NCBI GenBank assembly: GCA_037043015.1
Contig: CM073322.1
Coordinates: forward strand, 24,952,364-25,016,363
Length of the DNA: 64,000 bases
Source of the DNA: Bryum argenteum
Taxonomy: Eukaryota; Streptophyta; Bryopsida; Bryales; Bryaceae
Direction: 5' to 3'
Positions within the stretch are counted from its first letter, which is position 1, and the number at the start of each line of letters is the position of its first letter. Shown piece after piece: positions 1-64,000 of this stretch. The translations under genes and the position numbers were made by a program. The notes beneath the pieces were generated by a model. That model was not told the origin of the DNA and made no database searches. It was given only the letters and a program-made list of their open reading frames with translations.

Positions 1-1629
1 CTAACATCACATATCAAATCCTCATTTTATATCAAACTTTAAATAATAATAAAAACTAAACATTCATAAACAACTATTATTTATAAATAAAGAACATACC
101 TTCACCAACAACGTATTCTTCAGTTTCTCCATGATTGCTTAGCGCAAATATAATATCTCGTATTTTATTTCGCTTATTTTGAACATCAGATACTAGAAAC
201 CAGTTTTTGGTAAGCTGCGGTAAATTTTTAACAAAATACTTATGCATTAGTATAAAACTGTAGAATAAAAATAATAATCAAAGTTGTTTTGCACTAATCA
301 CTGCTCTTAGTTACAGTACATACAATTATTTTAAAGTAATACAAAATGATATAAGTTGTGTTTAGTGTATGCTTACAAAATTTTCATATCCACAAGAATC
401 GTTCAACTTGAACTTCGAAGGTGCCGATTGAAGAAATAATTCAACATAATGGAGAAGAAATAATCCACAATCATAACCGTTTGTCTGCTGAGGCACCTAA
501 TATCATTACAGTTCAATGTATAAGCAGGTGTACAAATAATTACTCACAAGTATATACCATGTATTTTTATTTGAGTAATGTACAGTGTGCAACGTACCTC
601 AATATTTTCGTATTTTATGTTTGCAATTGCCTCCTGTAACAAATCACTTTCCAATGATTGTTGGCTTTGTAAGTAGTGAAAAATGAATCTGCAGTGTAAT
701 GTTCCATGCATTGGTTAGTTAAGAAGGAGTTTCAAACAAGTCAAAGACAATGTAGTATCTATGGCTTTAATATAAATAACCAATATCCAAATTAAATGAT
801 ATTCAATATACATACTTCCGAATTGGATCTTCTATGTCTGAAGTGTGTGAATTTCTGTAAGAATTCAAATGCAAGATGCATGTTTCACCAACATCGTTGT
901 TTCCTGCACAATTAGAGCACAATTTGAGAAAATGTATGAATTTAATCACTTCTATATATTTACATCATTCAAACTACTTTGATTTGAAGCACATTTGGAT
1001 TTGAATCGTAATTGAAACTTACCTCTACCGTTTCCAATGAGGCCAAGATGACTAATGATGATAAGACTCCAATGTTCACTACAAGAATAAATTACAAAAT
1101 TAGTTACAATAAAATTAAAAGATGTGAACATCAATTTCTTAAAGTAAGATAAGAATGTAAATTAAAAAGGTAAATTCTACAAAAAGTAAAAGGTTTTCAG
1201 AAATATGTACCTTTTATTAATTGGTATAAAAATATACTCTTTTTCGAGTAAATTTACTCCACGAGTCCATCTAGACAGAGATTCAAAAGTGGAATATCCT
1301 TGTACGACTTGCATGAGTTTGGTGAAGAAAAAGCAAGTGAAACAAAAAAATTTGTTCGGTGATGGAATCCTCACATGCAAATATCTACAAAAAATCGACA
1401 AAATTGTTAGTTTAACATCTGGTATGACTGTACGTGTCATTTCAATTACCATTAAAAAAAACTTACTGAAAAAAGAAAAAAAAAATTACCTAATATAGAA
1501 ATCAATTAGAATATCGTTTAGGTATACGCAGGGTTGCAACCTGTCAATATCTGCACCCCTAATGTCCATGCCATCACTATACATATAATTGTAATATGAT
1601 ACAACAACAGGATCAGATGTTGAAGCCAT
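1..1629 (-). CDS. Ulp1/SENP-type SUMO protease (C48), 3' part beyond the window
   Basis: Seven exons join in phase on the minus strand: 1490-1629, 1211-1384, 1023-1078, 816-903, 598-688, 377-496 and 100-214. Each is bounded by GT-AG, and bases 1-2 give the AG of a further acceptor, so the gene continues to the left. The 261 readable codons form a nearly complete Ulp1 domain: LNDILIDFYIR (about 36-46), FFFTKL and WTRGVN, then the catalytic HW (His107-Trp108), CILHLNS (132-138) and PQQTNGYDCG (185-194), with Gln187 as oxyanion residue and Cys193 as nucleophile. This family cleaves SUMO or related modifiers from proteins, usually in or near the nucleus. The layout (extra sequence between His and the third residue) resembles SENP6/7 or ULP2 enzymes more than Ulp1. 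Oddity: the expected catalytic Asp is Asn137. The start at 1629 is the likely Met, but an upstream exon cannot be excluded. The domain and exon phases are certain; host gene versus transposon cargo is open. Confidence 0.87.
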
Positions 1630-3122
1630 GGAGAAAAGAAGTGTTATATTAGAAGAAAATATTTGCAAATCTTTAAAATATGGAAGACGATAATATCAAA
1701 ACTCTCATAAATGGGGTACCTCAAAATCACCATTTACTTAATTGAATTCGAAAGTGCAAAATTCCCTATTAAAAATATGAAATGTACAAGTCTTGTAAGG
1801 AAAATAATGAAAGAAACTAGTCAATTTTACAATATCCTTGGCTATATTTATATCAACTATGTAATAATATAATCTATATCTATAATAAAATATAAAGTGG
1901 TAAACTTAAGTGAGTGTTATCATATGTAAAGTTGAGATTTTTAAATTCAAAGTAGATCAATTCATTATAGTTCAGTGAGTGTTATCATTGTTCAAGTAGC
2001 GCTTTTTAAACCAAAATAAATATATTCACTAAAGTCAAGTGAGTGTTATCATTGTGAAAGTTAAGCTCTTTACATCCAAAGAGGAATACCGTATAGGAAA
2101 ACATATCTTAACCCTTAACCCTTAACCCCTGTATGCCGGTAGTTTCAAAAAACGACATTTTGGATGAAAAACAAAAACATTGAAGACCCATATTTTCATC
2201 ATCAAATCTAATTTGTGTATTCAAGATCGCACCCTATAAAAGGAAGTATGACTTAATGGCAAGCATTGTAGTGAAGGCAACTTTTCCTTTTGGGATTCCA
2301 AACACAGGGCATATTTAACCATTCCAACCTAATTATACGAAATCAATTTTTTTTAATATAAATTTTTTACAAGAGTAAGATCATTAGATGCATCATAACT
2401 ACTTTCTAGTTATAAGTTTTTTTTATTAAATTAACTTTAATATTTGATTTGCAATGAGGTTTGTACAATGAAAAAATGGAAAAAATGTATGATTTCTGAG
2501 GATGTAGATCTCCCATACAAACCGTTAGATTTTTACTTTATTTTTTGGGATGGATTCCATTAGTAGTCTAGTTTTAGTGGTAGAATCCTTAACCTAATCA
2601 AAGACGTGTTGAACGTAGGTTATAAATTACAAGTAATTATTAAATAGTGAACTATGGCATTTTTTCTTTACTGTTAGCTTAATCTATATTAATTTTATCA
2701 CATATTTGGAACTACCAAAATTTATTGTAAGCATTTATTTATATGTGTTTTTTTTACTTATTTCATATTATTGGAAGTACCTTGTCCAGTGTAAGTAATG
2801 AAAATATGTAAGTTTTGGTATAAATATCAAATGTGAAAAAGGTACATTAATTTTAGGAACGGTTTTAACACGATAAAAGCAAGAAGGGTCAAAATATATA
2901 AATGTGATTTTATTATTAATTAGAGTAATATTTTATTTTCAATGAAATTAAAAGATACAATAAATGTGTATAAGTAAAAGTTGGTTCCAAAATGATTTAT
3001 ATATACAAGTATATTGATGTTTAAACTAATATGATTTTTTATTGAATCCTCATAAGTGAGAGTTACTATAGATCATTTTAATCTGTGTCTGAATATACTT
3101 TTGTTGGATTCTTTCCATTATT
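1630..3122. other. AT-rich spacer between divergent Ulp1 and Myb-like genes
   Basis: No coding exon is recognised. It should hold the promoters of both divergently read genes. It contains the 65-bp tandem repeat listed separately and a short run of TAACCC units near 2108-2128. Sequence around 2130-2400 resembles spacer elsewhere in the window (11100-11220 and 45600-45760), so part of it is probably a decayed TTAA-type element. Confidence 0.5.
1905..2095. repeat. Tandem repeat, about 65-bp unit, three copies
   Basis: The string TGAGTGTTATCAT begins at 1911, 1976 and 2040, so the period is 64-65 bp. The intervening sequence is also similar, for example the TTTTTAAA blocks. Confidence 0.8.
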
Positions 3123-4100
3123 ATGGATTACTTAGATACCATGAGTCTTGAGGGGGAGAGAGATATTAAATTAGAAGATGAAGCAGAGGAGTCTCAAGAA
3201 GAGGGAGGGAATACTCAAATTGAACCACACGTCAAAGGGAAAAAGAAAAGATTTATATGGAGTAAAGCCCAAGCACTCGCATTGATTGAGTTGAAAGAAG
3301 AGGAGTTCAAAGAAGAAAGTAAAGGTAAAAAGACATCTTTTAAGTCTAGAGAGTCCAAGTGGAAAAAAATTTTAAAATATCTGCAAGAAAAACCTTTATT
3401 TGGAAGTGCGGAACTTGATATGGATAAATTATGTCATAAATGGGATAATTTGATTAAGGATTTTAGAGCATACAAGAATTATATTGAGAAGACATCAGGA
3501 GGTGGTAATCCATGGGTGTTGAATAGAGAAGATCGGAAGAAAGCAAAACTACCCGCAACGATGGATCAAACAATGTACGACAATATGAATAGTTGGTTCG
3601 GAAAATCTGGAAAATTTATTGGTAATATACCAACGATTGATTCATTGATCAAAAAAGATGAAGATGCAACACGTGGTGGGATGGACGTAGAAGGCGCGCG
3701 TGAGGAAATTGAAGTAGAAGAAACTTCAAAAGATAGAGAGACGACTAGAAAAAGAAAAGCCCACAATGAAGGTTCCAGCGGGCGTCTCAAAAAGGTAGAT
3801 CGAGAAGTAGAAGACACTTTATACCAGTTAAAGGTAAGAGACCAACTCTTGAACGATAATCTTGCAGCACAATCAGATTTTCGGCAGACAATGCTTACAA
3901 CCGAAGAAAAAAGATATCAGGAGGAGTCACAAGCCCGTCAAAGCATGTTGGATCTGGAACGCAGACGTCTCACTCTTGATCAAGAAAGAAACAATCGACA
4001 CGGAGCGCAGCTAGATGATATCTTGACTGTTGTCAATAGTTTAGCACAATCGCTGGCTACAATTGCAAATTCCGTGAAAGAGAAACGTAGTGATGATTAA
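3123..4100 (+). CDS. Myb/SANT-like DNA-binding protein, PIF/Harbinger type
   Basis: Single uninterrupted frame of 325 codons, ATG at 3123 to TAA at 4100. An acidic N-terminus (about 1-35) precedes a basic KGKKKR patch. Then comes a trihelix/Myb-SANT-like domain, about 43-135, with the expected tryptophans (FIW, SKWKKI, CHKWDNL, NPW). A basic linker (KRK at about 205) follows, and the C-terminal third is a charged helical region likely to form a coiled coil. This architecture is typical of the second protein of PIF/Harbinger elements, which binds DNA and imports the transposase, but also of domesticated plant trihelix factors. No DDE transposase frame is visible in the window. The repeats at 4905-5068 look like a Harbinger-type terminus. 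It could instead be a host transcription factor; the intact frame suggests recent activity or selection. Confidence 0.75.
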   Translation: MDYLDTMSLEGERDIKLEDEAEESQEEGGNTQIEPHVKGKKKRFIWSKAQALALIELKEEEFKEESKGKKTSFKSRESKWKKILKYLQEKPLFGSAELDMDKLCHKWDNLIKDFRAYKNYIEKTSGGGNPWVLNREDRKKAKLPATMDQTMYDNMNSWFGKSGKFIGNIPTIDSLIKKDEDATRGGMDVEGAREEIEVEETSKDRETTRKRKAHNEGSSGRLKKVDREVEDTLYQLKVRDQLLNDNLAAQSDFRQTMLTTEEKRYQEESQARQSMLDLERRRLTLDQERNNRHGAQLDDILTVVNSLAQSLATIANSVKEKRSDD

Positions 4101-4904
4101 AAAAAAAATAGCATTTTAGATCTCATCTTAAGGATTATGTACTTGTCATTTTCAATGATCTCTAAAGGTTCAAGGATTGTGTTCATTTTTGTTTTTGAAT
4201 AAAGGGTTGTGATTTATTTTTTCTTAATTAATTCCAAGTACTCGAATTTCATCTAGTATGAACTTGTATATATCTCAAAGAGACATACATATGTCTTACT
4301 AACTCAATATAATCTAACCCCTAAACATTCCAAATGTTTTTTTGTACACTATGAATGAAGGGCCTTAACTTTGAAGAGCCATAACTTTGTCATTCAAATT
4401 TTGTTTTGAACCTTTTTGTACATTTTCAATTAAGGGCCTAAACTTTAAAAAAAATTCTTCAGCGCTAAATAATTAATTTTTTGAGGGCTAAATAATTTAT
4501 TTATTGAGGCCTAAGTGACAAGTTTTTTTAGGGCTAAATGACATATTTTTTGAGGAGTAAATAATAAGTTTTTGAGGGCTAATTATTAAATTTTTTGAGG
4601 GTTAAATAATAATAATTATTATTATTTTTTTATCTTAATACTCTAATTTGTGTTGAAATAGTCCAATATGTCTTGAAGTAATTTATATCAAAATAATGTA
4701 AATTGTGTCCAAACATTTGAACTTCTGTCAGTACTATGGAATAAGGCAAAGGAAAAAAATTGTGTCACAATTATCCAATTTATGTGAAATAATATTAAAT
4801 ACCTAATTTGTGTAAAAATAATTCAATAAGTTGAATGGAAAGAAAGAGGATGTGTTGATGAATTATGAAGTCTCATCCATTGCTTTATTTTCAACCGGAT
4901 TTCA
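4101..4904. other. AT-rich 3' flank of Myb-like gene
   Basis: No gene seen. The segment includes duplicated phrases of the type AAGGGCCTTAACTTTGAA / AAGGGCCTAAACTTTAAA at 4360-4452, and the short tandem repeat listed below. Confidence 0.5.
4455..4612. repeat. Degenerate tandem repeat, TTTTTGAGGGCTAAATAA unit
   Basis: About six imperfect copies of a 25-30 bp unit built on GAGGGCTAAATAAT. Spacing and spelling vary, so this is an old array. Confidence 0.7.
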
Positions 4905-5068
4905 TGTGCGGCCTACAGTTGAAAAACAATCCAAGTTCGGTTGAAAATCTTCAACTGGATTTTTTGAACTCAACTGCTAGTGCGGCCTACAGTTCAGTTG
5001 AAAACTTTCAACCAATAGTTGAAAAACTCAACTAGCTAACTTCAACTCAACTGGACTCCCAGTGCGGC
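4905..5068. mobile_element. Probable terminus of a Harbinger-like element with subterminal repeats
   Basis: AGTGCGGCCTACAGTT occurs at about 4968-4990, with near matches at 4907-4921 and at the end (CCCAGTGCGGCC, about 5056-5068). Between them are many CAACTGGA / AGTTGAAA words in both orientations. Read on the minus strand this is a terminus beginning GGCCGCACTGGGAGTCC. It lies 0.8 kb downstream of the Myb-like gene. The matching left terminus was not found and may lie outside the window. Confidence 0.5.
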
Positions 5069-5643
5069 CCCCCCCTATGTGTACTTCCACTTTGTTTTGC
5101 AAAAGCACTCTGCGCTTTTACCCTGGCCCTGCATCGACAGTGCAAAGTAAGCAAAAAGGACAAACTCAAGATAAATGCAACTTGCCTACAGATAGGAACA
5201 GTGGATCACAGCCATGACTCATGCATAGATCTAAGCAAGGGTCACGCTGCCAAGGCAGAATTGCTACACCGTCACTGGATCCATCCTTCCTCCCATCGAT
5301 CCCTTGCCCACTCTCCCAATCCAGCACGCTTTCTGCTTACAAAGAATCGGAGGGCGTACATGTTCTCCACGAGCTCCTTTTGCCAACTAATTTATCCTTT
5401 GTTGACACAGACACTGCTTTACTGTAGTCCTCCAGACTCGAAAAAGGCGTTACATCCGCAAATATTTATATGCTGCAATCAGAGAACACGGAGCAAGAGA
5501 AAGCGCTTCACTTTCTCATACAAATATCCAGAACTCCGCATAGAAAAGAAAAGCGTCTAGATAGTTTTGCATATCGTATCTCGCCATAGCCGATCGAGCA
5601 CTCTTGCAAACTCCCTCTCCGCTAGCCGATCGAGCTCTCTTGC
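5069..5643. other. Spacer or 5' leader upstream of the 5644 frame
   Basis: GC content rises here and resembles a transcribed leader (AGCCGATCGAGC... duplicated at 5586-5600 and 5622-5636). No convincing coding exon is recognised. The short frames lack codon structure. Confidence 0.4.
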
Positions 5644-6213
5644 AATGGATATGTTGTCGTTGTTCCCGCTTGAGTTTCTGGCCAGACACCCGCCTAGGAA
5701 GCACCCCGTTCGGAGCGCTCTGCAAGGGAAGGACGTTACGGTGGGGAAGAAGCTTCACAACTCTGTCGTGCTTAAGGAAGAAGATGAGGGCGTGAAGAAG
5801 GCTACCACGCCTACCACTGCTGCTGCCGTTCCGCTTGCGAGGAAGGGCATGCCTCAGCGAGCTTAGATTCTATCGGACACCCTTTTTTTGTTGGTAACTC
5901 TATAAATTTGTATATCTAGATTTCTGGGCGTCGTTACTGAACAAGGCCTTGGCTATGGCGGATCTGAACTACCACAACTGTAACTCGTATCAGGTACTTA
6001 CAATTCTCTCTTCAGTGAACTCTAAGACTCTGACTAGAGGATTTTGTCTGTTTTCTAGCCTGCATTGAGTTGTCCTAGTCCGTAGCAGTTGCCATGATTC
6101 TAGATCATGTGACGAAGGTTTGAATAGGTGTCGGTAGCAGAAGATGGAGAAATCTTCCGGAAGTTATGTGATGCTCTTTGTACTGACGGAGAAAATACAG
6201 TGGTTGCAGGTCT
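5644..6213 (+). CDS. Unidentified small gene or gene remnant
   Basis: An ATG at 5644 opens 74 codons (MDMLSLFPLEFLARHPPRKH... to TAG 5866), basic and without a known motif. Further on, two exon-like pieces join in phase: 5931-5995 (preceded by TCTAG, followed by GTACTT; includes ATG at 5954, MADLNYHNCNSYQ) and 6130-6210 (preceded by GAATAG, followed by GTCTGG), giving VSVAEDGEIFRKLC then DALCTDGENTVVAG. I cannot join the first frame to these without crossing its stop codon. Either the real start is the ATG at 5954, or the gene is broken. No family recognised. Confidence 0.35.
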
Positions 6214-7476
6214 GGTAGTGGTGCCTTAGTTCAAGTGGCAACGTGCTCTAATACTCTTCATAGTAGTCCGCCAAGTGTAATCGGTGGTTGTATAACAATG
6301 TACTTGTAGTTAGTGCTCTGTAAATATACTGATACTCTAGGCTGATTGCCACTATCAGCCTCGTTTTAGAGCTTGATGATCCGAATATAGTGTACGATTG
6401 ATAGGAAATGTCGATATACTTAAGGATTTGGTACGCAGATGCTACCTTCTCAGACTGCTGTCTTCACTTTCTCTTCGAAGTGGAGATCTTTCAATTTTAG
6501 ATAAAAGGGGCTTGTAAAATCTGGTGGAGTGAATATAAGTGGCTGGCAAAGTTTCTACAAAATTGGTTGAGTCGTTTTTGAGTATGCATCAAAATCTCCA
6601 CACGAAATTTGACCACATTACACACTGCAACTCAAATTTCATCAACTGCATATAATTATTTTTCAAATATGGATCGATGGTTTAGACACCTAGGCTGTAA
6701 GCTGGACGATTTCAGTGAGACTGGAAGAGTGTCGATGCAGTACCGACTGTTGATGCATTATCCAAAGAAATCCAACTTTTCAGCATTTAAAGCGTTCGAA
6801 ATCTGGCACTTTTACTAGGTAAATATCCTCCGAAGGACGTAGATTGCAAAAAGGGCGAGGATATCGATCTTTTGGCTTTTTCAAAAAGGTGCAGAAAGGG
6901 AAAGGATATCGATCTTTTGGCTCAAAACGTGTACCACTATTACGAATGATCAGTCACTCATTATCGTGTTTCTCAATTCTGATACACCATTCTGATATAA
7001 CTCACATGATTGTGTGAATTAAGGCCGATGTCGGAAGCACAAAACAGGAAAGTACATGTAGTTTACGATTCTGGGAAGCTGCATGTGAGGACGGTGAGTA
7101 AGGAGTCTGCAAGGAGCCAGAAATTGTGAGGGTACCTCTCAGCATTATTGCTGCAAGCTTTGGTTTCACGCGGTTGCAAAGTTGTAATTCGAAAAGTGAT
7201 GCGACTGTAAGGTGCAACTTCTATCTGTGGAAAAGTTACCATTCACATGTGTGTAAGTCCTTGTCGAAGATAAAGTTGAAGTAAACGAGATAGTTTGTAA
7301 TTGAGCCTAAATAAGGACCATCACCCGTGGGCGTCGTAACAGGAGGCCTTGGTTTATTGGTTCTAATGTGCTATGTTCTTGGAATACATTTGAATGCTAC
7401 TATTCCTGCAATTGAGTAACTTTGAAGGTTGAGAAAGACAAAACTTAACCAACTAGGAACAAGATAATGATATAAA
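6214..7476. other. No gene recognised; short direct duplication
   Basis: No coding exon seen. A phrase containing GGATATCGATCTTTTGGCT occurs at 6859-6878 and 6904-6922, a local duplication. Confidence 0.45.
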
Positions 7477-7477
7477 G

Positions 7478-8263
7478 GCCCGTTCGCACTTGGTCTTTGC
7501 AAAGAGCGTGGCTAAAAATTTAACACCCCCACAATTTGGGGAGGAATACCTTCTATTGAGGAAAGGTGTCATCAATGAGGCTCGTAAAGGTGTAATTTAT
7601 AGTGAGGGGATTACGTAATGGCCCCTCAAGTGGGACAATACATAAGACCACTCTTAAGAGAGGAAAATTTGAGAATCTTTCCAATATTGGTGCTCCCTTA
7701 ACCCTTAAACGCCCATGGGGTCTAAAACGGGCAGCCCAAAATTGGATCACAACATCTTTTGGACTTGGGCATCATAAATAGTGCACTTTTTGAACTTGGG
7801 CAGCATGAATGAACCAATCAATGATGAGCTTGCAACCTCCTACAAGGTTATGTACAACCCAAACCTACCTACCACAATCCTTTCAAAGCACAAAATCGTT
7901 CATACAAATTGTGATTTGAATTGTGAAATTTCACTTTTTGAATGCATCAGAAGACGGTGACCAGTTTGACATCAAAATATAAGAGAAATGTTGAGTACAG
8001 AGAGAGCTACAGGGAAGATTCTGTTGGAATCATGCCCCTCGGGCTTGCTTGGGCGTTTAAGGGTTAAGTATTGCCTACTATTGCTCAAAGCTCTTTTGTC
8101 CTCCTAAATGTTTGCTAATACCCTACTCTTTCTAGTGTGCCATGTGGACATCCATGTAGGATTGGTAATTACTAATGAATGTAGGTGGGAGCACACACTT
8201 TTTAATAGAGTTAAGACCCCCTCCTAAGACCTCCTCTAAGGCCCAAGTGCGAACACGCCTTAA
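7478..8263. mobile_element. Tourist/Harbinger-like MITE interrupted by a TTAA element
   Basis: The left end AGGCCCGTTCGCACTTGG (about 7478) is inverted at the right end as CCAAGTGCGAACACGCCT (about 8243-8263). TAA flanks both ends, the usual 3-bp target of Tourist elements. Inside it lies the complete TTAA-flanked element at 7698-8067, so this element is the older. A related left end (TTCCGACTTGGCC) occurs at 18247. Confidence 0.65.
7698..8067. mobile_element. TTAA-flanked MITE, family A, complete copy
   Basis: It begins TTAACCCTTAAACGCCC and ends GGGCGTTTAAGGGTTAA, a perfect 17-bp inverted terminus including the TTAA. Total length is 370 bp. The interior contains CCTACCTACCACAATCC and CATTGATGAGCTTGCAA-like words shared with copies at 18.3-20.7 kb and 23.9 kb. 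It has no coding capacity and must depend on a transposase encoded elsewhere. Confidence 0.85.
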
Positions 8264-9937
8264 GAAGCTTAAATACTAGGCGTTTGACAAACCAAAAACC
8301 TGTGGTAAAAGAGGTTATTTTATGACTTGGTTTTTTCATGCCTGAATGCAGGGTTGCACGGAGTGGTCGATTGTGAATGAACGTCCCTGTTCGCGTTCTT
8401 TCAGGAACACCCTTGTTGGACTGCGAATAAGTTGCCCCCTGGTTGTTCGGATCTTGAGCCTGCTCGTCTTGAACGTTGGCCATTTCCTGAAAGAGAGAAG
8501 AGAAGATGGACATGAGAAACCGTGGGATTATACGTTCTTTCAGGAAACAACGGTTTAATGACACTAGAATTAAGGATTCGTGTAGAAGATTGGAACACCA
8601 GATTCGGTGTTTGAAACGGCAGTTTGATCAATTCCGTGTTTGAAACGGCAGTTGGAACCATTACTCATTGTATGACTAAGACATAATTGACAATTCAAAA
8701 CAACTTTTCAAGAATGGAAGCAATGAAAACCTTTACATTAATGTTCTTACCCTTCCATGAATGGAAAACAACTAATAACTATGGAATATCAAGTACTTGG
8801 AAACCTGAACCTAAACTAAAGATTCTGTCTAAAAAATACAATGCACAATTTAAACAAAAATTTCTGATGATCCTCACGCCTTGAACGATGGCCATATTTG
8901 CAATTTTTTCTGCAAGCGGAACTACAAGAGCCTCAAGTTGAGATTTTAAAACTCACAATTTTCTTTCTCGTAAGCCAAAGACAATGTCAGCTAGGGTTTG
9001 TTGCGTCTCGATCTTGCAAATTGGTCAAGTTCTTGTTGTTTCCTGATTGACCACGTTAATTGGTCATGTTATAGAGACAACAAGGATGTACACGGTGAGA
9101 AGGTCGTGTCGCGTTTAAGACAAAATATACACATGTGCACATAAACAAAAAGCGAGAGAGCAAAACACCTCAATAGCAAAAAAACATCAACTTGAATGAA
9201 GTAGGGCTTGTGAGTCCCACCCTTGATTATTTGAAGACAATAGATCAACAAAAACAAACAACAGAGAGAAAAACTAGTTTCCGGTTACTGAATGCATCGT
9301 GAAATGCAAATTTTCCACTCATTAGAATCATTCATAGCCCCATGTTGAGAGAGAGAGGAAATCTAACCCTCATGCTATCAACGATCTGTCAAGCAACAAT
9401 TCATGTACCTAGAGGTGCACAATGCTTGCAAGAAGTGGTCAATCAAAACTTTGTTGCGTCCGCAATTCCGCATTGCACGAACAAGTTATGCAAGAGAGAT
9501 GGGAGGAGAGGCACAAGCAAGTTGTGTTGTGATGCTTGAATTATATAGGTAGGGAGAGAAAGACGGGAGGAGGGGCAAGGCAAGATGGGTGGTCGATGAG
9601 TGGATGCATTTGATTTCCATACATCATTGGTCAATGTGCGACTCGAGTCGACCAACCTTATAAAGTCAATAAAGCATATTCTTAAGTTATATTATAAGAA
9701 ATCAGAAAGAAGGCTCATTCATCTCCTATTTTTCTTGAATGTACTCAAATGATTGATATTTTTTTGTAATAATTATGAGGCCTTGCCTTATATGGTAAAA
9801 ACTTTTAGTATGGTAAAAACTTTTAGTGCTACTTCAAAGCCATCTCTTGAGATGAAACTAATTGCCTATCTTCCATCAAAAGCTTACATCTACTACTAAG
9901 AAGGAATTTAAAATTTGTGCTAAAACTTTTTACATAA
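8264..9937. other. Spacer with one possible orphan exon
   Basis: On the minus strand a good acceptor (TCTCTCTTTCAG) near 8491 precedes a frame starting EMANVQDEQAQDPNNQ and running to about 8340. No other exon, motif or family is recognised, so it is not called a gene. A duplicated word TGTTTGAAACGGCAGTT lies at 8608 and 8638. The rest is featureless except a 19-bp direct duplication at 9793-9830. Confidence 0.35.
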
Positions 9938-10335
9938 AACCCTAAACCAAGCGTTTTTTTAGTCTTCGAACTAAGAACTGCAATTTTTGACTACTTTGTG
10001 AAAGTTGAGGTATGATTCATCATTTTTTATTTAATTCGGTAATTCCAATTGCAAGATCCTCATAATGACTATTTGCACTAATACTTTAAGCTCATAACAT
10101 TTACCATTTCTAAGATCATAACGTTCATAGTCTAATCAAAAGTATTTTCCAATAGAACTTTGTCTTTATTGAGCTTCAACACTAAAATTTGTCGTAATGA
10201 ATTCCTTGTTTTGGGTTTTGACCTTGGAAATTCTTACACACACAATATTTGTAGTATATAAGAAACATCCAATAAAAATCTTAGACAAAAGTTGTAAATT
10301 TAATCATTTCATCGAGGTTGTTGAAACAACAAAAG
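9938..10335. mobile_element. Degenerate TTAA-type element, family D fragment
   Basis: It starts with AAACCCTAAACCAAGCG and tracks the left part and right part of the element at 47487-48087, including the GATCATAACGTTCA core and AATAAAAATCTTAGACAAAA near the other end. Ends are eroded and no flanking duplication is clear. Confidence 0.5.
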
Positions 10336-10434
10336 TCCATTACAAGTTGTTTGGGCCTTTAGAGGTAAATACCCTACATGTACTATAATTGGAGTATATT
10401 GGAGTATCTTTTTAAATACTATAAAACTCCCTTA

Positions 10435-11280
10435 TTAACCCCTAGACGTGTCAAATATCAAAACACCACATTGCGGATGACTGTCACAAAAATGCTATAT
10501 CGGATGTCATCCGTTGTGATCAACCCTTGATCCGTAGAACTTTCCAGAGTATGTTTATTAAGTATATTTTGTGAGTCTAAGTTTATGAAAGATTTTAGAA
10601 CCTTCCACTAGTTTGTAGAAGTTTTTATTAAATTTTGAAATTCTTTATGCATATAGTCTTGTACATACACGGAATTAGTTCAAATAAGCTAGTTCAGAAT
10701 TAGTTCTGAGATTGTACAATTCACCTAAATTCGGGAAGCTTCCGCTCCACCTTTCTTGATTCCGGAAGCCCCTCAAGCTTGAGAAAGGTCTTATTGTTAC
10801 TTTCAAGATCTTACTCCGGAAGCTTCCTCTAGCCTAGTATGTAGAGCCTTGGAGGTTATTATTCTTCACTCTCTTCAACACCAACTATACTTACTCTTTC
10901 AATTATCAATACTATTTTTTATTCTCTCACTTTGAATGTCATTTTGAATAAGTCTAGTGTGAGGAATTCCCTTACTTTTAGTCTATCTTGGGCTCCATTT
11001 TGAGGTTCCCCTCAATCTTGTCTTTGGTCTTACCCTTGAGTTCATGTCCGCAACAAGGATAGGCAAGAAACTTTGAAAAACTGTAACTTCTTGATCCAAA
11101 GTCCATTTTGGATGAAATAACTTAAGTAGGGTCCCTAATCATGTCTGATTTGTATGATAAAAATTGTAGACCCATACAATGAAGCGAAACCATTTAGGAG
11201 TTACCATATATATTTTATGAATAAACTGGAGCTTCCTCACCTCTTATGCCTTAAAAGGATAATGACATCTTGAGACATGT
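10435..11280. mobile_element. Probable decayed TTAA-type element, left end only
   Basis: TTAACCCCTAGACGTGTC at 10435 is a family-type end. Sequence at 11090-11220 (TTTTGGATGAAATAACTT, GTATGATAAAAATTG) matches 45640-45700, inside another candidate TTAA element. No right end was found. No gene in this stretch. Confidence 0.35.
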
Positions 11281-12148
11281 ATGATAGTTTACTTAGTTAA
11301 TAGAAGAACAATAGACCTCCTCTTTGTGAAAAACTCATAGATTTCCTTTTCATGCAAGATTTTAAAATGATTTTATTATTCATGTGTATCTTTTTATTAT
11401 AATAGATTTTGTAAGAGATGTAAGAGAATCTCGACGATTGTCCTTATGATGAGAGGTGATTATTATTTTGATTTTGAGGCTAATAAAAATTTAAAATTAA
11501 TTTGGTACCCTCTAATTTCAAAGTGGCACACGGAAATAGTGCATAATATGCATGTATGATTGGTTTGGGTGGCTTGAAGATTTATATGCTAATTAGCTTG
11601 GCACTTCCAATGTTGACTTGGCTTCACGTTGTATGTCGTTGGCTTGACTTGGCTTCGGACTATGTGTGCTTGCTTGACTTGGCTAAGAACCATGTGTGTT
11701 CTTTGTTTAGACCTATGTGTGATTGTGCTTGACTTAGGATTATGTCTCTTTCCTTGAAGATTTTCTTTATTTTGTCTGACTTTTTATATGCACAGTGCTT
11801 ATGTTTTCAGTTGTTGTTGGTCTTCAGACACTATCATAGATAGAAAATTTTGTAGCCTGGTTGTGGACATTAATTTATATAGGTAGAATTACTCTATAGA
11901 ATTATCAACAATTGAGCAGTGTTGCAGCTTTATTTTTTCTCATTATTTTGTTCTTTCTAAGAAAAATGCATGTATTTTCACTCTCTCTTTGAGATTTTTA
12001 GAACGTTCAAATTTTTGCCAATCCCTGCTTCTGATCAGCTCAAATGAGGTTTATGGTCTAGTGTCATACGTTTGTGTCCATTCACGCGCTCTTCTCCTCT
12101 CTATTAGAGTCAGGGTCTTTTACTTTTGTCTCCGTGTTTCATCGAATT
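11281..12148. other. Spacer, no gene recognised
   Basis: Contains repeated GGCTTGACTTGG phrases at 11610-11690. It also holds the left arm of an inverted repeat (about 11933-11988) whose partner lies at 12525-12572, on the other side of the CACTA-like end at 12149. Confidence 0.4.
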
Positions 12149-15108
12149 CACTGTAGGAAGAGAGGGGGGTTTGCAACGTTACGAACATTATTTTTGCATA
12201 AACGTTGTTCAAGTTCAGCAACATATTGGTACTTGCTCAAGCAACGTTTTCAACCTCAAATTTACGAAATAATAATTAACGAAGCTTGGTAATTTAGTAA
12301 TTTATTTTATTTTATTTATTTATTTATTTATTTATTTTTGAGAAAGTTGCTTCATGTAAGCAACAATGGAGAAAAAAATGATGCAAACCCCTAAATTGTA
12401 ATAGTGACTGTTGATGAATCTTATTTTTTACGATCATTGTGAGTCAAGGGTTTGTGGTCGAGAAATTTAGTTGTGTTTTACATACGAGAACGATGTTGGA
12501 ACTAAAACCTTTCTTGCGTTTTTCTTAGAAAGAACAAAATAATGAGAAAAAATAAAGCTGCTTGAGCGACATGAGTCCCCACGTGCATGAAAGGCTTTAG
12601 TTCCAACATCATTAAATATTTGAAGCACCTGTTTTTTTAAGTTTTGAGTGCATACAAACTGTAAGGGGGATAATGTTTTACAAAAAACACTTAGAGTTTC
12701 AAATAAAAGGTGAATATATCAAGAAATAATGGCTTGACAAGCTAATGAAATTTTTATCTTAGACACTCAACTCCACCATCGTTATTCTTCATATATCTAG
12801 TAAAATAGAGTTAACTCACAAAGCTTAAAGTTAGTACTAAGTCTTATTTTCTTTTTTGTAGAAAAGGCCAAACTTAGTGTCTTTGTCAACTTTTTGGAGT
12901 GTGACGTGTAAAAAAGGTACTAAGTACTCGTACCCGTTGAGGAATTTTTTTAGGTCTTCAGGTTATTCAATCATATTCAAGCATTGGTATAATGGCATAT
13001 GAAAACCAGATTATAATATAAAACCTTAAGGGGAGGATAATTTAAGTTTGAAATAGAGAAGTACAGCTTGTTTACAATTGTAACTGTCAAAATACATGGT
13101 CACTCTAGTACACCTTCACCCACAAGCTTTACAAGAAGCGTAAATCCGCAATCCTTAAGTCAATTTATAACTTACCATTCTTCATCTTTCTTGTTTCGTA
13201 CAAACTCAAAACCTCAACTTTGTAAGAATGGCGTTACTCCATGTACAGTACCCACCAACAAGTTTACGTTCAGGAATGAAACAAGAGAACATGCCGCAAT
13301 CTTCAAACAATTGCCATGTTCACAAAAATAATCCAAATTACCAACTACAAGTTGTATCGGAGAGATGATGTAGTATTCTATATCATCATTTGAAGAAATT
13401 CCAATAAAAACTAGAAATTCTATCTTAATATACAACTTTTTAACATATTATTTACTATTTATCCTTAGCTCTTATTAGAAGCTACTATTGTTGAGGCATG
13501 AAACAATGAAAACCTTCAACCATCTCTAAAGAAAGCTATTCCGATACACTTTCTATATATGCAATTCCTTTTTAGAAAAACATTGAATTGTACCCCCCAT
13601 GAAGCCCAACATTGAACTTTTGTACTCTAAGTAAATGTCACGATAAACAAAAGCAACTTCAAGTGATCATAACTACCACCCGGAATAACCAAATTCCATG
13701 ACACTACCACCAAAGTGCTCGAAATGTAGCGAACGCTATCAAAACTATCGCTTTCGTGCTAATCCAAGCCTCATGTGTAAGAAAAGGCCATGAGCAATCA
13801 CAACACTTTAGAATGTTTATGTAACTTTTTCAATAAGAGACAACATCAAGGTCTCTCACACTAACTCACCTCAATATTTGTGAATGTAAGCCACATATAT
13901 GTAAAGGGCATCAAAAGAGGTTACTAGAGAGATATTAATACTCTTTTTCCCAACAAACCTCACCATGAAATGATCTTCATAACATCTAAAGGTAGATACC
14001 AAAAGTAAGTTAAAAGATACTAAAGTTATCAAATCAATTTACACTTTTTATAGAGATTTTTCATACATTGGTAAAGAAAACTTCACTACCTTACTCTCAC
14101 ACTTCATAATTTGCAATTTGGATAGATTTTACAAACATGGTGATCATTTGAAAGTTGAGGGTATGTAATCTCTGCTTGCTCTGAACGTAAACTTCTTAGT
14201 GGGTACTGTACAATTTTGGCACGGCGTTCTTAAGCATATCATTTTAGAGGCATATTTAGTCATGCTTCTAAAATGGCATGTTTTTCTATATCACGCACGT
14301 TCTCCATAATATCAACCTATTTCTTTAAAATCACCAAAATTCCTTAATACATTACGATATGATAGTTTTTGATCTTTTCAAGGCAAATGATTCTGAACAG
14401 CAAATCAGAAACATTGTTGTTTCTGAACAGCCATTCACAAATATTCTCCCACAGTGCCGGTATACGTTGTTAAGTTCGCATCTCCGAGCTTGCAATTTCG
14501 GTACACATTTACTATTCAATCCATTCCTTCCTGAGCCAGATGATCAACTGCTTCACTTCTGAAGAATCAAATCAGGCCTCATACATATTCATATGATAAC
14601 AACCACCGCTATGTCTGCTCTTGCAATCAAGGTTATCGTCTCAGGAGAAAGTAGCGCCTTTTACAGTGGCTGCTCATTTCCATTTCAACAACAGATATTT
14701 TAAGTCAACATCGTAGTACGACCGAACAGATGCTCATGCATCATATACTGAATCAACGGAAGTGCTAGGCCACACTTCTGATTCATATCATTCAACCCCC
14801 GGAGTGCGAAACAAGGTTAGTCGTGAACTGATGGACTTGAAAACTAACTAAAATGATACACTACTACAATGTGGGGGGCATGGGGTTACAATGTTCTGTT
14901 CTCCAATGTTGCTCAAGTGCAGGAACATTTTGGAGCTTGCTTTAGCACTGCATCACCAAGTACCAAATCACTAAGCAACGATATTAATAATTTTGTAAAT
15001 TTGAGGTTAAATACGTTGCTTGAGAAAGTATTAGGACGTTGCTAGACTTGAACAACATTTACACAAAAACAACGTTTGTCACGTTGCAAACCCCCTCTTC
15101 TAGTAGTG
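12149..15108. mobile_element. CACTA-like non-autonomous element with long inverted ends
   Basis: The left end CACTGTAGGAAGAGAGGGGG and the right end CCCCCTCTTCTAGTAGTG begin inverted termini that stay similar for about 150 bp (12149-12300 and 14955-15108), with shared words such as TTTGCAACGT and TACTTGCTCAAGCAACG. The 5'-CACT(A/G) start fits the CACTA/EnSpm group. The flanks (ATT / ATA) are not a clean 3-bp duplication. The 3-kb interior has no recognisable transposase. A family-B MITE fragment lies inside at about 14215-14455. Confidence 0.55.
14215..14455. mobile_element. Family B MITE fragment
   Basis: Matches the interior of the complete copy at 36832-37266: AAAATGGCATGTTT, TCCATAATATCA, AACATTGTTGTTTCTGAACAG. 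Both termini are missing. Confidence 0.55.
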
Positions 15109-15420
15109 ATATGAGTATTGAAGAAGGAAGATCTAGCGATTAAGGTAGAATATGACCGAATGTGTTACACCAGCTTCACCACAGAGCTGAAAGAAGAAAT
15201 AGCCAAAGGCGGAGAAGCCTACTTAGAGCAGAAACCCAGCTTTAAGCGGAAGTTCAAGCTGCCGGAGATGGCGGATCGGAGGAATTGAAGCGGGAGTGCT
15301 GAACGATTCGTTCACGGTGAAGCCCAAGTCCTCGGAGCCTCGCAAGATTTACAACACTAACGAAGCAGTAGCCACCAAGAAGCCAAGTCTTCTTCCACCA
15401 GCGTAGTCAGATCATAGCAT
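15109..15420 (+). pseudogene. Frameshifted gene fragment of unknown family
   Basis: Open from about 15164: TSFTTELKEEIAKGGEAY then LEQKPSFKRKFKLPEMADR, stopped by TGA at 15286. A neighbouring frame then continues with gene-like composition (LNDSFTVKPKSSEPRKIYN ... SLLPPA) to TAG at about 15405. The strong codon bias and the shift suggest a recently broken 3' exon. It abuts the right end of the CACTA-like element, so insertion may have separated it from its 5' part. No family is recognised. Kinship with the 5644 fragment is possible but unproven. Confidence 0.45.
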
Positions 15421-16842
15421 AATAACGAATGTATTCGGAGTAGCTGAACACATACTTGAATAAACTTGCGTTTGAAATTTGCTCACATAGAATAAAAGCC
15501 CCGCATGGCCTGGGACTATGATTGATAAGGCTTACGTTTAAGATCACCTGCATTGAGCACAAAATTGAGTATCAGCAGACGTTGCCAATCATTCGGAACT
15601 AGTGCAGCATTCGATCACAATGTCAAAGGTTGTCATTTCCTTCATAAGAAGCAAAAACATGAATAGAAGAAATCTATGCATAATTTGCTACTGACTCACC
15701 TGTCACTGATGTACAAAATGCTCTTACCTGTTCAAGAATTTCATCTCAAAAAAGCCGCAACTGGCACTCTCGAAATCACCTCATGAAATGGCCATTGATG
15801 TAAAATTATTATCGTGATCTAGCATCCATGTGCAAACTGCCGGACTCCGTGCAAACTTCTATACATTTAACTGCAAACAGTCGAGCAGGATGCAAGTTGT
15901 GCTTGATGAACTTTTTTACGTTCTAGCACTCGGATCACAAAAATTCTGTAAGCAGACCTACAGACTCTCATGGATTGTAAGAGCTGGTATACATATAGAT
16001 AAGGGGAAATGTTATCCTCAAAGGTATAAAAGGCTCCATGTGTAAACCATTCTCTTCGATTCCTATCACATAATGTCTAAGTAGGCTTCTCTGGCGGAAA
16101 GCAAGATAGTTGAAGCACCGGACATTTGATCGAAAGACATGTATGTGTCCGGTGCTTCGATTATCTTGCTTTGTTGAATTATCTGCTTTGTTGAATTATC
16201 TGCTTCTAGGTGTTGTGAAAATGTACTCATGATCTTCAATCCTGTAATGAATTTCCATGATCTTGGAACTAACGAAGCAAAATCCTTGAACAATTTAAAT
16301 GAGTACTAAGAACACGCTTGTGGTGTAATAAAGTATGAGCATGTAGAAACTTCTGCAAGTAAAAATGCAAGTAGAAATTCAACCATAATTGGTCGAGGAG
16401 TGGCTCACAGTGGGCATAATATTGTCACAGATGGAACTTGAAAATTTCCAATTAATTGAAGACAGTGTTGTCTTCTCAGACAGAATTCCTATTCAATTGT
16501 GAGACACAATTTAGATAAGGTGTACATCTTAGACGTCATCAATGTATCAAAGATACGTCTCATCTAATTTACGTGTGACAAATTAATAGGAATTTTATTT
16601 GATAAGACAACCCCGATTGAAAATGGTGTTTCATCATGAACAGATGATACTTGGTTATTTGAACGACTGATACTTTGAGCTAACCACTTCACAAAACGAG
16701 CATCATCTTCTTCTTGGGCTGGATAAGTCAGGTTTATTGACCTGTAACATGTACAATGCTGCTCAAGGACGTTAAAGCTGCACTCTGAAATTCGTACGCA
16801 CTTGTTGACCTTCTTGAGTTTCATATTTTGTTACCAAAGACA
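15421..16842. other. Spacer with a small inverted repeat
   Basis: No gene recognised. Between about 16100 and 16175 GCAAGATAGTTGAAGCACCGG is inverted as CCGGTGCTTCGATTATCTTGC. It is followed by a 21-bp tandem duplication, TTTGTTGAATTATCTGC. Confidence 0.5.
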
Positions 16843-16972
16843 CACTAGTGCATATGTGGTCTCAGTAGAGGAAACGAGTAGACCCAAATTAGCAAAAAGA
16901 ACCCAAGCTTGAGATCGTTTTGCCACTTTAAGTATACTTGTTTCATCTACTCAGACCACATATGCACTAGTG
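16843..16972. mobile_element. 130-bp CACTA-type foldback MITE
   Basis: The ends CACTAGTGCATATGTGGTCT / AGACCACATATGCACTAGTG are perfect 20-bp inverted repeats and continue imperfectly (AGTAGAGGAAAC / GTTTCATCTACT). ACA directly flanks both sides (16840-16842, 16973-16975), the 3-bp target duplication expected for the CACTA group. A degenerate relative lies at 45300-45430. Confidence 0.8.
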
Positions 16973-17752
16973 ACACCACATATTGTGCACAGATATAAAT
17001 TGATGGATGTGTCTCACTTCTTGATTGGTTTGAGGCTAATGACTTCAAAATGTAGAAGAATTAGAATTTTTTTGTTCTTTGCAAACTTACAGAAAATCAC
17101 AAACTAAAGATAAATTTTATGGAGTCATCGTTTGTTGTCATGAATTCTTCTTCGTCACGTACACAGATAGTGCTTGTACCTTCCAACAAAATAACACTCA
17201 TTCTTCACATGCGAGTCTACTCATTGTGTCAGTTTGTGACATTATGGTACACCGGAAAGTCCAACCCTCATGGCCTGGCTGCAGCTAAGCATAAAAAATT
17301 ATTGCAACAGTGTAAAAGCTTAGGTGGCACCAAGTTGGTCCTTAAACTCATGACAGAACATTAGACCTGTAAGTTTACAGCATACTCCAGAGAAACGTGG
17401 TCAATGGCCTCCAAGGTCAACACGATTACGTAAGGAGTGAGGCAAGCAGGTTGTGGACTTTTGTGCTACTCTCCTACATGAACGAAGGTAATGAATAATC
17501 CTAGATTTTTGATTCTGGAAAGACTTGGTTCCAACACTCGTTTCACAAAGAATCCAAGATCTGAAATTAGTGAGGAATTTCTGATTATAAGACTCACTTT
17601 TTGGAAGGCTCATGCCAACTGGACAAAGAAAATCCAACCATTTTGGACAAATCATGATGTTCTCAGAGTTAGAGGAGTATACTTACTTGGGTAGTGTCGA
17701 GGTTAAATATGCAATTAGTTAACCTTCAAGTAACAGATATGTGAGATATATG
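16973..17752. other. Spacer, no gene recognised
   Basis: Short open frames occur on both strands but without domains, splice context or codon bias. Confidence 0.4.
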
Positions 17753-17859
17753 ATACTTCCTTTGTCCCATTCTTTTTGTCCAATAGGTTCTCTCAAATCT
17801 ACCTTGAGAGGTAGATTTGAGAGAACCTATTGGACAATAAGAATGGGACAAAGGAAGTA
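17753..17859. repeat. 107-bp near-perfect foldback
   Basis: The two arms of about 50 bp (TACTTCCTTTGTCCCATTCT ... reversed as ATGGGACAAAGGAAGTA) enclose a loop of about 5 bases, with the junction CTACCTTGAGAGGTAG. It resembles Stowaway-like MITEs. A relative at 44814-44899 shares GTTCTCTCAAATCTA. Confidence 0.85.
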
Positions 17860-18236
17860 CAAGATTAGCCCTAAATTACGCTAATGGGTGAAGTGTGATT
17901 TCTACGCTTTTCATTCTTTTCATTTTCCACTTTTTTGACATGTATACAATACAGATTTTTTTACTTATTTTTTATGAGTGTGCTGTGAATTGATATAGAA
18001 CCTATGTGATGTGTGTTGTATGTGAGAGTGCTCTAAAATGAAGCGGTACTAAAATGGAGTTCTAGGTTACTTTACCCAGTGGTTCAAATAATTTGTTTAC
18101 CTAATAATATCATATACTAACCGCAAACTTTGTGTGGAGTCAATAATACAATTAATCTCTTGCCCCAAACAATTATGTCTTTGGCAAGAATTCTTAACAA
18201 ATTGGGGGCCTTCTCCACAATAGTATGAATTGGCCC
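17860..18236. other. Spacer, no gene recognised
   Basis: No coding exon, tRNA or clear repeat is recognised. Confidence 0.4.
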
Positions 18237-18494
18237 TTAAGGTATGTTCCGACTTGGCCTTAAAGGTGGTGTTAGAAGGCCGTCTTATCTTCTTAAAAGA
18301 GTATGTGTTGGGAGGTGCTTAATCAGAGAGGGGAGGTGCTTAACCCTTAAATCCCCAAGCAAGTGCGATGGGCTTTTTTCCAATAGAATTTGCTTTGCAC
18401 CTCTCACTTTACTCAACTTCTCACTTATATTTTGATGTCAAACTGTCACCTTCTTATAATGCATTCATAAAGTACAATTTTACAATTGAAATCA

Positions 18495-18751
18495 ACCTCA
18501 ATTCCGTTAAAATGGCACTATGCCATGGGCCATTTTGTCACACCAAATCTTACATATGCGCTCACAAGGAGTGGTGTATTATGTTATATGACAAAAAAAT
18601 TTAAAATACCACTCCTTTATATACATTGTCACTCATTTTCCATAATATCACCTTCAAATTCTGTTATATCACATGGTTTTTGAACTGCAGTTCAGAAAGT
18701 TAAGGTGTGCCATTTTAGCGGCATAACGCCATTTTAACGGAATTGGGGATA
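18495..18751. mobile_element. Family B MITE inserted in a family A MITE
   Basis: The ends CCTCAATTCCGTTAAAATGG and CCATTTTAACGGAATTGGGG are inverted repeats. The flanks share ATCA (18491-18494 and 18752-18755), and the disrupted family-A sequence resumes on the other side, so the order of insertion is clear. Confidence 0.8.
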
Positions 18752-19308
18752 ATCACAAGTGATTTTGTGGTTTGAAAGGATTGTCGTAGGTAGGTTGGGT
18801 TGTACATAACCTTGTAGAAGATTGCAAGCTCATCATTGAGCCCGAGTCCAAAAGATGTTGTGATTCAATTTTGGGCTGCCCGTTTCAGACCCCATGGGCA
18901 TTTAAAGGTTAATCAGAGAGGGGAGGTGCTTAACCCTTAAACGCCCATGGGGTCTAAAACGGGCAACCTAAAATTGGATTTCAGCATCTTTTGGACTTGG
19001 GCAACATGAATAGTGCACTTTTTGAACTTGGGCAGCATGAATGAACCAATCAATGATGAGCTTGCAACCTCCTACAAGGTTATGTACAACCCCAACCTAC
19101 CTACCACAATCCTTTCAAACCATAAAATCATACATACATATTGTGATTTGAATTGTAAAATTTCACTTTTTGAATGCAAAATATAAGTGAAAAGTTGATT
19201 ACAGTGAGAGCACAGGGAAGATTCTGTTGGAATCAAGCCCCTCGGGCTTGCTTGGGCATTTAAGGGTTAATCAGAGAGGAGAGGTGCTTAATCAGCGAAC
19301 GGAGGTGC

Positions 19309-19565
19309 TCAACCCCTAAAGATCCACGATGTTTTAGGAGCTTGAAATCCCAACATTGACCACTATATACTAATGGGGTTACAAACAATATTTTTGGAAA
19401 TTGTTTATACTTTCAACCGTAGTATCTTGAAGTAGACTACCATTGGTAGTAGTGTCAACCGTTGAATCATCATTAGATGTGAGATCATAACATTTGAAGT
19501 TGACTGAAATTTTTTTTGCCTTGACGGTAAAGCCGAATCGGTGGCCGTGGTCGTTTAGGGGTTAA
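19309..19565. mobile_element. TTAA-type MITE, family C
   Basis: It runs from AACCCCTAAAGATCCACGATG to GGTCGTTTAGGGGTTAA, about 255 bp, and matches the copy at 43364-43621 along its whole length. It contains the shared core TCAACCGTTGAATC ... GTGAGATCATAA. The left TTAA is mutated to TCAA. Confidence 0.8.
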
Positions 19566-20763
19566 CCTTTAAAGGCGCGTGTCAGCCCCTCGGGTTGTTT
19601 TCCAACAGAATCTTGCCTTTAGCTCTTTTGATTCTCAATTTTTCACTTATTTTTTTATATCATTCTAGTCACCTTTTTGTGATGCATCTACAAAGTGAAA
19701 TCCTACAATTCAAATCGCAATTTGTATGAGTGATTTGTGCTTTGAAAGGATTGTGGTAGGTAGGTTGGGATTGCACAAAACCTTGTAGGAGGTTGCAAAC
19801 TCATCATTGATTGGTTCATTCATGCTGCCCAAGTTCAAAAAGTGACTATTCATGTTGCCCAAGTCCAAAAGATGCTGAGATCCAATTTCGGGTTGCCGAT
19901 TGAGGAGTGGAAGGACCTTTAACCCTTAAAGGCGCCTGTCAGCCCCTCGGGCTGTTTTCCAACAGAATCTTGCCTGTAGCTCTTTTGATTCTCAATTTTT
20001 CACTTATTTTTTAATATCATTCTGGTCACCTTGTTGTGATGCATTCAAAGAGTGAAATTTTACAAATCAAAGCACAATTTGTATGAGTGATTTTGTGCTT
20101 TGAAAGGATTGTGGTAGGTAGGTTGGGGTTGTACATAAACTTGTAGGAGGTTGCAAGCTCATCATTGATTGGTCCATTCATGATGCCCAAGTTTTAAAAG
20201 TGCACTATTCATGATGCCCAAGTCCAAAAGATGTTGTGATCCAATTTTGGGCTGCTCGTTTCAGACCCCGAGGACCTTTAAGGGTTAACCCTTAAACGCC
20301 TGAGCGGCCCCGAGGGGGCTGTTTCCAACAGAATCTCCTCTGTAGCTCTCAAACACAATAACTTTTCACTAATATTTTGATGTCAAATTGGTCACCTTCT
20401 TCTCATGCATTCAAAAAGTGAAATTTTAGAATTCAAATCACAATTTGTATGAGTGATTTTGTGCTTTGAAAGGATTGTGGAAGGTAGGTTGGGATTGTAT
20501 AATACTTGTAGGAGGTTGCAAACTCATCATTGATTGGATCATTCATGATGCCCAAGTTCAAAAAGTGCACTATTCATGATGCCCAAGTGCAAAAAATGCT
20601 GTGATCCAATACTGGGCTGCCCAAATCCGTATAGCTAGGCGTTTAAGGGTTAAGGGTTAATCAGCGAGGGGAGGTGAGGGACTCGTCGGTGCCGAATGGG
20701 ATCTGCAGTGAGCTGTAGTGACCTCGGACGGCTGCGGACGCTCGCACTCCAGCCAACAGACCC

Positions 20764-21245
20764 GGCAGCAGTTACACCTACGCATTTTACCTCGGATGCT
20801 CTAACCTTACACATGTGATTCAAAGTTCAATTCAATCTAAAACTTCTGTTTCTGTAGCGCACATCCCATGTTTATATTGTTTCTTATGAAAACTTCAATC
20901 ATGTGATGAGTCCAATCCATGGATTTTGAATCTTGCTTCGACGTTGCTTCTTTTCTGGTATTCAAGCTAAAAAACACGTCAGCGGACCGAAATAGAATGA
21001 TGCAAATATACCTACGGCAGCAGTTATACCTACGGATTTTTACCTCGGATGCTCTAACCTTGTACGTGTGATTCGATCTAAAACTTCTGTTTCTGTAGCG
21101 CACATCCCATGTTTATATTGTTTCTTATGAACCTTCTTCACAAAAACTTCAATCATGTGATGAGTCCAATCCATTGAGTTTGAATCGTTGCTTCTTTTTT
21201 GGTATTCATGCAAAAATAAATGTCAACGGACTGAAATAGAAGCAA
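20764..21245. repeat. Direct tandem duplication, about 250-bp unit
   Basis: GGCAGCAGTTACACCTACG at 20764 recurs at 21016 with the following 230 bp, including TCTGTTTCTGTAGCGCACAT and ATCATGTGATGAGTCCAATC. Small indels show that the copies have diverged. No coding function is evident. Confidence 0.85.
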
Positions 21246-21296
21246 CTACAATACATTACTTTAGTACCAGAACAAAAAGCTCTTACTATGTCCCTT

Positions 21297-21412
21297 TCTA
21301 AGGTACATGCTCCCCCATGGACCTTGTTGTATGGGTACCTCAAAGCCCTTTGGGGGGATACTATGTCAAATATCTTCAAGGCACTAGTAATTAGGCTAGA
21401 AACTAATGGTAC
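21297..21412 (+). mobile_element. Truncated SINE fragment
   Basis: Matches the body of the SINE copies at 26537 and 51322 in the opposite orientation (GGACCTTGTTGTATGGGTAC, CTTTGGGGGGATACTATGTC, TCTTCAAGGCACTAGTAA). It lacks the tRNA-like head. Confidence 0.7.
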
Positions 21413-21482
21413 AACACGGTAAAGCTGAAATATGATTAAACCATATGTAAATAATTGACATTTGTATCAGTAACTATTGAAG

Positions 21483-22250
21483 GTCCGTAAATCTCAAAAT
21501 GGGTTTTTGTGATTTTGGGCAATTTAGATGAAGAGGTTAGAAGTAGTATTTTTGCTTAAGATTTCTACAAGGTGCTACTTATCATGCAAAATGTATGCCG
21601 TCAAAATTTGCAAAGTCAAAATCCAATTTTTGAACCTTCTGAAAAATTAAGTTTCAAGTCCGAATTATAATTAAGACTTTTTTTTTCTTTTCTATTTTTT
21701 TTTCTTTTTTTTGAAAATATGTTTGTAACTAAGTACTGTAGTGACCCAACTCAAAGAGTTTACCAATTCTACAAGAGTAGCCTTCAAAAATTACAAAAGA
21801 AATCCTCAATTTTATTTATTTTTATTATTTTGGAATTATTTCTTTAATTTTCAAAATATGTCAAAATTCAAGATTAAGGAATTTTCTTGAAAAATATTTT
21901 TGCTCAAAAATCAAAAACTCATAAAGGTATCTACTCACCCTTCACTATTTTCCTAAACAAAATACAATGAACATGATAAATGATTTTCCAAATTTTTGTT
22001 TTTATACCTTCCCTTAAATTTATATCTACACGAAGGTCCGAAAAGCAGAATGAGTCTCTCAAGTTATGATCTCAAAAATGGTAAAGATCCAACGGTTGAA
22101 ATTTAACATGGTATTTCAGATAGTAGTTTTCTTTTGGGATCTTATGGTTAGAAATCCTTCTAAAATTGCACTATTTGACTTTAGAGATCCAAAAATTTTT
22201 GGGTTAAGTGAGTAAGAATTAACTAAGTACACACATACACATGCATTGGT
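21483..22250. mobile_element. Degenerate TTAA-type element, family D
   Basis: Follows the order of blocks seen in the element at 48806-49739: the ATGAAGAGGTTAGAAGTAGT block near the left, a TGCAAAGTCAAA block, CCTCAATTTTATTT, then GGTAAAGATCCAACGGTTGA. Ends are eroded. Confidence 0.5.
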
Positions 22251-22332
22251 TTTGTCCCGTGATTTAAATGTGCTACAAATCCATCAACTACAGTAATTGC
22301 ACTTAACACTTGGCACTCTTTTATCCAACAGC

Positions 22333-23264
22333 TTAACCCCTAAAAATCCAGGGGTTTCCTCGACCTCCAGAACCAAAAACTGCCATTTTTCACCTTCGTT
22401 GGAAAATGGGGAAATGGAGAAACTTTTTTTTCTGGTTTTAGACTTTGAACCGTAAGATCTTGTACCTAACTTGTATACAAAGGACTGGTCAAAATTTCAA
22501 CCGTTGGATGTTTGTCATTTGTGAGATCATAACAATCAAAGTTTGACCAACACTTTTTTTTTGCCGCTACGTGAGAGGCATTGTCTAAATGGTGCCAAGG
22601 GCAACTTGATGATTGTTATTCCAAATATTTTTCCCTCATTTTTTTTCATGTAGGTAATCAAGTTGGTTATGCTCATGCAAAATTTTAGAGACCAATTCCA
22701 CTTTTTGACCTTAATGTAAAATATTTTATGAAAGGTCTAAAAACAACCATATAGTAAAACAAGCACCACGTATGATATATTTAGTTTGAGAAAATCTTGA
22801 CGGTGAGAAGGTGCATTTATGATAATGTGAATTTCGAAAAAAAAAAAATCTTGGAAAAAATCCAAAATCTCGAATTTTGGCAATTTTTGAAAGAAAAAAT
22901 TGTAAAATTACTAGAAATTGTGAAGATTGTTTTGAAAGTTTTGGAGGCTGCCCTTGTAAAATTGGTAAACTTTTTGACTTCGGACACTTTGGAATTTGAA
23001 TAGTAATTTGGTAATGAACATATTTCTAAAAAAAATAAAATTAAAAAAATTATTTCAAACTGCCCGTTTTGGACTTGAAACCTAAAATTTCTAGGTGAAG
23101 GTTATAAAATTAAAATTTGACTTTGAAAATTTTACCACATACACATTACTGTATGGGGAGCACCCAATAAAAATCTTAGGCAAAAATATCAATTTAAATG
23201 CTTAAAATGAGCTGCCCGAAATCTCAGAAAACCGAATTGGTTTTCCTGGATTTTTAGGGGTTAA
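22333..23264. mobile_element. TTAA-type element, family D, complete copy
   Basis: TTAACCCCTAAAAATCCAGG at the left is mirrored by CCTGGATTTTTAGGGGTTAA at the right, a perfect 20-bp inverted terminus including TTAA. Length is 932 bp. Internal blocks match 48806-49739 in reverse orientation. The core CAACCGTTGGATG ... GTGAGATCATAA is near 22499. No long frame. Confidence 0.85.
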
Positions 23265-23419
23265 TAAACCATCCCAGAGATAATGGATCTCAAGAATTAA
23301 ACTTTTCCATCCTATACGAAATTGGCGTTTTTAGGTCATATGTAGATGGGTACACAACAAAGATATACAAAGAGTATGTATTCTTGGTGAATAAGAGCAC
23401 CATTATAATCTACTAAACC

Positions 23420-23560
23420 CATGGTTGTCAAATTGGACAAATCACTATTCATTCATGTCCTTTAGGACAAGTTATTATTTATCCAATGTACGTGTGATGA
23501 ATAGTAACTCATCATATACAACATGAAATGAATAGTGATTTGTTCAAAATGACAACCATG
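23420..23560. mobile_element. 141-bp hAT-like MITE
   Basis: CATGGTTGTCAAATTGGACA and its inverse (GTTCAAAATGACAACCATG) form the ends, extended by AAATCACTATTCATT / AATGAATAGTGATTT. The flanks ACTAAACC (23412-23419) and ACTAAGCC (23561-23568) agree at 7 of 8 bases, like an 8-bp hAT target duplication. Confidence 0.75.
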
Positions 23561-23567
23561 ACTAAGC

Positions 23568-23835
23568 CTCTAAAATTTCTGGATGAAGAATTGTTTGAAT
23601 CATCAAAATAGATATTTCCATACTTCAAGCCTAAAAACTCTAGATCTAAGCATTATTTGGAAGATCCAACCGTAGGTTCTTGAAGTTAACTTCATTTTTA
23701 ACTCACAAACCAAATTTTGAACCGTTGATTCTTCTTCATTTGTGAGAATATAATGGTCAAACTAAGTTGGCTAAAATTTGTTCCAGGGGGAACTCCAAAA
23801 AGTCATTCCACTTTCTTGGACGTTTAGGGGTTAGT
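23568..23835. mobile_element. Right part of a TTAA-type element
   Basis: Similar along its length to 42120-42390 (GATCTAAGCATTATTTGGAA, GAACCGTTGATTCTTCTTCA). Ends GGACGTTTAGGGGTTAG. A left end is not visible and may have been removed by the neighbouring hAT-like insertion. Confidence 0.6.
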
Positions 23836-23901
23836 TGAATTAATCCACAGTTTCAATATAGAGCATTCTGAGGCCACAAATCTCAAGGTTAAGAGAGTTA
23901 C

Positions 23902-24243
23902 TTAACCGTTAAACGTCTAGCTATACGGATTGGGGCAGCCCAAAATTGGATCACAACATCTTTTGGACTTGGGCATCATGAATGATCCAATCAGTGATGA
24001 GCTTGCAACCTCCTACAAGGTTATGTATAACCCCAACCTACCTACCTACCACAATCCATTCAAAGCACAAAATCACTCATACAAATTGTGATTTGAATAC
24101 TGAAATTTCACTTTTTGAATGCATCACAAGAAGGTGACCAGTTTGACATCAAAATATAAGTGAAAAGTTGAGTACAGTGAGAGCTACAAAGGAGATTCTG
24201 TTGGAAAAGACCCCTCGGGGCTCCTTAGACGTTTAAGGGCTAA
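23902..24243. mobile_element. TTAA-type MITE, family A
   Basis: Starts TTAACCGTTAAACGTCTAGC and ends GACGTTTAAGGGCTAA. The interior matches other family-A copies (GAGCTTGCAACCTCCTACAA, ATTTCACTTTTTGAATGCAT). One flank has decayed to CTAA. Confidence 0.8.
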
Positions 24244-24463
24244 AGAGTTGATGAAAACACTTATTACCATTGAGCTTCTAACATTTATTCTCAAGAGAAT
24301 TAAATGTCTGAAATATTGAATGCCACGTGAAGAAGAATTGGTCACACTTGGCGTTGAATTATTATAATGTAAGATAAAGTATTCCAAACTATGCCTTATA
24401 CTTGAGCATCAACTACTAAAAGATGTGAAAGCACCCATGAAGAATCTAGTACATGCTGCAAAC

Positions 24464-24685
24464 TACACTAAATTTGATAATTAGTGTTAGATTATTATAA
24501 GATTTGAAAATGCTATAGGTTTTTACTTTTGTTTGAAAAAAATTACCAAGAGCATTGATTCTGATACTATATAAGGACCCCCATCTTGGCCAATATAGTG
24601 GGTAAAATTATTGAACAACAGTAAAAACTTATAACATGTTTATGTAGATTAGTGTATCTAACACTAATTATCAAATTTAGTGTAG
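24464..24685. mobile_element. Family F MITE, copy 1
   Basis: The ends ACACTAAATTTGATAATTAG / CTAATTATCAAATTTAGTGT are perfect inverted repeats. The whole 222 bp returns in reverse complement at 54902-55124 with few differences. Non-coding. Confidence 0.8.
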
Positions 24686-25635
24686 TGAATATTTGATGAG
24701 CATATACTAAAATTCCAACAAGGGTATCTTATGGCGTCCTTATTTTCAGTCTAGTGGCGTTCATGTAGGCATTGAAAAATGTACTTATTATTTTCATTCT
24801 TTTATGATGAAAATAATAAAACCACACAAATTTTTGCATGATTTCATGTGCAATTTGTTTTCACATGAGAATTAGTCAAAAACTAGTCAAAACTAACCAT
24901 TCCATATCTGTTTAATAATTTCAATTGGGTCAAAATTTCTACCAGTAAAACTAAACTCTAAGAAGAATCCATTCCAAAAAATAAAGTAGAAATCCAATGG
25001 TGGATGAAAGAGACGTAGCTACTCAAAATCATCCACTTTTCCACTTCATTCATTGTTGAAATATTGTTGCAAATCTAATGCCCAAAAAAAAAATAGATCA
25101 AGAAGCTTCCAACTAGGAAGTTGTTGAAATTTATTTCAAGATCATAGTTTTGCAAAAAGAAAAAGTTCATGAAAGACTCTTTTTGTGATTTCACACAGTT
25201 GGCTTGCAATGTTAAAACACGTCTAACCTTTGAATACCCAAAAACAAAAGTTGCCCTCACTAAAATGCATGCAAGTAAATACATACTTCATTGTATGGGT
25301 ATGCAATATTTATTACACAAAATAGATTTGATTTGGGACGCAGTTCAATGATTTCATCCAAAACAGACTCTGGATGAAGAAATAATGGCTCTTCAAAGTT
25401 TATGCCTTTCATCCAAAATGTTGTTTTCGACATTGGGGACGTCCAAGGATTAACGCTCTAACAAGATCTTCCCACACCGTATTCAAACCTTGTTTATATG
25501 ATGGTCAAATTATGTCCTCTTGACGGGCATGTTTACAGTACGCGATACGTGCTCTAACAAAAAAAACAACTAGATACAAAAATAAGTATATGTCAACAAT
25601 GTTAGTCGCAAGCACTGTCTTTTCTATTGATTACA
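24686..25635. other. Spacer, no gene recognised
   Basis: No gene. The piece at 25355-25450 (TTTCATCCAAAA, GGACGTCCAAGGATTAA) resembles one end of the decayed element at 45552-47219. Confidence 0.4.
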
Positions 25636-25904
25636 TTAACCCCTAACTCTCCTTAAAACCCGAAACGGGTTTTGGAGGTTCCCGCAGGAGAAAGACTTAG
25701 CCAACTTTGACCATTATAATCTCACAAATGAGGAAGAATGAACTGTTCAAATTTGGTATGTGAAAAGAATGTCAAGTGAACTTTGAGATCTTACGGTTGA
25801 ATATTTAAAATAATTCTTAGATTATGATTTTTTTGAGCTTAATCTAAATGAAGGTTAAATTTTGTGACTTAGACAGTTTTGCAACAAGGAGATTTAGGGG
25901 TTAA
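25636..25904. mobile_element. TTAA-type short element
   Basis: TTAACCCCTAACTCTCC at the left and GGAGATTTAGGGGTTAA at the right. Length is 269 bp. It has the shared core in reverse order (GACCATTATAATCTCACAAA). Confidence 0.75.
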
Positions 25905-25965
25905 GCTCTGTTACATTTACTCCCTCAAAGGTGACACATACATAGTGTTCGCAATAGTCTTTTTG

Positions 25966-26168
25966 CTTTCAGCATAAAAGACTACTTTTTGCTCCTAGCG
26001 TAAAAGACGAATTTTTGTTTTCAGCATAAAAGACTAATCTTTGCTTCCAGCATAAAATATTAATTTTTGCTTTCAGCATAAAAGACTAATTTTTACTTCT
26101 AGCACAAAAGACTAATTTTTTGCTTCCAGCATAAAAGACTAATTTTTGCTTCCAGCATAAAAGACTAA
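25966..26168. repeat. Tandem repeat, 25-28 bp unit, eight copies
   Basis: Consensus TTTTTGCTTCCAGCATAAAAGACTAA. Copies differ at a few positions and two have lost part of the AGACTAA end. Confidence 0.9.
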
Positions 26169-26536
26169 AAGATAAGCTGACTTGGTGTTGGAATGGCGTC
26201 CTTAGTGTAAGAAGGCTATACCTCCAGCTACTCTTTACCTCCAAAAGCATCAAAGTCGTTACAGTACGCTTCGGTAGACTCAAGAGTACACACGGATGGA
26301 CTCAACAGTACTGTACACTCAAAGGAAGACTCTCTTGACCCTTGAGATTCTTTCTATTTTTTTTTTTACTAATATCTTTTTTGTCTGACCTAAAAACTTT
26401 TAAATTTAAATAAATAGCTCTTTGCTTATTAAACAACAACTTCAAGGTTTCACAGCTCTACATTTTGTGGGACTAAAGAAGCCATACTTATTATTTGGTT
26501 TTGAAACTAAACCTCTCAAGTTTTGACCACGTACAT

Positions 26537-26885
26537 AGATAGATAGAAACTTCGGTCCCTTTCTAAGAGGACGGCGTGAATGAAGTGTCTGTTCGTAATG
26601 CTAATAACCCCATGCCCACTAAACAAGAGGAAATTTGGACAATACTACTTCCCCCTTTCGAGGGTGGACACTATAATTATGCTAGTTACTAGTGCCTTGA
26701 AGATACTTGACATATTATCCCCCCAAAGGACTTTGAGGTACCCATACAACAAGGTCCAAGTACCTCACCATAGTTGGGTGTACTATGGTGGTGAGCACCA
26801 CGCCGGCATGGGGAATAGAACCCACGACCCTCTCATTAGGGGCCATGAGCCCCAACCACCAAGCCAAGGCTTGTGGTGCCTCCAC
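26537..26885 (-). mobile_element. tRNA-derived SINE, full-length copy
   Basis: Read on the minus strand, it opens with a tRNA-like head: TTGGCTTGGTGGTTGGGG (A-box-like), then 30-odd bases on TCGTGGGTTCTATTCCC (B-box-like). The roughly 270-bp body ends GGACCGAAGTTTCTATCTATC, a short TATC-repeat tail. Copies at 51322-51682 (minus) and fragments at 21297 (plus) and 42575 (minus) show it is dispersed. Internal Pol III promoter boxes are expected to drive it; it needs LINE reverse transcriptase in trans. Confidence 0.8.
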
Positions 26886-28003
26886 ATACATACATACTCT
26901 ACAAGGTTCCATAAGTTATAAATGAAATTCTGGAATTTGACAAATTTTTGTATGTTATAGAACATAGTAAAATGAGTGGTGATCATGATGGTTTCTTATA
27001 ATACAAAACATCTACCGTTGGAGAATGTTGAGATGAAATGGTATATAATTAACTTGAAGTTCTTGCGGTTACATCTTTGATACACTATGTTAAACGAGAT
27101 ATATAGATTATACCACTAAACAATGTTCAAATCAACCTTTGTATTCATAAAAAACCTCCAAGGTATTTGAGGGGTTGTTAAAAGGTATGTCTCCACTTTG
27201 TACTCACTTCTATTGCTTTGAGGTCATGTGACTGTACACTTATACGAGGATCAATTTGAAAATTATCATTTTCTTTTATATGTATCAGTAATACCATGTA
27301 ATATTACAACCAAGCGCTACAATTTTAGTGGAGTGTTTTGGTGGGTAAGCCAATAAGAAGGTTCCAAAGAGTCTGGATGATTAAATCAAGTCAAGGCCGC
27401 AGGTCAGCACCCTAAGACGTGGTGGCCCTTTGTGACGTATCAGCTGAGAAGAGCTCGGGGTGATCCTAACTTGGAACACTAAGAAGGTATGTTGGTTGTG
27501 TAGGTTTAGGTTCCAACTGAGGCATCAAGGTGGACACGACGCATGATGGTCTTAGAGGTCTAATATAAGTAGTATACAACCTAAAATGTAGACCAAAACT
27601 CATTTGGTGCCATATCAAAGAAATACTAGAAACAAACATATAGCCCATTTTGCATTGGAACCTAATAACAACCAAAGTAGTTTCTTGAATAACAATTCCG
27701 AGTTCACCATGGGGTTCAAAAGTCAACTCTCACTCAAAGTCAATCCCAAGAGCTCAAATTGACCACATTGTGGCCTCTTCCCTTAAAGAAGAAACATCAT
27801 ATTTTGCATCAAGTGAATCTTTGCTAGAATATAACTCAAGATCCGTGGTGTGAAATTTGTGAAAATTGGTGGGTGGACTAATTAGACGGTTATAAACAAA
27901 ATATCAAAATTAATTTTCACGAGATCAAATTAAGAAAGTTTTTTTCTTCAGAGACTCAAATATGGCCGTCCAAGAGGTCGTTGTAGAGCTTTTCTTTTAG
28001 GGG
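26886..28003. other. Spacer, no gene recognised
   Basis: No coding exon or structured repeat recognised in either strand. Confidence 0.4.
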
Positions 28004-28955
28004 TCAACCCTAAAGATCCACGTAATCAAAACGACTTTTTGCTATTTTAAACATCCTAAATGAAGGGGTCAAAAGTGATATTTTTGCCTAAGATCTATAT
28101 TGGGTGCTCCCTATACTCCAAAGTGAATGCATTACAATTCGCAAAGCCAAATTCTAATTTTAAAAAAACCTTCACTTGAAAATTCTAGGTTTAAAGTAAA
28201 AAACGAGCAGTTTAAATTTGTTCATTATTATCATATATATTTTAAAAATATGTTCATAACCAAATCACTAGTCAAGTTCCAAAGTGACCCAAGTCAAAAA
28301 GTTTTACCAATTTTACATAGGCAGTCTCCAAAATTTTCAAAAACAATCTTCACAATTTTTAGTTATTTTACAATTTTTTCTCTTTCAAAATTTGTCAAAA
28401 TTCAAGACCCTAAATTATTATTTATTTATTTATTCTCGCAAAATTCACAAAGTCATAGGGGCACCTGCTCACCATCCATTTTTCACGTGATCCAAGTATA
28501 TATATAACGTTGTGTAGGTTTTCCTATGTCATTGTTTTTAGACACTTCTTTTAAAGAATCATTTTCATGAAAGTCAAAAAAAGTGGAATGAGTCACCAAA
28601 TTTTTGCATGAGCATACCCAACTTGATCACCTACATGAGAAAACTATGAGAAAAAATGTTTGGTGTAACAATCTTTGAGTTTCCCCTTGCACCATGGAGA
28701 CAATGTCTCACGAGTAATGTCCAAAAAGAAAACTTTTCCACCAACCTTTGAACACTCTGATTTCACACATGGTTCAGATCCAACAAGTTGAAATTTTACA
28801 TGGTAGTATTGATAGTAGAAAATTTTAAGATCTTACGATTTGAAGTACAAAAGAAAAGTTAAAAATTTGACCCTACCTCAACTTCAACAAGGTGGTAGAA
28901 AATCACAGTTTTTGGTTTTGGAAGTCCAAAAAAACGCTTGGATTTTACGGGTCAA
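28004..28955. mobile_element. TTAA-type element, family D, TCAA-flanked
   Basis: Left end TCAACCCTAAAGATCCACG, right end GGATTTTACGGGTCAA. Both sides carry TCAA rather than TTAA. The interior is collinear with 48806-49739. Length is 952 bp. Confidence 0.75.
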
Positions 28956-29099
28956 GCATAAACTATTCAAGAAACATATTAATGACCGCTAGGGCGACCC
29001 CTGGAAGTTTTGCATCCACCAAAACAATGGTGGTTTGAGCCTTTGTAGGGGTTTAAAAGGGGTTCTAGAGCCTTTTGCAAATACTGTAGCTACCTATTA

Positions 29100-30733
29100 G
29101 TGTAGCAAGGGAGAGGAGTAAGCGAATCAAGAGAGAACAGTCCCGGAAGTGCCGCCCCCAGGTGCTTCCATCCCAGATATGCGCGCTCAAAGCAAAGCCG
29201 CCCCCGGACGGACGGACTCCGCCAGCAAGCGACCGAGTGGACTCTTGTGCCGCGCCTGCGCGCTTTCCGCGTCTAGTGTTGCCATCGCTCGCTCAGATAG
29301 TCGATTCACACTTTCCATCACTTGAAACTCGCATACAGTTGTACAAGATTTTGTGGCTTAATGTCTCCCACACCGCCCATCGCCGCATCCTTTCCCTCGT
29401 CAGCAAGCTACTCTTTCCAGATACTCCGCTTCGAATCAACTGAAGCAATCAAGGCACCTTGAATCTCCGCTTTGAATCTCTCCTGGCTGGTCCCCCAACT
29501 TCTTCATCCTTGCACCTTCCTGGATCCCGCAAGAATCATTCCCAGCCCTGGTCCGCCCTGGTGTGCTCACCCTTGTGCGTCTGCTAGCATTCTTGCTTGG
29601 ACCTGATCACGTGCTCGAGCACATCTAACAAGGGTGCCACTGGTGGCGCGTTGAGTTTCAGGTGAGAACCCGCGGCTTATATATCGGGTAGACTGAACTT
29701 GTCGATTTCCTGATGGCTATGGCTTATGGCGTACCGGCTAGGAATTTCAAATAAGCTCTTCGTGGAAGTGGCGCTCCCTGTTGTGGGGGACTTTCTCGCT
29801 ATTGGGTATCGATTAATCATTTCGGAAAGGGATCTACAGGACTTTCTCGCTATTAGTGATTGTGCGGGTGGTGATCGAAGAGCGTGAGGACAGGCTGAGT
29901 ATGCTGTGAGTGCATCTACTGAAGCTATTGTGCGCACTCGAAAAGGGCCTTGAATGGACCTCCGATCGGTCTTCAACAGGTGGGGTGTCCATTTGGTGGG
30001 ATGCAGCATATCGCGGAAAGTGAGATGCGTTCTAGAATTAGCAAAGGTGTGAGTGGTGAATAGTAGAAGCTCGTTTTTTAGGGTGTGATCTTCAATTACC
30101 TTTCAACTTCCGAAATAGACTGGAATGTGGTTACTGGTGCTCTGAATAGTTTGCTGCAGTTGCTGCTTCCCTCCGAGCTGTCAGAGGGCCTGGTGTCGTA
30201 GCTCACTGACAGTATTCGATCTTCTACGTATTCGAACTCGGGGGTTTGCGGTACTAGAATTGTTTAGAGCATGCGAAACATGTGAAGAATAGCGGTGTAC
30301 AGGCTTCAGCACGTTTGTGATTTTTGTTGACTCTACATTCGATTTTCGTCAACAATGTCAACGACCCCGATGCCAGCTGCCGCGTTTTCAGATGCACATT
30401 TGTTTTATGCGCTCGAGGTTGTATCGGGCCTCGACTGGTTCGTCTATGGACGCCAGCTTGCAGTTGTGTAGCCTAGCATCGAGGTTTTTCCTTTAGGGTG
30501 ACGATCGATCGGCACCGACTAATGCAATTTTTGTTTTCTTGTAATCAGGTTATAGGGATCTGAAAGAGCAGTGATTAGCCATTCGATCAGTCGACTATCT
30601 CAATTGTAGTCAGATGGTCCTTGTAGAAGCTGTTAAAGGAAATACGAGCTTGGTTGCGGATTCTTCATGCTCAGACAGCCAATGTGAGGAAGACGAAGCA
30701 GGAGAAGACGAGGACAGATTACGGTGGGAGTGA
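29100..30733 (+). promoter_or_regulatory. Probable 5' UTR with intron, O-fucosyltransferase gene
   Basis: GC content jumps at about 29100. A donor (TTTCAG then GTGAGA, exon end 29661) pairs well with an acceptor (TTGTAATCAG, ending 30548), giving an 887-bp leader intron. The second leader exon would be 30549-30733. The in-frame TGA at 30731-30733 excludes a start further upstream. A 93-codon frame at 29165-29443 lies in the leader and looks incidental. This is inferred from splice signals, not transcripts. Confidence 0.6.
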
Positions 30734-33700
30734 ATGAGTAGTCCAGATCGTGAGTTAGGTTATGAGTTTTGTTCAATTGTGGTGACGGTAGTGGGAGAAG
30801 ACGAGATGAGTTGGGGGGGCAATTCTGACACGGTGGCAGGAAACCGGGATTTGGCGCATGTGCTGATGAGCCCGCGCGTGGGCGGCAGTCAGCCCAGTCC
30901 TTTCCACCCCATGAGCCGGAGGTCGCAATCTCAGAAGCGCATGGGCGGCAGCTTTTCCGATTCGTCCAGCTTGCTCTTCAAGCTACTCAAGGGCGAAGCA
31001 GCGGAACCCTCTCCCCGGAACGAGGCCGTCGCCCACCATGAAGACGACCACGACAGTGTCAAGGTTCACAGATCTAGGTATTTCGACAACGTGGTGCCTC
31101 CTCCTCTCTTCCCCGGCGCCCACAAGCGCAACTGGCGCCACACCGCTTTCTTCCTCTCTACCGTCGTCATCTTCGCCGTCGTGCTGCTTAAACTTTCCTA
31201 CCTCAGCGTGTTCGCATCGCAGGTACCCCTTGCACTCCTTCTCTAGACCAGCAGTAAGAATCTGCATTTTCTTCCTTTTAGCATGATGATCACATGTTGC
31301 TCTCTTCAAAAAAGCTGCACTTTAGAGTGCAGCATGTTAGAGATCAGGCATTTAAGAGCCTTTTGTCTTGTGCAGTACCAAGAGGAGGAGGTTGTGCTCG
31401 CTTCGCAGATCGCGATTGAGGATGGCAGCATGCTTGATGATTCATCGATTAAGCATCTCTACAGGGAACGTCGGAAGGTGAGGAGTTTTTGCATTATCTA
31501 TGCTTTTTGAATTTGGTTATTGCTTTACCCTCGCTGTGACCTAATTCTGGGTCGGGGATGACAGGCACATGCGTTGGATGAGCTCTGGCAGAAGCCAGAG
31601 AGCCAGAAGTACGTCCAGTGTATCGATCGTCCAAAGACGGCTACTCGTAAGTTGGACGTTTCCTTTGAGTTTTCGTCGTGGGATAGACAGGAATGTTTCG
31701 ATTCCTTATCGTTGCTTGTTTCTTGCAGACCCTGGAGCTCATACGAGTGGCTACATTCTTGTGAACGCGAACGGTGGTTTGAACCAAATGCGAGCAGGGG
31801 TGAGCATGATACTAAAACCGTCACTTGTACTTCTTTTTCGAGTACGAGTTCTTAATATTTATCATCATCGACGATTGTATGGACAATTCGGTTGATACCG
31901 AGTGCCATTTTCACTAAATCCCAACCCCTCTGAAAGCATACTTTTGCTGAATTCTTGTTAGTTTAACGGAATTGAGGTTTTGTACGCAGATATGTGACAT
32001 GGTGGCAGTTGCGAAATTGATGAAAGCTACGCTTGTCGTTCCCAAACTCGATCACAGCTCATACTGGGCGGATCCAAGGTTAGTTGAGTTGCACTGTCTT
32101 GAGTTCGCGGAGTGCTTGAAAACCAACCACCGTGTAACAAGTTTTTGGTATTCGCAGCGAGTTCAAGGACATCTTCGACTTGAAACACTTCATTGAATCG
32201 CTCCGACAAGATGTGACTATTGTGGAGGCTTTACCTGAGCATCTCAGAAGCGTGGAGCCCGTGACCAAAGCGCCCATCTCGTGGTCGAAGGCACCGTACT
32301 ATGAGAGCGAATTGCGGCCCTTGCTCGAGAAGAACCAGGTCATGTATCTCACGCACGCTGATTCAAGATTGGCCAACAATGATCTGCCTGAGTCCATCCA
32401 GCAGCTCAGATGCCGAGTGAATTACCGGGCGCTCCGATATTCTGAGCCCATTCGACAACTGGCGCACACCCTCACCAATCGCATGCGAGAAGACGGTCCT
32501 TTCTTAGCTTTGCATCTCAGGTATTTATATTCTGAGTACTTCCATTCAGTTCTAATACTTATGCTAAAGAACATCTTTATTGTAAACAAAGCCATGAAGT
32601 TACCACGAAAGAGATCTATTATGCATAATAAGCATGCAATTTGAAGACACTTTCTGTCTAAATGACGGGTTAATCTCGAGATTCATCTTTACTACCTTCA
32701 AGCAACTCGTGTGCCTTTTCTTTCCTGCTTATGATCGACACAAATTTATTACTGGTTTGTGGAGTTAAGAAATACGCACTACCTCCGATATCATATGGTT
32801 CTTTCGAAGCCAGAGATCATTGATCATGGAGGGTTTACTTGTTTGATCGGAGTCAGATATGGTAGGGGTCAAGTGTCTGATTGGAGTTGGGGGGTTTGGC
32901 AGATATGAGAAGGACATGCTGGCATTCACAGGCTGCGATCACGGTCTGTCAAGCGCAGAGGCAGAGGAGCTGAAGCAGATGCGAATGGAGGTGCAGCATT
33001 GGAAAGAGAAGGATATCGACGGCGAGGAGAAGCGGAAGGCGGGGGGATGTCCGCTCACGCCGCACGAGACAGGGCTCATGTTGAAAGCGTTGGGGTATAC
33101 GGAGTGGACCAAGATCTACATCGTAGCAGGCGAGATTTACGGACAGGGAACCATGGACAGCTTGTACAAGGAGTTTCCGCATGTGCACAATCATGCGTCC
33201 CTTGCCACGCCCCAGGAGCTGGCTCCCCTCGCCGAGTATCAGAACCGGCTGGCGGGGTTGGATTACATGGTTGCCCTCGAGAGTGACGTCTTTGTTTATA
33301 CCTACGATGGGAATATGGCCAAGGCTGTCATGGGCCATCGCCAGTTTGAAGGCTACCGCAAAACCATCAGTCCTGACAGGTACCTACCATCCTGCTGCTA
33401 TGCTGGGTAAGACCCAACATCTAAGAAATGAACCGATGAAGGTCATAATCCAACAATCGAACTGTTGAATGAGCACGATGAGATCTGCAATTGATTGACA
33501 TGAATGAGAGGAACTTGTTGACAAAATACTGGTGGTAAACAATTGAGCAATCTATCTAAGCAATTTTCAGAGTTGGAAGTAGTAGCGTCCTAATAATGAA
33601 CATAGACTAAACACACAATAGTTGTAGTTCATGAAGTTGCTGTTGGAAACTCCTCGGTGATGGTTTGTTCATCTTAGTGTACACTCTAAGCGGGAGCAGT

Positions 33701-34296
33701 AGTCCTAGTGTCATGTGTGCACAAACATGAAGAAGTCAAATGAATACTTTATTCTCATCAACTGAAGAATGGGGTACATGAACACTATAATTCCTACTAG
33801 CTTGAAACATACAAACATGGAGGATAGTTCAACCAACAACTCTACATACACTAACCTCAAACCAAGAACAAGGCAAATGAGTACTAATGTTCACATCAAC
33901 CTCAGAGTATGCAAACACCAAGAATAGGTGAATGATTACTAGCCTTAGAAAGGTCGAGTCAATTGAACACTATCCACACCAGCCTTTGAAAATGCAAACC
34001 AAAAATTGGGGGGGGGGGGGGGGCATGGAGCTGTTCGGTTGACAATGTGTTTGTGCGGGGGATTGCAATGCAGGGAGCAGCTGGTGAAGCTGATAGACGA
34101 GTACGAAGCAGGAGCCATGGAATGGAAAGACTTCGAGAGGAATGTGCGCAAGATGCACGGCACTCGAACAGGAGCTCCCCGGTGGCGACAGGCAGGCGAG
34201 TTTCCCAAGCTGGAGGAGAATTTCTACTCCAACCCCTACCCCGGATGCATTTGCAAGAAAGCTCCGCACAATCGCCACCTCCTCAAAGGCCCTTGA
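30734..34296 (+). CDS. GDP-fucose protein O-fucosyltransferase family protein
   Basis: Eight exons join in phase: 30734-31222, 31376-31477, 31565-31646, 31729-31799, 31990-32078, 32158-32520, 32903-33379 and 34074-34296, giving 631 aa. It is a type II membrane protein: Ser/Gly-rich cytosolic N-terminus, then a membrane anchor at about 137-159 ([14 protein letters not shown]), then the lumenal PF10250-type catalytic domain. Family landmarks are [17 protein letters not shown] (ending 248), [24 protein letters not shown] (HLR at 397-399), [13 protein letters not shown] (from 523), [12 protein letters not shown] and the C-terminal NPYPGCICK. Plant members act in the Golgi; some are rhamnosyl- or other glycosyltransferases for cell-wall pectin, so the sugar cannot be fixed from sequence. 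An alternative start is Met25 (30806). Intron 7 holds a run of about 16 G. No defects are seen. Confidence 0.95.
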
Positions 34297-34720
34297 AGAA
34301 CACTCTGTAATCCTACCAAACCCCTACTTGTAATCTACTCATGAGCTGCTGCTGCCATGGGAAAATCCATGCCATGCTGATGCTCCAAAATTTTCCAGAC
34401 GGCTACTTCCTGTGACAAATATTGTTGGCGTGCTAGCTACTACTTCCCCGAAGGTATACATGGGTTCTTACTCCGTACGAGTTGAGTCTGCCATGCACAG
34501 GAATAGTTAGTATAGCCAGAGACATTGCATCGTGACTTACACACACAACTGCTGCACAAGATCAATGTATCGTGCTGCACAGTTTTTATCCGGCGCAAGT
34601 AGATCTACCAAGTGTACATTCATTATTTAAGAATCGCCCCCCTTCTCTCACATCTTGCATTTCTGCTCAATAGAGCAACGTCCGAAAAGTTTTTTGATTT
34701 TTACTGGCTTTTCTCCTACA
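34297..34720 (+). other. Probable 3' UTR of the O-fucosyltransferase gene
   Basis: GC-moderate sequence continues for about 400 bp after the TGA, then falls to AT-rich spacer. No single clear AATAAA signal can be chosen. Confidence 0.4.
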
Positions 34721-34770
34721 TTCCTCATGCTATTCTCCTACAATCCTCATGCTATTCTCCTACATTCCTC
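34711..34770. repeat. Short tandem repeat, 26-bp unit
   Basis: Three near copies of TTCTCCTACATTCCTCATGC. Confidence 0.8.
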
Positions 34771-36584
34771 ATATCTCTAGTAGGCTAATTTATGAACCTT
34801 TGTAGGCAAATTTCTCCTTTTATATTGTGATTTATTTTTTTTTGGTATGATTTTCATGGATGTTTTTACCTACAGTTTTAAAATCTACTAGACTATTTTG
34901 CCATTTTTTTATGCTGCATTTGTATTACCTTCCTGGACACTGATAGAGTTGGGACCTTCTTTAGTACAGTTCATGTGGAAGGGTGGGGTACACTATCCAT
35001 CTTAATTTTGTCTACTCTTGTTTGATTTCTGTCAAACATCTGCACTTAGAAATTTCTCTGTTTGAGAAATACCGAAGTCTTTGAGGGTAATGCATAAAAG
35101 TCTTCAGCGTTGAGGAACCTCCATTAGGAAGAAAAGTACAGGCCTTGCACAAGATTGTGCGATGTGATTTATCGACAATTAGAAGGTCGTCTATCATTTA
35201 GTTATTAGTGTGTAGGTCTCATAGGCGTCAATGTATCCATTAAAGAATCGTCATAGTTGCTATTGAAAATTTAAACTCAAGATTGCTTTGATAAACATCT
35301 GTTTTTATATTTCATTTTGTTCATAATTTGTTGATATGCTTACTTCTGTTGTAAAAGTTGTTGGGTTGTCACAAATCTAAATTACCCACCAATTTGTAAG
35401 TGTCATAATTGCTAGTTTGGTGTATACAGCTTGTGATATGGCTTGAGAGTCAAAAGGATGGTGACAAGTGTCAATGAAATGTTTATCCTGGTCCAGTAAG
35501 TGTGTTGATACTCCACTCTTCCTAGTACTTTCTTAGCAACTTAGAATGGAGTCGTTTAAAACTTCTTGAAAGCCTTCAAAGAAATCCTCCTTTTGAGACT
35601 CCTCACTCCATGTGGGAAAGCACATTGACCTTGTGGGATTCTACGGCGTACTCAAGTCAAGTTGTCTACATTGGCATTCCTTTATTATAAAGTGATGAAT
35701 CGGTGTACATTAAAGAACGAGAAGAAAGAATGAGATGTTGCATATTCCTTAGTACGATTTCAACTTGAGTTTGACCACAAAGTAGAGAATTTAAAGGACT
35801 CGATAGTTTAATGAATCAACTACTCTCGAATGAAAAAACAACATCCCACTTGAGAATTCTGAAGTTTCTACGGAACGAGATTGTGGCTACAAAATGTTCG
35901 GTCAGCTAGTGCGCAGGACTCGTTGTGATTCTGGTTGGTTGGGCCCTAGTGCAGTTGTTAAGAATTTAAATGCATTTTCAATAGGCTAACTATCAAGGAT
36001 AATTCATTTTAGAAGATGTGCTTTTAGGAAGGTGGCCAATAATGTTGCAATTTTCAGTATGGGAGATTTAAAGGAATGTTATTAGTGTAAGCAATTTTTG
36101 TGCATGGCGGAAAAATAGTAAAGCTAGAGCAAGTGGAATCATCAATTTTGGACTCTTCTACAAAGTTACAAATTTTTGAAGTTAGAAATATTGGTGTTCT
36201 AGATGGTGTCCAAAGTGATACCATATAATATTTGCAGTGAGTACATGGTACTGTTGTATGGTGAAGCTAATATGTACCTAAGAATGAAGATTACTAAAGC
36301 TGCTCCATTTTAGACCACTCTACTATATTGCAACTTTTCTTTTTATCAGTCCCATTTGTATGAAGAATTATGGAATTCCTTGTAGTTTTGTTATCACATG
36401 ATCCTAGAAGTGGTATTAGTAATAGAAATTGGTGTCCTTTACAACATGTTCACTATAGCTTGAATGGTTTACCAATGTTGATTTAGTCATTTAGGATAGT
36501 CTTAATTGTAATGTACAAGTTGTAAAAAAACACCATTTTCTATTGTACTAGATGTGAGAGGATAGAAATTTCCTTGAAAGGGGA

Positions 36585-36620
<36 letters not shown>

Positions 36621-36831
36621 GAGATGTGGATCAAAATTTGAGTCATGAGGCTTTAGAGATTGCAAGATCACAACGTATGTATTAGTGCTTAGAAAAGATG
36701 ACAAACTTTCATAATTTTTACTTCAAAGTGGACATGCTACTCAAAGGATCAATTGCAACAAAAAACCATACAACTAATAAGTCATTCAACTTCTTTAGAA
36801 AAACATTCGTGCACCAAATTAATTAGCAAAC
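34771..36831. other. AT-rich spacer with a 33-base poly-T run
   Basis: No gene recognised. An uninterrupted T run lies at 36587-36619. It may be the tail of a retroposed copy in minus orientation, but no source sequence is identifiable beside it. Confidence 0.45.
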
Positions 36832-37266
36832 AACCTCAATTCTGTTAAAATGGCACTATTCCATGTGCCATTTTAGCGAAGCTAAAGTGCCATATTGTGC
36901 AAACGTGCCATTTTACAAGCATATTTTTGAACTGAAGTTCAGAAGTATTTATGCCTACAAAATGGCATGTTTATTAATATCACACATGTACTCCGTAATA
37001 TCACCAAAATTTCTGTAATACCACCAAAATTTCCATAATATCACACATCTTTTATGGTTTTTGACCTTTGGACACAGTAAAAGAGCAATATTTCTAAACG
37101 GCCGTTTGGAAACATTGTTGTTTTTGAACGGCCGTTCATAAATATTTACCCTATCATGTCAAAACTCGACAAGAACTCGGCAAAAACCAACATCATTTTT
37201 TTCATTTTAAGCACCCCAAAAAGCGCCATATTAGCGGAATAACGCCATTTTAACGGAATTGAGGTT
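36832..37266. mobile_element. Family B MITE, complete copy
   Basis: Starts AACCTCAATTCTGTTAAAAT and ends ATTTTAACGGAATTGAGGTT. About 435 bp, longer than the copy at 18495-18751. The interior is rich in CCATTTTA / AATATCAC words and has two ACGGCCGTT palindromes. No coding potential. Confidence 0.8.
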
Positions 37267-38419
37267 AATTATATTTCTCTACTCAAATGATAGCATAGCA
37301 ATGTTTAAAACTACCTCAAATTTTACAAAGGATAATGAGTCCAAAACTAGACCTCTTGCACACAATTGAATGGCATATCTTCCTCATATCTTGGATTGAG
37401 CAATTACGATTACCAAATATTCACATAGTGAAATTTGGTGGTTGATTAAATGGTTGATTCTTTTTCAGCTGAAAACTATATTCATAAGAATGGGCTGTAA
37501 TTTTCTCATAATTTTCAAATCTTGCTTTATTAAACCAAATGCATATGACAACTTGGGTGAGTTGGAAATATGCATATTATGAGAAAATTAGAAAAGAAAT
37601 AGCTTGAGAATAATAAAAGTTAAAAAATTGAGTGTATGAGTTGTCTTTTCTCTCCAAAATTGCAACCAAGTGTTTATAGCTTTTGCACACATTTAAGCAA
37701 AATGTGATGTTTTTTTGTAAAATACGATGTCCTTGGGAGCTTATAGGCTGAAGCACTCTACGTGTATCAGATTCTCAATCTACGATCTTCAAAGCATTAC
37801 CTTGATTAATTGTACACCAAATGAGTTATTCACGGAAATCAAGTCCAATGTAGCTAAGATATGAGCCTTTGGGACTCCGGTTTACATACACGATCACACT
37901 CTCAACAAGAGTATACTCTTACGACGCTTCAATCTTTCTTTACATTCATCTTAGCTATGACTTTCATGGTAAAGCGTACAAGTGCCACAATCCCTGCAAG
38001 CAACAAGTGATTATATCTAAATATATCTAGGATTCAAATTGCCAATCTTTTGAACTTCTTACCCATATAAAGCACATTTAACAATATTATCGATAAGTGA
38101 TGGCGCATTATCTCTTGAAACCTTAACGAATGATTTACAACTTTGCTCCTCACATTCCATTCTGACAACTAGTATGCCCCTCTCTAAAAGATTTTATTGG
38201 GCCTCTCCTCATAATTCTTCAAGTCCGTCTAACTCTCAACTTCACTCTTTCATTTTACCAACTCCACCTACCTTTCCTTAAAGTACATCTTTACATTAGC
38301 CCATTATAACTTACTAGCACATGCACCATCATGATGAGTCAACCTCAGAAGATGACAACATGCCGTTGAAGTCCAACACTCCTAACTACTTTGCACAACT
38401 CCTAAGCAACACAAAGATT
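37267..38419. other. Spacer before the copia relic
   Basis: No gene seen. The last few hundred bases may be a decayed upstream part of the copia element (integrase side), but I recognise no motif. Confidence 0.4.
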
Positions 38420-39695
38420 ACTTACCATTGATTCAACAATTCATAGGATGCATCGAAGAAGGAGCCGAACCAATAACTTTTCAACAGGCCTACAAGGATC
38501 TCGTTGAATTGCGACTATTACAAGGGAATATCACTCGATCAAGAAAGATTTCACATGACAATTAGCACCCTTGCGAATAGGAGTCCGTCTACTTCATGCT
38601 AAGTGGGTCTATAAAATCAAGACATGATCTTCAAATGTGTACTAAGCGCCCATCGTAGCACGTGCAAATGATTAGGAGCACGACATAAACTATAATAAAA
38701 AACTTTCTTCCACGGTCGGTTGAGAAGCAATTTGATACATTATTTATGTAGACATTCTGTTTTTTTTACAAGAAATGACGACAAGTAGATCACAATACTG
38801 AAGACTTTTCTCAACAAGGAGTTAAAGATAAAAGACTTGGAACTCATAAAGAAATTCTTGGGCAATTAAGTATCCCAAATCACCCATGGAATCTTATTTC
38901 ACCTATGTTATTATGCAAATACCATCATTAGTCAATACAACCCAATCAATCTCAGATTCCAAATTCCATTACATGTGATTGAAAAACTCCAATTAGATAT
39001 TCTCACACCATCTATAGATCCACAAAGACTATTTAATCCTCATAGGAAATCTAATCTACTTGACAAAGACTCGACCTGATCTAGAATTTGCTACATCTTA
39101 ATTAAGTAAATTCGTGCACTCTGGCGTCTCTGCAAAAAGTCCATTGAAATCTTGCGGAAACTGTAGTTGCCTATGTTTCCACTTACCCTGGTTTTACTCT
39201 GGTTTGCAAAGGGGGAGGAAAAAAACCTTACAATGTAGATTATGCCGAAGACCTAGATACTCAAATCTCCACTTCTGCCTACATATTTACTAACGGGTCT
39301 ACTGTTACTTTGTGGACTTCTAAAAAGCGATACTCCACATCACAAAGTTCTTATGAGTTTGAATACATGGGGTAAGCAAAATGTACTTGTTGGGCAATCT
39401 GGATAAGGAGGTTGCAATGAGAGTTAAGTTTTTGTAGGAAGAGGCCAATTAGGTTGTAATGGGACAATCAAAGTGCACCATAAAAATCTCTAGAAATCTC
39501 ATTTTCCATGAAAAACCAAAGCATTTTGAGACTAATTGGCTTTTCTCCAAACGAGAGATAGGAGACGGTACAGTTGCGGTTGATTTCATAAAGTCCATCG
39601 AACAAATCGTAGATATCTTAACTTAGGCTACGAGCAAACCTAAATTTGAAGTATACAAGGCTAAACTAGGGCTCAAGTCGATTAGATGAGATCTT
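38420..39695 (+). pseudogene. Degenerate Ty1-copia retrotransposon pol fragment
   Basis: Frames broken by stops still show copia reverse transcriptase and RNase H landmarks in order: EPITFQQAYKD and LLHAKWVYKIKT near 38480-38625 (start of RT). Near 39240-39370 comes YAEDLDTQISTSAYIFTNGS with LWTSKKRYSTSQSSYEFEY (RNase H). Near 39470-39690 come NLIFHEKPKHFE, DGTVAVDFIKS, EQIVDIL and KPKFEVYKAKLGLKSI, the usual polyprotein end. The middle of RT is eroded. I saw no LTRs, primer site or intact gag. It is an old copy with no coding capacity. Confidence 0.85.
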
Positions 39696-41337
39696 CTCTG
39701 TCCATCCTTTTATCTAGAATTACCTTTTATGTTTGATATATTCCTCTACTTTCTCTTTAGAAGGAAACTCTTTTGGAGCGCCTTTTTCACTTCTGCAACC
39801 TGCCTAGGACATTCGTCCCAAGACTAGTAGATCACTAAATTGATGCCTCTTACAACGACATAATACCTTCCGGTTGGCACACCCAGCGGAGAATTTCGCA
39901 CAACCAACTTCAACTTGGGACTGTCTCAACTTTCAGGTTCACAAAGAAGGAGATCTAAGAGTATCACGCCTTTGAGATAGTCCAAGCTCTACTAAGAAAA
40001 TAAAACCAACAGATGCTTTACCATTGTGAGGGTAGCCACAACTTTAATGATTTAAGATGAGATTAGAGCACAAACCAAAACTTGTATGCATTATTGAAGC
40101 TCCATATGACTTTCTCTACTTAAGGAACTACACTAAACCAAGATATGCTTTGCAATGAAGCGATTTTTGATAAAAGATGGTGATGATGAGGTAGGAAGTT
40201 AAGAGTTGATAATTACTATCATCCTTGTAACAAAGTTATTACAAAGACTCTCATTTGTGGTGTCTATTGGCGACTATACATTCATGTACTTTGCTTTATA
40301 TAAAAAAATATATGAATATACTTCACTTTGTTCTATGAACAAGATATTTCTTTTTCTTTTTTTAATTTGCTACGAGCTCCCAACACGAGTCGCCTACGCA
40401 AAAGAGAACTTGCTTAGCACCAGCTCAAATTTCACTATCGACCACCATCCTCCCCATTAGTGAATGTTTGCTCTTCTTCACTATTATAGGTTCTTTTACG
40501 TCTATTACATCACCAAATTTGTTATTAGCCACGCCAATTGGTTGTTGGCACTAGAGCAGATGGCTATCAAAAAGATTCATCAAATGGAACCTAGAGAAGT
40601 GTTCGCCATTTAGAGTTTCTAAGGTCTACGTGTTGAAGACTCGGCAAAACCCAAATATTTGACAAGAACAAGCGTGTGGGTGATCAAAGCTAGCAAGAAA
40701 GACAGCTTGTCTAAAAAGGACCACGCCAACTCAAGCACCACGAGCTCAATTACTCAAGCTATGGCGTGACCAGTCAATTGGAAGATGCCCACACGCAAGA
40801 CTGAAATTAATGCACAATGTTCGGAAAACGCAAAAGGGTACCGTACTCCAGTGTTTGGCCGGAAGCAAGATGCTTGTCAATGTGAGCCCTGGCTCGCTCG
40901 CTCAGGATTCCCAGGTGACTCCAAGACTGATTCTGTTGGACCGTGCGCGTTGGAGTGCGGAGCTGGTGTTCCCCCCATGTTCTCTTCTCCGCCACCATTG
41001 ATCCATTCCCCAAGTCGCAGTCAAGAAGAATGGCTCCCCGCTTTTTCTTATGTCAAAAACAAAATCACACAAGAAGCTTCACTCACTTAAGTTACTTACT
41101 GGGCCCCTCGTTTCGCCTTTTCGCTCGCTCTTTCATTCATAGCCCTCCCTTCTGCATCAGCATCAAGTTAGTTCCATAGGCTCTCATTGCTTGATGCTGG
41201 ATTCCCAGCGCCTTTCATTCTCCTTCCTTAACTTGCTCCTTGTCTCTCTCTTTTTAAATATTAGATTCCCTCGAAATCATTCTCGTCATCGCTCCAATTC
41301 CCAACTGGTCACATGGGATTGTCACATGGGATTGTTT
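39696..41337. other. Spacer after copia; GC-rich patch without recognised gene
   Basis: The 40780-41200 part is richer in GC and might be a leader exon or a retroposed fragment, but overlapping frames on both strands show no domain. No LTR could be placed directly after the copia 3' end. Confidence 0.4.
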
Positions 41338-41339
41338 AG

Positions 41340-41795
41340 AGTAAGGTAGAATGCCCTTAAACCGCTCGAATAAGGGATTGAGCATGGTTGTGGACTTCGT
41401 GTGTATTATTTGAAATTTTTCTCTGATGCGAAAACAGGAGGGAGAGTGAATGCAAAAATTTCCAGAATTAAATAGCAAAAACTGAATTTACTACAAAATT
41501 TTGAAGTCAAAAGTGTACATGACCTTAAAGTGATCAGTAGCCTCTCTTTTTTATGTGCATGACCTCTACTAGTTGTTGGTCATGGTTGAACCTTAAACCG
41601 TGAATCAATGAGTCAGGGAATCTACCCAATTAATCCAATCAGATCTCTTTAAATAGAATAAAAATAATATTCTGTAATTCCAAATATCAGACATGACAGG
41701 AGCAATTAAAGATTCAGAGCATGGGCGGCTGAAGGGTGGTCTACTGATTGGTTTTGGGGGGGTGAGCGGTTTAAGGGCATTCTACCTTATGCAGT
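41340..41795. mobile_element. Candidate DNA MITE with 25-bp inverted ends
   Basis: TAAGGTAGAATGCCCTTAAA at the left is inverted at the right as TTTAAGGGCATTCTACCTTA, continued by CCGCTC / GAGCGG. Length is about 455 bp. The flanking duplication is not clear. Confidence 0.65.
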
Positions 41796-43363
41796 AACCC
41801 AAAATGGACACAAGTTTCAGAACTTTCTTGCTTATCAAATTCAGAGTTGTTAATTAATGTAAGAGAGGTTAATTTGGAACCAGAACACTAAATGTCACAT
41901 GTCACCATAGTGTTACAACACGAATCGTCAAGATTACAACACTAAATGTGAGAGCATGCAAACGTGTTTGCAAGTGGAAGAATCTACTGGAAGTGGTGCA
42001 ATTGGTGGCTTGAAGAAATGACAAGGGACATTCATTGCAATGGCAGCCCGAAGTGAACAAAGTTATTGGTTACACCAATCTCCATGTAACAGTAAGTAAA
42101 AACTCTTGTGTAGTGCTTTTCTTAACCCAAAAATTTCTTGATGCAAAATTATATAAATCATCAAAAATAGACCTTACTCTAGTTTAGGTCTAAAAATCGT
42201 CGATCTAAGCAATATTTGGAAGATCCAACTGTAGGATCTAAAAGGTAACTTAACTATTCACTCATGCATCAAATTTGAACCGTTGATTCTTCTTCATTTG
42301 TGAGATTATATTGGTCAAAATTAGCTGAATTTTGTTCTTGCAGGAAACTTGAAAAGCCACTTCGGCTTTTTGGACCTTGAGGGGTTAATTTGCCAAGTGT
42401 TACAACATTTGGACATCTAATATAACGGTGAATCGTTCGGATCATTGCTTGTAAAAACGGGGCACAACAAACCTTGGCAAGACATGCACCTTCTCGAGAA
42501 GAATCTTGCACAAATGCATGTAAAATTGCAACCAATTGAATGATGTTTACACGATGTCAAGTATCATAAGCATGTGGAATAGAACCCACAACCTCCTTAT
42601 CAAATATCCTTATCGAATACCATGAGCTCTAACCACCAGGCCAAGGCTTGCTATGCCTTATGACTTGCTTATTTGATCTACTCCAACTTACTCACCTTCC
42701 ATGTCTTTTAGCTGAACTTGCACTGGAGCATCTAGATTCTGCTTTCTTATGTTCATGAAGTGATAGGTGGTTGAAGTATCCTGATTTGTACTAGAAATTT
42801 TTATCATATCACATACTGTAAGAACATGGACTTCGTCTTTAGGTAGTGACAGAGTATTCCAGAATGAGGTTGTAAGTGGAAATGGTCAAAATGAATCTAG
42901 CTGATATTTATTCTGACCTTCTAAAGCTCCAAAACAGCATGATTTCATTCGCCCGGCCAAGTTGAGAGATAAGTTATCAAGGAACATGTCATGTTGAGGT
43001 GCATGTGAGGGCTCCATGTTTGCCGCTTGCACTCTTTCCCAAAGATTCCTCCAAGTTCGTCTTCACAAAGTTCCAATTCATGATACGTCATTGGTCACAA
43101 ACTGGTTCAATGGATCTTTGGTACAAATGAGTACAAGAACATGTTTCGGAACCAATTTATGTATGTGTTTTTTTATGTTGAAAGTGTACACTTAAATGTG
43201 GAGAAGTGTGGTATTCTCACCAAGCTTAGAGTTGCTTTACATGAGGGGCAAAACCATTGATTGGGTCAATCCTCTCTTGTGTTTGGTCCAATTCTTGCAT
43301 TTGGTCCAAAGGGCTTTTCAAGGGGAGTCAAGGCCAATTTTTATGAAATTATATTATCCCCTA
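41796..43363. other. Spacer with TTAA-element and SINE fragments
   Basis: 42120-42390 is the right part of a TTAA-type element (ends GGACCTTGAGGGGTTAA) matching 23568-23835. 42575-42660 is a SINE head on the minus strand (GGAATAGAACCCACAACC, ACCACCAGGCCAAGGC). No gene seen. Confidence 0.55.
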
Positions 43364-43621
43364 AAGATCCATGATGTTTTGGGAGCTTGAAATCCCAACA
43401 CTAACCATTACGTACTAATGCGGGTACGTCAAATTTTTTGGAAATTTTTTATAACTTCAACCGTAGGATCTTGAAGTAGACTACCATAGGTAGTAGTGTG
43501 AAAATTTTCAACCGTTGGATCATCACTAGATGTGAGATCATAAAATTTGAAGTTGACTGTAAATGTTTTTTGGCCTTGACCGTAAAAGCCGAATCGGTGG
43601 CCGTGGTCGTTTAGGGGTTAT
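43364..43621. mobile_element. TTAA-type MITE, family C, TTAT-flanked
   Basis: TTAT then CCCCTAAAGATCCATGAT at the left; GTGGTCGTTTAGGGG then TTAT at the right. Nearly identical in layout to 19309-19565. The TTAT on both sides shows the 4-bp duplication is not strictly TTAA. Confidence 0.85.
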
Positions 43622-44813
43622 AATGAGTGGGGGGAGAAGTTATGACACAGCAAGTGTTCTTGGGAGATGACAATAATGAAAGGCCAGATCGTGGCCTAAA
43701 GGCCGCTGCTTGATTTTATTACAAAAGTATTAATCACTTGGATATTTTATTGTGAACAAACCTAAAGCATGGAATGTAGCTAATACTTTGAATTGGCCCC
43801 ATGGCCTTGTTTTTTCCTTTTGAAAAATGGCCACAAGGGCTTTAAATACACATAAGGGGACTGGCCCTCACCTTATTATTTTTGAAATGTATTTTCCAAA
43901 CAGTCCATTGAGCCAATTGGTCTCAAAATGCAAGTGAATTGGCTTCCAGGAGATTCGTTGACCTCGACTCCCCATGTAAAGCGTCCCTTAGTGAAATGAG
44001 ACTTTTGGTGGAAAATATTGGTGGAGAGCAGGATTTGGGAAATAATTTCATCCTTACTAGCTAAATAATGTCCTCTAGTTTCCTTGTCCAACCTAATTTA
44101 GGTGAAACTATCTCGGCAACTGTCTCATTTTATACTGAGAATAGAAAATCTCTTGTAATTTTCATCAGTTTCTAGGTGGTGTTTTCAAGAATAGGTTATT
44201 TCCATCGGCTAGCAGTCGGTTTTTCCCGATCATTGGAGAGCTTGATGAAAATACCATACAGTTTCTCTATTAATTGGATTGGAATAAAGTAAAATGGTAA
44301 CATGAGTCAGAGAGAACTGTCGTAACGTGGGGGAAGTTATGTGGTCCCACAGCATAGTAGTTCCGCTCTACTGTAAGTTACTGTAGCAATGCACGGCACC
44401 AAATCGGTGCCTGCGGTGAGATATCATACAATTTGCGATCGGGAGCAAATCTGCTTCTTCTTCGGCAATTGTGCATTCTGTCGCTCCTTATTCCTGGAAC
44501 CTGTCAGAGAATCTCTCGCACTTTCTCTGTACAAGCAAAACGACAGCGGAGAAGAAGAAGCAAAAGAAAGGCAAAAGTTAAAACTGATGCTGTGGAACTC
44601 ATGCCGACGTGCTCTGTTCCCTAGCTCAGACAATTCCCAAGAATACTCTTTCTTTTTCTCCCCAGAACAATTCCAACCTCGTTTCTTTCTTTCTTTTTTT
44701 CCAGACAATGCATTTCAATCGATATTATAATGTTCTGAGAGTCCAAGTTCTTTTGAATAGAGTGATGTAAGTGCATGTGAAATCGTCTTGTATGCGAAAG
44801 CGTCTCCTATCTG
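43622..44813. other. Spacer; GC-moderate patch at 44320-44740
   Basis: Short frames occur on both strands of the 44380-44740 patch but no family, splice chain or RNA is recognised. Confidence 0.4.
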
Positions 44814-44899
44814 CTACTCTTCCCTTTGTCCTGTATGTTCTCTCAAATCTATCATTTTGAGGTAAATTTGAGAGAATCTAGTGTAGAGGGAGTGAGTAC
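44814..44899. repeat. 86-bp foldback, relative of 17753-17859
   Basis: GTTCTCTCAAATCTATCATT and AGGTAAATTTGAGAGAATCT pair as arms. The outer ends (CTCTTCCC / GGGAGTGAG) are weaker. Confidence 0.65.
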
Positions 44900-45299
44900 A
44901 AGGCAAGAGTTGAAGTTGAAGCCTAAGGGAGGAAGTAAAGAAGGAATGTTCTTGCATACAAGATGTTTTTACATGCACTTTAGTCTTACTTTGTGGGGTA
45001 AGCGTTCGTAGCAGCTACCAAGGAGGATGGAGGAGGGGTAATGAGCCCCCTAATTTTTTGATGTATAGACATTAAATGCCAAGGAGTAGGCTGCCAAGGG
45101 TAACTTGGGGTCGCAAACCTCAAATTTGAATTCAAAATTATAAAGAACGGTCTTGGGAGGTCCCCACGGATTCTAGGGTGCCTCCTTGGTAGCTGCCACG
45201 AATCATTGCCCTACTTTGTGCACCTATCCTTAATATGTGTTTGTGTTCCGTTATTTGAAAATTCCTCCTACGTTCCCTTTTACAAGTGAATCTTGGCAC

Positions 45300-45430
45300 A
45301 TTGGTGTATATGTGGTTTGAGTATACAAGTCACTTGTTGCGCAAATGGACCTCTGTATAGGCAAGTTCAGGTGTGAATTGCTAGTATACAACAAAAGACT
45401 TGTATATTTTGACCACATATGCACTAGTGG
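45300..45430. mobile_element. Degenerate CACTA-type foldback MITE
   Basis: Ends GGTGTATATGTGGTTTGAGT and CCACATATGCACTAGTGG, with inner arms TATACAAGTC / GACTTGTATA. Same family as 16843-16972, but the left end has decayed. Confidence 0.6.
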
Positions 45431-45551
45431 TATGAATATAAATCATACAAAGAAATCATGTGTTTTTTGGAATATGGATAACCCGCGTTAATTTATTAAC
45501 TTCTTAAGGTGGTCTCTCTCAAGATACCATGAAATTAGAACATTGCTTAAG

Positions 45552-47219
45552 TTAATCTTAAGGCCTAAACATCCCTAGTGTCAAAAATGACATTTCGAAC
45601 AAAGGGCTAAAGGTTTGAAGTAGGAATCCGGTGGTTGTTTTGGATGAAATCACTTGGGTTGGATAATTGATGAAGCCTAGTATGTGTGATAAAAATTGGA
45701 GATCTGTACAATGAAGTAAGAATTATTGGCATGTGTTTAGTGAGGCGGGCACTTTTTGTTTATGGGTTTTAAAACATTAGCCATGTTTTACCATTGCAAG
45801 CCAATTATGGAAAGTCAAAATTTTTTAATTTTTAATTTTCTAATTTGTTTTGCATAATCATGATCTTGAGATGGATCTCAAATCCTTTATAGTTGGAAGA
45901 TTAATGTGAACCAAACGATTCTAGTATTGGAATTGTTATGATATCTCACTAGTAGAAAAGGGGTGCAACTACACCCAGATGTACACCAAAAACACACCTA
46001 ATTTGGGCTTTTCGAAATGGTGTAGTTGAGATTCATTTTGGTGTAATCCGGCACCTGACACTCTTATTTGCGGATTGTCTGACACTCATATTTGCAGTCT
46101 GTCTAGTGGGGGGTCCCATCATGTGGTGCGCATTTGTCTTCGAGGGTAAAAGAACATATTTTACTGGTCGCAGGAAGTGCAATTGTTTTGCATATTACTT
46201 GACTCCCATGTTTATTTTCATATAATTTACTCTCTTATTTATAGCATACCCGGGTGATTGAAGTGACATGGTCTGTTGAGGGCAAAGGGATTGTATGCGC
46301 TGCGACCATCATCAAATTCTGTGTGAGCACATGGTTGGGACTGAGTTTCTATACTAGATGAGTGGGAGATCCCCCCAATGCATATGGGATTTTCTGCTTC
46401 TGAATCTTGGACTGCCAGTGGGACACACCCATGCCAGGTGGCTGCATTTGATGATGATTTCTTCACTGTTTACACCAAAAACTGCCTTCCACCATAAACA
46501 TTGTTCACTGTTTACACCAAAAAGTGCCTTCCACCAGTCAGAAATCACTTACTAAACATTATGAACACCAAAGTCTGTTTTCGGTGTAGTTGCCCGGTGT
46601 AGTTGCACCCCTTTTCTACTAGTGTCTTTAGATTGATTTTTTTTTAAATTTTAAAACATGGTTTTTGAAGAGCCATTATATCTTATTCATCCACTGTTGG
46701 CTTTGAATCTCATTTGTTGGGTTCGATTCCAATTTGAGTCTAATTTTCGTGGTAAATATATTTTCTTGGTTCAGGATGTATAAAAGATATGGTGCATTTT
46801 TTTGCAAGGGGTTTAGTTTTAGTCCATTTTTCTTTGTAACATTTTTAGCGGTTTTCACCATTGCAAGGCTATCAATTTAGCCAATATTTGTTTTCATGAG
46901 TTTTTTGGTACAAGAGTGTTTTTCAGATGAATGGAAACAATTTAAGTTGGTGATATTTTCATTGCAATAGCTTTGTTGATAGAATTTTCAGATTAAAATG
47001 AAAATGATATATTTTCATACTGTTCTTTGCATACAAATATGTTGTGATCTTGTAATCTAGGAGGCCTTGTGACTTAAGTTTTGGCATGCATGACCTACGG
47101 CAAGTTTATTACAAGTTTGTAAGGTTGGCATCTAAAGACCTTATCTACAATTTCATCTATGATAATTTTTTTTATATTATTTTTCTGGACTAAAATACTT
47201 AAGGACGTCTAAAGGTTAA
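45552..47219. mobile_element. Candidate decayed TTAA-type element split by a CACTA element
   Basis: TTAA at 45552 is followed by GGCCTAAACATCC. At the other side GGACGTCTAAAGG precedes TTAA at 47216. Without the 681-bp insert the element would be about 990 bp, like family D. Inverted-end similarity is weak, so the call is tentative. Confidence 0.4.
45947..46624. mobile_element. Non-autonomous CACTA element with 3-bp target duplication
   Basis: CACTAGTAGAAAAGGGGTGC at the left is a perfect inverse of GCACCCCTTTTCTACTAGTG at the right, extended by AACTACACC / GGTGTAGTT. TCT flanks both sides (45944-45946 and 46625-46627). The 678-bp interior repeats GGTGTAGTTG / TTACACCAAAAA words (subterminal motifs) and a 45-bp tandem near 46460-46540. 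No transposase. Confidence 0.92.
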
Positions 47220-47486
47220 AATCCTTGGGCTTGTTAACATTCAATTTATGAAGATTGTACAATTTTTCTATTGTACATCTATGTAAATAGATATTGTACG
47301 AAGCCCTAAATGTCTCCTTCAAAGGAGGATGACTTTTATGAGAAGTGAAGGCCTACTTGAACACTCAAGGATTTGTGATATGAATGCAACAACATGTTTT
47401 GTTGGGTTGTGAAAGAGCTTGGATTGACTATGAATGATTCATTCTTATAATGATGTGTATGATTAGTTGTTGTACAATTGGCAAGA
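47220..47486. other. Spacer, no gene recognised
   Basis: AT-rich and without recognisable features. Confidence 0.4.
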
Positions 47487-48087
47487 TTAACCCCTAAAGA
47501 ACCAAGCATGTTTCTGAACCTTCAAATCAAAAAGTTGTGATTTTTGACCACCTTGTACAAGTTGAGGTACAATTCAATGTTTTTTACTTTTTTGGTATCT
47601 CCAACCAAAAGATCTTCAAATTAACTACTCATCATAAGACAATGTTAAATTTCAACCATTGAATCTTTACCATTTGTGAGATCATAATGTTCAAGTTGAT
47701 GCAAAAGATTTTTTGCAACACTTTGAAGCTTGCTCATGTCAATTTTGGAGGTTTCCCTTGTAAAATTAGTATTTATTTTATTTTTTTAATTGGAGAAAAT
47801 TGGAACTAAAGTAGTGATGAGGTTATGACCTTATCTTCAAATTATTTTTTAAAAAAAAAAAGACCAAATATCAAGCTGCCCAAATTGCTCATTTTGGGCT
47901 TCAAAACTAAAATTTGCATTAAAAAATTTGATTTGAAATTTGACTTTGAAAATTCTTACACACGCCTAGTTGTATAGGGAGCACCCTATAGAAATCTTAG
48001 GCAAAAATATGAGTTTTAACACCCTTATCCGGGCTACCGAAAACAACAAAAACCTTTTTTGACATATGTGGTCTTTTAGGGTTTTAG
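47487..48087. mobile_element. TTAA-type element, family D, shortened copy
   Basis: TTAACCCCTAAAGAACCAAG at the left. The right end GGTCTTTTAGGGTTTTA has lost the TTAA. It has the core CAACCATTGAATC ... GTGAGATCATAA and the AAATCTTAGGCAAAAATATG block. Confidence 0.65.
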
Positions 48088-48805
48088 AACCAATATTTGA
48101 GTCAAAGAATTGGGTCTTCCCTATTTTGATAAAAATCCTACACATGAGTGAATCTCGCTTTTGCCAAGTGTATTGAGCTTGAACATAAGACTATTCTATG
48201 GGATATAAGAGGTGAAGCATTTGGACACCATGAAATTATATAATATGAATAACTCCATTAGAGCCCAAGATGTGGGAGCTCAAAGGTTGAGGACCCAAGA
48301 GAGGTGGGCATGTCTTTTTGTAGGACTATTGAAAACCACAAATTGATCTTAGTGTTGAATAGTCATTTGTAAATTTATGAGTGCTTGAAGGTAGGAAGGG
48401 TGCAACGGAACAAAAATGACCATTTTTGTGTTTTAGGTGATTTCCGAGACTGGGACTAACTTTCAATGGGTATATCCCAAAAACCTTTGACTCAATCGAA
48501 GATCTCTAAGCGGCTACCATCCTCCTACATATCTTAATTGGTTTTCTCAAAGCATCATCCTCATACGTTAAATACCGGATTCACTTGGTCCCAAATTTTT
48601 TGTCATACTTCAACTCCTTAACTGGAATATTGGTTGTTGAAAATAGAAGGAAATATGAATCTAGACGGCTCCCCACAATCGGAGAGTGAAGAATGAAGAT
48701 TTTATTGAGATGGAATGAAGATTGGATAGTATGTTATTCATATGTACATGCAGTAGGGTAAATGAGTGTAGATGTATCTATATTAGTCACTTCTAAAATT
48801 TGTAG
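48088..48805. other. Spacer, no gene recognised
   Basis: No coding exon, RNA or structured repeat is recognised. Confidence 0.4.
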
Positions 48806-49739
48806 TTAACCCCTAAATGACCAAGGCCTCCGATTTGGCTGTTTTGCTATTTCGGGCAGCCTAGATGAAGGGGTTAGAATCAATATTTCTGCCTAAGATT
48901 TTTATCGGATGTTCCCTATACTACAAGGTGTATGTGGGAAAAATTGCAAAGTCAAACTTCACTTTTGGAGTCTTAAAACGCAAATTTTCGTTTCCAGCTT
49001 TGGGGCGGGCAGAAAAAAACTTTTTATTTTTAACTTTTTTTTGAGATTTTTTTTAAAATTTCTTTTCTTGACTGATTTCCTACTTAGGTTTCCAAGTGAC
49101 CCAAGTCAAAACTTTTACTAATTCTACAAGGGCACCCTTCAAAAAATTACAAGAACTAGATCCAAAGTTTCTATAATATTACAATTTTTTCTTTCGAAAT
49201 TTGGTAAAATTTGAGATTTAGGAATTTTTGAATTTCTTTTTCTCAAAATTCACAAACTCATGAAGGCACCTACTCACCATTCATTTTCCCCCTAAACCAA
49301 ATACGACAAATGTGGTGCATGTTTTACCGAATCCTTGATTTCTACCTTCTTTTAGTAAATAAATTGCATGAAGGTTCAAAAAACCAAATGAGTGTCTAAA
49401 ATTTTGCATGGTAATGCTCAACTTAGTTATCTACATGGAAAAACATATAAGCAAGATGTTTAAGGTATTAAGCATCACAATATCGTTTGCACAAAGTAGA
49501 CTATGTCTGCTGAAAAAAAGTTTGCATCAACTTTGAATGTTATGATCTTGGAAATGGAAAAGATCCAACGGTTGAAATTTTAAACACTATTGCTCATGAT
49601 AGTTATCTTTAAGATCCTACGGTTAATAGTTTCAAAAAATTGTGAAAAAAATTCTCATACACCAAAGTTTACAAGGTGGTATGAAATCGCAGTTTTGGAG
49701 TTTGGAGCTGTCAAAACACCATGGTCGTTTAGGGGTTAA
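48806..49739. mobile_element. TTAA-type element, family D, complete copy
   Basis: TTAACCCCTAAATGACCAAG at the left and CATGGTCGTTTAGGGGTTAA at the right. Length is 934 bp. Collinear in reverse orientation with 22333-23264. It contains the core in reverse (AAAGATCCAACGGTTGAAAT). Short frames only. Confidence 0.85.
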
Positions 49740-51283
49740 ATATGTAAGTACTTAAAAATACCACAAAAATAGGGAAACATTGTCTTTTCTATTTGCTAAT
49801 CATTGAAAAATAGTGAATCACACGTGTCATCACTCCAAGTATGGTGAATGGCTTAAGTGTCCAAAACGAGGTGTACTTACCCTAAATATGTTGTTATTAT
49901 TATTTGAACCGGTACAATATTTTTTGAGTATAATCAATCTTGTAAAAATATGTTTTGTAGATCCTTCTATGACAAATGGATTGTGACAAACGAGGGTTCA
50001 TAAATAATGAAATATGCAAGATTTGACCACAATCTAGTGGGAAATTGACAATACACGAGCTCCAAAACTTTCTTAGAGACCAAAGAAGTGAAACGCACCC
50101 ACTTACGACCACATACTCATTGCGTTCGGAGCTCTCATTAAGGGCGGCAAGTTCACAAGTGTACGACATGCCCTTCTTCTTAAGATTAAAAAGTTTAACT
50201 ACATAGCACATTCATGAATTGTTGCCCCCAAAATGAAGGCTACGTTCATTTGATTAGTAGTAGGTACGTATTTGCAATTAAGCTCAAGGTCAAATATCAA
50301 CCGTATTTGACACGGATCAAGGTTTGAGGTATATTATGTGCCTCGTGGGTATATTGTACGATGAAGGGTTGGTAACAAACATTTGATTCACGCCAACCCC
50401 AACAAGGATTTGCTTTATTTATTTATTTATTTCTATGCCAACTCCAACAAGGATTTGGTGTTTTTATTCATTTCTAGACCAACTCCAACACGGATTTGGT
50501 GTTTGTTTATTTATTTATTTCTCTACCAACCCAATAGGAATCTGGTGTTTTTATTTATTTCTATGCAGTATATTTAGGGCTGGTTTACACAACAGTGTAA
50601 AAGGTCACCGGTCGGTCAAAATTTTCATTTTCAACCAATCACATTCCAAGAGCCTCAATTTCAACCCAATCACGTCTGAGATTTCTCCTTAATTCCTTGA
50701 CCGGTGGACTTCTCCACAGGCAGTTATGAGAGAAGAACCTTGTCCACAGTTATAAAAGAATGTACTACGGTATATAGTGTGGGTCATAGCAGCAGGGGTA
50801 GCGAAACTTGGGGGAGGTGGTAGACGTGCGATTCCAAATTAGTGGTGGAACAGCAAGAATGGCTTCATGTGGGGAGCACCGGACACTTCTTTTGTTCACA
50901 AAATTAGGAAAATTGGACCTTGTTTTCTGCCTACAAAAACACAGTACTACCATTTCCTCATTGTATTTAGAGCATCCTCAATGGACACGGAATACACTCC
51001 CTCTAAACCAAATTCTATCTTTTGACTGATTTAAAATTAGAAATTAAAATTATCATCATTAGAAGCGCATGTAAATAAACGTGAGATATTTCTCAAGAAA
51101 AAAAATTTGTGAAATTGGGACGTAGAAATTGTGAAATTTTTAGCATGTACTTTAGGAGAAAGGCTTGATGTTTTGGAGGTAGAAATCTTTATTGTCTATG
51201 AAACTGGTAGAAAAGATATTGTTTTCTTTCAGCATAGTTTTACCATTTGCCATTTGCTATTTAGGGTTTTTGTCTTTTCTTAG
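49740..51283. other. Spacer with a 55-bp tandem repeat
   Basis: At 50394-50567 four copies of CCAACTCCAACAAGGATTTG followed by a TTTATTTATTT stretch lie in tandem. No gene recognised on either side. Confidence 0.6.
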
Positions 51284-51321
51284 CCACACTAAATAGTGTA
51301 TTTAGTGTGAGGCACTATGAT

Positions 51322-51682
51322 AGCAAAGATAGATAGATAGGTAGAAACTCCGGTCCCTTTCTAAGGGATCGGCGTGAATGAAGTGTTTATTCCTAATGCT
51401 AATATCCCTACACGGGACAAGGGGAAATTGGAACAACTTCCCCCTCTCAAGGCTGGACACTATAACTTCGCTAGTTTCTAGCTAGTTACTAGTGCCTTGA
51501 AGATACTTGACATAGTATCCCCCCAAAGGGCTTTGAGGTACCCATACAACGAGGTCCAAGGACCCCTAAATAGTTGGGTGGATTAAAGCGGTGAGCACCA
51601 CACCGACGTGGGGAATTGAACCAACGACCTCCTTATTGGGGGCCATGAGCCCTGACCACCAAGTCAAGGCTTATGGTGCATG
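51322..51682 (-). mobile_element. tRNA-derived SINE, second copy
   Basis: Collinear with 26537-26885. The tRNA-like head is at the right (CTTGGTGGTCAGGGCTCATG, B-box-like GGTTCAATTCCCC), and the tail ACCGGAGTTTCTACCTATCT is at the left beside a TAGA repeat. It has a 10-bp local duplication, CTAGTTTCTAGCTAGTTACTAG, absent from the first copy. Confidence 0.8.
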
Positions 51683-51794
51683 TGTGGTAATTGCAGACAT
51701 CGCTGTAACTATCAAAAAATCCACTTTTGTAGATGTGAATTTTAACAATATTCATTAAGAATAGTTACTTTTGACATTGTGATCTTTTGCAATT

Positions 51795-52042
51795 ATGAAC
51801 ATGTCGGCGGGGCTCTAGGATCCCATAAGAATATTCCATTCTACTACTGTAAATGCCATCTCCTCATCTATTTGAAGAGTTTTGGAATAAAAAAATAATA
51901 TTGCTTTTAGAATCTCCTTGTTGAGATGCATTTGAATATATATATAGTTATATTTTTCTATAGAGTTTAAGAAGAGGTGCAATAAAATCTTGAAATTGCT
52001 CCTATGAATATTTTGGACCCCGTGTCCCGCCAACATGTTCAT
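51795..52042. mobile_element. 248-bp MITE with ATGAACATG inverted ends
   Basis: ATGAACATGTCGGCGGGG at the left and CCCGCCAACATGTTCAT at the right are inverted with one extra base. Inner bases also pair (GGATCC / GGACCC region). Non-coding. Confidence 0.7.
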
Positions 52043-52281
52043 ATGGGTAATTACTGATATTAAGGAGTTGAAATTTTAGATGAATAAATTGAAATGTTAG
52101 AATTGGAATGAATCAAGTTGGATGAGAATTGAAATTAAAGAAAGTTCAGTGTGGCAAACTCCAAACCTAAACCCATTAATACATGTAGCCGCGAACGCTA
52201 ATTACCCACATATTGTTAGAAAGGTTGTAGGGGTAAGCATATTATTCATCACCTTACACTAAATACACTATTTAGTGCACT

Positions 52282-53828
52282 TCCCTTGTGTCCCATAGAG
52301 TGCATTGCATAAGAGGTGAGGAAGTTGTGTGTAAGCGCAAAACCTTCAACAATATACACAAATTACTTATAGGACAATTTTTGCTTTTATCTTTTGAATT
52401 CGATGTATATAAGGGTTGGATTTTGGGTGAAATCTAGGATGCTTGGTTTGATGTGCATCTACAACTCTTCAGTTTAAATTTTATAACTAAATGAAGAAAT
52501 ATCCACAATATAATATCCCAATTCTTCCAAACTCCTACTTACTTTGCACATCTTCTATAATTGATCTCCTTGGCCACTCCCAAATGAGCTTGGTGATATG
52601 GAATTGAGCATGTTACCTCACATAGCAAAAAAAAAAAAAAAATTGAGAAAGAAAAGCTATGATCCGCTCTAAGTCAAATAATATTGTTTTTATTTTTAAC
52701 TAGATTCATGAAGGAGAAGAAAAACACCAAAACCAATTGGTTGGCGTGAATATGGTGTTTGTTGAGCCTACCCTTGACAATATGCCTACAAGACATAACA
52801 ACACTCGTATAGGACTATTAACCCCTCGCACGGTGGACATTGTATAACGAACTCAAGAACCAATAATTTGTGAAGTGGCTTTGTATGGTACATTTTTTTG
52901 TTTAAAAGAAGAAGGTTGAGTTTTTTTGCTAGATTTTTGACATACGTGGTTGTTTAGAAAATACGTGGTTGTGTTGTAGTTGTAGTCCGGATTCGATTCC
53001 CATTGATCTTGTTGGAGCATCGTTACAATCATTCGGCGCTATCAAGCTGGTAGGCAAAAAAATTCAACAAAGTGGGCTCATGTGTTGTGATAGAGTTACT
53101 ATTATAAATGAAGATGATGATATATCAATGCTATTTTTAAATATTTTGATTTATGGTGGTTGTGTGTCTATTGGTAGTGGCTCTCCACTTTCTATTTTTC
53201 TTGACATTATTATTGTAAAATTATTGACATGGCATGGTGTATAGCAATCATATTCATCTTTGTGACTGTATTTTTTATAAGTTTTTTTGGATTTTTGAGT
53301 TTGGTTTTTAGAATTTTCATAGAAGGGATGTATGTAAATGCTCTAACACCTGATGTAATTACTATTAGTAGTCCTTTGGTAACATTGTTGATGAGAGGTT
53401 GGTATTTTCTATCTTTCTCTTAGTAATATCTTGTGAGAATCTGTCATTACACTATGTGGATTATATAAATTGTACCTTTAAATTGATGGACCATGTTGTG
53501 CTTTGTAGTTGATGATTCTAGTGTGTTTGGTATTAGAAGTAATCATTACATTCAACTTCAGAAATTCAGCAACAAAATGTAATCACCTTAATTATGTCAA
53601 ATAGTTCCTACCAAACTACTCATAATCTATGAGAATCATTTATATGGGATGAATGAATCATATCATGTAGCCACTTATTCTTGAATCTTTGGTCATAACC
53701 TTATGTAATGAGAATGGAAAGTAAGGTAAAATACTTAAAATTTGTCCGGCGCCATGAATCTTAGTCTACCCCAACCAAAGTACATTTTAGCTTTTACATT
53801 CAATTCTCAATGTACTTAATTTGTACAA
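52282..53828. other. Spacer, no gene recognised
   Basis: An open frame at 52969-53244 and another at 53229-53423 have biased composition but no domain or splice context. A family-like left end TTAACCCCTCGCACGG lies at 52819 without a partner. Confidence 0.4.
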
Positions 53829-54720
53829 TTTAAACCCCTTAAGTGGATTGAGGCTAGATTGTGGTCGTTTGAGGTTTGGGTAGCCTCCAATTTACTATAT
53901 TCAGCTCGCATGAAGTTGAAACCTTTCGTAGGTTGTAGAGTTTTTCCATGCCTTTCCAAAAATTCATTCCATGCTTCATAATTCCTCATACTATAGGAGA
54001 TATTTACACTCAAAGTTTGAAAACACTATTTGAAAATTGCCCAAATTTCCCCAAACTACAATACATGCTCCTATATTCTCAAAATGTGCCCAAGAGCAAT
54101 GAAAATTGCAGTAACTTCAAAAATTCACCAAAAATCGAGACTTTACTTTTTTTGAGTTTTATATTTTGTACATGTAAACAAGATCTTAAGGCATGACCCC
54201 ATTGTACAAAAATTTGATCCAATTATTCTTCACTTGACAAACTTATTATAAAAGATTGGACTTTATGGTTAAATTCTAACATTCCAAAATTCCATGTGAA
54301 TGATCAACCATTTCCTTAGAATTTATAGGTCGCACGAGGTTAAAAATTGCATAGACATGTCCCCGACTCACTTAGGAACAAGAATTCAATGAGACTCATG
54401 ACAAATTCTCTACCAAAATGGTTTTTTTGGCCCTCAAATAACTACTGTAGTTACCCTTTTCTAAAACAAGGGGGAAAACTTCTTACTCCAACTTTGAACA
54501 TTATGATCTCATAATATGTAAGGAATTTGAGATTGAGATTTGATATACATGTACACATACAAGTTATGTACTAGATCCTACCCTTACATACCAAAATATA
54601 TGCCAAAATTTGAAAATTTTCTTCTTGCATCCAAAGAGGGTAGTTTTTGGTAGTTTTGAGACGTTCGAGGAGTTTTGAGACTTCCCCGGATTTTTGAGGC
54701 TGATCCACTTTAGGGATTAA
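53829..54720. mobile_element. Degenerate TTAA-type element
   Basis: TTAAACCCCTTAAGTGGATT at the left and GATCCACTTTAGGGATTAA at the right. About 890 bp. The core is recognisable (AACTTTGAACATTATGATCT). Much decayed. Confidence 0.55.
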
Positions 54721-54901
54721 ACTGAACAGAATCTGGTGCCCCTATGACTTCCACTTCCAACATTCATAACTAATTCAAAATGTGTACAAAGATAATGGTT
54801 CCACTTGTGTCAGATTCCAAACAAAATTTCCCCATGTACCAAAACGGAATAAATGTACCTTGGCCGCCCCCAATTTGAAAATTGAACGGTTATTGAGCTC
54901 A

Positions 54902-55124
54902 CTACACTAAAATTGATAATTAGTGTTAGATACACTAATTTACATAAACATGTAATAAGTTTTTACTGTTGTTCAATAATTTTACCCACTATATTGGCCA
55001 AGATGGGGGTCCTTAAATAGTATCAGAATCAATGCTCTTGGTAAATCTTTTTAAACAAAAGTAAAAACTTATAGCATTTTCAAATCTTATAATAATCTAA
55101 CACTAATTATCAAATTTAGTGTAC
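54902..55124. mobile_element. Family F MITE, copy 2 (inverted)
   Basis: Reverse complement of 24464-24685, including GGCCAAGATGGGGGTCCTTA and the TTTACTGTTGTTCAATAATT arm. The two copies are close in sequence, so the family moved relatively recently. Confidence 0.8.
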
Positions 55125-56700
55125 TCAGCCCAAGGGATGATGGTGATTTGAGGCGAGGAAGATTGGATAGGGGCCATGTGGGGAGTGGAGAGCAGGGTGG
55201 CAAAATAGTCGGCAAGCAATCCAAGCAGAGTGGGGTTAAGCTACAACTATATCGATTGCATTCTTCTTCATTCAACTGGCAGTGCCACCTGTGGTTGAGT
55301 GGGGTCGGAGCCAAGCTGCTGTATCATAGCGTTGGTTTCCTGTCCTGCTTCCTTGAGTCGTCTCCTGCGTGACGGAGGTATGTGTCATCCATGTGGGTTG
55401 AAAATCTGTTCAAATCGGACTCCAACGTCGCTGCAACACGTTCTTCGCTCACAAGTATTGTCGACACCTCAGAGCATGCCCCCCCACCGTGGGCTGGAGA
55501 GTGGAGCCTTGTTTGGAGTGTGAGGAACCAACCCATACACACTCTCTCTAGAGGGTTGAGGTCTTCCAAATTCTAGGACACCATAACTCCGAGTTATCTC
55601 GTGTCTTCATTCACTTTTTAACATCCCCATTGACCAATGGAAGAGTGCCACGTGACAGGTAGTTTATTGGCAGAAAATAATTTCTGTTATAACCAACTTG
55701 TCAAAAAATGTGATTGGTGACCGGCCTTTTTCTCTGCCGTGTCTCTTGGCTTAGAGTGGGGTTACCACACCCCGGCTGAGGGGCGCTTGCAAGCTTTTCA
55801 TGGAGATGAGCGGCCTAGCCTGAAGCACACGACCGGGCATGGGGCGCCTGTAAATGAGCGCTACTTGTGTTTCTCGAAGCCCCATTAGAGTATTTCTTCA
55901 AAATCTATAGAATTTTTGATTTGGACCCCCCAACAGCCGTTTTTGATAATTTTAAATTCAAAAGTGGGACCTAGGACCCCATATTACTTGTAAAGCCTAC
56001 TCCTTGACAATTTAAGCCTATACGTTAAAAAATAAGGGGCTCTTTACCCTTCCCCCTCCTTTGCCCCCAAGAAACACTAGTAGCACTGATTTACAGTGGT
56101 CCCTGGGCATGCTCACTCCCTTTGCTCACGAATCGTACGCTGGCGGCAAGTACAGTTCCTTTGTCTAATATAGTCTTACTTGCAATTTTTCAATCATTTC
56201 ACCGCTTACGATATCATGTTACTAGAAAATGATGAATGAGGTACATAGAACATGACGGTTAAAGGCATGTCCGCCACAATCAGTGGCCAAGGGCACGGTA
56301 AACTGGTCATAAATGACGATGTGAATGGTGCCAAAAGAGGGCGTCGAAGAGAATCGTCACATGCATGACACATACCCCAGCCCAGCCCAGCCAGCCAAGA
56401 AAAAGATAAAGAAAAGGCAAACAACCACGCAGGCAAAGTAAAAGAAATAACCAGGACCACCCACCATACAAATATGGACAGGAAAAAGAGAACAAAAGGC
56501 CAGGCCAGAACAGGGCATAGGGCAGGGGCAGAACAGAGCACGAAACCGCCGCGGCCGCGACGACCGTCACGCTCCCTTCTCGCGCGACCAGCCAATGCCA
56601 AAGCTAAAGCCAAGGCAAGCCAACCCAACTTCTGCCCTTTCCTTCCATTTTTGTCTGAGGCACCCACCTCCCAAACCTCGCCCTGGCCAACCCCTCGATA
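55125..56700. other. Upstream spacer and probable promoter side of guanylate kinase gene
   Basis: No gene recognised. A long minus-strand frame at 56206-56745 is low-complexity (Ala/Leu and Phe/Leu runs) and lies where the GK leader and promoter should be, so it is not called. Confidence 0.45.
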
Positions 56701-57090
56701 AAAGTAGCCAAGTAGCAAAAAGAGTAGGAAGCTCGATAGAAGCATCGGCTGAGCTTGATTCTTGTATTGCCTCCCCGCCCTCTCTCACCCCAAATCATTG
56801 CTCACTTGCGCCCTGCAGGCATCGAGCGAGAGTGAGCGCGAGCGCGAGACTGTTGGGTCTGTGCTGGTGTTGATCGTTTTTTACGGAGGATTCTTTTTTC
56901 CTTGCGGTAACTGCTTTTTGCCCCCCGTTTTGCTTGGAAAGGGTTGGGCACCGTGCAAGTCCACTTGGGCTGTCGCCTACTTGTTTAGTGGCATATTGAG
57001 CGAGCTTCACATTCGATTTCGTGGTGGATGTGAGCAGAGGGAAGGGTCTTTGATCATTGTGTGAGCGGGGTTTCTAGGGCACGAGCGGCC

Positions 57091-58518
57091 ATGGGTATGA
57101 AGGCTGCGATGGTGGCGGAGCCACCGCGGCCTGTGGTCATCTGTGGGCCGTCGGGCGTCGGCAAAGGCACGCTCATTGCAAAGCTGATGAACGAATTTCC
57201 GGACACGTTTGGATTCTCCGTGAGCCACACAACTCGCAACCCTCGCGTTCGGGAGATTGATGGCGTGCATTACCACTTCGCGTCGCGCGCCGTGATGGCG
57301 CAAGAAATCAAGGAGGGCAAATTTCTTGAGTCGGCGGAGGTTCATGGCAACTTGTATGGCACCAGCTGGGCTGCCGTTGAGGCTGTCGCCGACGCTGGCA
57401 AGGTGCTGCCTCCACCTTCGCAGTTTCTGCTTTTTCTGATCGATACTCTCGATGGAAGCAGGGGCTGATGGTGCGCCCTTGCTTTTTGCAGATCTGCATC
57501 CTGGACATTGATGTTCAAGGTGCGCAACTTGTGAGGAAGAGCGCCCTGAAGGCGACGTATATTTTCATCAAGCCTCCTGCTCCTGAGGAGGAAGAGCTTG
57601 AGAAACGGCTTCGAGGAAGGTGTGTATCGACTGGTGTGAAGCTTGCATGTATGCCCTAATCGTAGCACGATTTTCGAACTTATGTGTCATTCGTGATTCT
57701 CAGAGGCACGGAGTCGGAAGAGCAGATTCAGAAACGACTGAGAGGCGCGAAGCAAGAGCTTGAGCGTGCCAAGGATCCCGCTCTGTTTGATCACATTCTC
57801 GTGAACGCTAATTTGGAAGAAGCTTACGAAAATCTCAAGGTAGAGTCCTCTGCTGTTTTTTCTACTTCTTTTTTCTTGTAATGTGGTGATATGCTTGTTT
57901 TTTCTTTGTCAGGTGATCGGCGTGCACTTTTTTTGCCTTTTTTGTGTTCCCTCCCATGTTGCTTTGCAGCATCGTCGGTTTAGATTTTTTTGTTCTGTCA
58001 TTTGTTGCAGGCCTTGCTAGGTCTCGGCAGCTCGGCTTTCAGTGGCAGTGCTAAACATCGTATGATGCTTCCCCCCTCGCATCAGATTCCAGGAACTCCT
58101 TGGAGTAGCAGCAGATGACTGCTTTTTCTTCAGTCTTTCTTTCAACTAACGAACGATCCTCTGTTTGTGCAGCAGTGAATGGAAAGAAGAATGGTTACTC
58201 TGCATCAGAGAATGGAGCATCTTTGAATGGTCACGAGTAAGTTTGCATTCCGGAACACTGCATCGATGTTCATCGTTCTTGTCTGTTATCCAGTCTTAAT
58301 TCTTCTTTGTGCATGTCTATTGCAGGTATGTGGTTGGATCCCCGAGGACGAACGGGTTCTTCACGAATGGTTCTCATCAGTCAAAGTCCAATGGTGCTGT
58401 GACGAAGCTCTCGGGTTCTCTGCCGACAAACTACAACATCCTTACCTCATCAGATCTTTTGGTTGGCATGCACTCAGCAACGGGGTCTCCCAGAGCCAAA
58501 GGAATTTCAGCTTCATAA
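57091..58518 (+). CDS. Guanylate kinase (GMP kinase)
   Basis: Six exons in phase: 57091-57402, 57492-57619, 57704-57839, 58011-58059, 58173-58236 and 58326-58518, giving 293 aa. It transfers phosphate from ATP to GMP to give GDP, in nucleotide salvage. P-loop GPSGVGKGT at 19-27; GMP-binding SHTTRNPR at 45-52 and [16 protein letters not shown] at 107-116; [17 protein letters not shown] and [11 protein letters not shown] in the lid. The core ends near 192. The last roughly 100 residues are a Ser/Gly/Asn-rich tail ([28 protein letters not shown]) with no family match known to me. Met at 57091 is preferred; the N-terminus is short, without the kelch region of some plant cytosolic enzymes or a clear transit peptide, so a cytosolic place is likely. 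If intron 4 is retained, a stop at 58116-58118 gives a 227-aa form. Confidence 0.95.
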
Positions 58519-59330
58519 CCTCGTCGAGTGGCGCCACTGGATTGTAGTAGAACTAAAAGTGCAAGGTATCTATGTACCTTACTTCATCAACATTCATTTT
58601 CTAGTGGGCGCAATTCACGTCGTAGGCGGTTTCATATGCAACCAGCCACTCTTTTTCTCCCATTTGAATTTCCAAGAGTAGCAAGCAATCTGACTTCCAG
58701 TATGTAGGTAGCTCAAACCCTCTCTCATCAAATTCAGATCCCAGTACTGGCTGGCTACTCTACTACTTTGCTGACAGCCACTTCCCTCTCAGCTTGCGCT
58801 CCTGTGCGCTGCTCTAGTATGGAGGTCTCTTGGCATTTACTTGATAGGCACTAATCAAGGCCAAGTATAGATTCTTTGATTCTATAAGCGAGAGGAGAAC
58901 AGTTAAATGGACACTCTGGCCTCTCGGGCATTTTTTCAATTGAAGCGGAGCCTGAGACAATTCCAGGCATTGAACAAACGTGCATCTCTTGTCGTTTGCA
59001 TTCATTGATGTCAGATTGCTAACACATCAGTTTCAATTGAAGGCAGTGTCCTATCGGACGCCTTAATGATAGCTTGTTTTTCTTGGTGTGTTCGTCGGTA
59101 TGAGTAATTCCCAGCTATGGCTTGCTCCTGTACTTCAACGATTGAACCTTGAGCTCTCGATTGCGTCTGCCATGTAGTCAATAGTCAAACCGCGTGGAAT
59201 TGGGTCAAGTTATTGACAGTACAGTAGTAGTGGGAATCCTGCTGAGCCACCATGCTCTCCATCATCAGTATTCCCCAGGATGGAAAATCTCAAGTTGGTG
59301 GAAATCCTGGTGGAACGATTCAGTCAACAT
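58519..59330. other. 3' UTR of guanylate kinase and spacer
   Basis: Sequence of gene-like composition continues to about 58700 (probable 3' UTR). Beyond this no gene is recognised. Confidence 0.45.
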
Positions 59331-59490
59331 GGTGGCGGAAATGTGCATCTCCGCCAAGAATGTTATTTATCATGCTATGTGGTGGAAATGTGCAACTCCG
59401 CCAGGAATGTTATATATCCTGCCTGGTGGTGGAATTGTGCGTCTCCGCCAACAATGGCATGTATCATGCTTGGTGGCGAGAGAATGTGGA
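59331..59490. repeat. Tandem repeat, 44-50 bp unit
   Basis: GGTGGAAATGTGCATCTCCG-type units start at 59331, 59381, 59428 and 59472, each followed by CCAAGAATGTTAT-like and ATCATGCTTGGT-like blocks. The open frames here are by-products of the repeat. Confidence 0.8.
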
Positions 59491-59707
59491 AACCCTGGTG
59501 AAATGAGTCGGACACGTCGGTGAAGATTCCTCACTTTTCTACCGGAATGAATCAAATTCAGCTTCCTGGTGAGAATGTAGAACTCTTGGTGGAACGAGAG
59601 TCCCGTACCCGGAGAAAATAGTGAAATTAGTCACTTGCGACTCCGAAAGTCCCTCACTTTTCCACTGCGACGTTGTTAATATGCTTAACGAGAGACCTGT
59701 TTGTCAT

Positions 59708-59779
59708 GTGGCTGTAGTTTAGTGGTGAGAATTCCACGTTGTGGCCGTGGAGACCTGGGCTCGAATCCCAGCAGCCACA
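59708..59779 (+). tRNA. tRNA-His (anticodon GTG)
   Basis: 72-nt cloverleaf without intron. The acceptor stem GTGGCTG (59708-59714) pairs with CAGCCAC (59772-59778) with discriminator A at 59779. The D arm is TAGTTTAGTGGTGAG. The anticodon stem CCACG/CGTGG encloses TTGTGGC with anticodon GTG at 59741-59743. The T arm is CTGGGCTCGAATCCCAG. The extra 5' G of tRNA-His is not encoded, as expected in eukaryotes. The internal A box (TAGTTTAGTGG) and B box (GGCTCGAATCC) are intact. Confidence 0.98.
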
Positions 59780-59785
59780 CTCATC

Positions 59786-59791
59786 TTTTTT
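59786..59791 (+). terminator. Pol III terminator of tRNA-His
   Basis: A run of six T starts 7 bases after the tRNA 3' end, the standard RNA polymerase III stop. Confidence 0.9.
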
Positions 59792-60655
59792 GGTTCATCA
59801 CTCCTAACACCGACAGTCTCAAGTGGAAGGCCAAGTTGCAGCGATCATCGAACCGATGCGGTAATTTCGTGGAGGATGCAGATGGGGATGAAAAGGTGCA
59901 TGGACGGGAAAGTCATAGTCACAGCAATGGCCTCACTCTCACTGCACTGTAGCTTTGCTGCCAGATGCCTGCGTGTGAGAGAGGGACTTGCGAAGCGGGA
60001 ACAGTTTGTGTGAAGGAGCTTATCATAATCAGTCCACACACGGACTGCCAGGCACTTGGCACCTGGCTCTTAAATCAACTCTAACATACTTCCTCTCTGA
60101 ATTGGAGGATCAGTTCAAATTGTGCAATATATTTTTATATATAATCTGCCAATGACAGAAAATAGCAGTGTGGCACCTTTTTGATGTGGCCCCCCCTCGA
60201 TTGAACGCCAGTCCAATCGGGGATTTTTCAGTTCCCGCTGGCGGTTCGGCTGGCGATACAAAGACAGTGTGGCCCCGGCACCATTAATCCCTTTCTTGTA
60301 CGTGGCCGTCGACGTCTTGTACTGTAGCAGTTGCTTTGTGGGCAGTCATCCCCTTGCAGTTTCTATTATTATCAGCCACTTATTGCTGTCGATGCTGACG
60401 TGCTTTTAGCATGCAGTTTTTTTCTTTAAAAACTTAAATGGTGTGTACAAAGTGAGTCACGATGGAGACTGTAGTTTTCTTGATCTTGTCATTGCTATCA
60501 ATAACTCAACTTGGAGACTGTATCATGGATATTATCACTCGCAAAATGATTTTGTGGACAAATCAAGCCGTCGTCTATGGCCGCTCACTAAATCCAATCC
60601 ATGTTCCAAATGTCAGGCCCTGTTTTAGTACTCTTTCTGCGAACCGCGTAATGGA
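59792..60655. other. Spacer, no gene recognised
   Basis: No gene. CCCGCTGGCGGTTCGGCTGGC near 60234 and other GC-rich patches have no recognised role. Confidence 0.4.
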
Positions 60656-60659
60656 AAGA

Positions 60660-61042
60660 AAGCGGATTTTGCCCCGATCGCGAGCGTCTTTTCCTTCCCG
60701 CCCGCGTCTTTTCCTTCCCGATACACACCATTGCACCTATCGTCCAGTAACACTATCGACCACCGATACCCTGGACCTCGCGGCTATCCCTATCGGCCCT
60801 GTGGGGCCCACTACCCGATACGTCCCTCTCGCGGACGCCCCGTTTGGACTCCGTGCGATATGTACCACCTAAACCAGATCCACTTTGTTCTCGGCGGGTG
60901 GGGCCCGCTGACCGATACCACGCTATCGTCTATAGCCGATAATCCGAGCCCCCATCCCGCACACGCATTTATTGCCCCCTGCCCGATATGCCCACTTACC
61001 ACTGTTATCGGCTTCATCCATTTATACTGTTATCGGGTACTA
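60660..61042. repeat. Cluster of CCGATA / TATCGG motifs
   Basis: At least a dozen CCGATA, CGATA or TATCGG words in both orientations within 380 bp, for example near 60717, 60738, 60754, 60763, 60791, 60816, 60911, 60924, 60936, 60982, 61003 and 61032. An 18-bp direct duplication (CGCGTCTTTTCCTTCCCG) lies at 60684 and 60702. The same words return at 63949-63964. They could be subterminal transposase-binding sites or promoter elements of the gene downstream. Confidence 0.7.
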
Positions 61043-61169
61043 GTTTTCATTCATCCATGATATCATAACCAACATGTCACATCTGATGCGCTGAGCGGAA
61101 TGCGATGTGTGAGATTTGCGAATCCGAGGTCTGATGAGACGGAATGATGAGGTTTTGAGTGTTTGGATA

Positions 61170-61172
<3 letters not shown>

Positions 61173-61206
<34 letters not shown>
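61173..61206. repeat. Poly-T run, 34 bases
   Basis: Uninterrupted T run just before the GC-rich leader of the zinc-finger gene. No adjoining retroposon body is recognised. Confidence 0.9.
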
Positions 61207-61207
<1 letters not shown>

Positions 61208-61214
61208 AATCAGT

Positions 61215-62238
61215 ATGCATGATGGTGAAATGATAAATTTTTTTAGAGAGTTATCACTTCAAATGTTGGAAGTGGCGGCTGTCAAGGACGAGGGCGGCGC
61301 TCGAGGTGGACGCCATCATTGCTCGCGTCATTTCGCCCATGCAAGGTTTGGCATGCTGGAATGGCAACGTTTGCCTTTGGCGAACTCATCTTCGTTTGCT
61401 ATCTTCGCGCATTCTGTGGAAATTCCGTGGCGCTCCTCCTACGCTTCGTCGATTGCGGAAAACTCGCCACATTTTCGATTTCGACCGCTTTTCCGGTGAG
61501 TTGCCATTGCTATTCTGAAATTGCTTTTACGCCTCAGTGTGTAGCGTTTTAAGTTGTGACGATCGAACAAGCAGACAGGAGCTCACTTCCTGCAATTAGG
61601 GTTTAGAGCTGGTTTATTGGTGGTCGAATGCAAATAATTTGGCGTCATGTTAGAACGAGGAATGTCGCCCACACGAGAATGCATATCTCCATAATTCAGT
61701 TAACGTCGGTGGTAGGTCGCATTCACGATAGGTGTTGAAGCAGAATTTTATGGATTGACAAAAGTAGTGGCGGTATCTTGAATTCTGTCGTTGTTCGATT
61801 TTTGTTTTGCATTCACGATAGGGCTTACTCGAGAAATGGAGAATTGTCGATTGTAGAGCGTTAATATTTGTTTTTGTTGGAGATTATGTTTTGCAACGTC
61901 TGTTGTTTTTGTTGGAGATTATGTTGTGCAACATCTGTTGTCTAGAAACGGGGTCAGTGTTTTGCCTATCGTCTACGTCGTAATGCCTATCGTCTACCTC
62001 GTAACGCCTATCGCCTATCGCCTAACGCTTATGACGTATCGTCTACCTCGTAATGCCTATCGCCTATCGCCTAACGCTTACGACGTATCGTCTCTCGTAT
62101 CTCGTGTCGCGTCTGTTGTCTATCGTCTATTGTATATCGTGTATTGGTTTGGAAATTATATTCTAGGTTTTGGTGTTATCAGACACTGACGGTCTGTATG
62201 CAATTCTGTACCATGTGTGATTTTGTAGACCTGCAGAT
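61215..62238 (+). promoter_or_regulatory. Probable 5' leader and leader intron of the zinc-finger gene
   Basis: Gene-like GC-rich sequence ends at a strong donor (TTTTCCG then GTGAGT, exon end 61495). Acceptors TTTTGTAG (62228) or CCTGCAG (62236) lie just before the ATG at 62239. The intron would hold the TATCG/CTAACGC repeat at 61960-62150. Upstream coding exons are also possible. Confidence 0.5.
61960..62150. repeat. CTATCG-based tandem repeat
   Basis: Repeating phrases CCTATCGTCTACCTCGTAA, CGCCTATCGCCTAACGCTTA and GACGTATCGTCT. A roughly 65-bp higher-order unit starting CGTCTACCTCGTAA occurs twice (about 61991 and 62039). It lies within the probable leader intron. Confidence 0.8.
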
Positions 62239-63920
62239 ATGGGAAAGGCTGGATCAATATGCGCATGCAAGGCCGCCTTACTGGCATCCAATATCGAATT
62301 GAAGGCAACTCGCATCAAGTACAACCCGGATACCAAGAAGGTTGAGCAGGTCTTTGGGGTTGAAAATACACACTTCTGGAAGGAGGAATGGGCCCCGATG
62401 GACGCAAGGCTTCTCATCCTTGAGATGCATGGGCCGCAGTCGGACATGTGCGAGACGGTGATTGACAAACACGACAACAAAGTGAAGATGTACAAATGTC
62501 CCCATTGCCAGCGCACTTCGAAGCGGACTCTCAACATTCATCTCTTTCATGCGAAGTGCCCTAAGAAACCGGGTAAGATGCCGGGCGTACCCCAACCTCG
62601 ATATCCCAGGGTAGCTAAGTTTACAAGGACATACAAGATCGTCGAGGCGAGGAGAGAGCCATAGCCGTTTTCAGTGTGCACGAGGGTATCGAAAAACCCG
62701 TAAGGAGGCATAGAGGGACTGTGTTATCGAAGAGACGGGGCGAGAGGACCGATGACAGTACTCGCCCACGCAAGACGCGTAGTTCTGCCTCTCGTGCACG
62801 GGTGGAATCAGAAGCTGATGATGCATCTGAGGAAGGGAACAACGACGATGATGATGACGGACATCAATCACCGGCTCCGATGAACGATACTTCGGAGTAC
62901 GTGGATCCTATCGGGGACGATGGTCATCCGGATGGTGTCCATGACGATACCCGAGAGGACGAGGCTCTCGGCCACGACTCTCATCCGCCTTCCAGTTCTG
63001 AGAGAACTATCTCGGCCTTGCAGAGAGACCAACTGGAAGCAACGAATTCAGGTGGTGTTCGTATAGAAGGTGGTTCTGAAGCAGATGCGAGTGCGTACAA
63101 GGTAGTCAATAGGGCAGTAGAAGAGCTATCGGATAGCAGTGACGAGGATGAAGATGTGTCTGAGTACCTAGAGCAGTTTAGGAGAATAGTGGGGGAAAGA
63201 AGGTGGGAAGACTCAGAGTTCCGATTCAAGGCGAAACATCTGGATTCGGCACATACTACACATATGGAGCGTCTACGAGAGGAGGTGTTCCGCGGGTATA
63301 GTATGAAGACTCCGGAGCCTCTCCCAAGGACTGCCCTTTACATCCTCCTCACGCACGGGTTAGTTGCGGATGGTGCGCTGTCCAGTGTGCAGGATTTGGA
63401 AGACCTGAAACGCATGGTCGCGGAGTTAGTGGGACAGGGGAGGAACGCGATGCCCTTCAAGACTGCTATCGGGCAGGCGTTCATTGCCGATGTCCCGAAG
63501 TGGGAGTTGGACGCGTGCAAAGTTATTTGCGGTCACGCGGAATCACCATGGGAGGAACCACCTCCGGAGTTCTGGATGAACTCCATAAGCAGCACATGGG
63601 CATTCTTAGAACGCGAGTCTGATCTGCGTGATTGGGATGTATCGGGTAAGGCGAAAGCCAGGCGAGCATTGGAATCACGCGAAGCTGTCTTCCGGGAGCG
63701 GATGGCTACATACGATGCGGTTCATGGTTTAGAATGGGAGTCATTGCATTGGAATCATAACATGCTTTTCTACTACACCGCTGCAAATGACCTCATTCGA
63801 CCGCTGCTCCCGCCAATGCTATGGACACACGACGTGCACGAAGCGCAGGCGATTGTAGATACGCTGAAGAAAGCGCGCGATTTGAATCGATACTGCCCCC
63901 GCGAGAGGCAAGACTTCTGA
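62239..63920 (+). CDS. Unrecognised protein with CxxC zinc-finger-like motif and acidic linker
   Basis: Two exons, 62239-62572 and 62665-63920, join in phase (CCG-G at GTAAGA; CCATAG acceptor), giving 529 aa. Without this 92-nt intron the first frame stops at 62664. Residues 87-107 hold CPHC ... HLFHAKC (Cys87, Cys90, His101, His104, Cys107), like a C2HC or BED-type finger. A basic stretch (KRRGERTDD, RPRKTRSS) is followed by an Asp/Glu-rich region (EEGNNDDDDDG, DSSDEDEDVSEY). The C-terminal 260 residues look folded and Trp-rich (FWMNSISSTWAFLE, HGLEWESLHWNHN) but match nothing I know. The TATCGG clusters on both sides suggest a transposon-borne gene, though a domesticated or host nuclear protein is possible. 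No transposase motif is seen. Confidence 0.6.
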
Positions 63921-63948
63921 AGTGTTGGTTCATCACCAAGGGCTATAA

Positions 63949-63964
63949 TTCTCCGTAAGCTTCC
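63949..63964. repeat. 16-bp perfect palindrome TATCGGGTACCCGATA
   Basis: The two halves TATCGGGT / ACCCGATA are exact inverses. Each half is the motif clustered at 60660-61042 (compare TTATCGGGTAC at 61031). It lies 29 bp after the stop codon of the zinc-finger gene. Confidence 0.9.
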
Positions 63965-64000
63965 TTCCTATCGGGTACCCGATATTCATTCTGTTTACTT

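Follow-up and report, generated by a model that had tools for sequence, protein, structure and literature searches.

The elements with CCC(C/T)TAAA ends in the window (the whole 64-kb stretch of Bryum argenteum DNA that was analysed) are almost certainly miniature, internally deleted transposons of the piggyBac superfamily, which belong to several families and would be mobilised in trans by the autonomous piggyBacs of this moss. The two kinds of element share their ends and the duplication of a TTAA or TTAA-like target, and the data include empty paralogues, long frames matching the piggyBac transposase domain PF13843, near-identical copies and nested self-insertion. We infer mobilisation in trans because the ends are shared while the window has no similarity to transposases: no transposase remnant was detected in it by tblastn with 13 transposase frames (threshold 1e-3), and its elements are non-autonomous only.

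An earlier note on this DNA described at least a dozen elements with these ends on TTAA-like targets. They are real, and all those named there were found again (Table 1), 12 with identical 4-mers on both sides and four more with mismatched or missing flanks. Its coordinates hold except that the family C copy placed at 43364 begins at 43354, 10 bases away. The coordinate with which its range closes (54709-54720) is a lone end for which no partner was found. The window contains 30 copies of CCCYTAAA where 5.48 would be expected, and none of 100 shuffles reached 30; TTAACCCYTAAA, with at most one mismatch allowed, occurs 34 times against 1.3. Several other CCCYTAAA words (for example, at 4318, 12388, 22011, 27780 and 51563) lack a convincing partner and are within chance expectation. 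A candidate with CCCTTAAA ends at 41354-41777 was rejected as a member, as its inverted repeat continues outside the ends and there is no TTAA. The genome-wide search for TTAA plus the end sequence, proposed in the same note, revealed a strong excess, with 15,398 occurrences of TTAACCCYTAAANNNCC versus 7 of the reversed control. Within the window, the family A copy at 18340 sits in a minisatellite unit (GGGGAGGTGC-TTAA-TCAG), A4 is split by A5 and A6, which are inserted in a TTAA within its own CCCTTAAA end, and the family E relative at 42122 has degenerate ends (CCCAAAAA and CTTGAGGGG).

Table 1. Transposon copies and related sites in the window
Feature	Position	Strand	Element	Flanking 4-mers	Remarks
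MITE family A	7698..8067	+	7702-8063	identical, TTAA	
paralogue of empty target	13804..14103				empty-site comparison; target of the L020 autonomous element
MITE family A	18340..18912	-	18344-18908	identical, TTAA	foreign insert ~18495-18757
MITE family A	18930..19270	+	18934-19266	identical, TTAA	target is the GGGGAGGTGC-TTAA-TCAG minisatellite
empty target in window	19288..19291				unoccupied TTAA of a GGGGAGGTGC-TTAA-TCAG minisatellite unit
MITE family C	19309..19565	+	19313-19561	TCAA left, TTAA right	right side adjoins another element
MITE family A (A4)	19562..20660	-	19566-19922 and 20654-20656	identical, TTAA 19562-19565 and 20657-20660	terminal GGG (20654-20656) severed
MITE family A (A5)	19919..20288	-	19923-20284	identical, TTAA	
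MITE family A (A6)	20285..20653	-	20289-20649	identical	TTAA 20285-20288 common to A5
MITE family D	22333..23264	+	22337-23260	identical, TTAA	
old family-E-like copy	23562..23834			CTAA/TTAG	
MITE family A	23902..24243	+		TTAA/CTAA	internal deletion
MITE family E	25636..25904	+	25640-25900	identical, TTAA	
MITE family D	28004..28955	-	28008-28951	identical, TCAA 28004-28007 and 28952-28955	
MITE family E relative	42122..42388		42126-42384	identical, TTAA	
MITE family C	43354..43621	+	43358-43617	identical, TTAT 43354-43357 and 43618-43621	
family D left end	47487..48061	+		TTAA left	right end not found
MITE family D	48806..49739	-	48810-49735	identical, TTAA	

The terminal CCC is conserved. 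The first bases are CCCT in family A and CCCC in families C, D and E. The published rule for piggyBac is a short TIR starting with CCYT (PMC10175614), which family A fits and from which C, D and E differ at the fourth base. Beetle piggyBacs vary here as well.

The duplicated target is 4 bp long. The flanking 4-mers at 60 sites comprise 51 TTAA, 3 TTAT, 3 ATAA and one each of TCAA, CTAA and TTGA (48 TTAA among 57 sites when the pattern-fetched loci are left out), and a minority of duplications are TTAT, TCAA or TTAG. The two 4-mers are identical in 23 of the 25 nearest pairs and the duplication stops there, the columns outside agreeing in just 2-6 of those 23. TTAT around the family C copy at 43354 and TCAA around the family D copy at 28004, previously taken as proof of a true 4-bp duplication, do confirm the borders of single copies, and non-palindromic duplications of this type are also repeated on both sides of the full-length L036 and L041 elements. 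Empty-site comparison led to the same length: paralogous empty sites, 67-84% identical, carry one 4-bp target, and no other duplication length was seen. For example, the family C copy at 43354..43621 has a paralogous empty site with one TTAT in locus L019. The 4-mer is changed in the empty paralogue for two of five insertions (CCAA for TTAA, TTTT for TTAT), and two of the three empty paralogues of L029 have a different 4-mer. Other junction-spanning matches, which derive from overlapping candidate pairs within the nested array or from tandem repeats adjoining L030 or L033, were kept out of this set, as was one L019 match (window 43920-43790).

The earlier note also proposed a search for a piggyBac-like DDD transposase inside elements with these ends, and such a transposase was found (DDE_Tnp_1_7, PF13843). 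At least 116 genome loci match this domain. Twenty-three loci were fetched as piggyBac transposase matches, and the ends were assessed in that set, with bounding pairs picked for identical TTAA-like flanks. Thirteen of the 23 lie between CCC ends that match each other closely (at least 14 of 16 terminal bases) and show a TTAA-like duplication; no bounding end pair was found for L023, L025 and L034, and the shuffled control gave bounded pairs in 0 of 23 loci. Left and right ends of different loci also pair often, at 10/16 or better in 284 of 506 combinations and at 14/16 or better in 56 of 506, because MITEs with similar ends abound in these loci. The strong cases are therefore only the 13 loci of the 14-of-16 set and four 5.7-kb elements with these ends, which are 99.75-99.88% identical to each other and occupy different TTAA or TTAT sites. 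The transposase frames of these four copies are 831, 916, 515 and 831 aa long, so not all of them are intact. Twelve of the 13 clear-ended elements are 4.8-6.4 kb long (using the 4.9-kb pair for L019) and L021 is 8.4 kb; 13 of 20 loci have a stop-to-stop frame of 831-1331 aa around the transposase. PF13843 was matched by all six transposase frames scanned, and in phmmer searches the L020 transposase matched PDB 6x67 with E 2e-29 and 9c0f with 7.7e-24. The DDD triad (D156, D235, D348) is invariant in 15 of 15 aligned frames, and 10 of the 15 have a C-terminal Cys/His-rich domain, which is absent from the frames of L031, L035 and L036 and altered in L021 and L033. By the known piggyBac pathway, the transposase, with its DDD and C-terminal cysteine-rich domains, would bind the element ends, excise the element through TTAA hairpins and join it to a TTAA target with a 4-bp stagger, leaving no footprint. 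The empty paralogues are compatible with seamless excision restoring TTAA.

The miniature elements match the termini of the autonomous elements, in families C and D well past the inverted repeat. Family C is similar to an end of L024 (86% over 244 bp, 82% over 238 bp). The family D copy at 22333 matches the left end of L035, L037 and L040 (E 4e-44 to 5e-49) and the right end of L035 (1e-6), its ends aligning to the termini of autonomous elements over ~400 bp on one side and ~200 bp on the other. The matches of A and E are weaker: 36 bp of the L019/L020 right end (3.6e-6) for A, and 106 columns, about 104 bp, of the L035 subterminal region (6.9e-9) for E. Judged by these alignments, A, C, D and E are evidently separate MITE families with best matches to different autonomous lineages. 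TTAA duplication alone cannot tell piggyBac from Kolobok or Sola3, and in principle the window elements could be MITEs of one of the latter superfamilies, merely sharing the target preference of the resident piggyBacs. This is very improbable: their ends match those of PF13843-bearing elements over the terminal 13-16 bp, in C and D the match extends for hundreds of bases, and the shared subterminal sequence largely refutes it. Less credible still, and refuted by the TTAT and TCAA cases, are MITEs of the Tourist or Stowaway type, which are common in plants, lying by chance in TTAA, which includes TA and TAA/TTA, since neither the TWA duplication of PIF/Harbinger nor the TA duplication of Tc1/mariner was seen, non-palindromic 4-bp TTAT and TCAA being repeated whole on both sides, the outer columns agreeing so rarely in the 23 identical pairs and the partner transposase being PF13843. 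The PF13843 DDD transposase inside the same ends, the 4-bp TTAA duplication and the empty sites together support the piggyBac reading of the earlier note, and the host is indeed a land plant.

A second frame, ORF1, lies upstream of the transposase on the same strand in 22 of 23 loci. Its conserved domain of ~95 residues gave no Pfam hit with E under 0.1, and nothing convincing among PDB entries (best E 0.085). An equally scoring 149-aa ORF1 frame is present in 58 loci, four of which were sequenced and are 99.75-99.88% identical. In the resolved clades, which exclude L019, L020, L021, L025, L028, L036, L038 and L030, the transposase ATG lies just past the ORF1 domain in the +1 frame. ORF1 and transposase are separated by gaps of 850-2550 nt in the first seven of these loci, and ORF1 of L030 is broken into two frames. 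All 21 scored junctions of the L029-like clade have their next ATG in +1, 1-7 nt beyond the domain, and most copies with a testable join have a GT-AG intron 12-13 codons after this ATG. The +1 peptide joins the transposase frame through GT-AG in nine of the 21 and without an intron in two (L059, L062); the other ten have no demonstrated join, and in L060 the +1 frame ends after three residues. An ORF1 stop lies 7 nt upstream of the +1 ATG in 6 of the 21; eight of the 20 new junctions had been picked on account of stops flagged beforehand at that place. Simple in-frame splicing between ORF1 and the transposase, with the conserved donor of L024, L029, L035 and L037, proved out of phase, which the +1 reading solved.

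The likeliest role of ORF1 is that of a separate accessory protein, which perhaps aids end binding or regulates the transposase. We consider it probable that the moss piggyBacs are a two-gene lineage, in which transposase and accessory ORF1 are carried on one mRNA, with the +1 ATG where the ORF1 domain ends, and that this lineage drives a recent genome-wide burst. Translation of the transposase would then start by termination-reinitiation or leaky scanning. The domain could instead be the first exon, or the product of a +1 frameshift, of a single large transposase. In L031 and L032 ORF1 and transposase do lie in a single open frame, and the upstream position on the same strand would suit such a protein, but we regard it as unlikely given the +1 ATG in every scored L029-like junction, the stops just before it, and L026, L027, L033 and L034, where the transposase frame itself begins at that place in +1. 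Under the two-gene reading, a partner protein may be required by certain piggyBac lineages or may regulate them, as is the case for CACTA, MuDR and Harbinger elements. PiggyBac is a major genome-engineering tool. Thousands of copies in a moss, together with full-length elements that are near-identical, would show that piggyBac is able to flourish in land plants; such a moss would supply plant-adapted transposases, and would raise the question of how piggyBac entered, or persisted in, mosses.

PiggyBac has been described as a family of animals, fungi and protists that occurs only occasionally in plants (PMC12732532). Among the matches listed in our literature search no paper dealt with piggyBac in mosses; subscription papers and Repbase fall outside that search, and a prior description is possible. 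PiggyBac-labelled MITEs in angiosperms (PMC10004981) and PiggyBac repeats in the fern Ceratopteris (1230 copies, 122 kb; PMC6890710) share the plant host and the label, but the available portions of these reports describe no autonomous partner or empty site, and the copy number in the moss is far higher. The DDD core, TTAA target, CCC ends and short inverted repeat are as in Trichoplusia ni piggyBac (PDB 6x67/6x68) and Myotis piggyBat (9c0f), and the C-terminal Cys-rich domain of these is likewise found in 10 of 15 moss frames; the moss elements differ in the upstream ORF1, the length of 4.8-6.4 kb (8.4 kb for L021), the stop-to-stop frame of 831-1331 aa that most loci have for the transposase, and the land plant host. 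Beetle piggyBacs (PMC12732532) are 2074-3465 bp long with one ORF of 500-725 aa, a DDD domain, a TTAA duplication with rare deviations and short, variable TIRs mainly starting with CCCT. The TTAA duplication, short TIRs and DDD domain are thus common to beetle and moss elements, whereas about twice the beetle length and a second conserved ORF are new here.

Confirming the earlier note, which described many elements in the window with CCC(C/T)TAAA ends beside TTAA, the motif occurs there 30 times versus 5.48 expected, a count that none of 100 shuffles reached. When one mismatch is allowed, TTAACCCYTAAA occurs 34 times versus 1.3 expected. On checking the borders, 12 elements were found with the same 4-mer on either side, and four more with mismatched or missing flanks. 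In the whole genome (258.8 Mb), TTAACCCYTAAA is present 23,184 times versus 401 for its reversed control, and CCCYTAAANNNCC 18,448 times versus 1,432. TTAA directly precedes 15,398 of the genome's copies of CCCYTAAANNNCC (control, 7) and TTAT precedes 217 (control, 0). The CCCCTAAA end includes CCCTAAA, which is one plant telomere unit; exact four-unit runs of TTTAGGG number 997 on the + strand versus 224 on the - strand genome-wide, overlapping matches counted.

The 4-mer preceding the 13-bp end was scanned, with the flank unconditioned, in the window and in loci fetched elsewhere in this genome (L001-L002, L004-L008 and L019-L041, the last including the transposase loci). It is TTAA at 51 of 60 sites, TTAT and ATAA at three each, and TCAA, CTAA and TTGA at one each; the reversed control yielded 3 sites. 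Because a pattern containing TTAA had been used to fetch L001-L008, these were left out of a recount, in which TTAA precedes 48 of 57 sites (control, 2). Among 25 nearest inward pairs of ends, 23 have identical 4-mers (20 TTAA, 3 TTAT); agreement over four columns is by definition in these 23, and the columns just beyond the duplication match in only 2-6 of them. The 4-bp duplication claimed from single copies with TTAT and TCAA holds, the whole 4-mer standing at each border of both (43354 and 28004). The empty-site comparison proposed along with that claim agrees: each candidate's flanks were joined by script and matched against the available DNA, and the five insertions examined that have an element-free paralogue (Table) each fit one 4-base target when aligned, at 67-84% identity.

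Within a minisatellite in the window, the unit that ends in GAGGTGC-TTAA-TCAG carries an insertion at 18340 and at 18930 and is vacant at 19288-19291. The end CCCTTAAA itself also contains TTAA. The family A copy A4 starts at 19566 and reaches CCTTTAA at 19922, where two further copies follow, A5 and A6, joined by one TTAA. Past A6 comes its TTAA (20650-20653) and then GGG plus TTAA (20654-20660), exactly the piece that the end of A4 is missing. Therefore, A5/A6 inserted into the TTAA within A4's own terminus.

Table. Window elements, their partners and empty sites, and other features (positions in the window unless a contig is named)
Feature	Position	Counterpart	Observation
Two family C copies		L024 terminus	86% over 244 bp, 82% over 238 bp
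Family D	22333	L035/L037 type	left end ~400 bp at 72%, right end 200 bp at 67%
Family A	7698	right end of L019/L020	36 bp at 92%
Family E	25636	L035 subterminal stretch	104 bases at 74%
C MITE	43358-43617	empty paralogue in L019	one TTAT
Full-length L029		empty in L028; L036; weaker in window	one TTAA; TTAG; TTTG
A MITE in L028		empty paralogue in L030	one TTAA
Full-length L020		empty paralogue in window, 13804-14103	CCAA
Full-length L036, flanked by TTAT		empty in L019, L022, L038	TTTT
L030, nearest partner to window	C2:24942689-24948567		ends 3.8 kb ahead of window; 10 of 16
Minisatellite	18330-19312	A and C elements (repeated target)	unit TTAATCAG(A/C)GAG..GAGGTGC
225-bp repeat pair	24462-24690 / 54899-55123	similar copies in L024, L030, L035	inverted orientation, 96% identity, partly self-inverted
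325-aa ORF	3123-4100	Myb/SANT-like DNA-binding domain PF13837	E 1.1e-4, under cut-off
Separate inverted-repeat element	41346-41785		repeat GTAGAATGCCCTTAAACCGCT...

A search of the window for transposase similarity found none. Genome-wide, at least 116 loci, all above cut-off, were scored among 776 candidates for the piggyBac transposase domain PF13843 (DDE_Tnp_1_7), most of them free of stops inside the match; the same search of 14 control genomes gave no match. Of the 23 loci fetched and examined, 13 have CCC ends at their borders that agree at 14 or more of the first 16 bases and carry the same TTAA-like 4-mer, and in seven further loci the ends agree at 10-12 of 16; no bounding end pair was found at L023, L025 and L034. 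At L019 the top-scoring left end is that of a neighbouring A MITE, and the next pair (4.9 kb) also scores 14. In 50 rounds with shuffled loci, neither level was reached by any end pair. Ends taken across loci pair in 284 of 506 cases at 10 or more and in 56 of 506 at 14 or more, since the same ends recur in many loci and MITEs lie within them, which makes the looser set no more than suggestive. The transposase core aligns with T. ni piggyBac and piggyBat, and each residue of the catalytic Asp triad is conserved without exception in the 15 aligned frames. A DDD transposase in elements with such ends, which the earlier note proposed to look for, is present, and the piggyBac interpretation is supported. 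One transposase locus (L021:1239-9622) has ends starting CCCTAGAACG / CCCTGGAACG and not CCCYTAAA, a type nearer to the T. ni piggyBac end. Four full-length copies (L035, L039, L040 and L041; 5,693-5,701 bp) share 99.75-99.88% identity; their 24-base flanks differ from one another, with TTAA on both sides in three and TTAT in one. Their transposase frames are unequal (831, 916, 515 and 831 aa, respectively), so some must be broken.

A second conserved frame, ORF1, encodes a domain some 95 residues long (consensus ...RHLFYRQVAxILGWxER...WPD). In 22 of 23 loci (the exception is L023) it lies upstream of the transposase core and shares its strand. The 17 aligned copies are 24-75% identical to the first. 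Nothing in Pfam matched the domain at E < 0.1, and the PDB gave no convincing match. Purifying selection acts on it, dN/dS being 0.07-0.18 in the four of 11 pairs that are unsaturated at synonymous sites. Of 368 candidates across the genome, 150 were scored; at least 58 loci tie at 139.1 bits with a 149-aa frame, the sequence having been read for four of the 58. In L026, L027, L033 and L034 the transposase frame begins in +1 where the ORF1 domain ends, and in L031/L032 both lie within one open frame. We read 25 junctions of the clade resembling L029 (five earlier loci and 20 newly fetched, 8 of the 20 picked for flagged stops). A motif sought by script is present in 21 of the 25, and in the other four the same start peptide is recognisable on visual inspection. 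In all 21 the first ATG past the motif is in +1, 1-7 nt off; a GT-AG join into the transposase frame is present in 9, the ORF1 stop lies 7 nt ahead of the +1 ATG in 6, and no join is demonstrable in 9, where the downstream motif is missing from the stretch or unrecognised. In L059 and L062 the frame continues intronless through the predicted junction, and in L060 the +1 frame ends three residues in. From this arrangement of frames, as traced in loci other than L019, L020, L021, L025, L028, L030, L036 and L038, we infer that ORF1 and the transposase are probably two proteins of one transcription unit.

These elements are sparse on C1, the largest contig (44.1 Mb), which lies outside the window: TTAACCCYTAAANNNCC has 100 sites over its first 9.67 Mb, or 10 per Mb versus 59 per Mb genome-wide, and C1 carries 5 of the 116 PF13843 matches and 3 of the 150 ORF1 matches. 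TTAT-flanked ends number 6 on C1 versus 30 on C2, which is smaller. A sex chromosome, a different chromatin state or a foreign origin would be candidate explanations. The inverted-repeat element at 41346-41785 was rejected as a CCC(C/T)TAAA/TTAA element and belongs to another family, its repeat overrunning CCCTTAAA and TTAA being absent. Two features indicate a moss as host: the telomere-type TTTAGGG repeats and the LEAFY C-domain, which has one locus in the genome and whose protein reads KPKMRDYVHC; Asp at the position where angiosperms have His is the moss type.

For piggyBac, CCYT ends and a TTAA target are described (PMC10175614); here family A starts CCCT, and families C, D and E start CCCC. 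As a kind such elements are already known: piggyBac is listed as isolated from insects, fungi and plants (PMC10813416), the angiosperm MITE superfamilies named in one account include it (PMC10004981), and so does a fern repeat table (PMC6890710). What appears to be new is how numerous they are in a land plant, where they seem to have been active recently, and that they are laid out with two genes; the beetle piggyBac elements are given as 2,074-3,465 bp with one ORF (PMC12732532).
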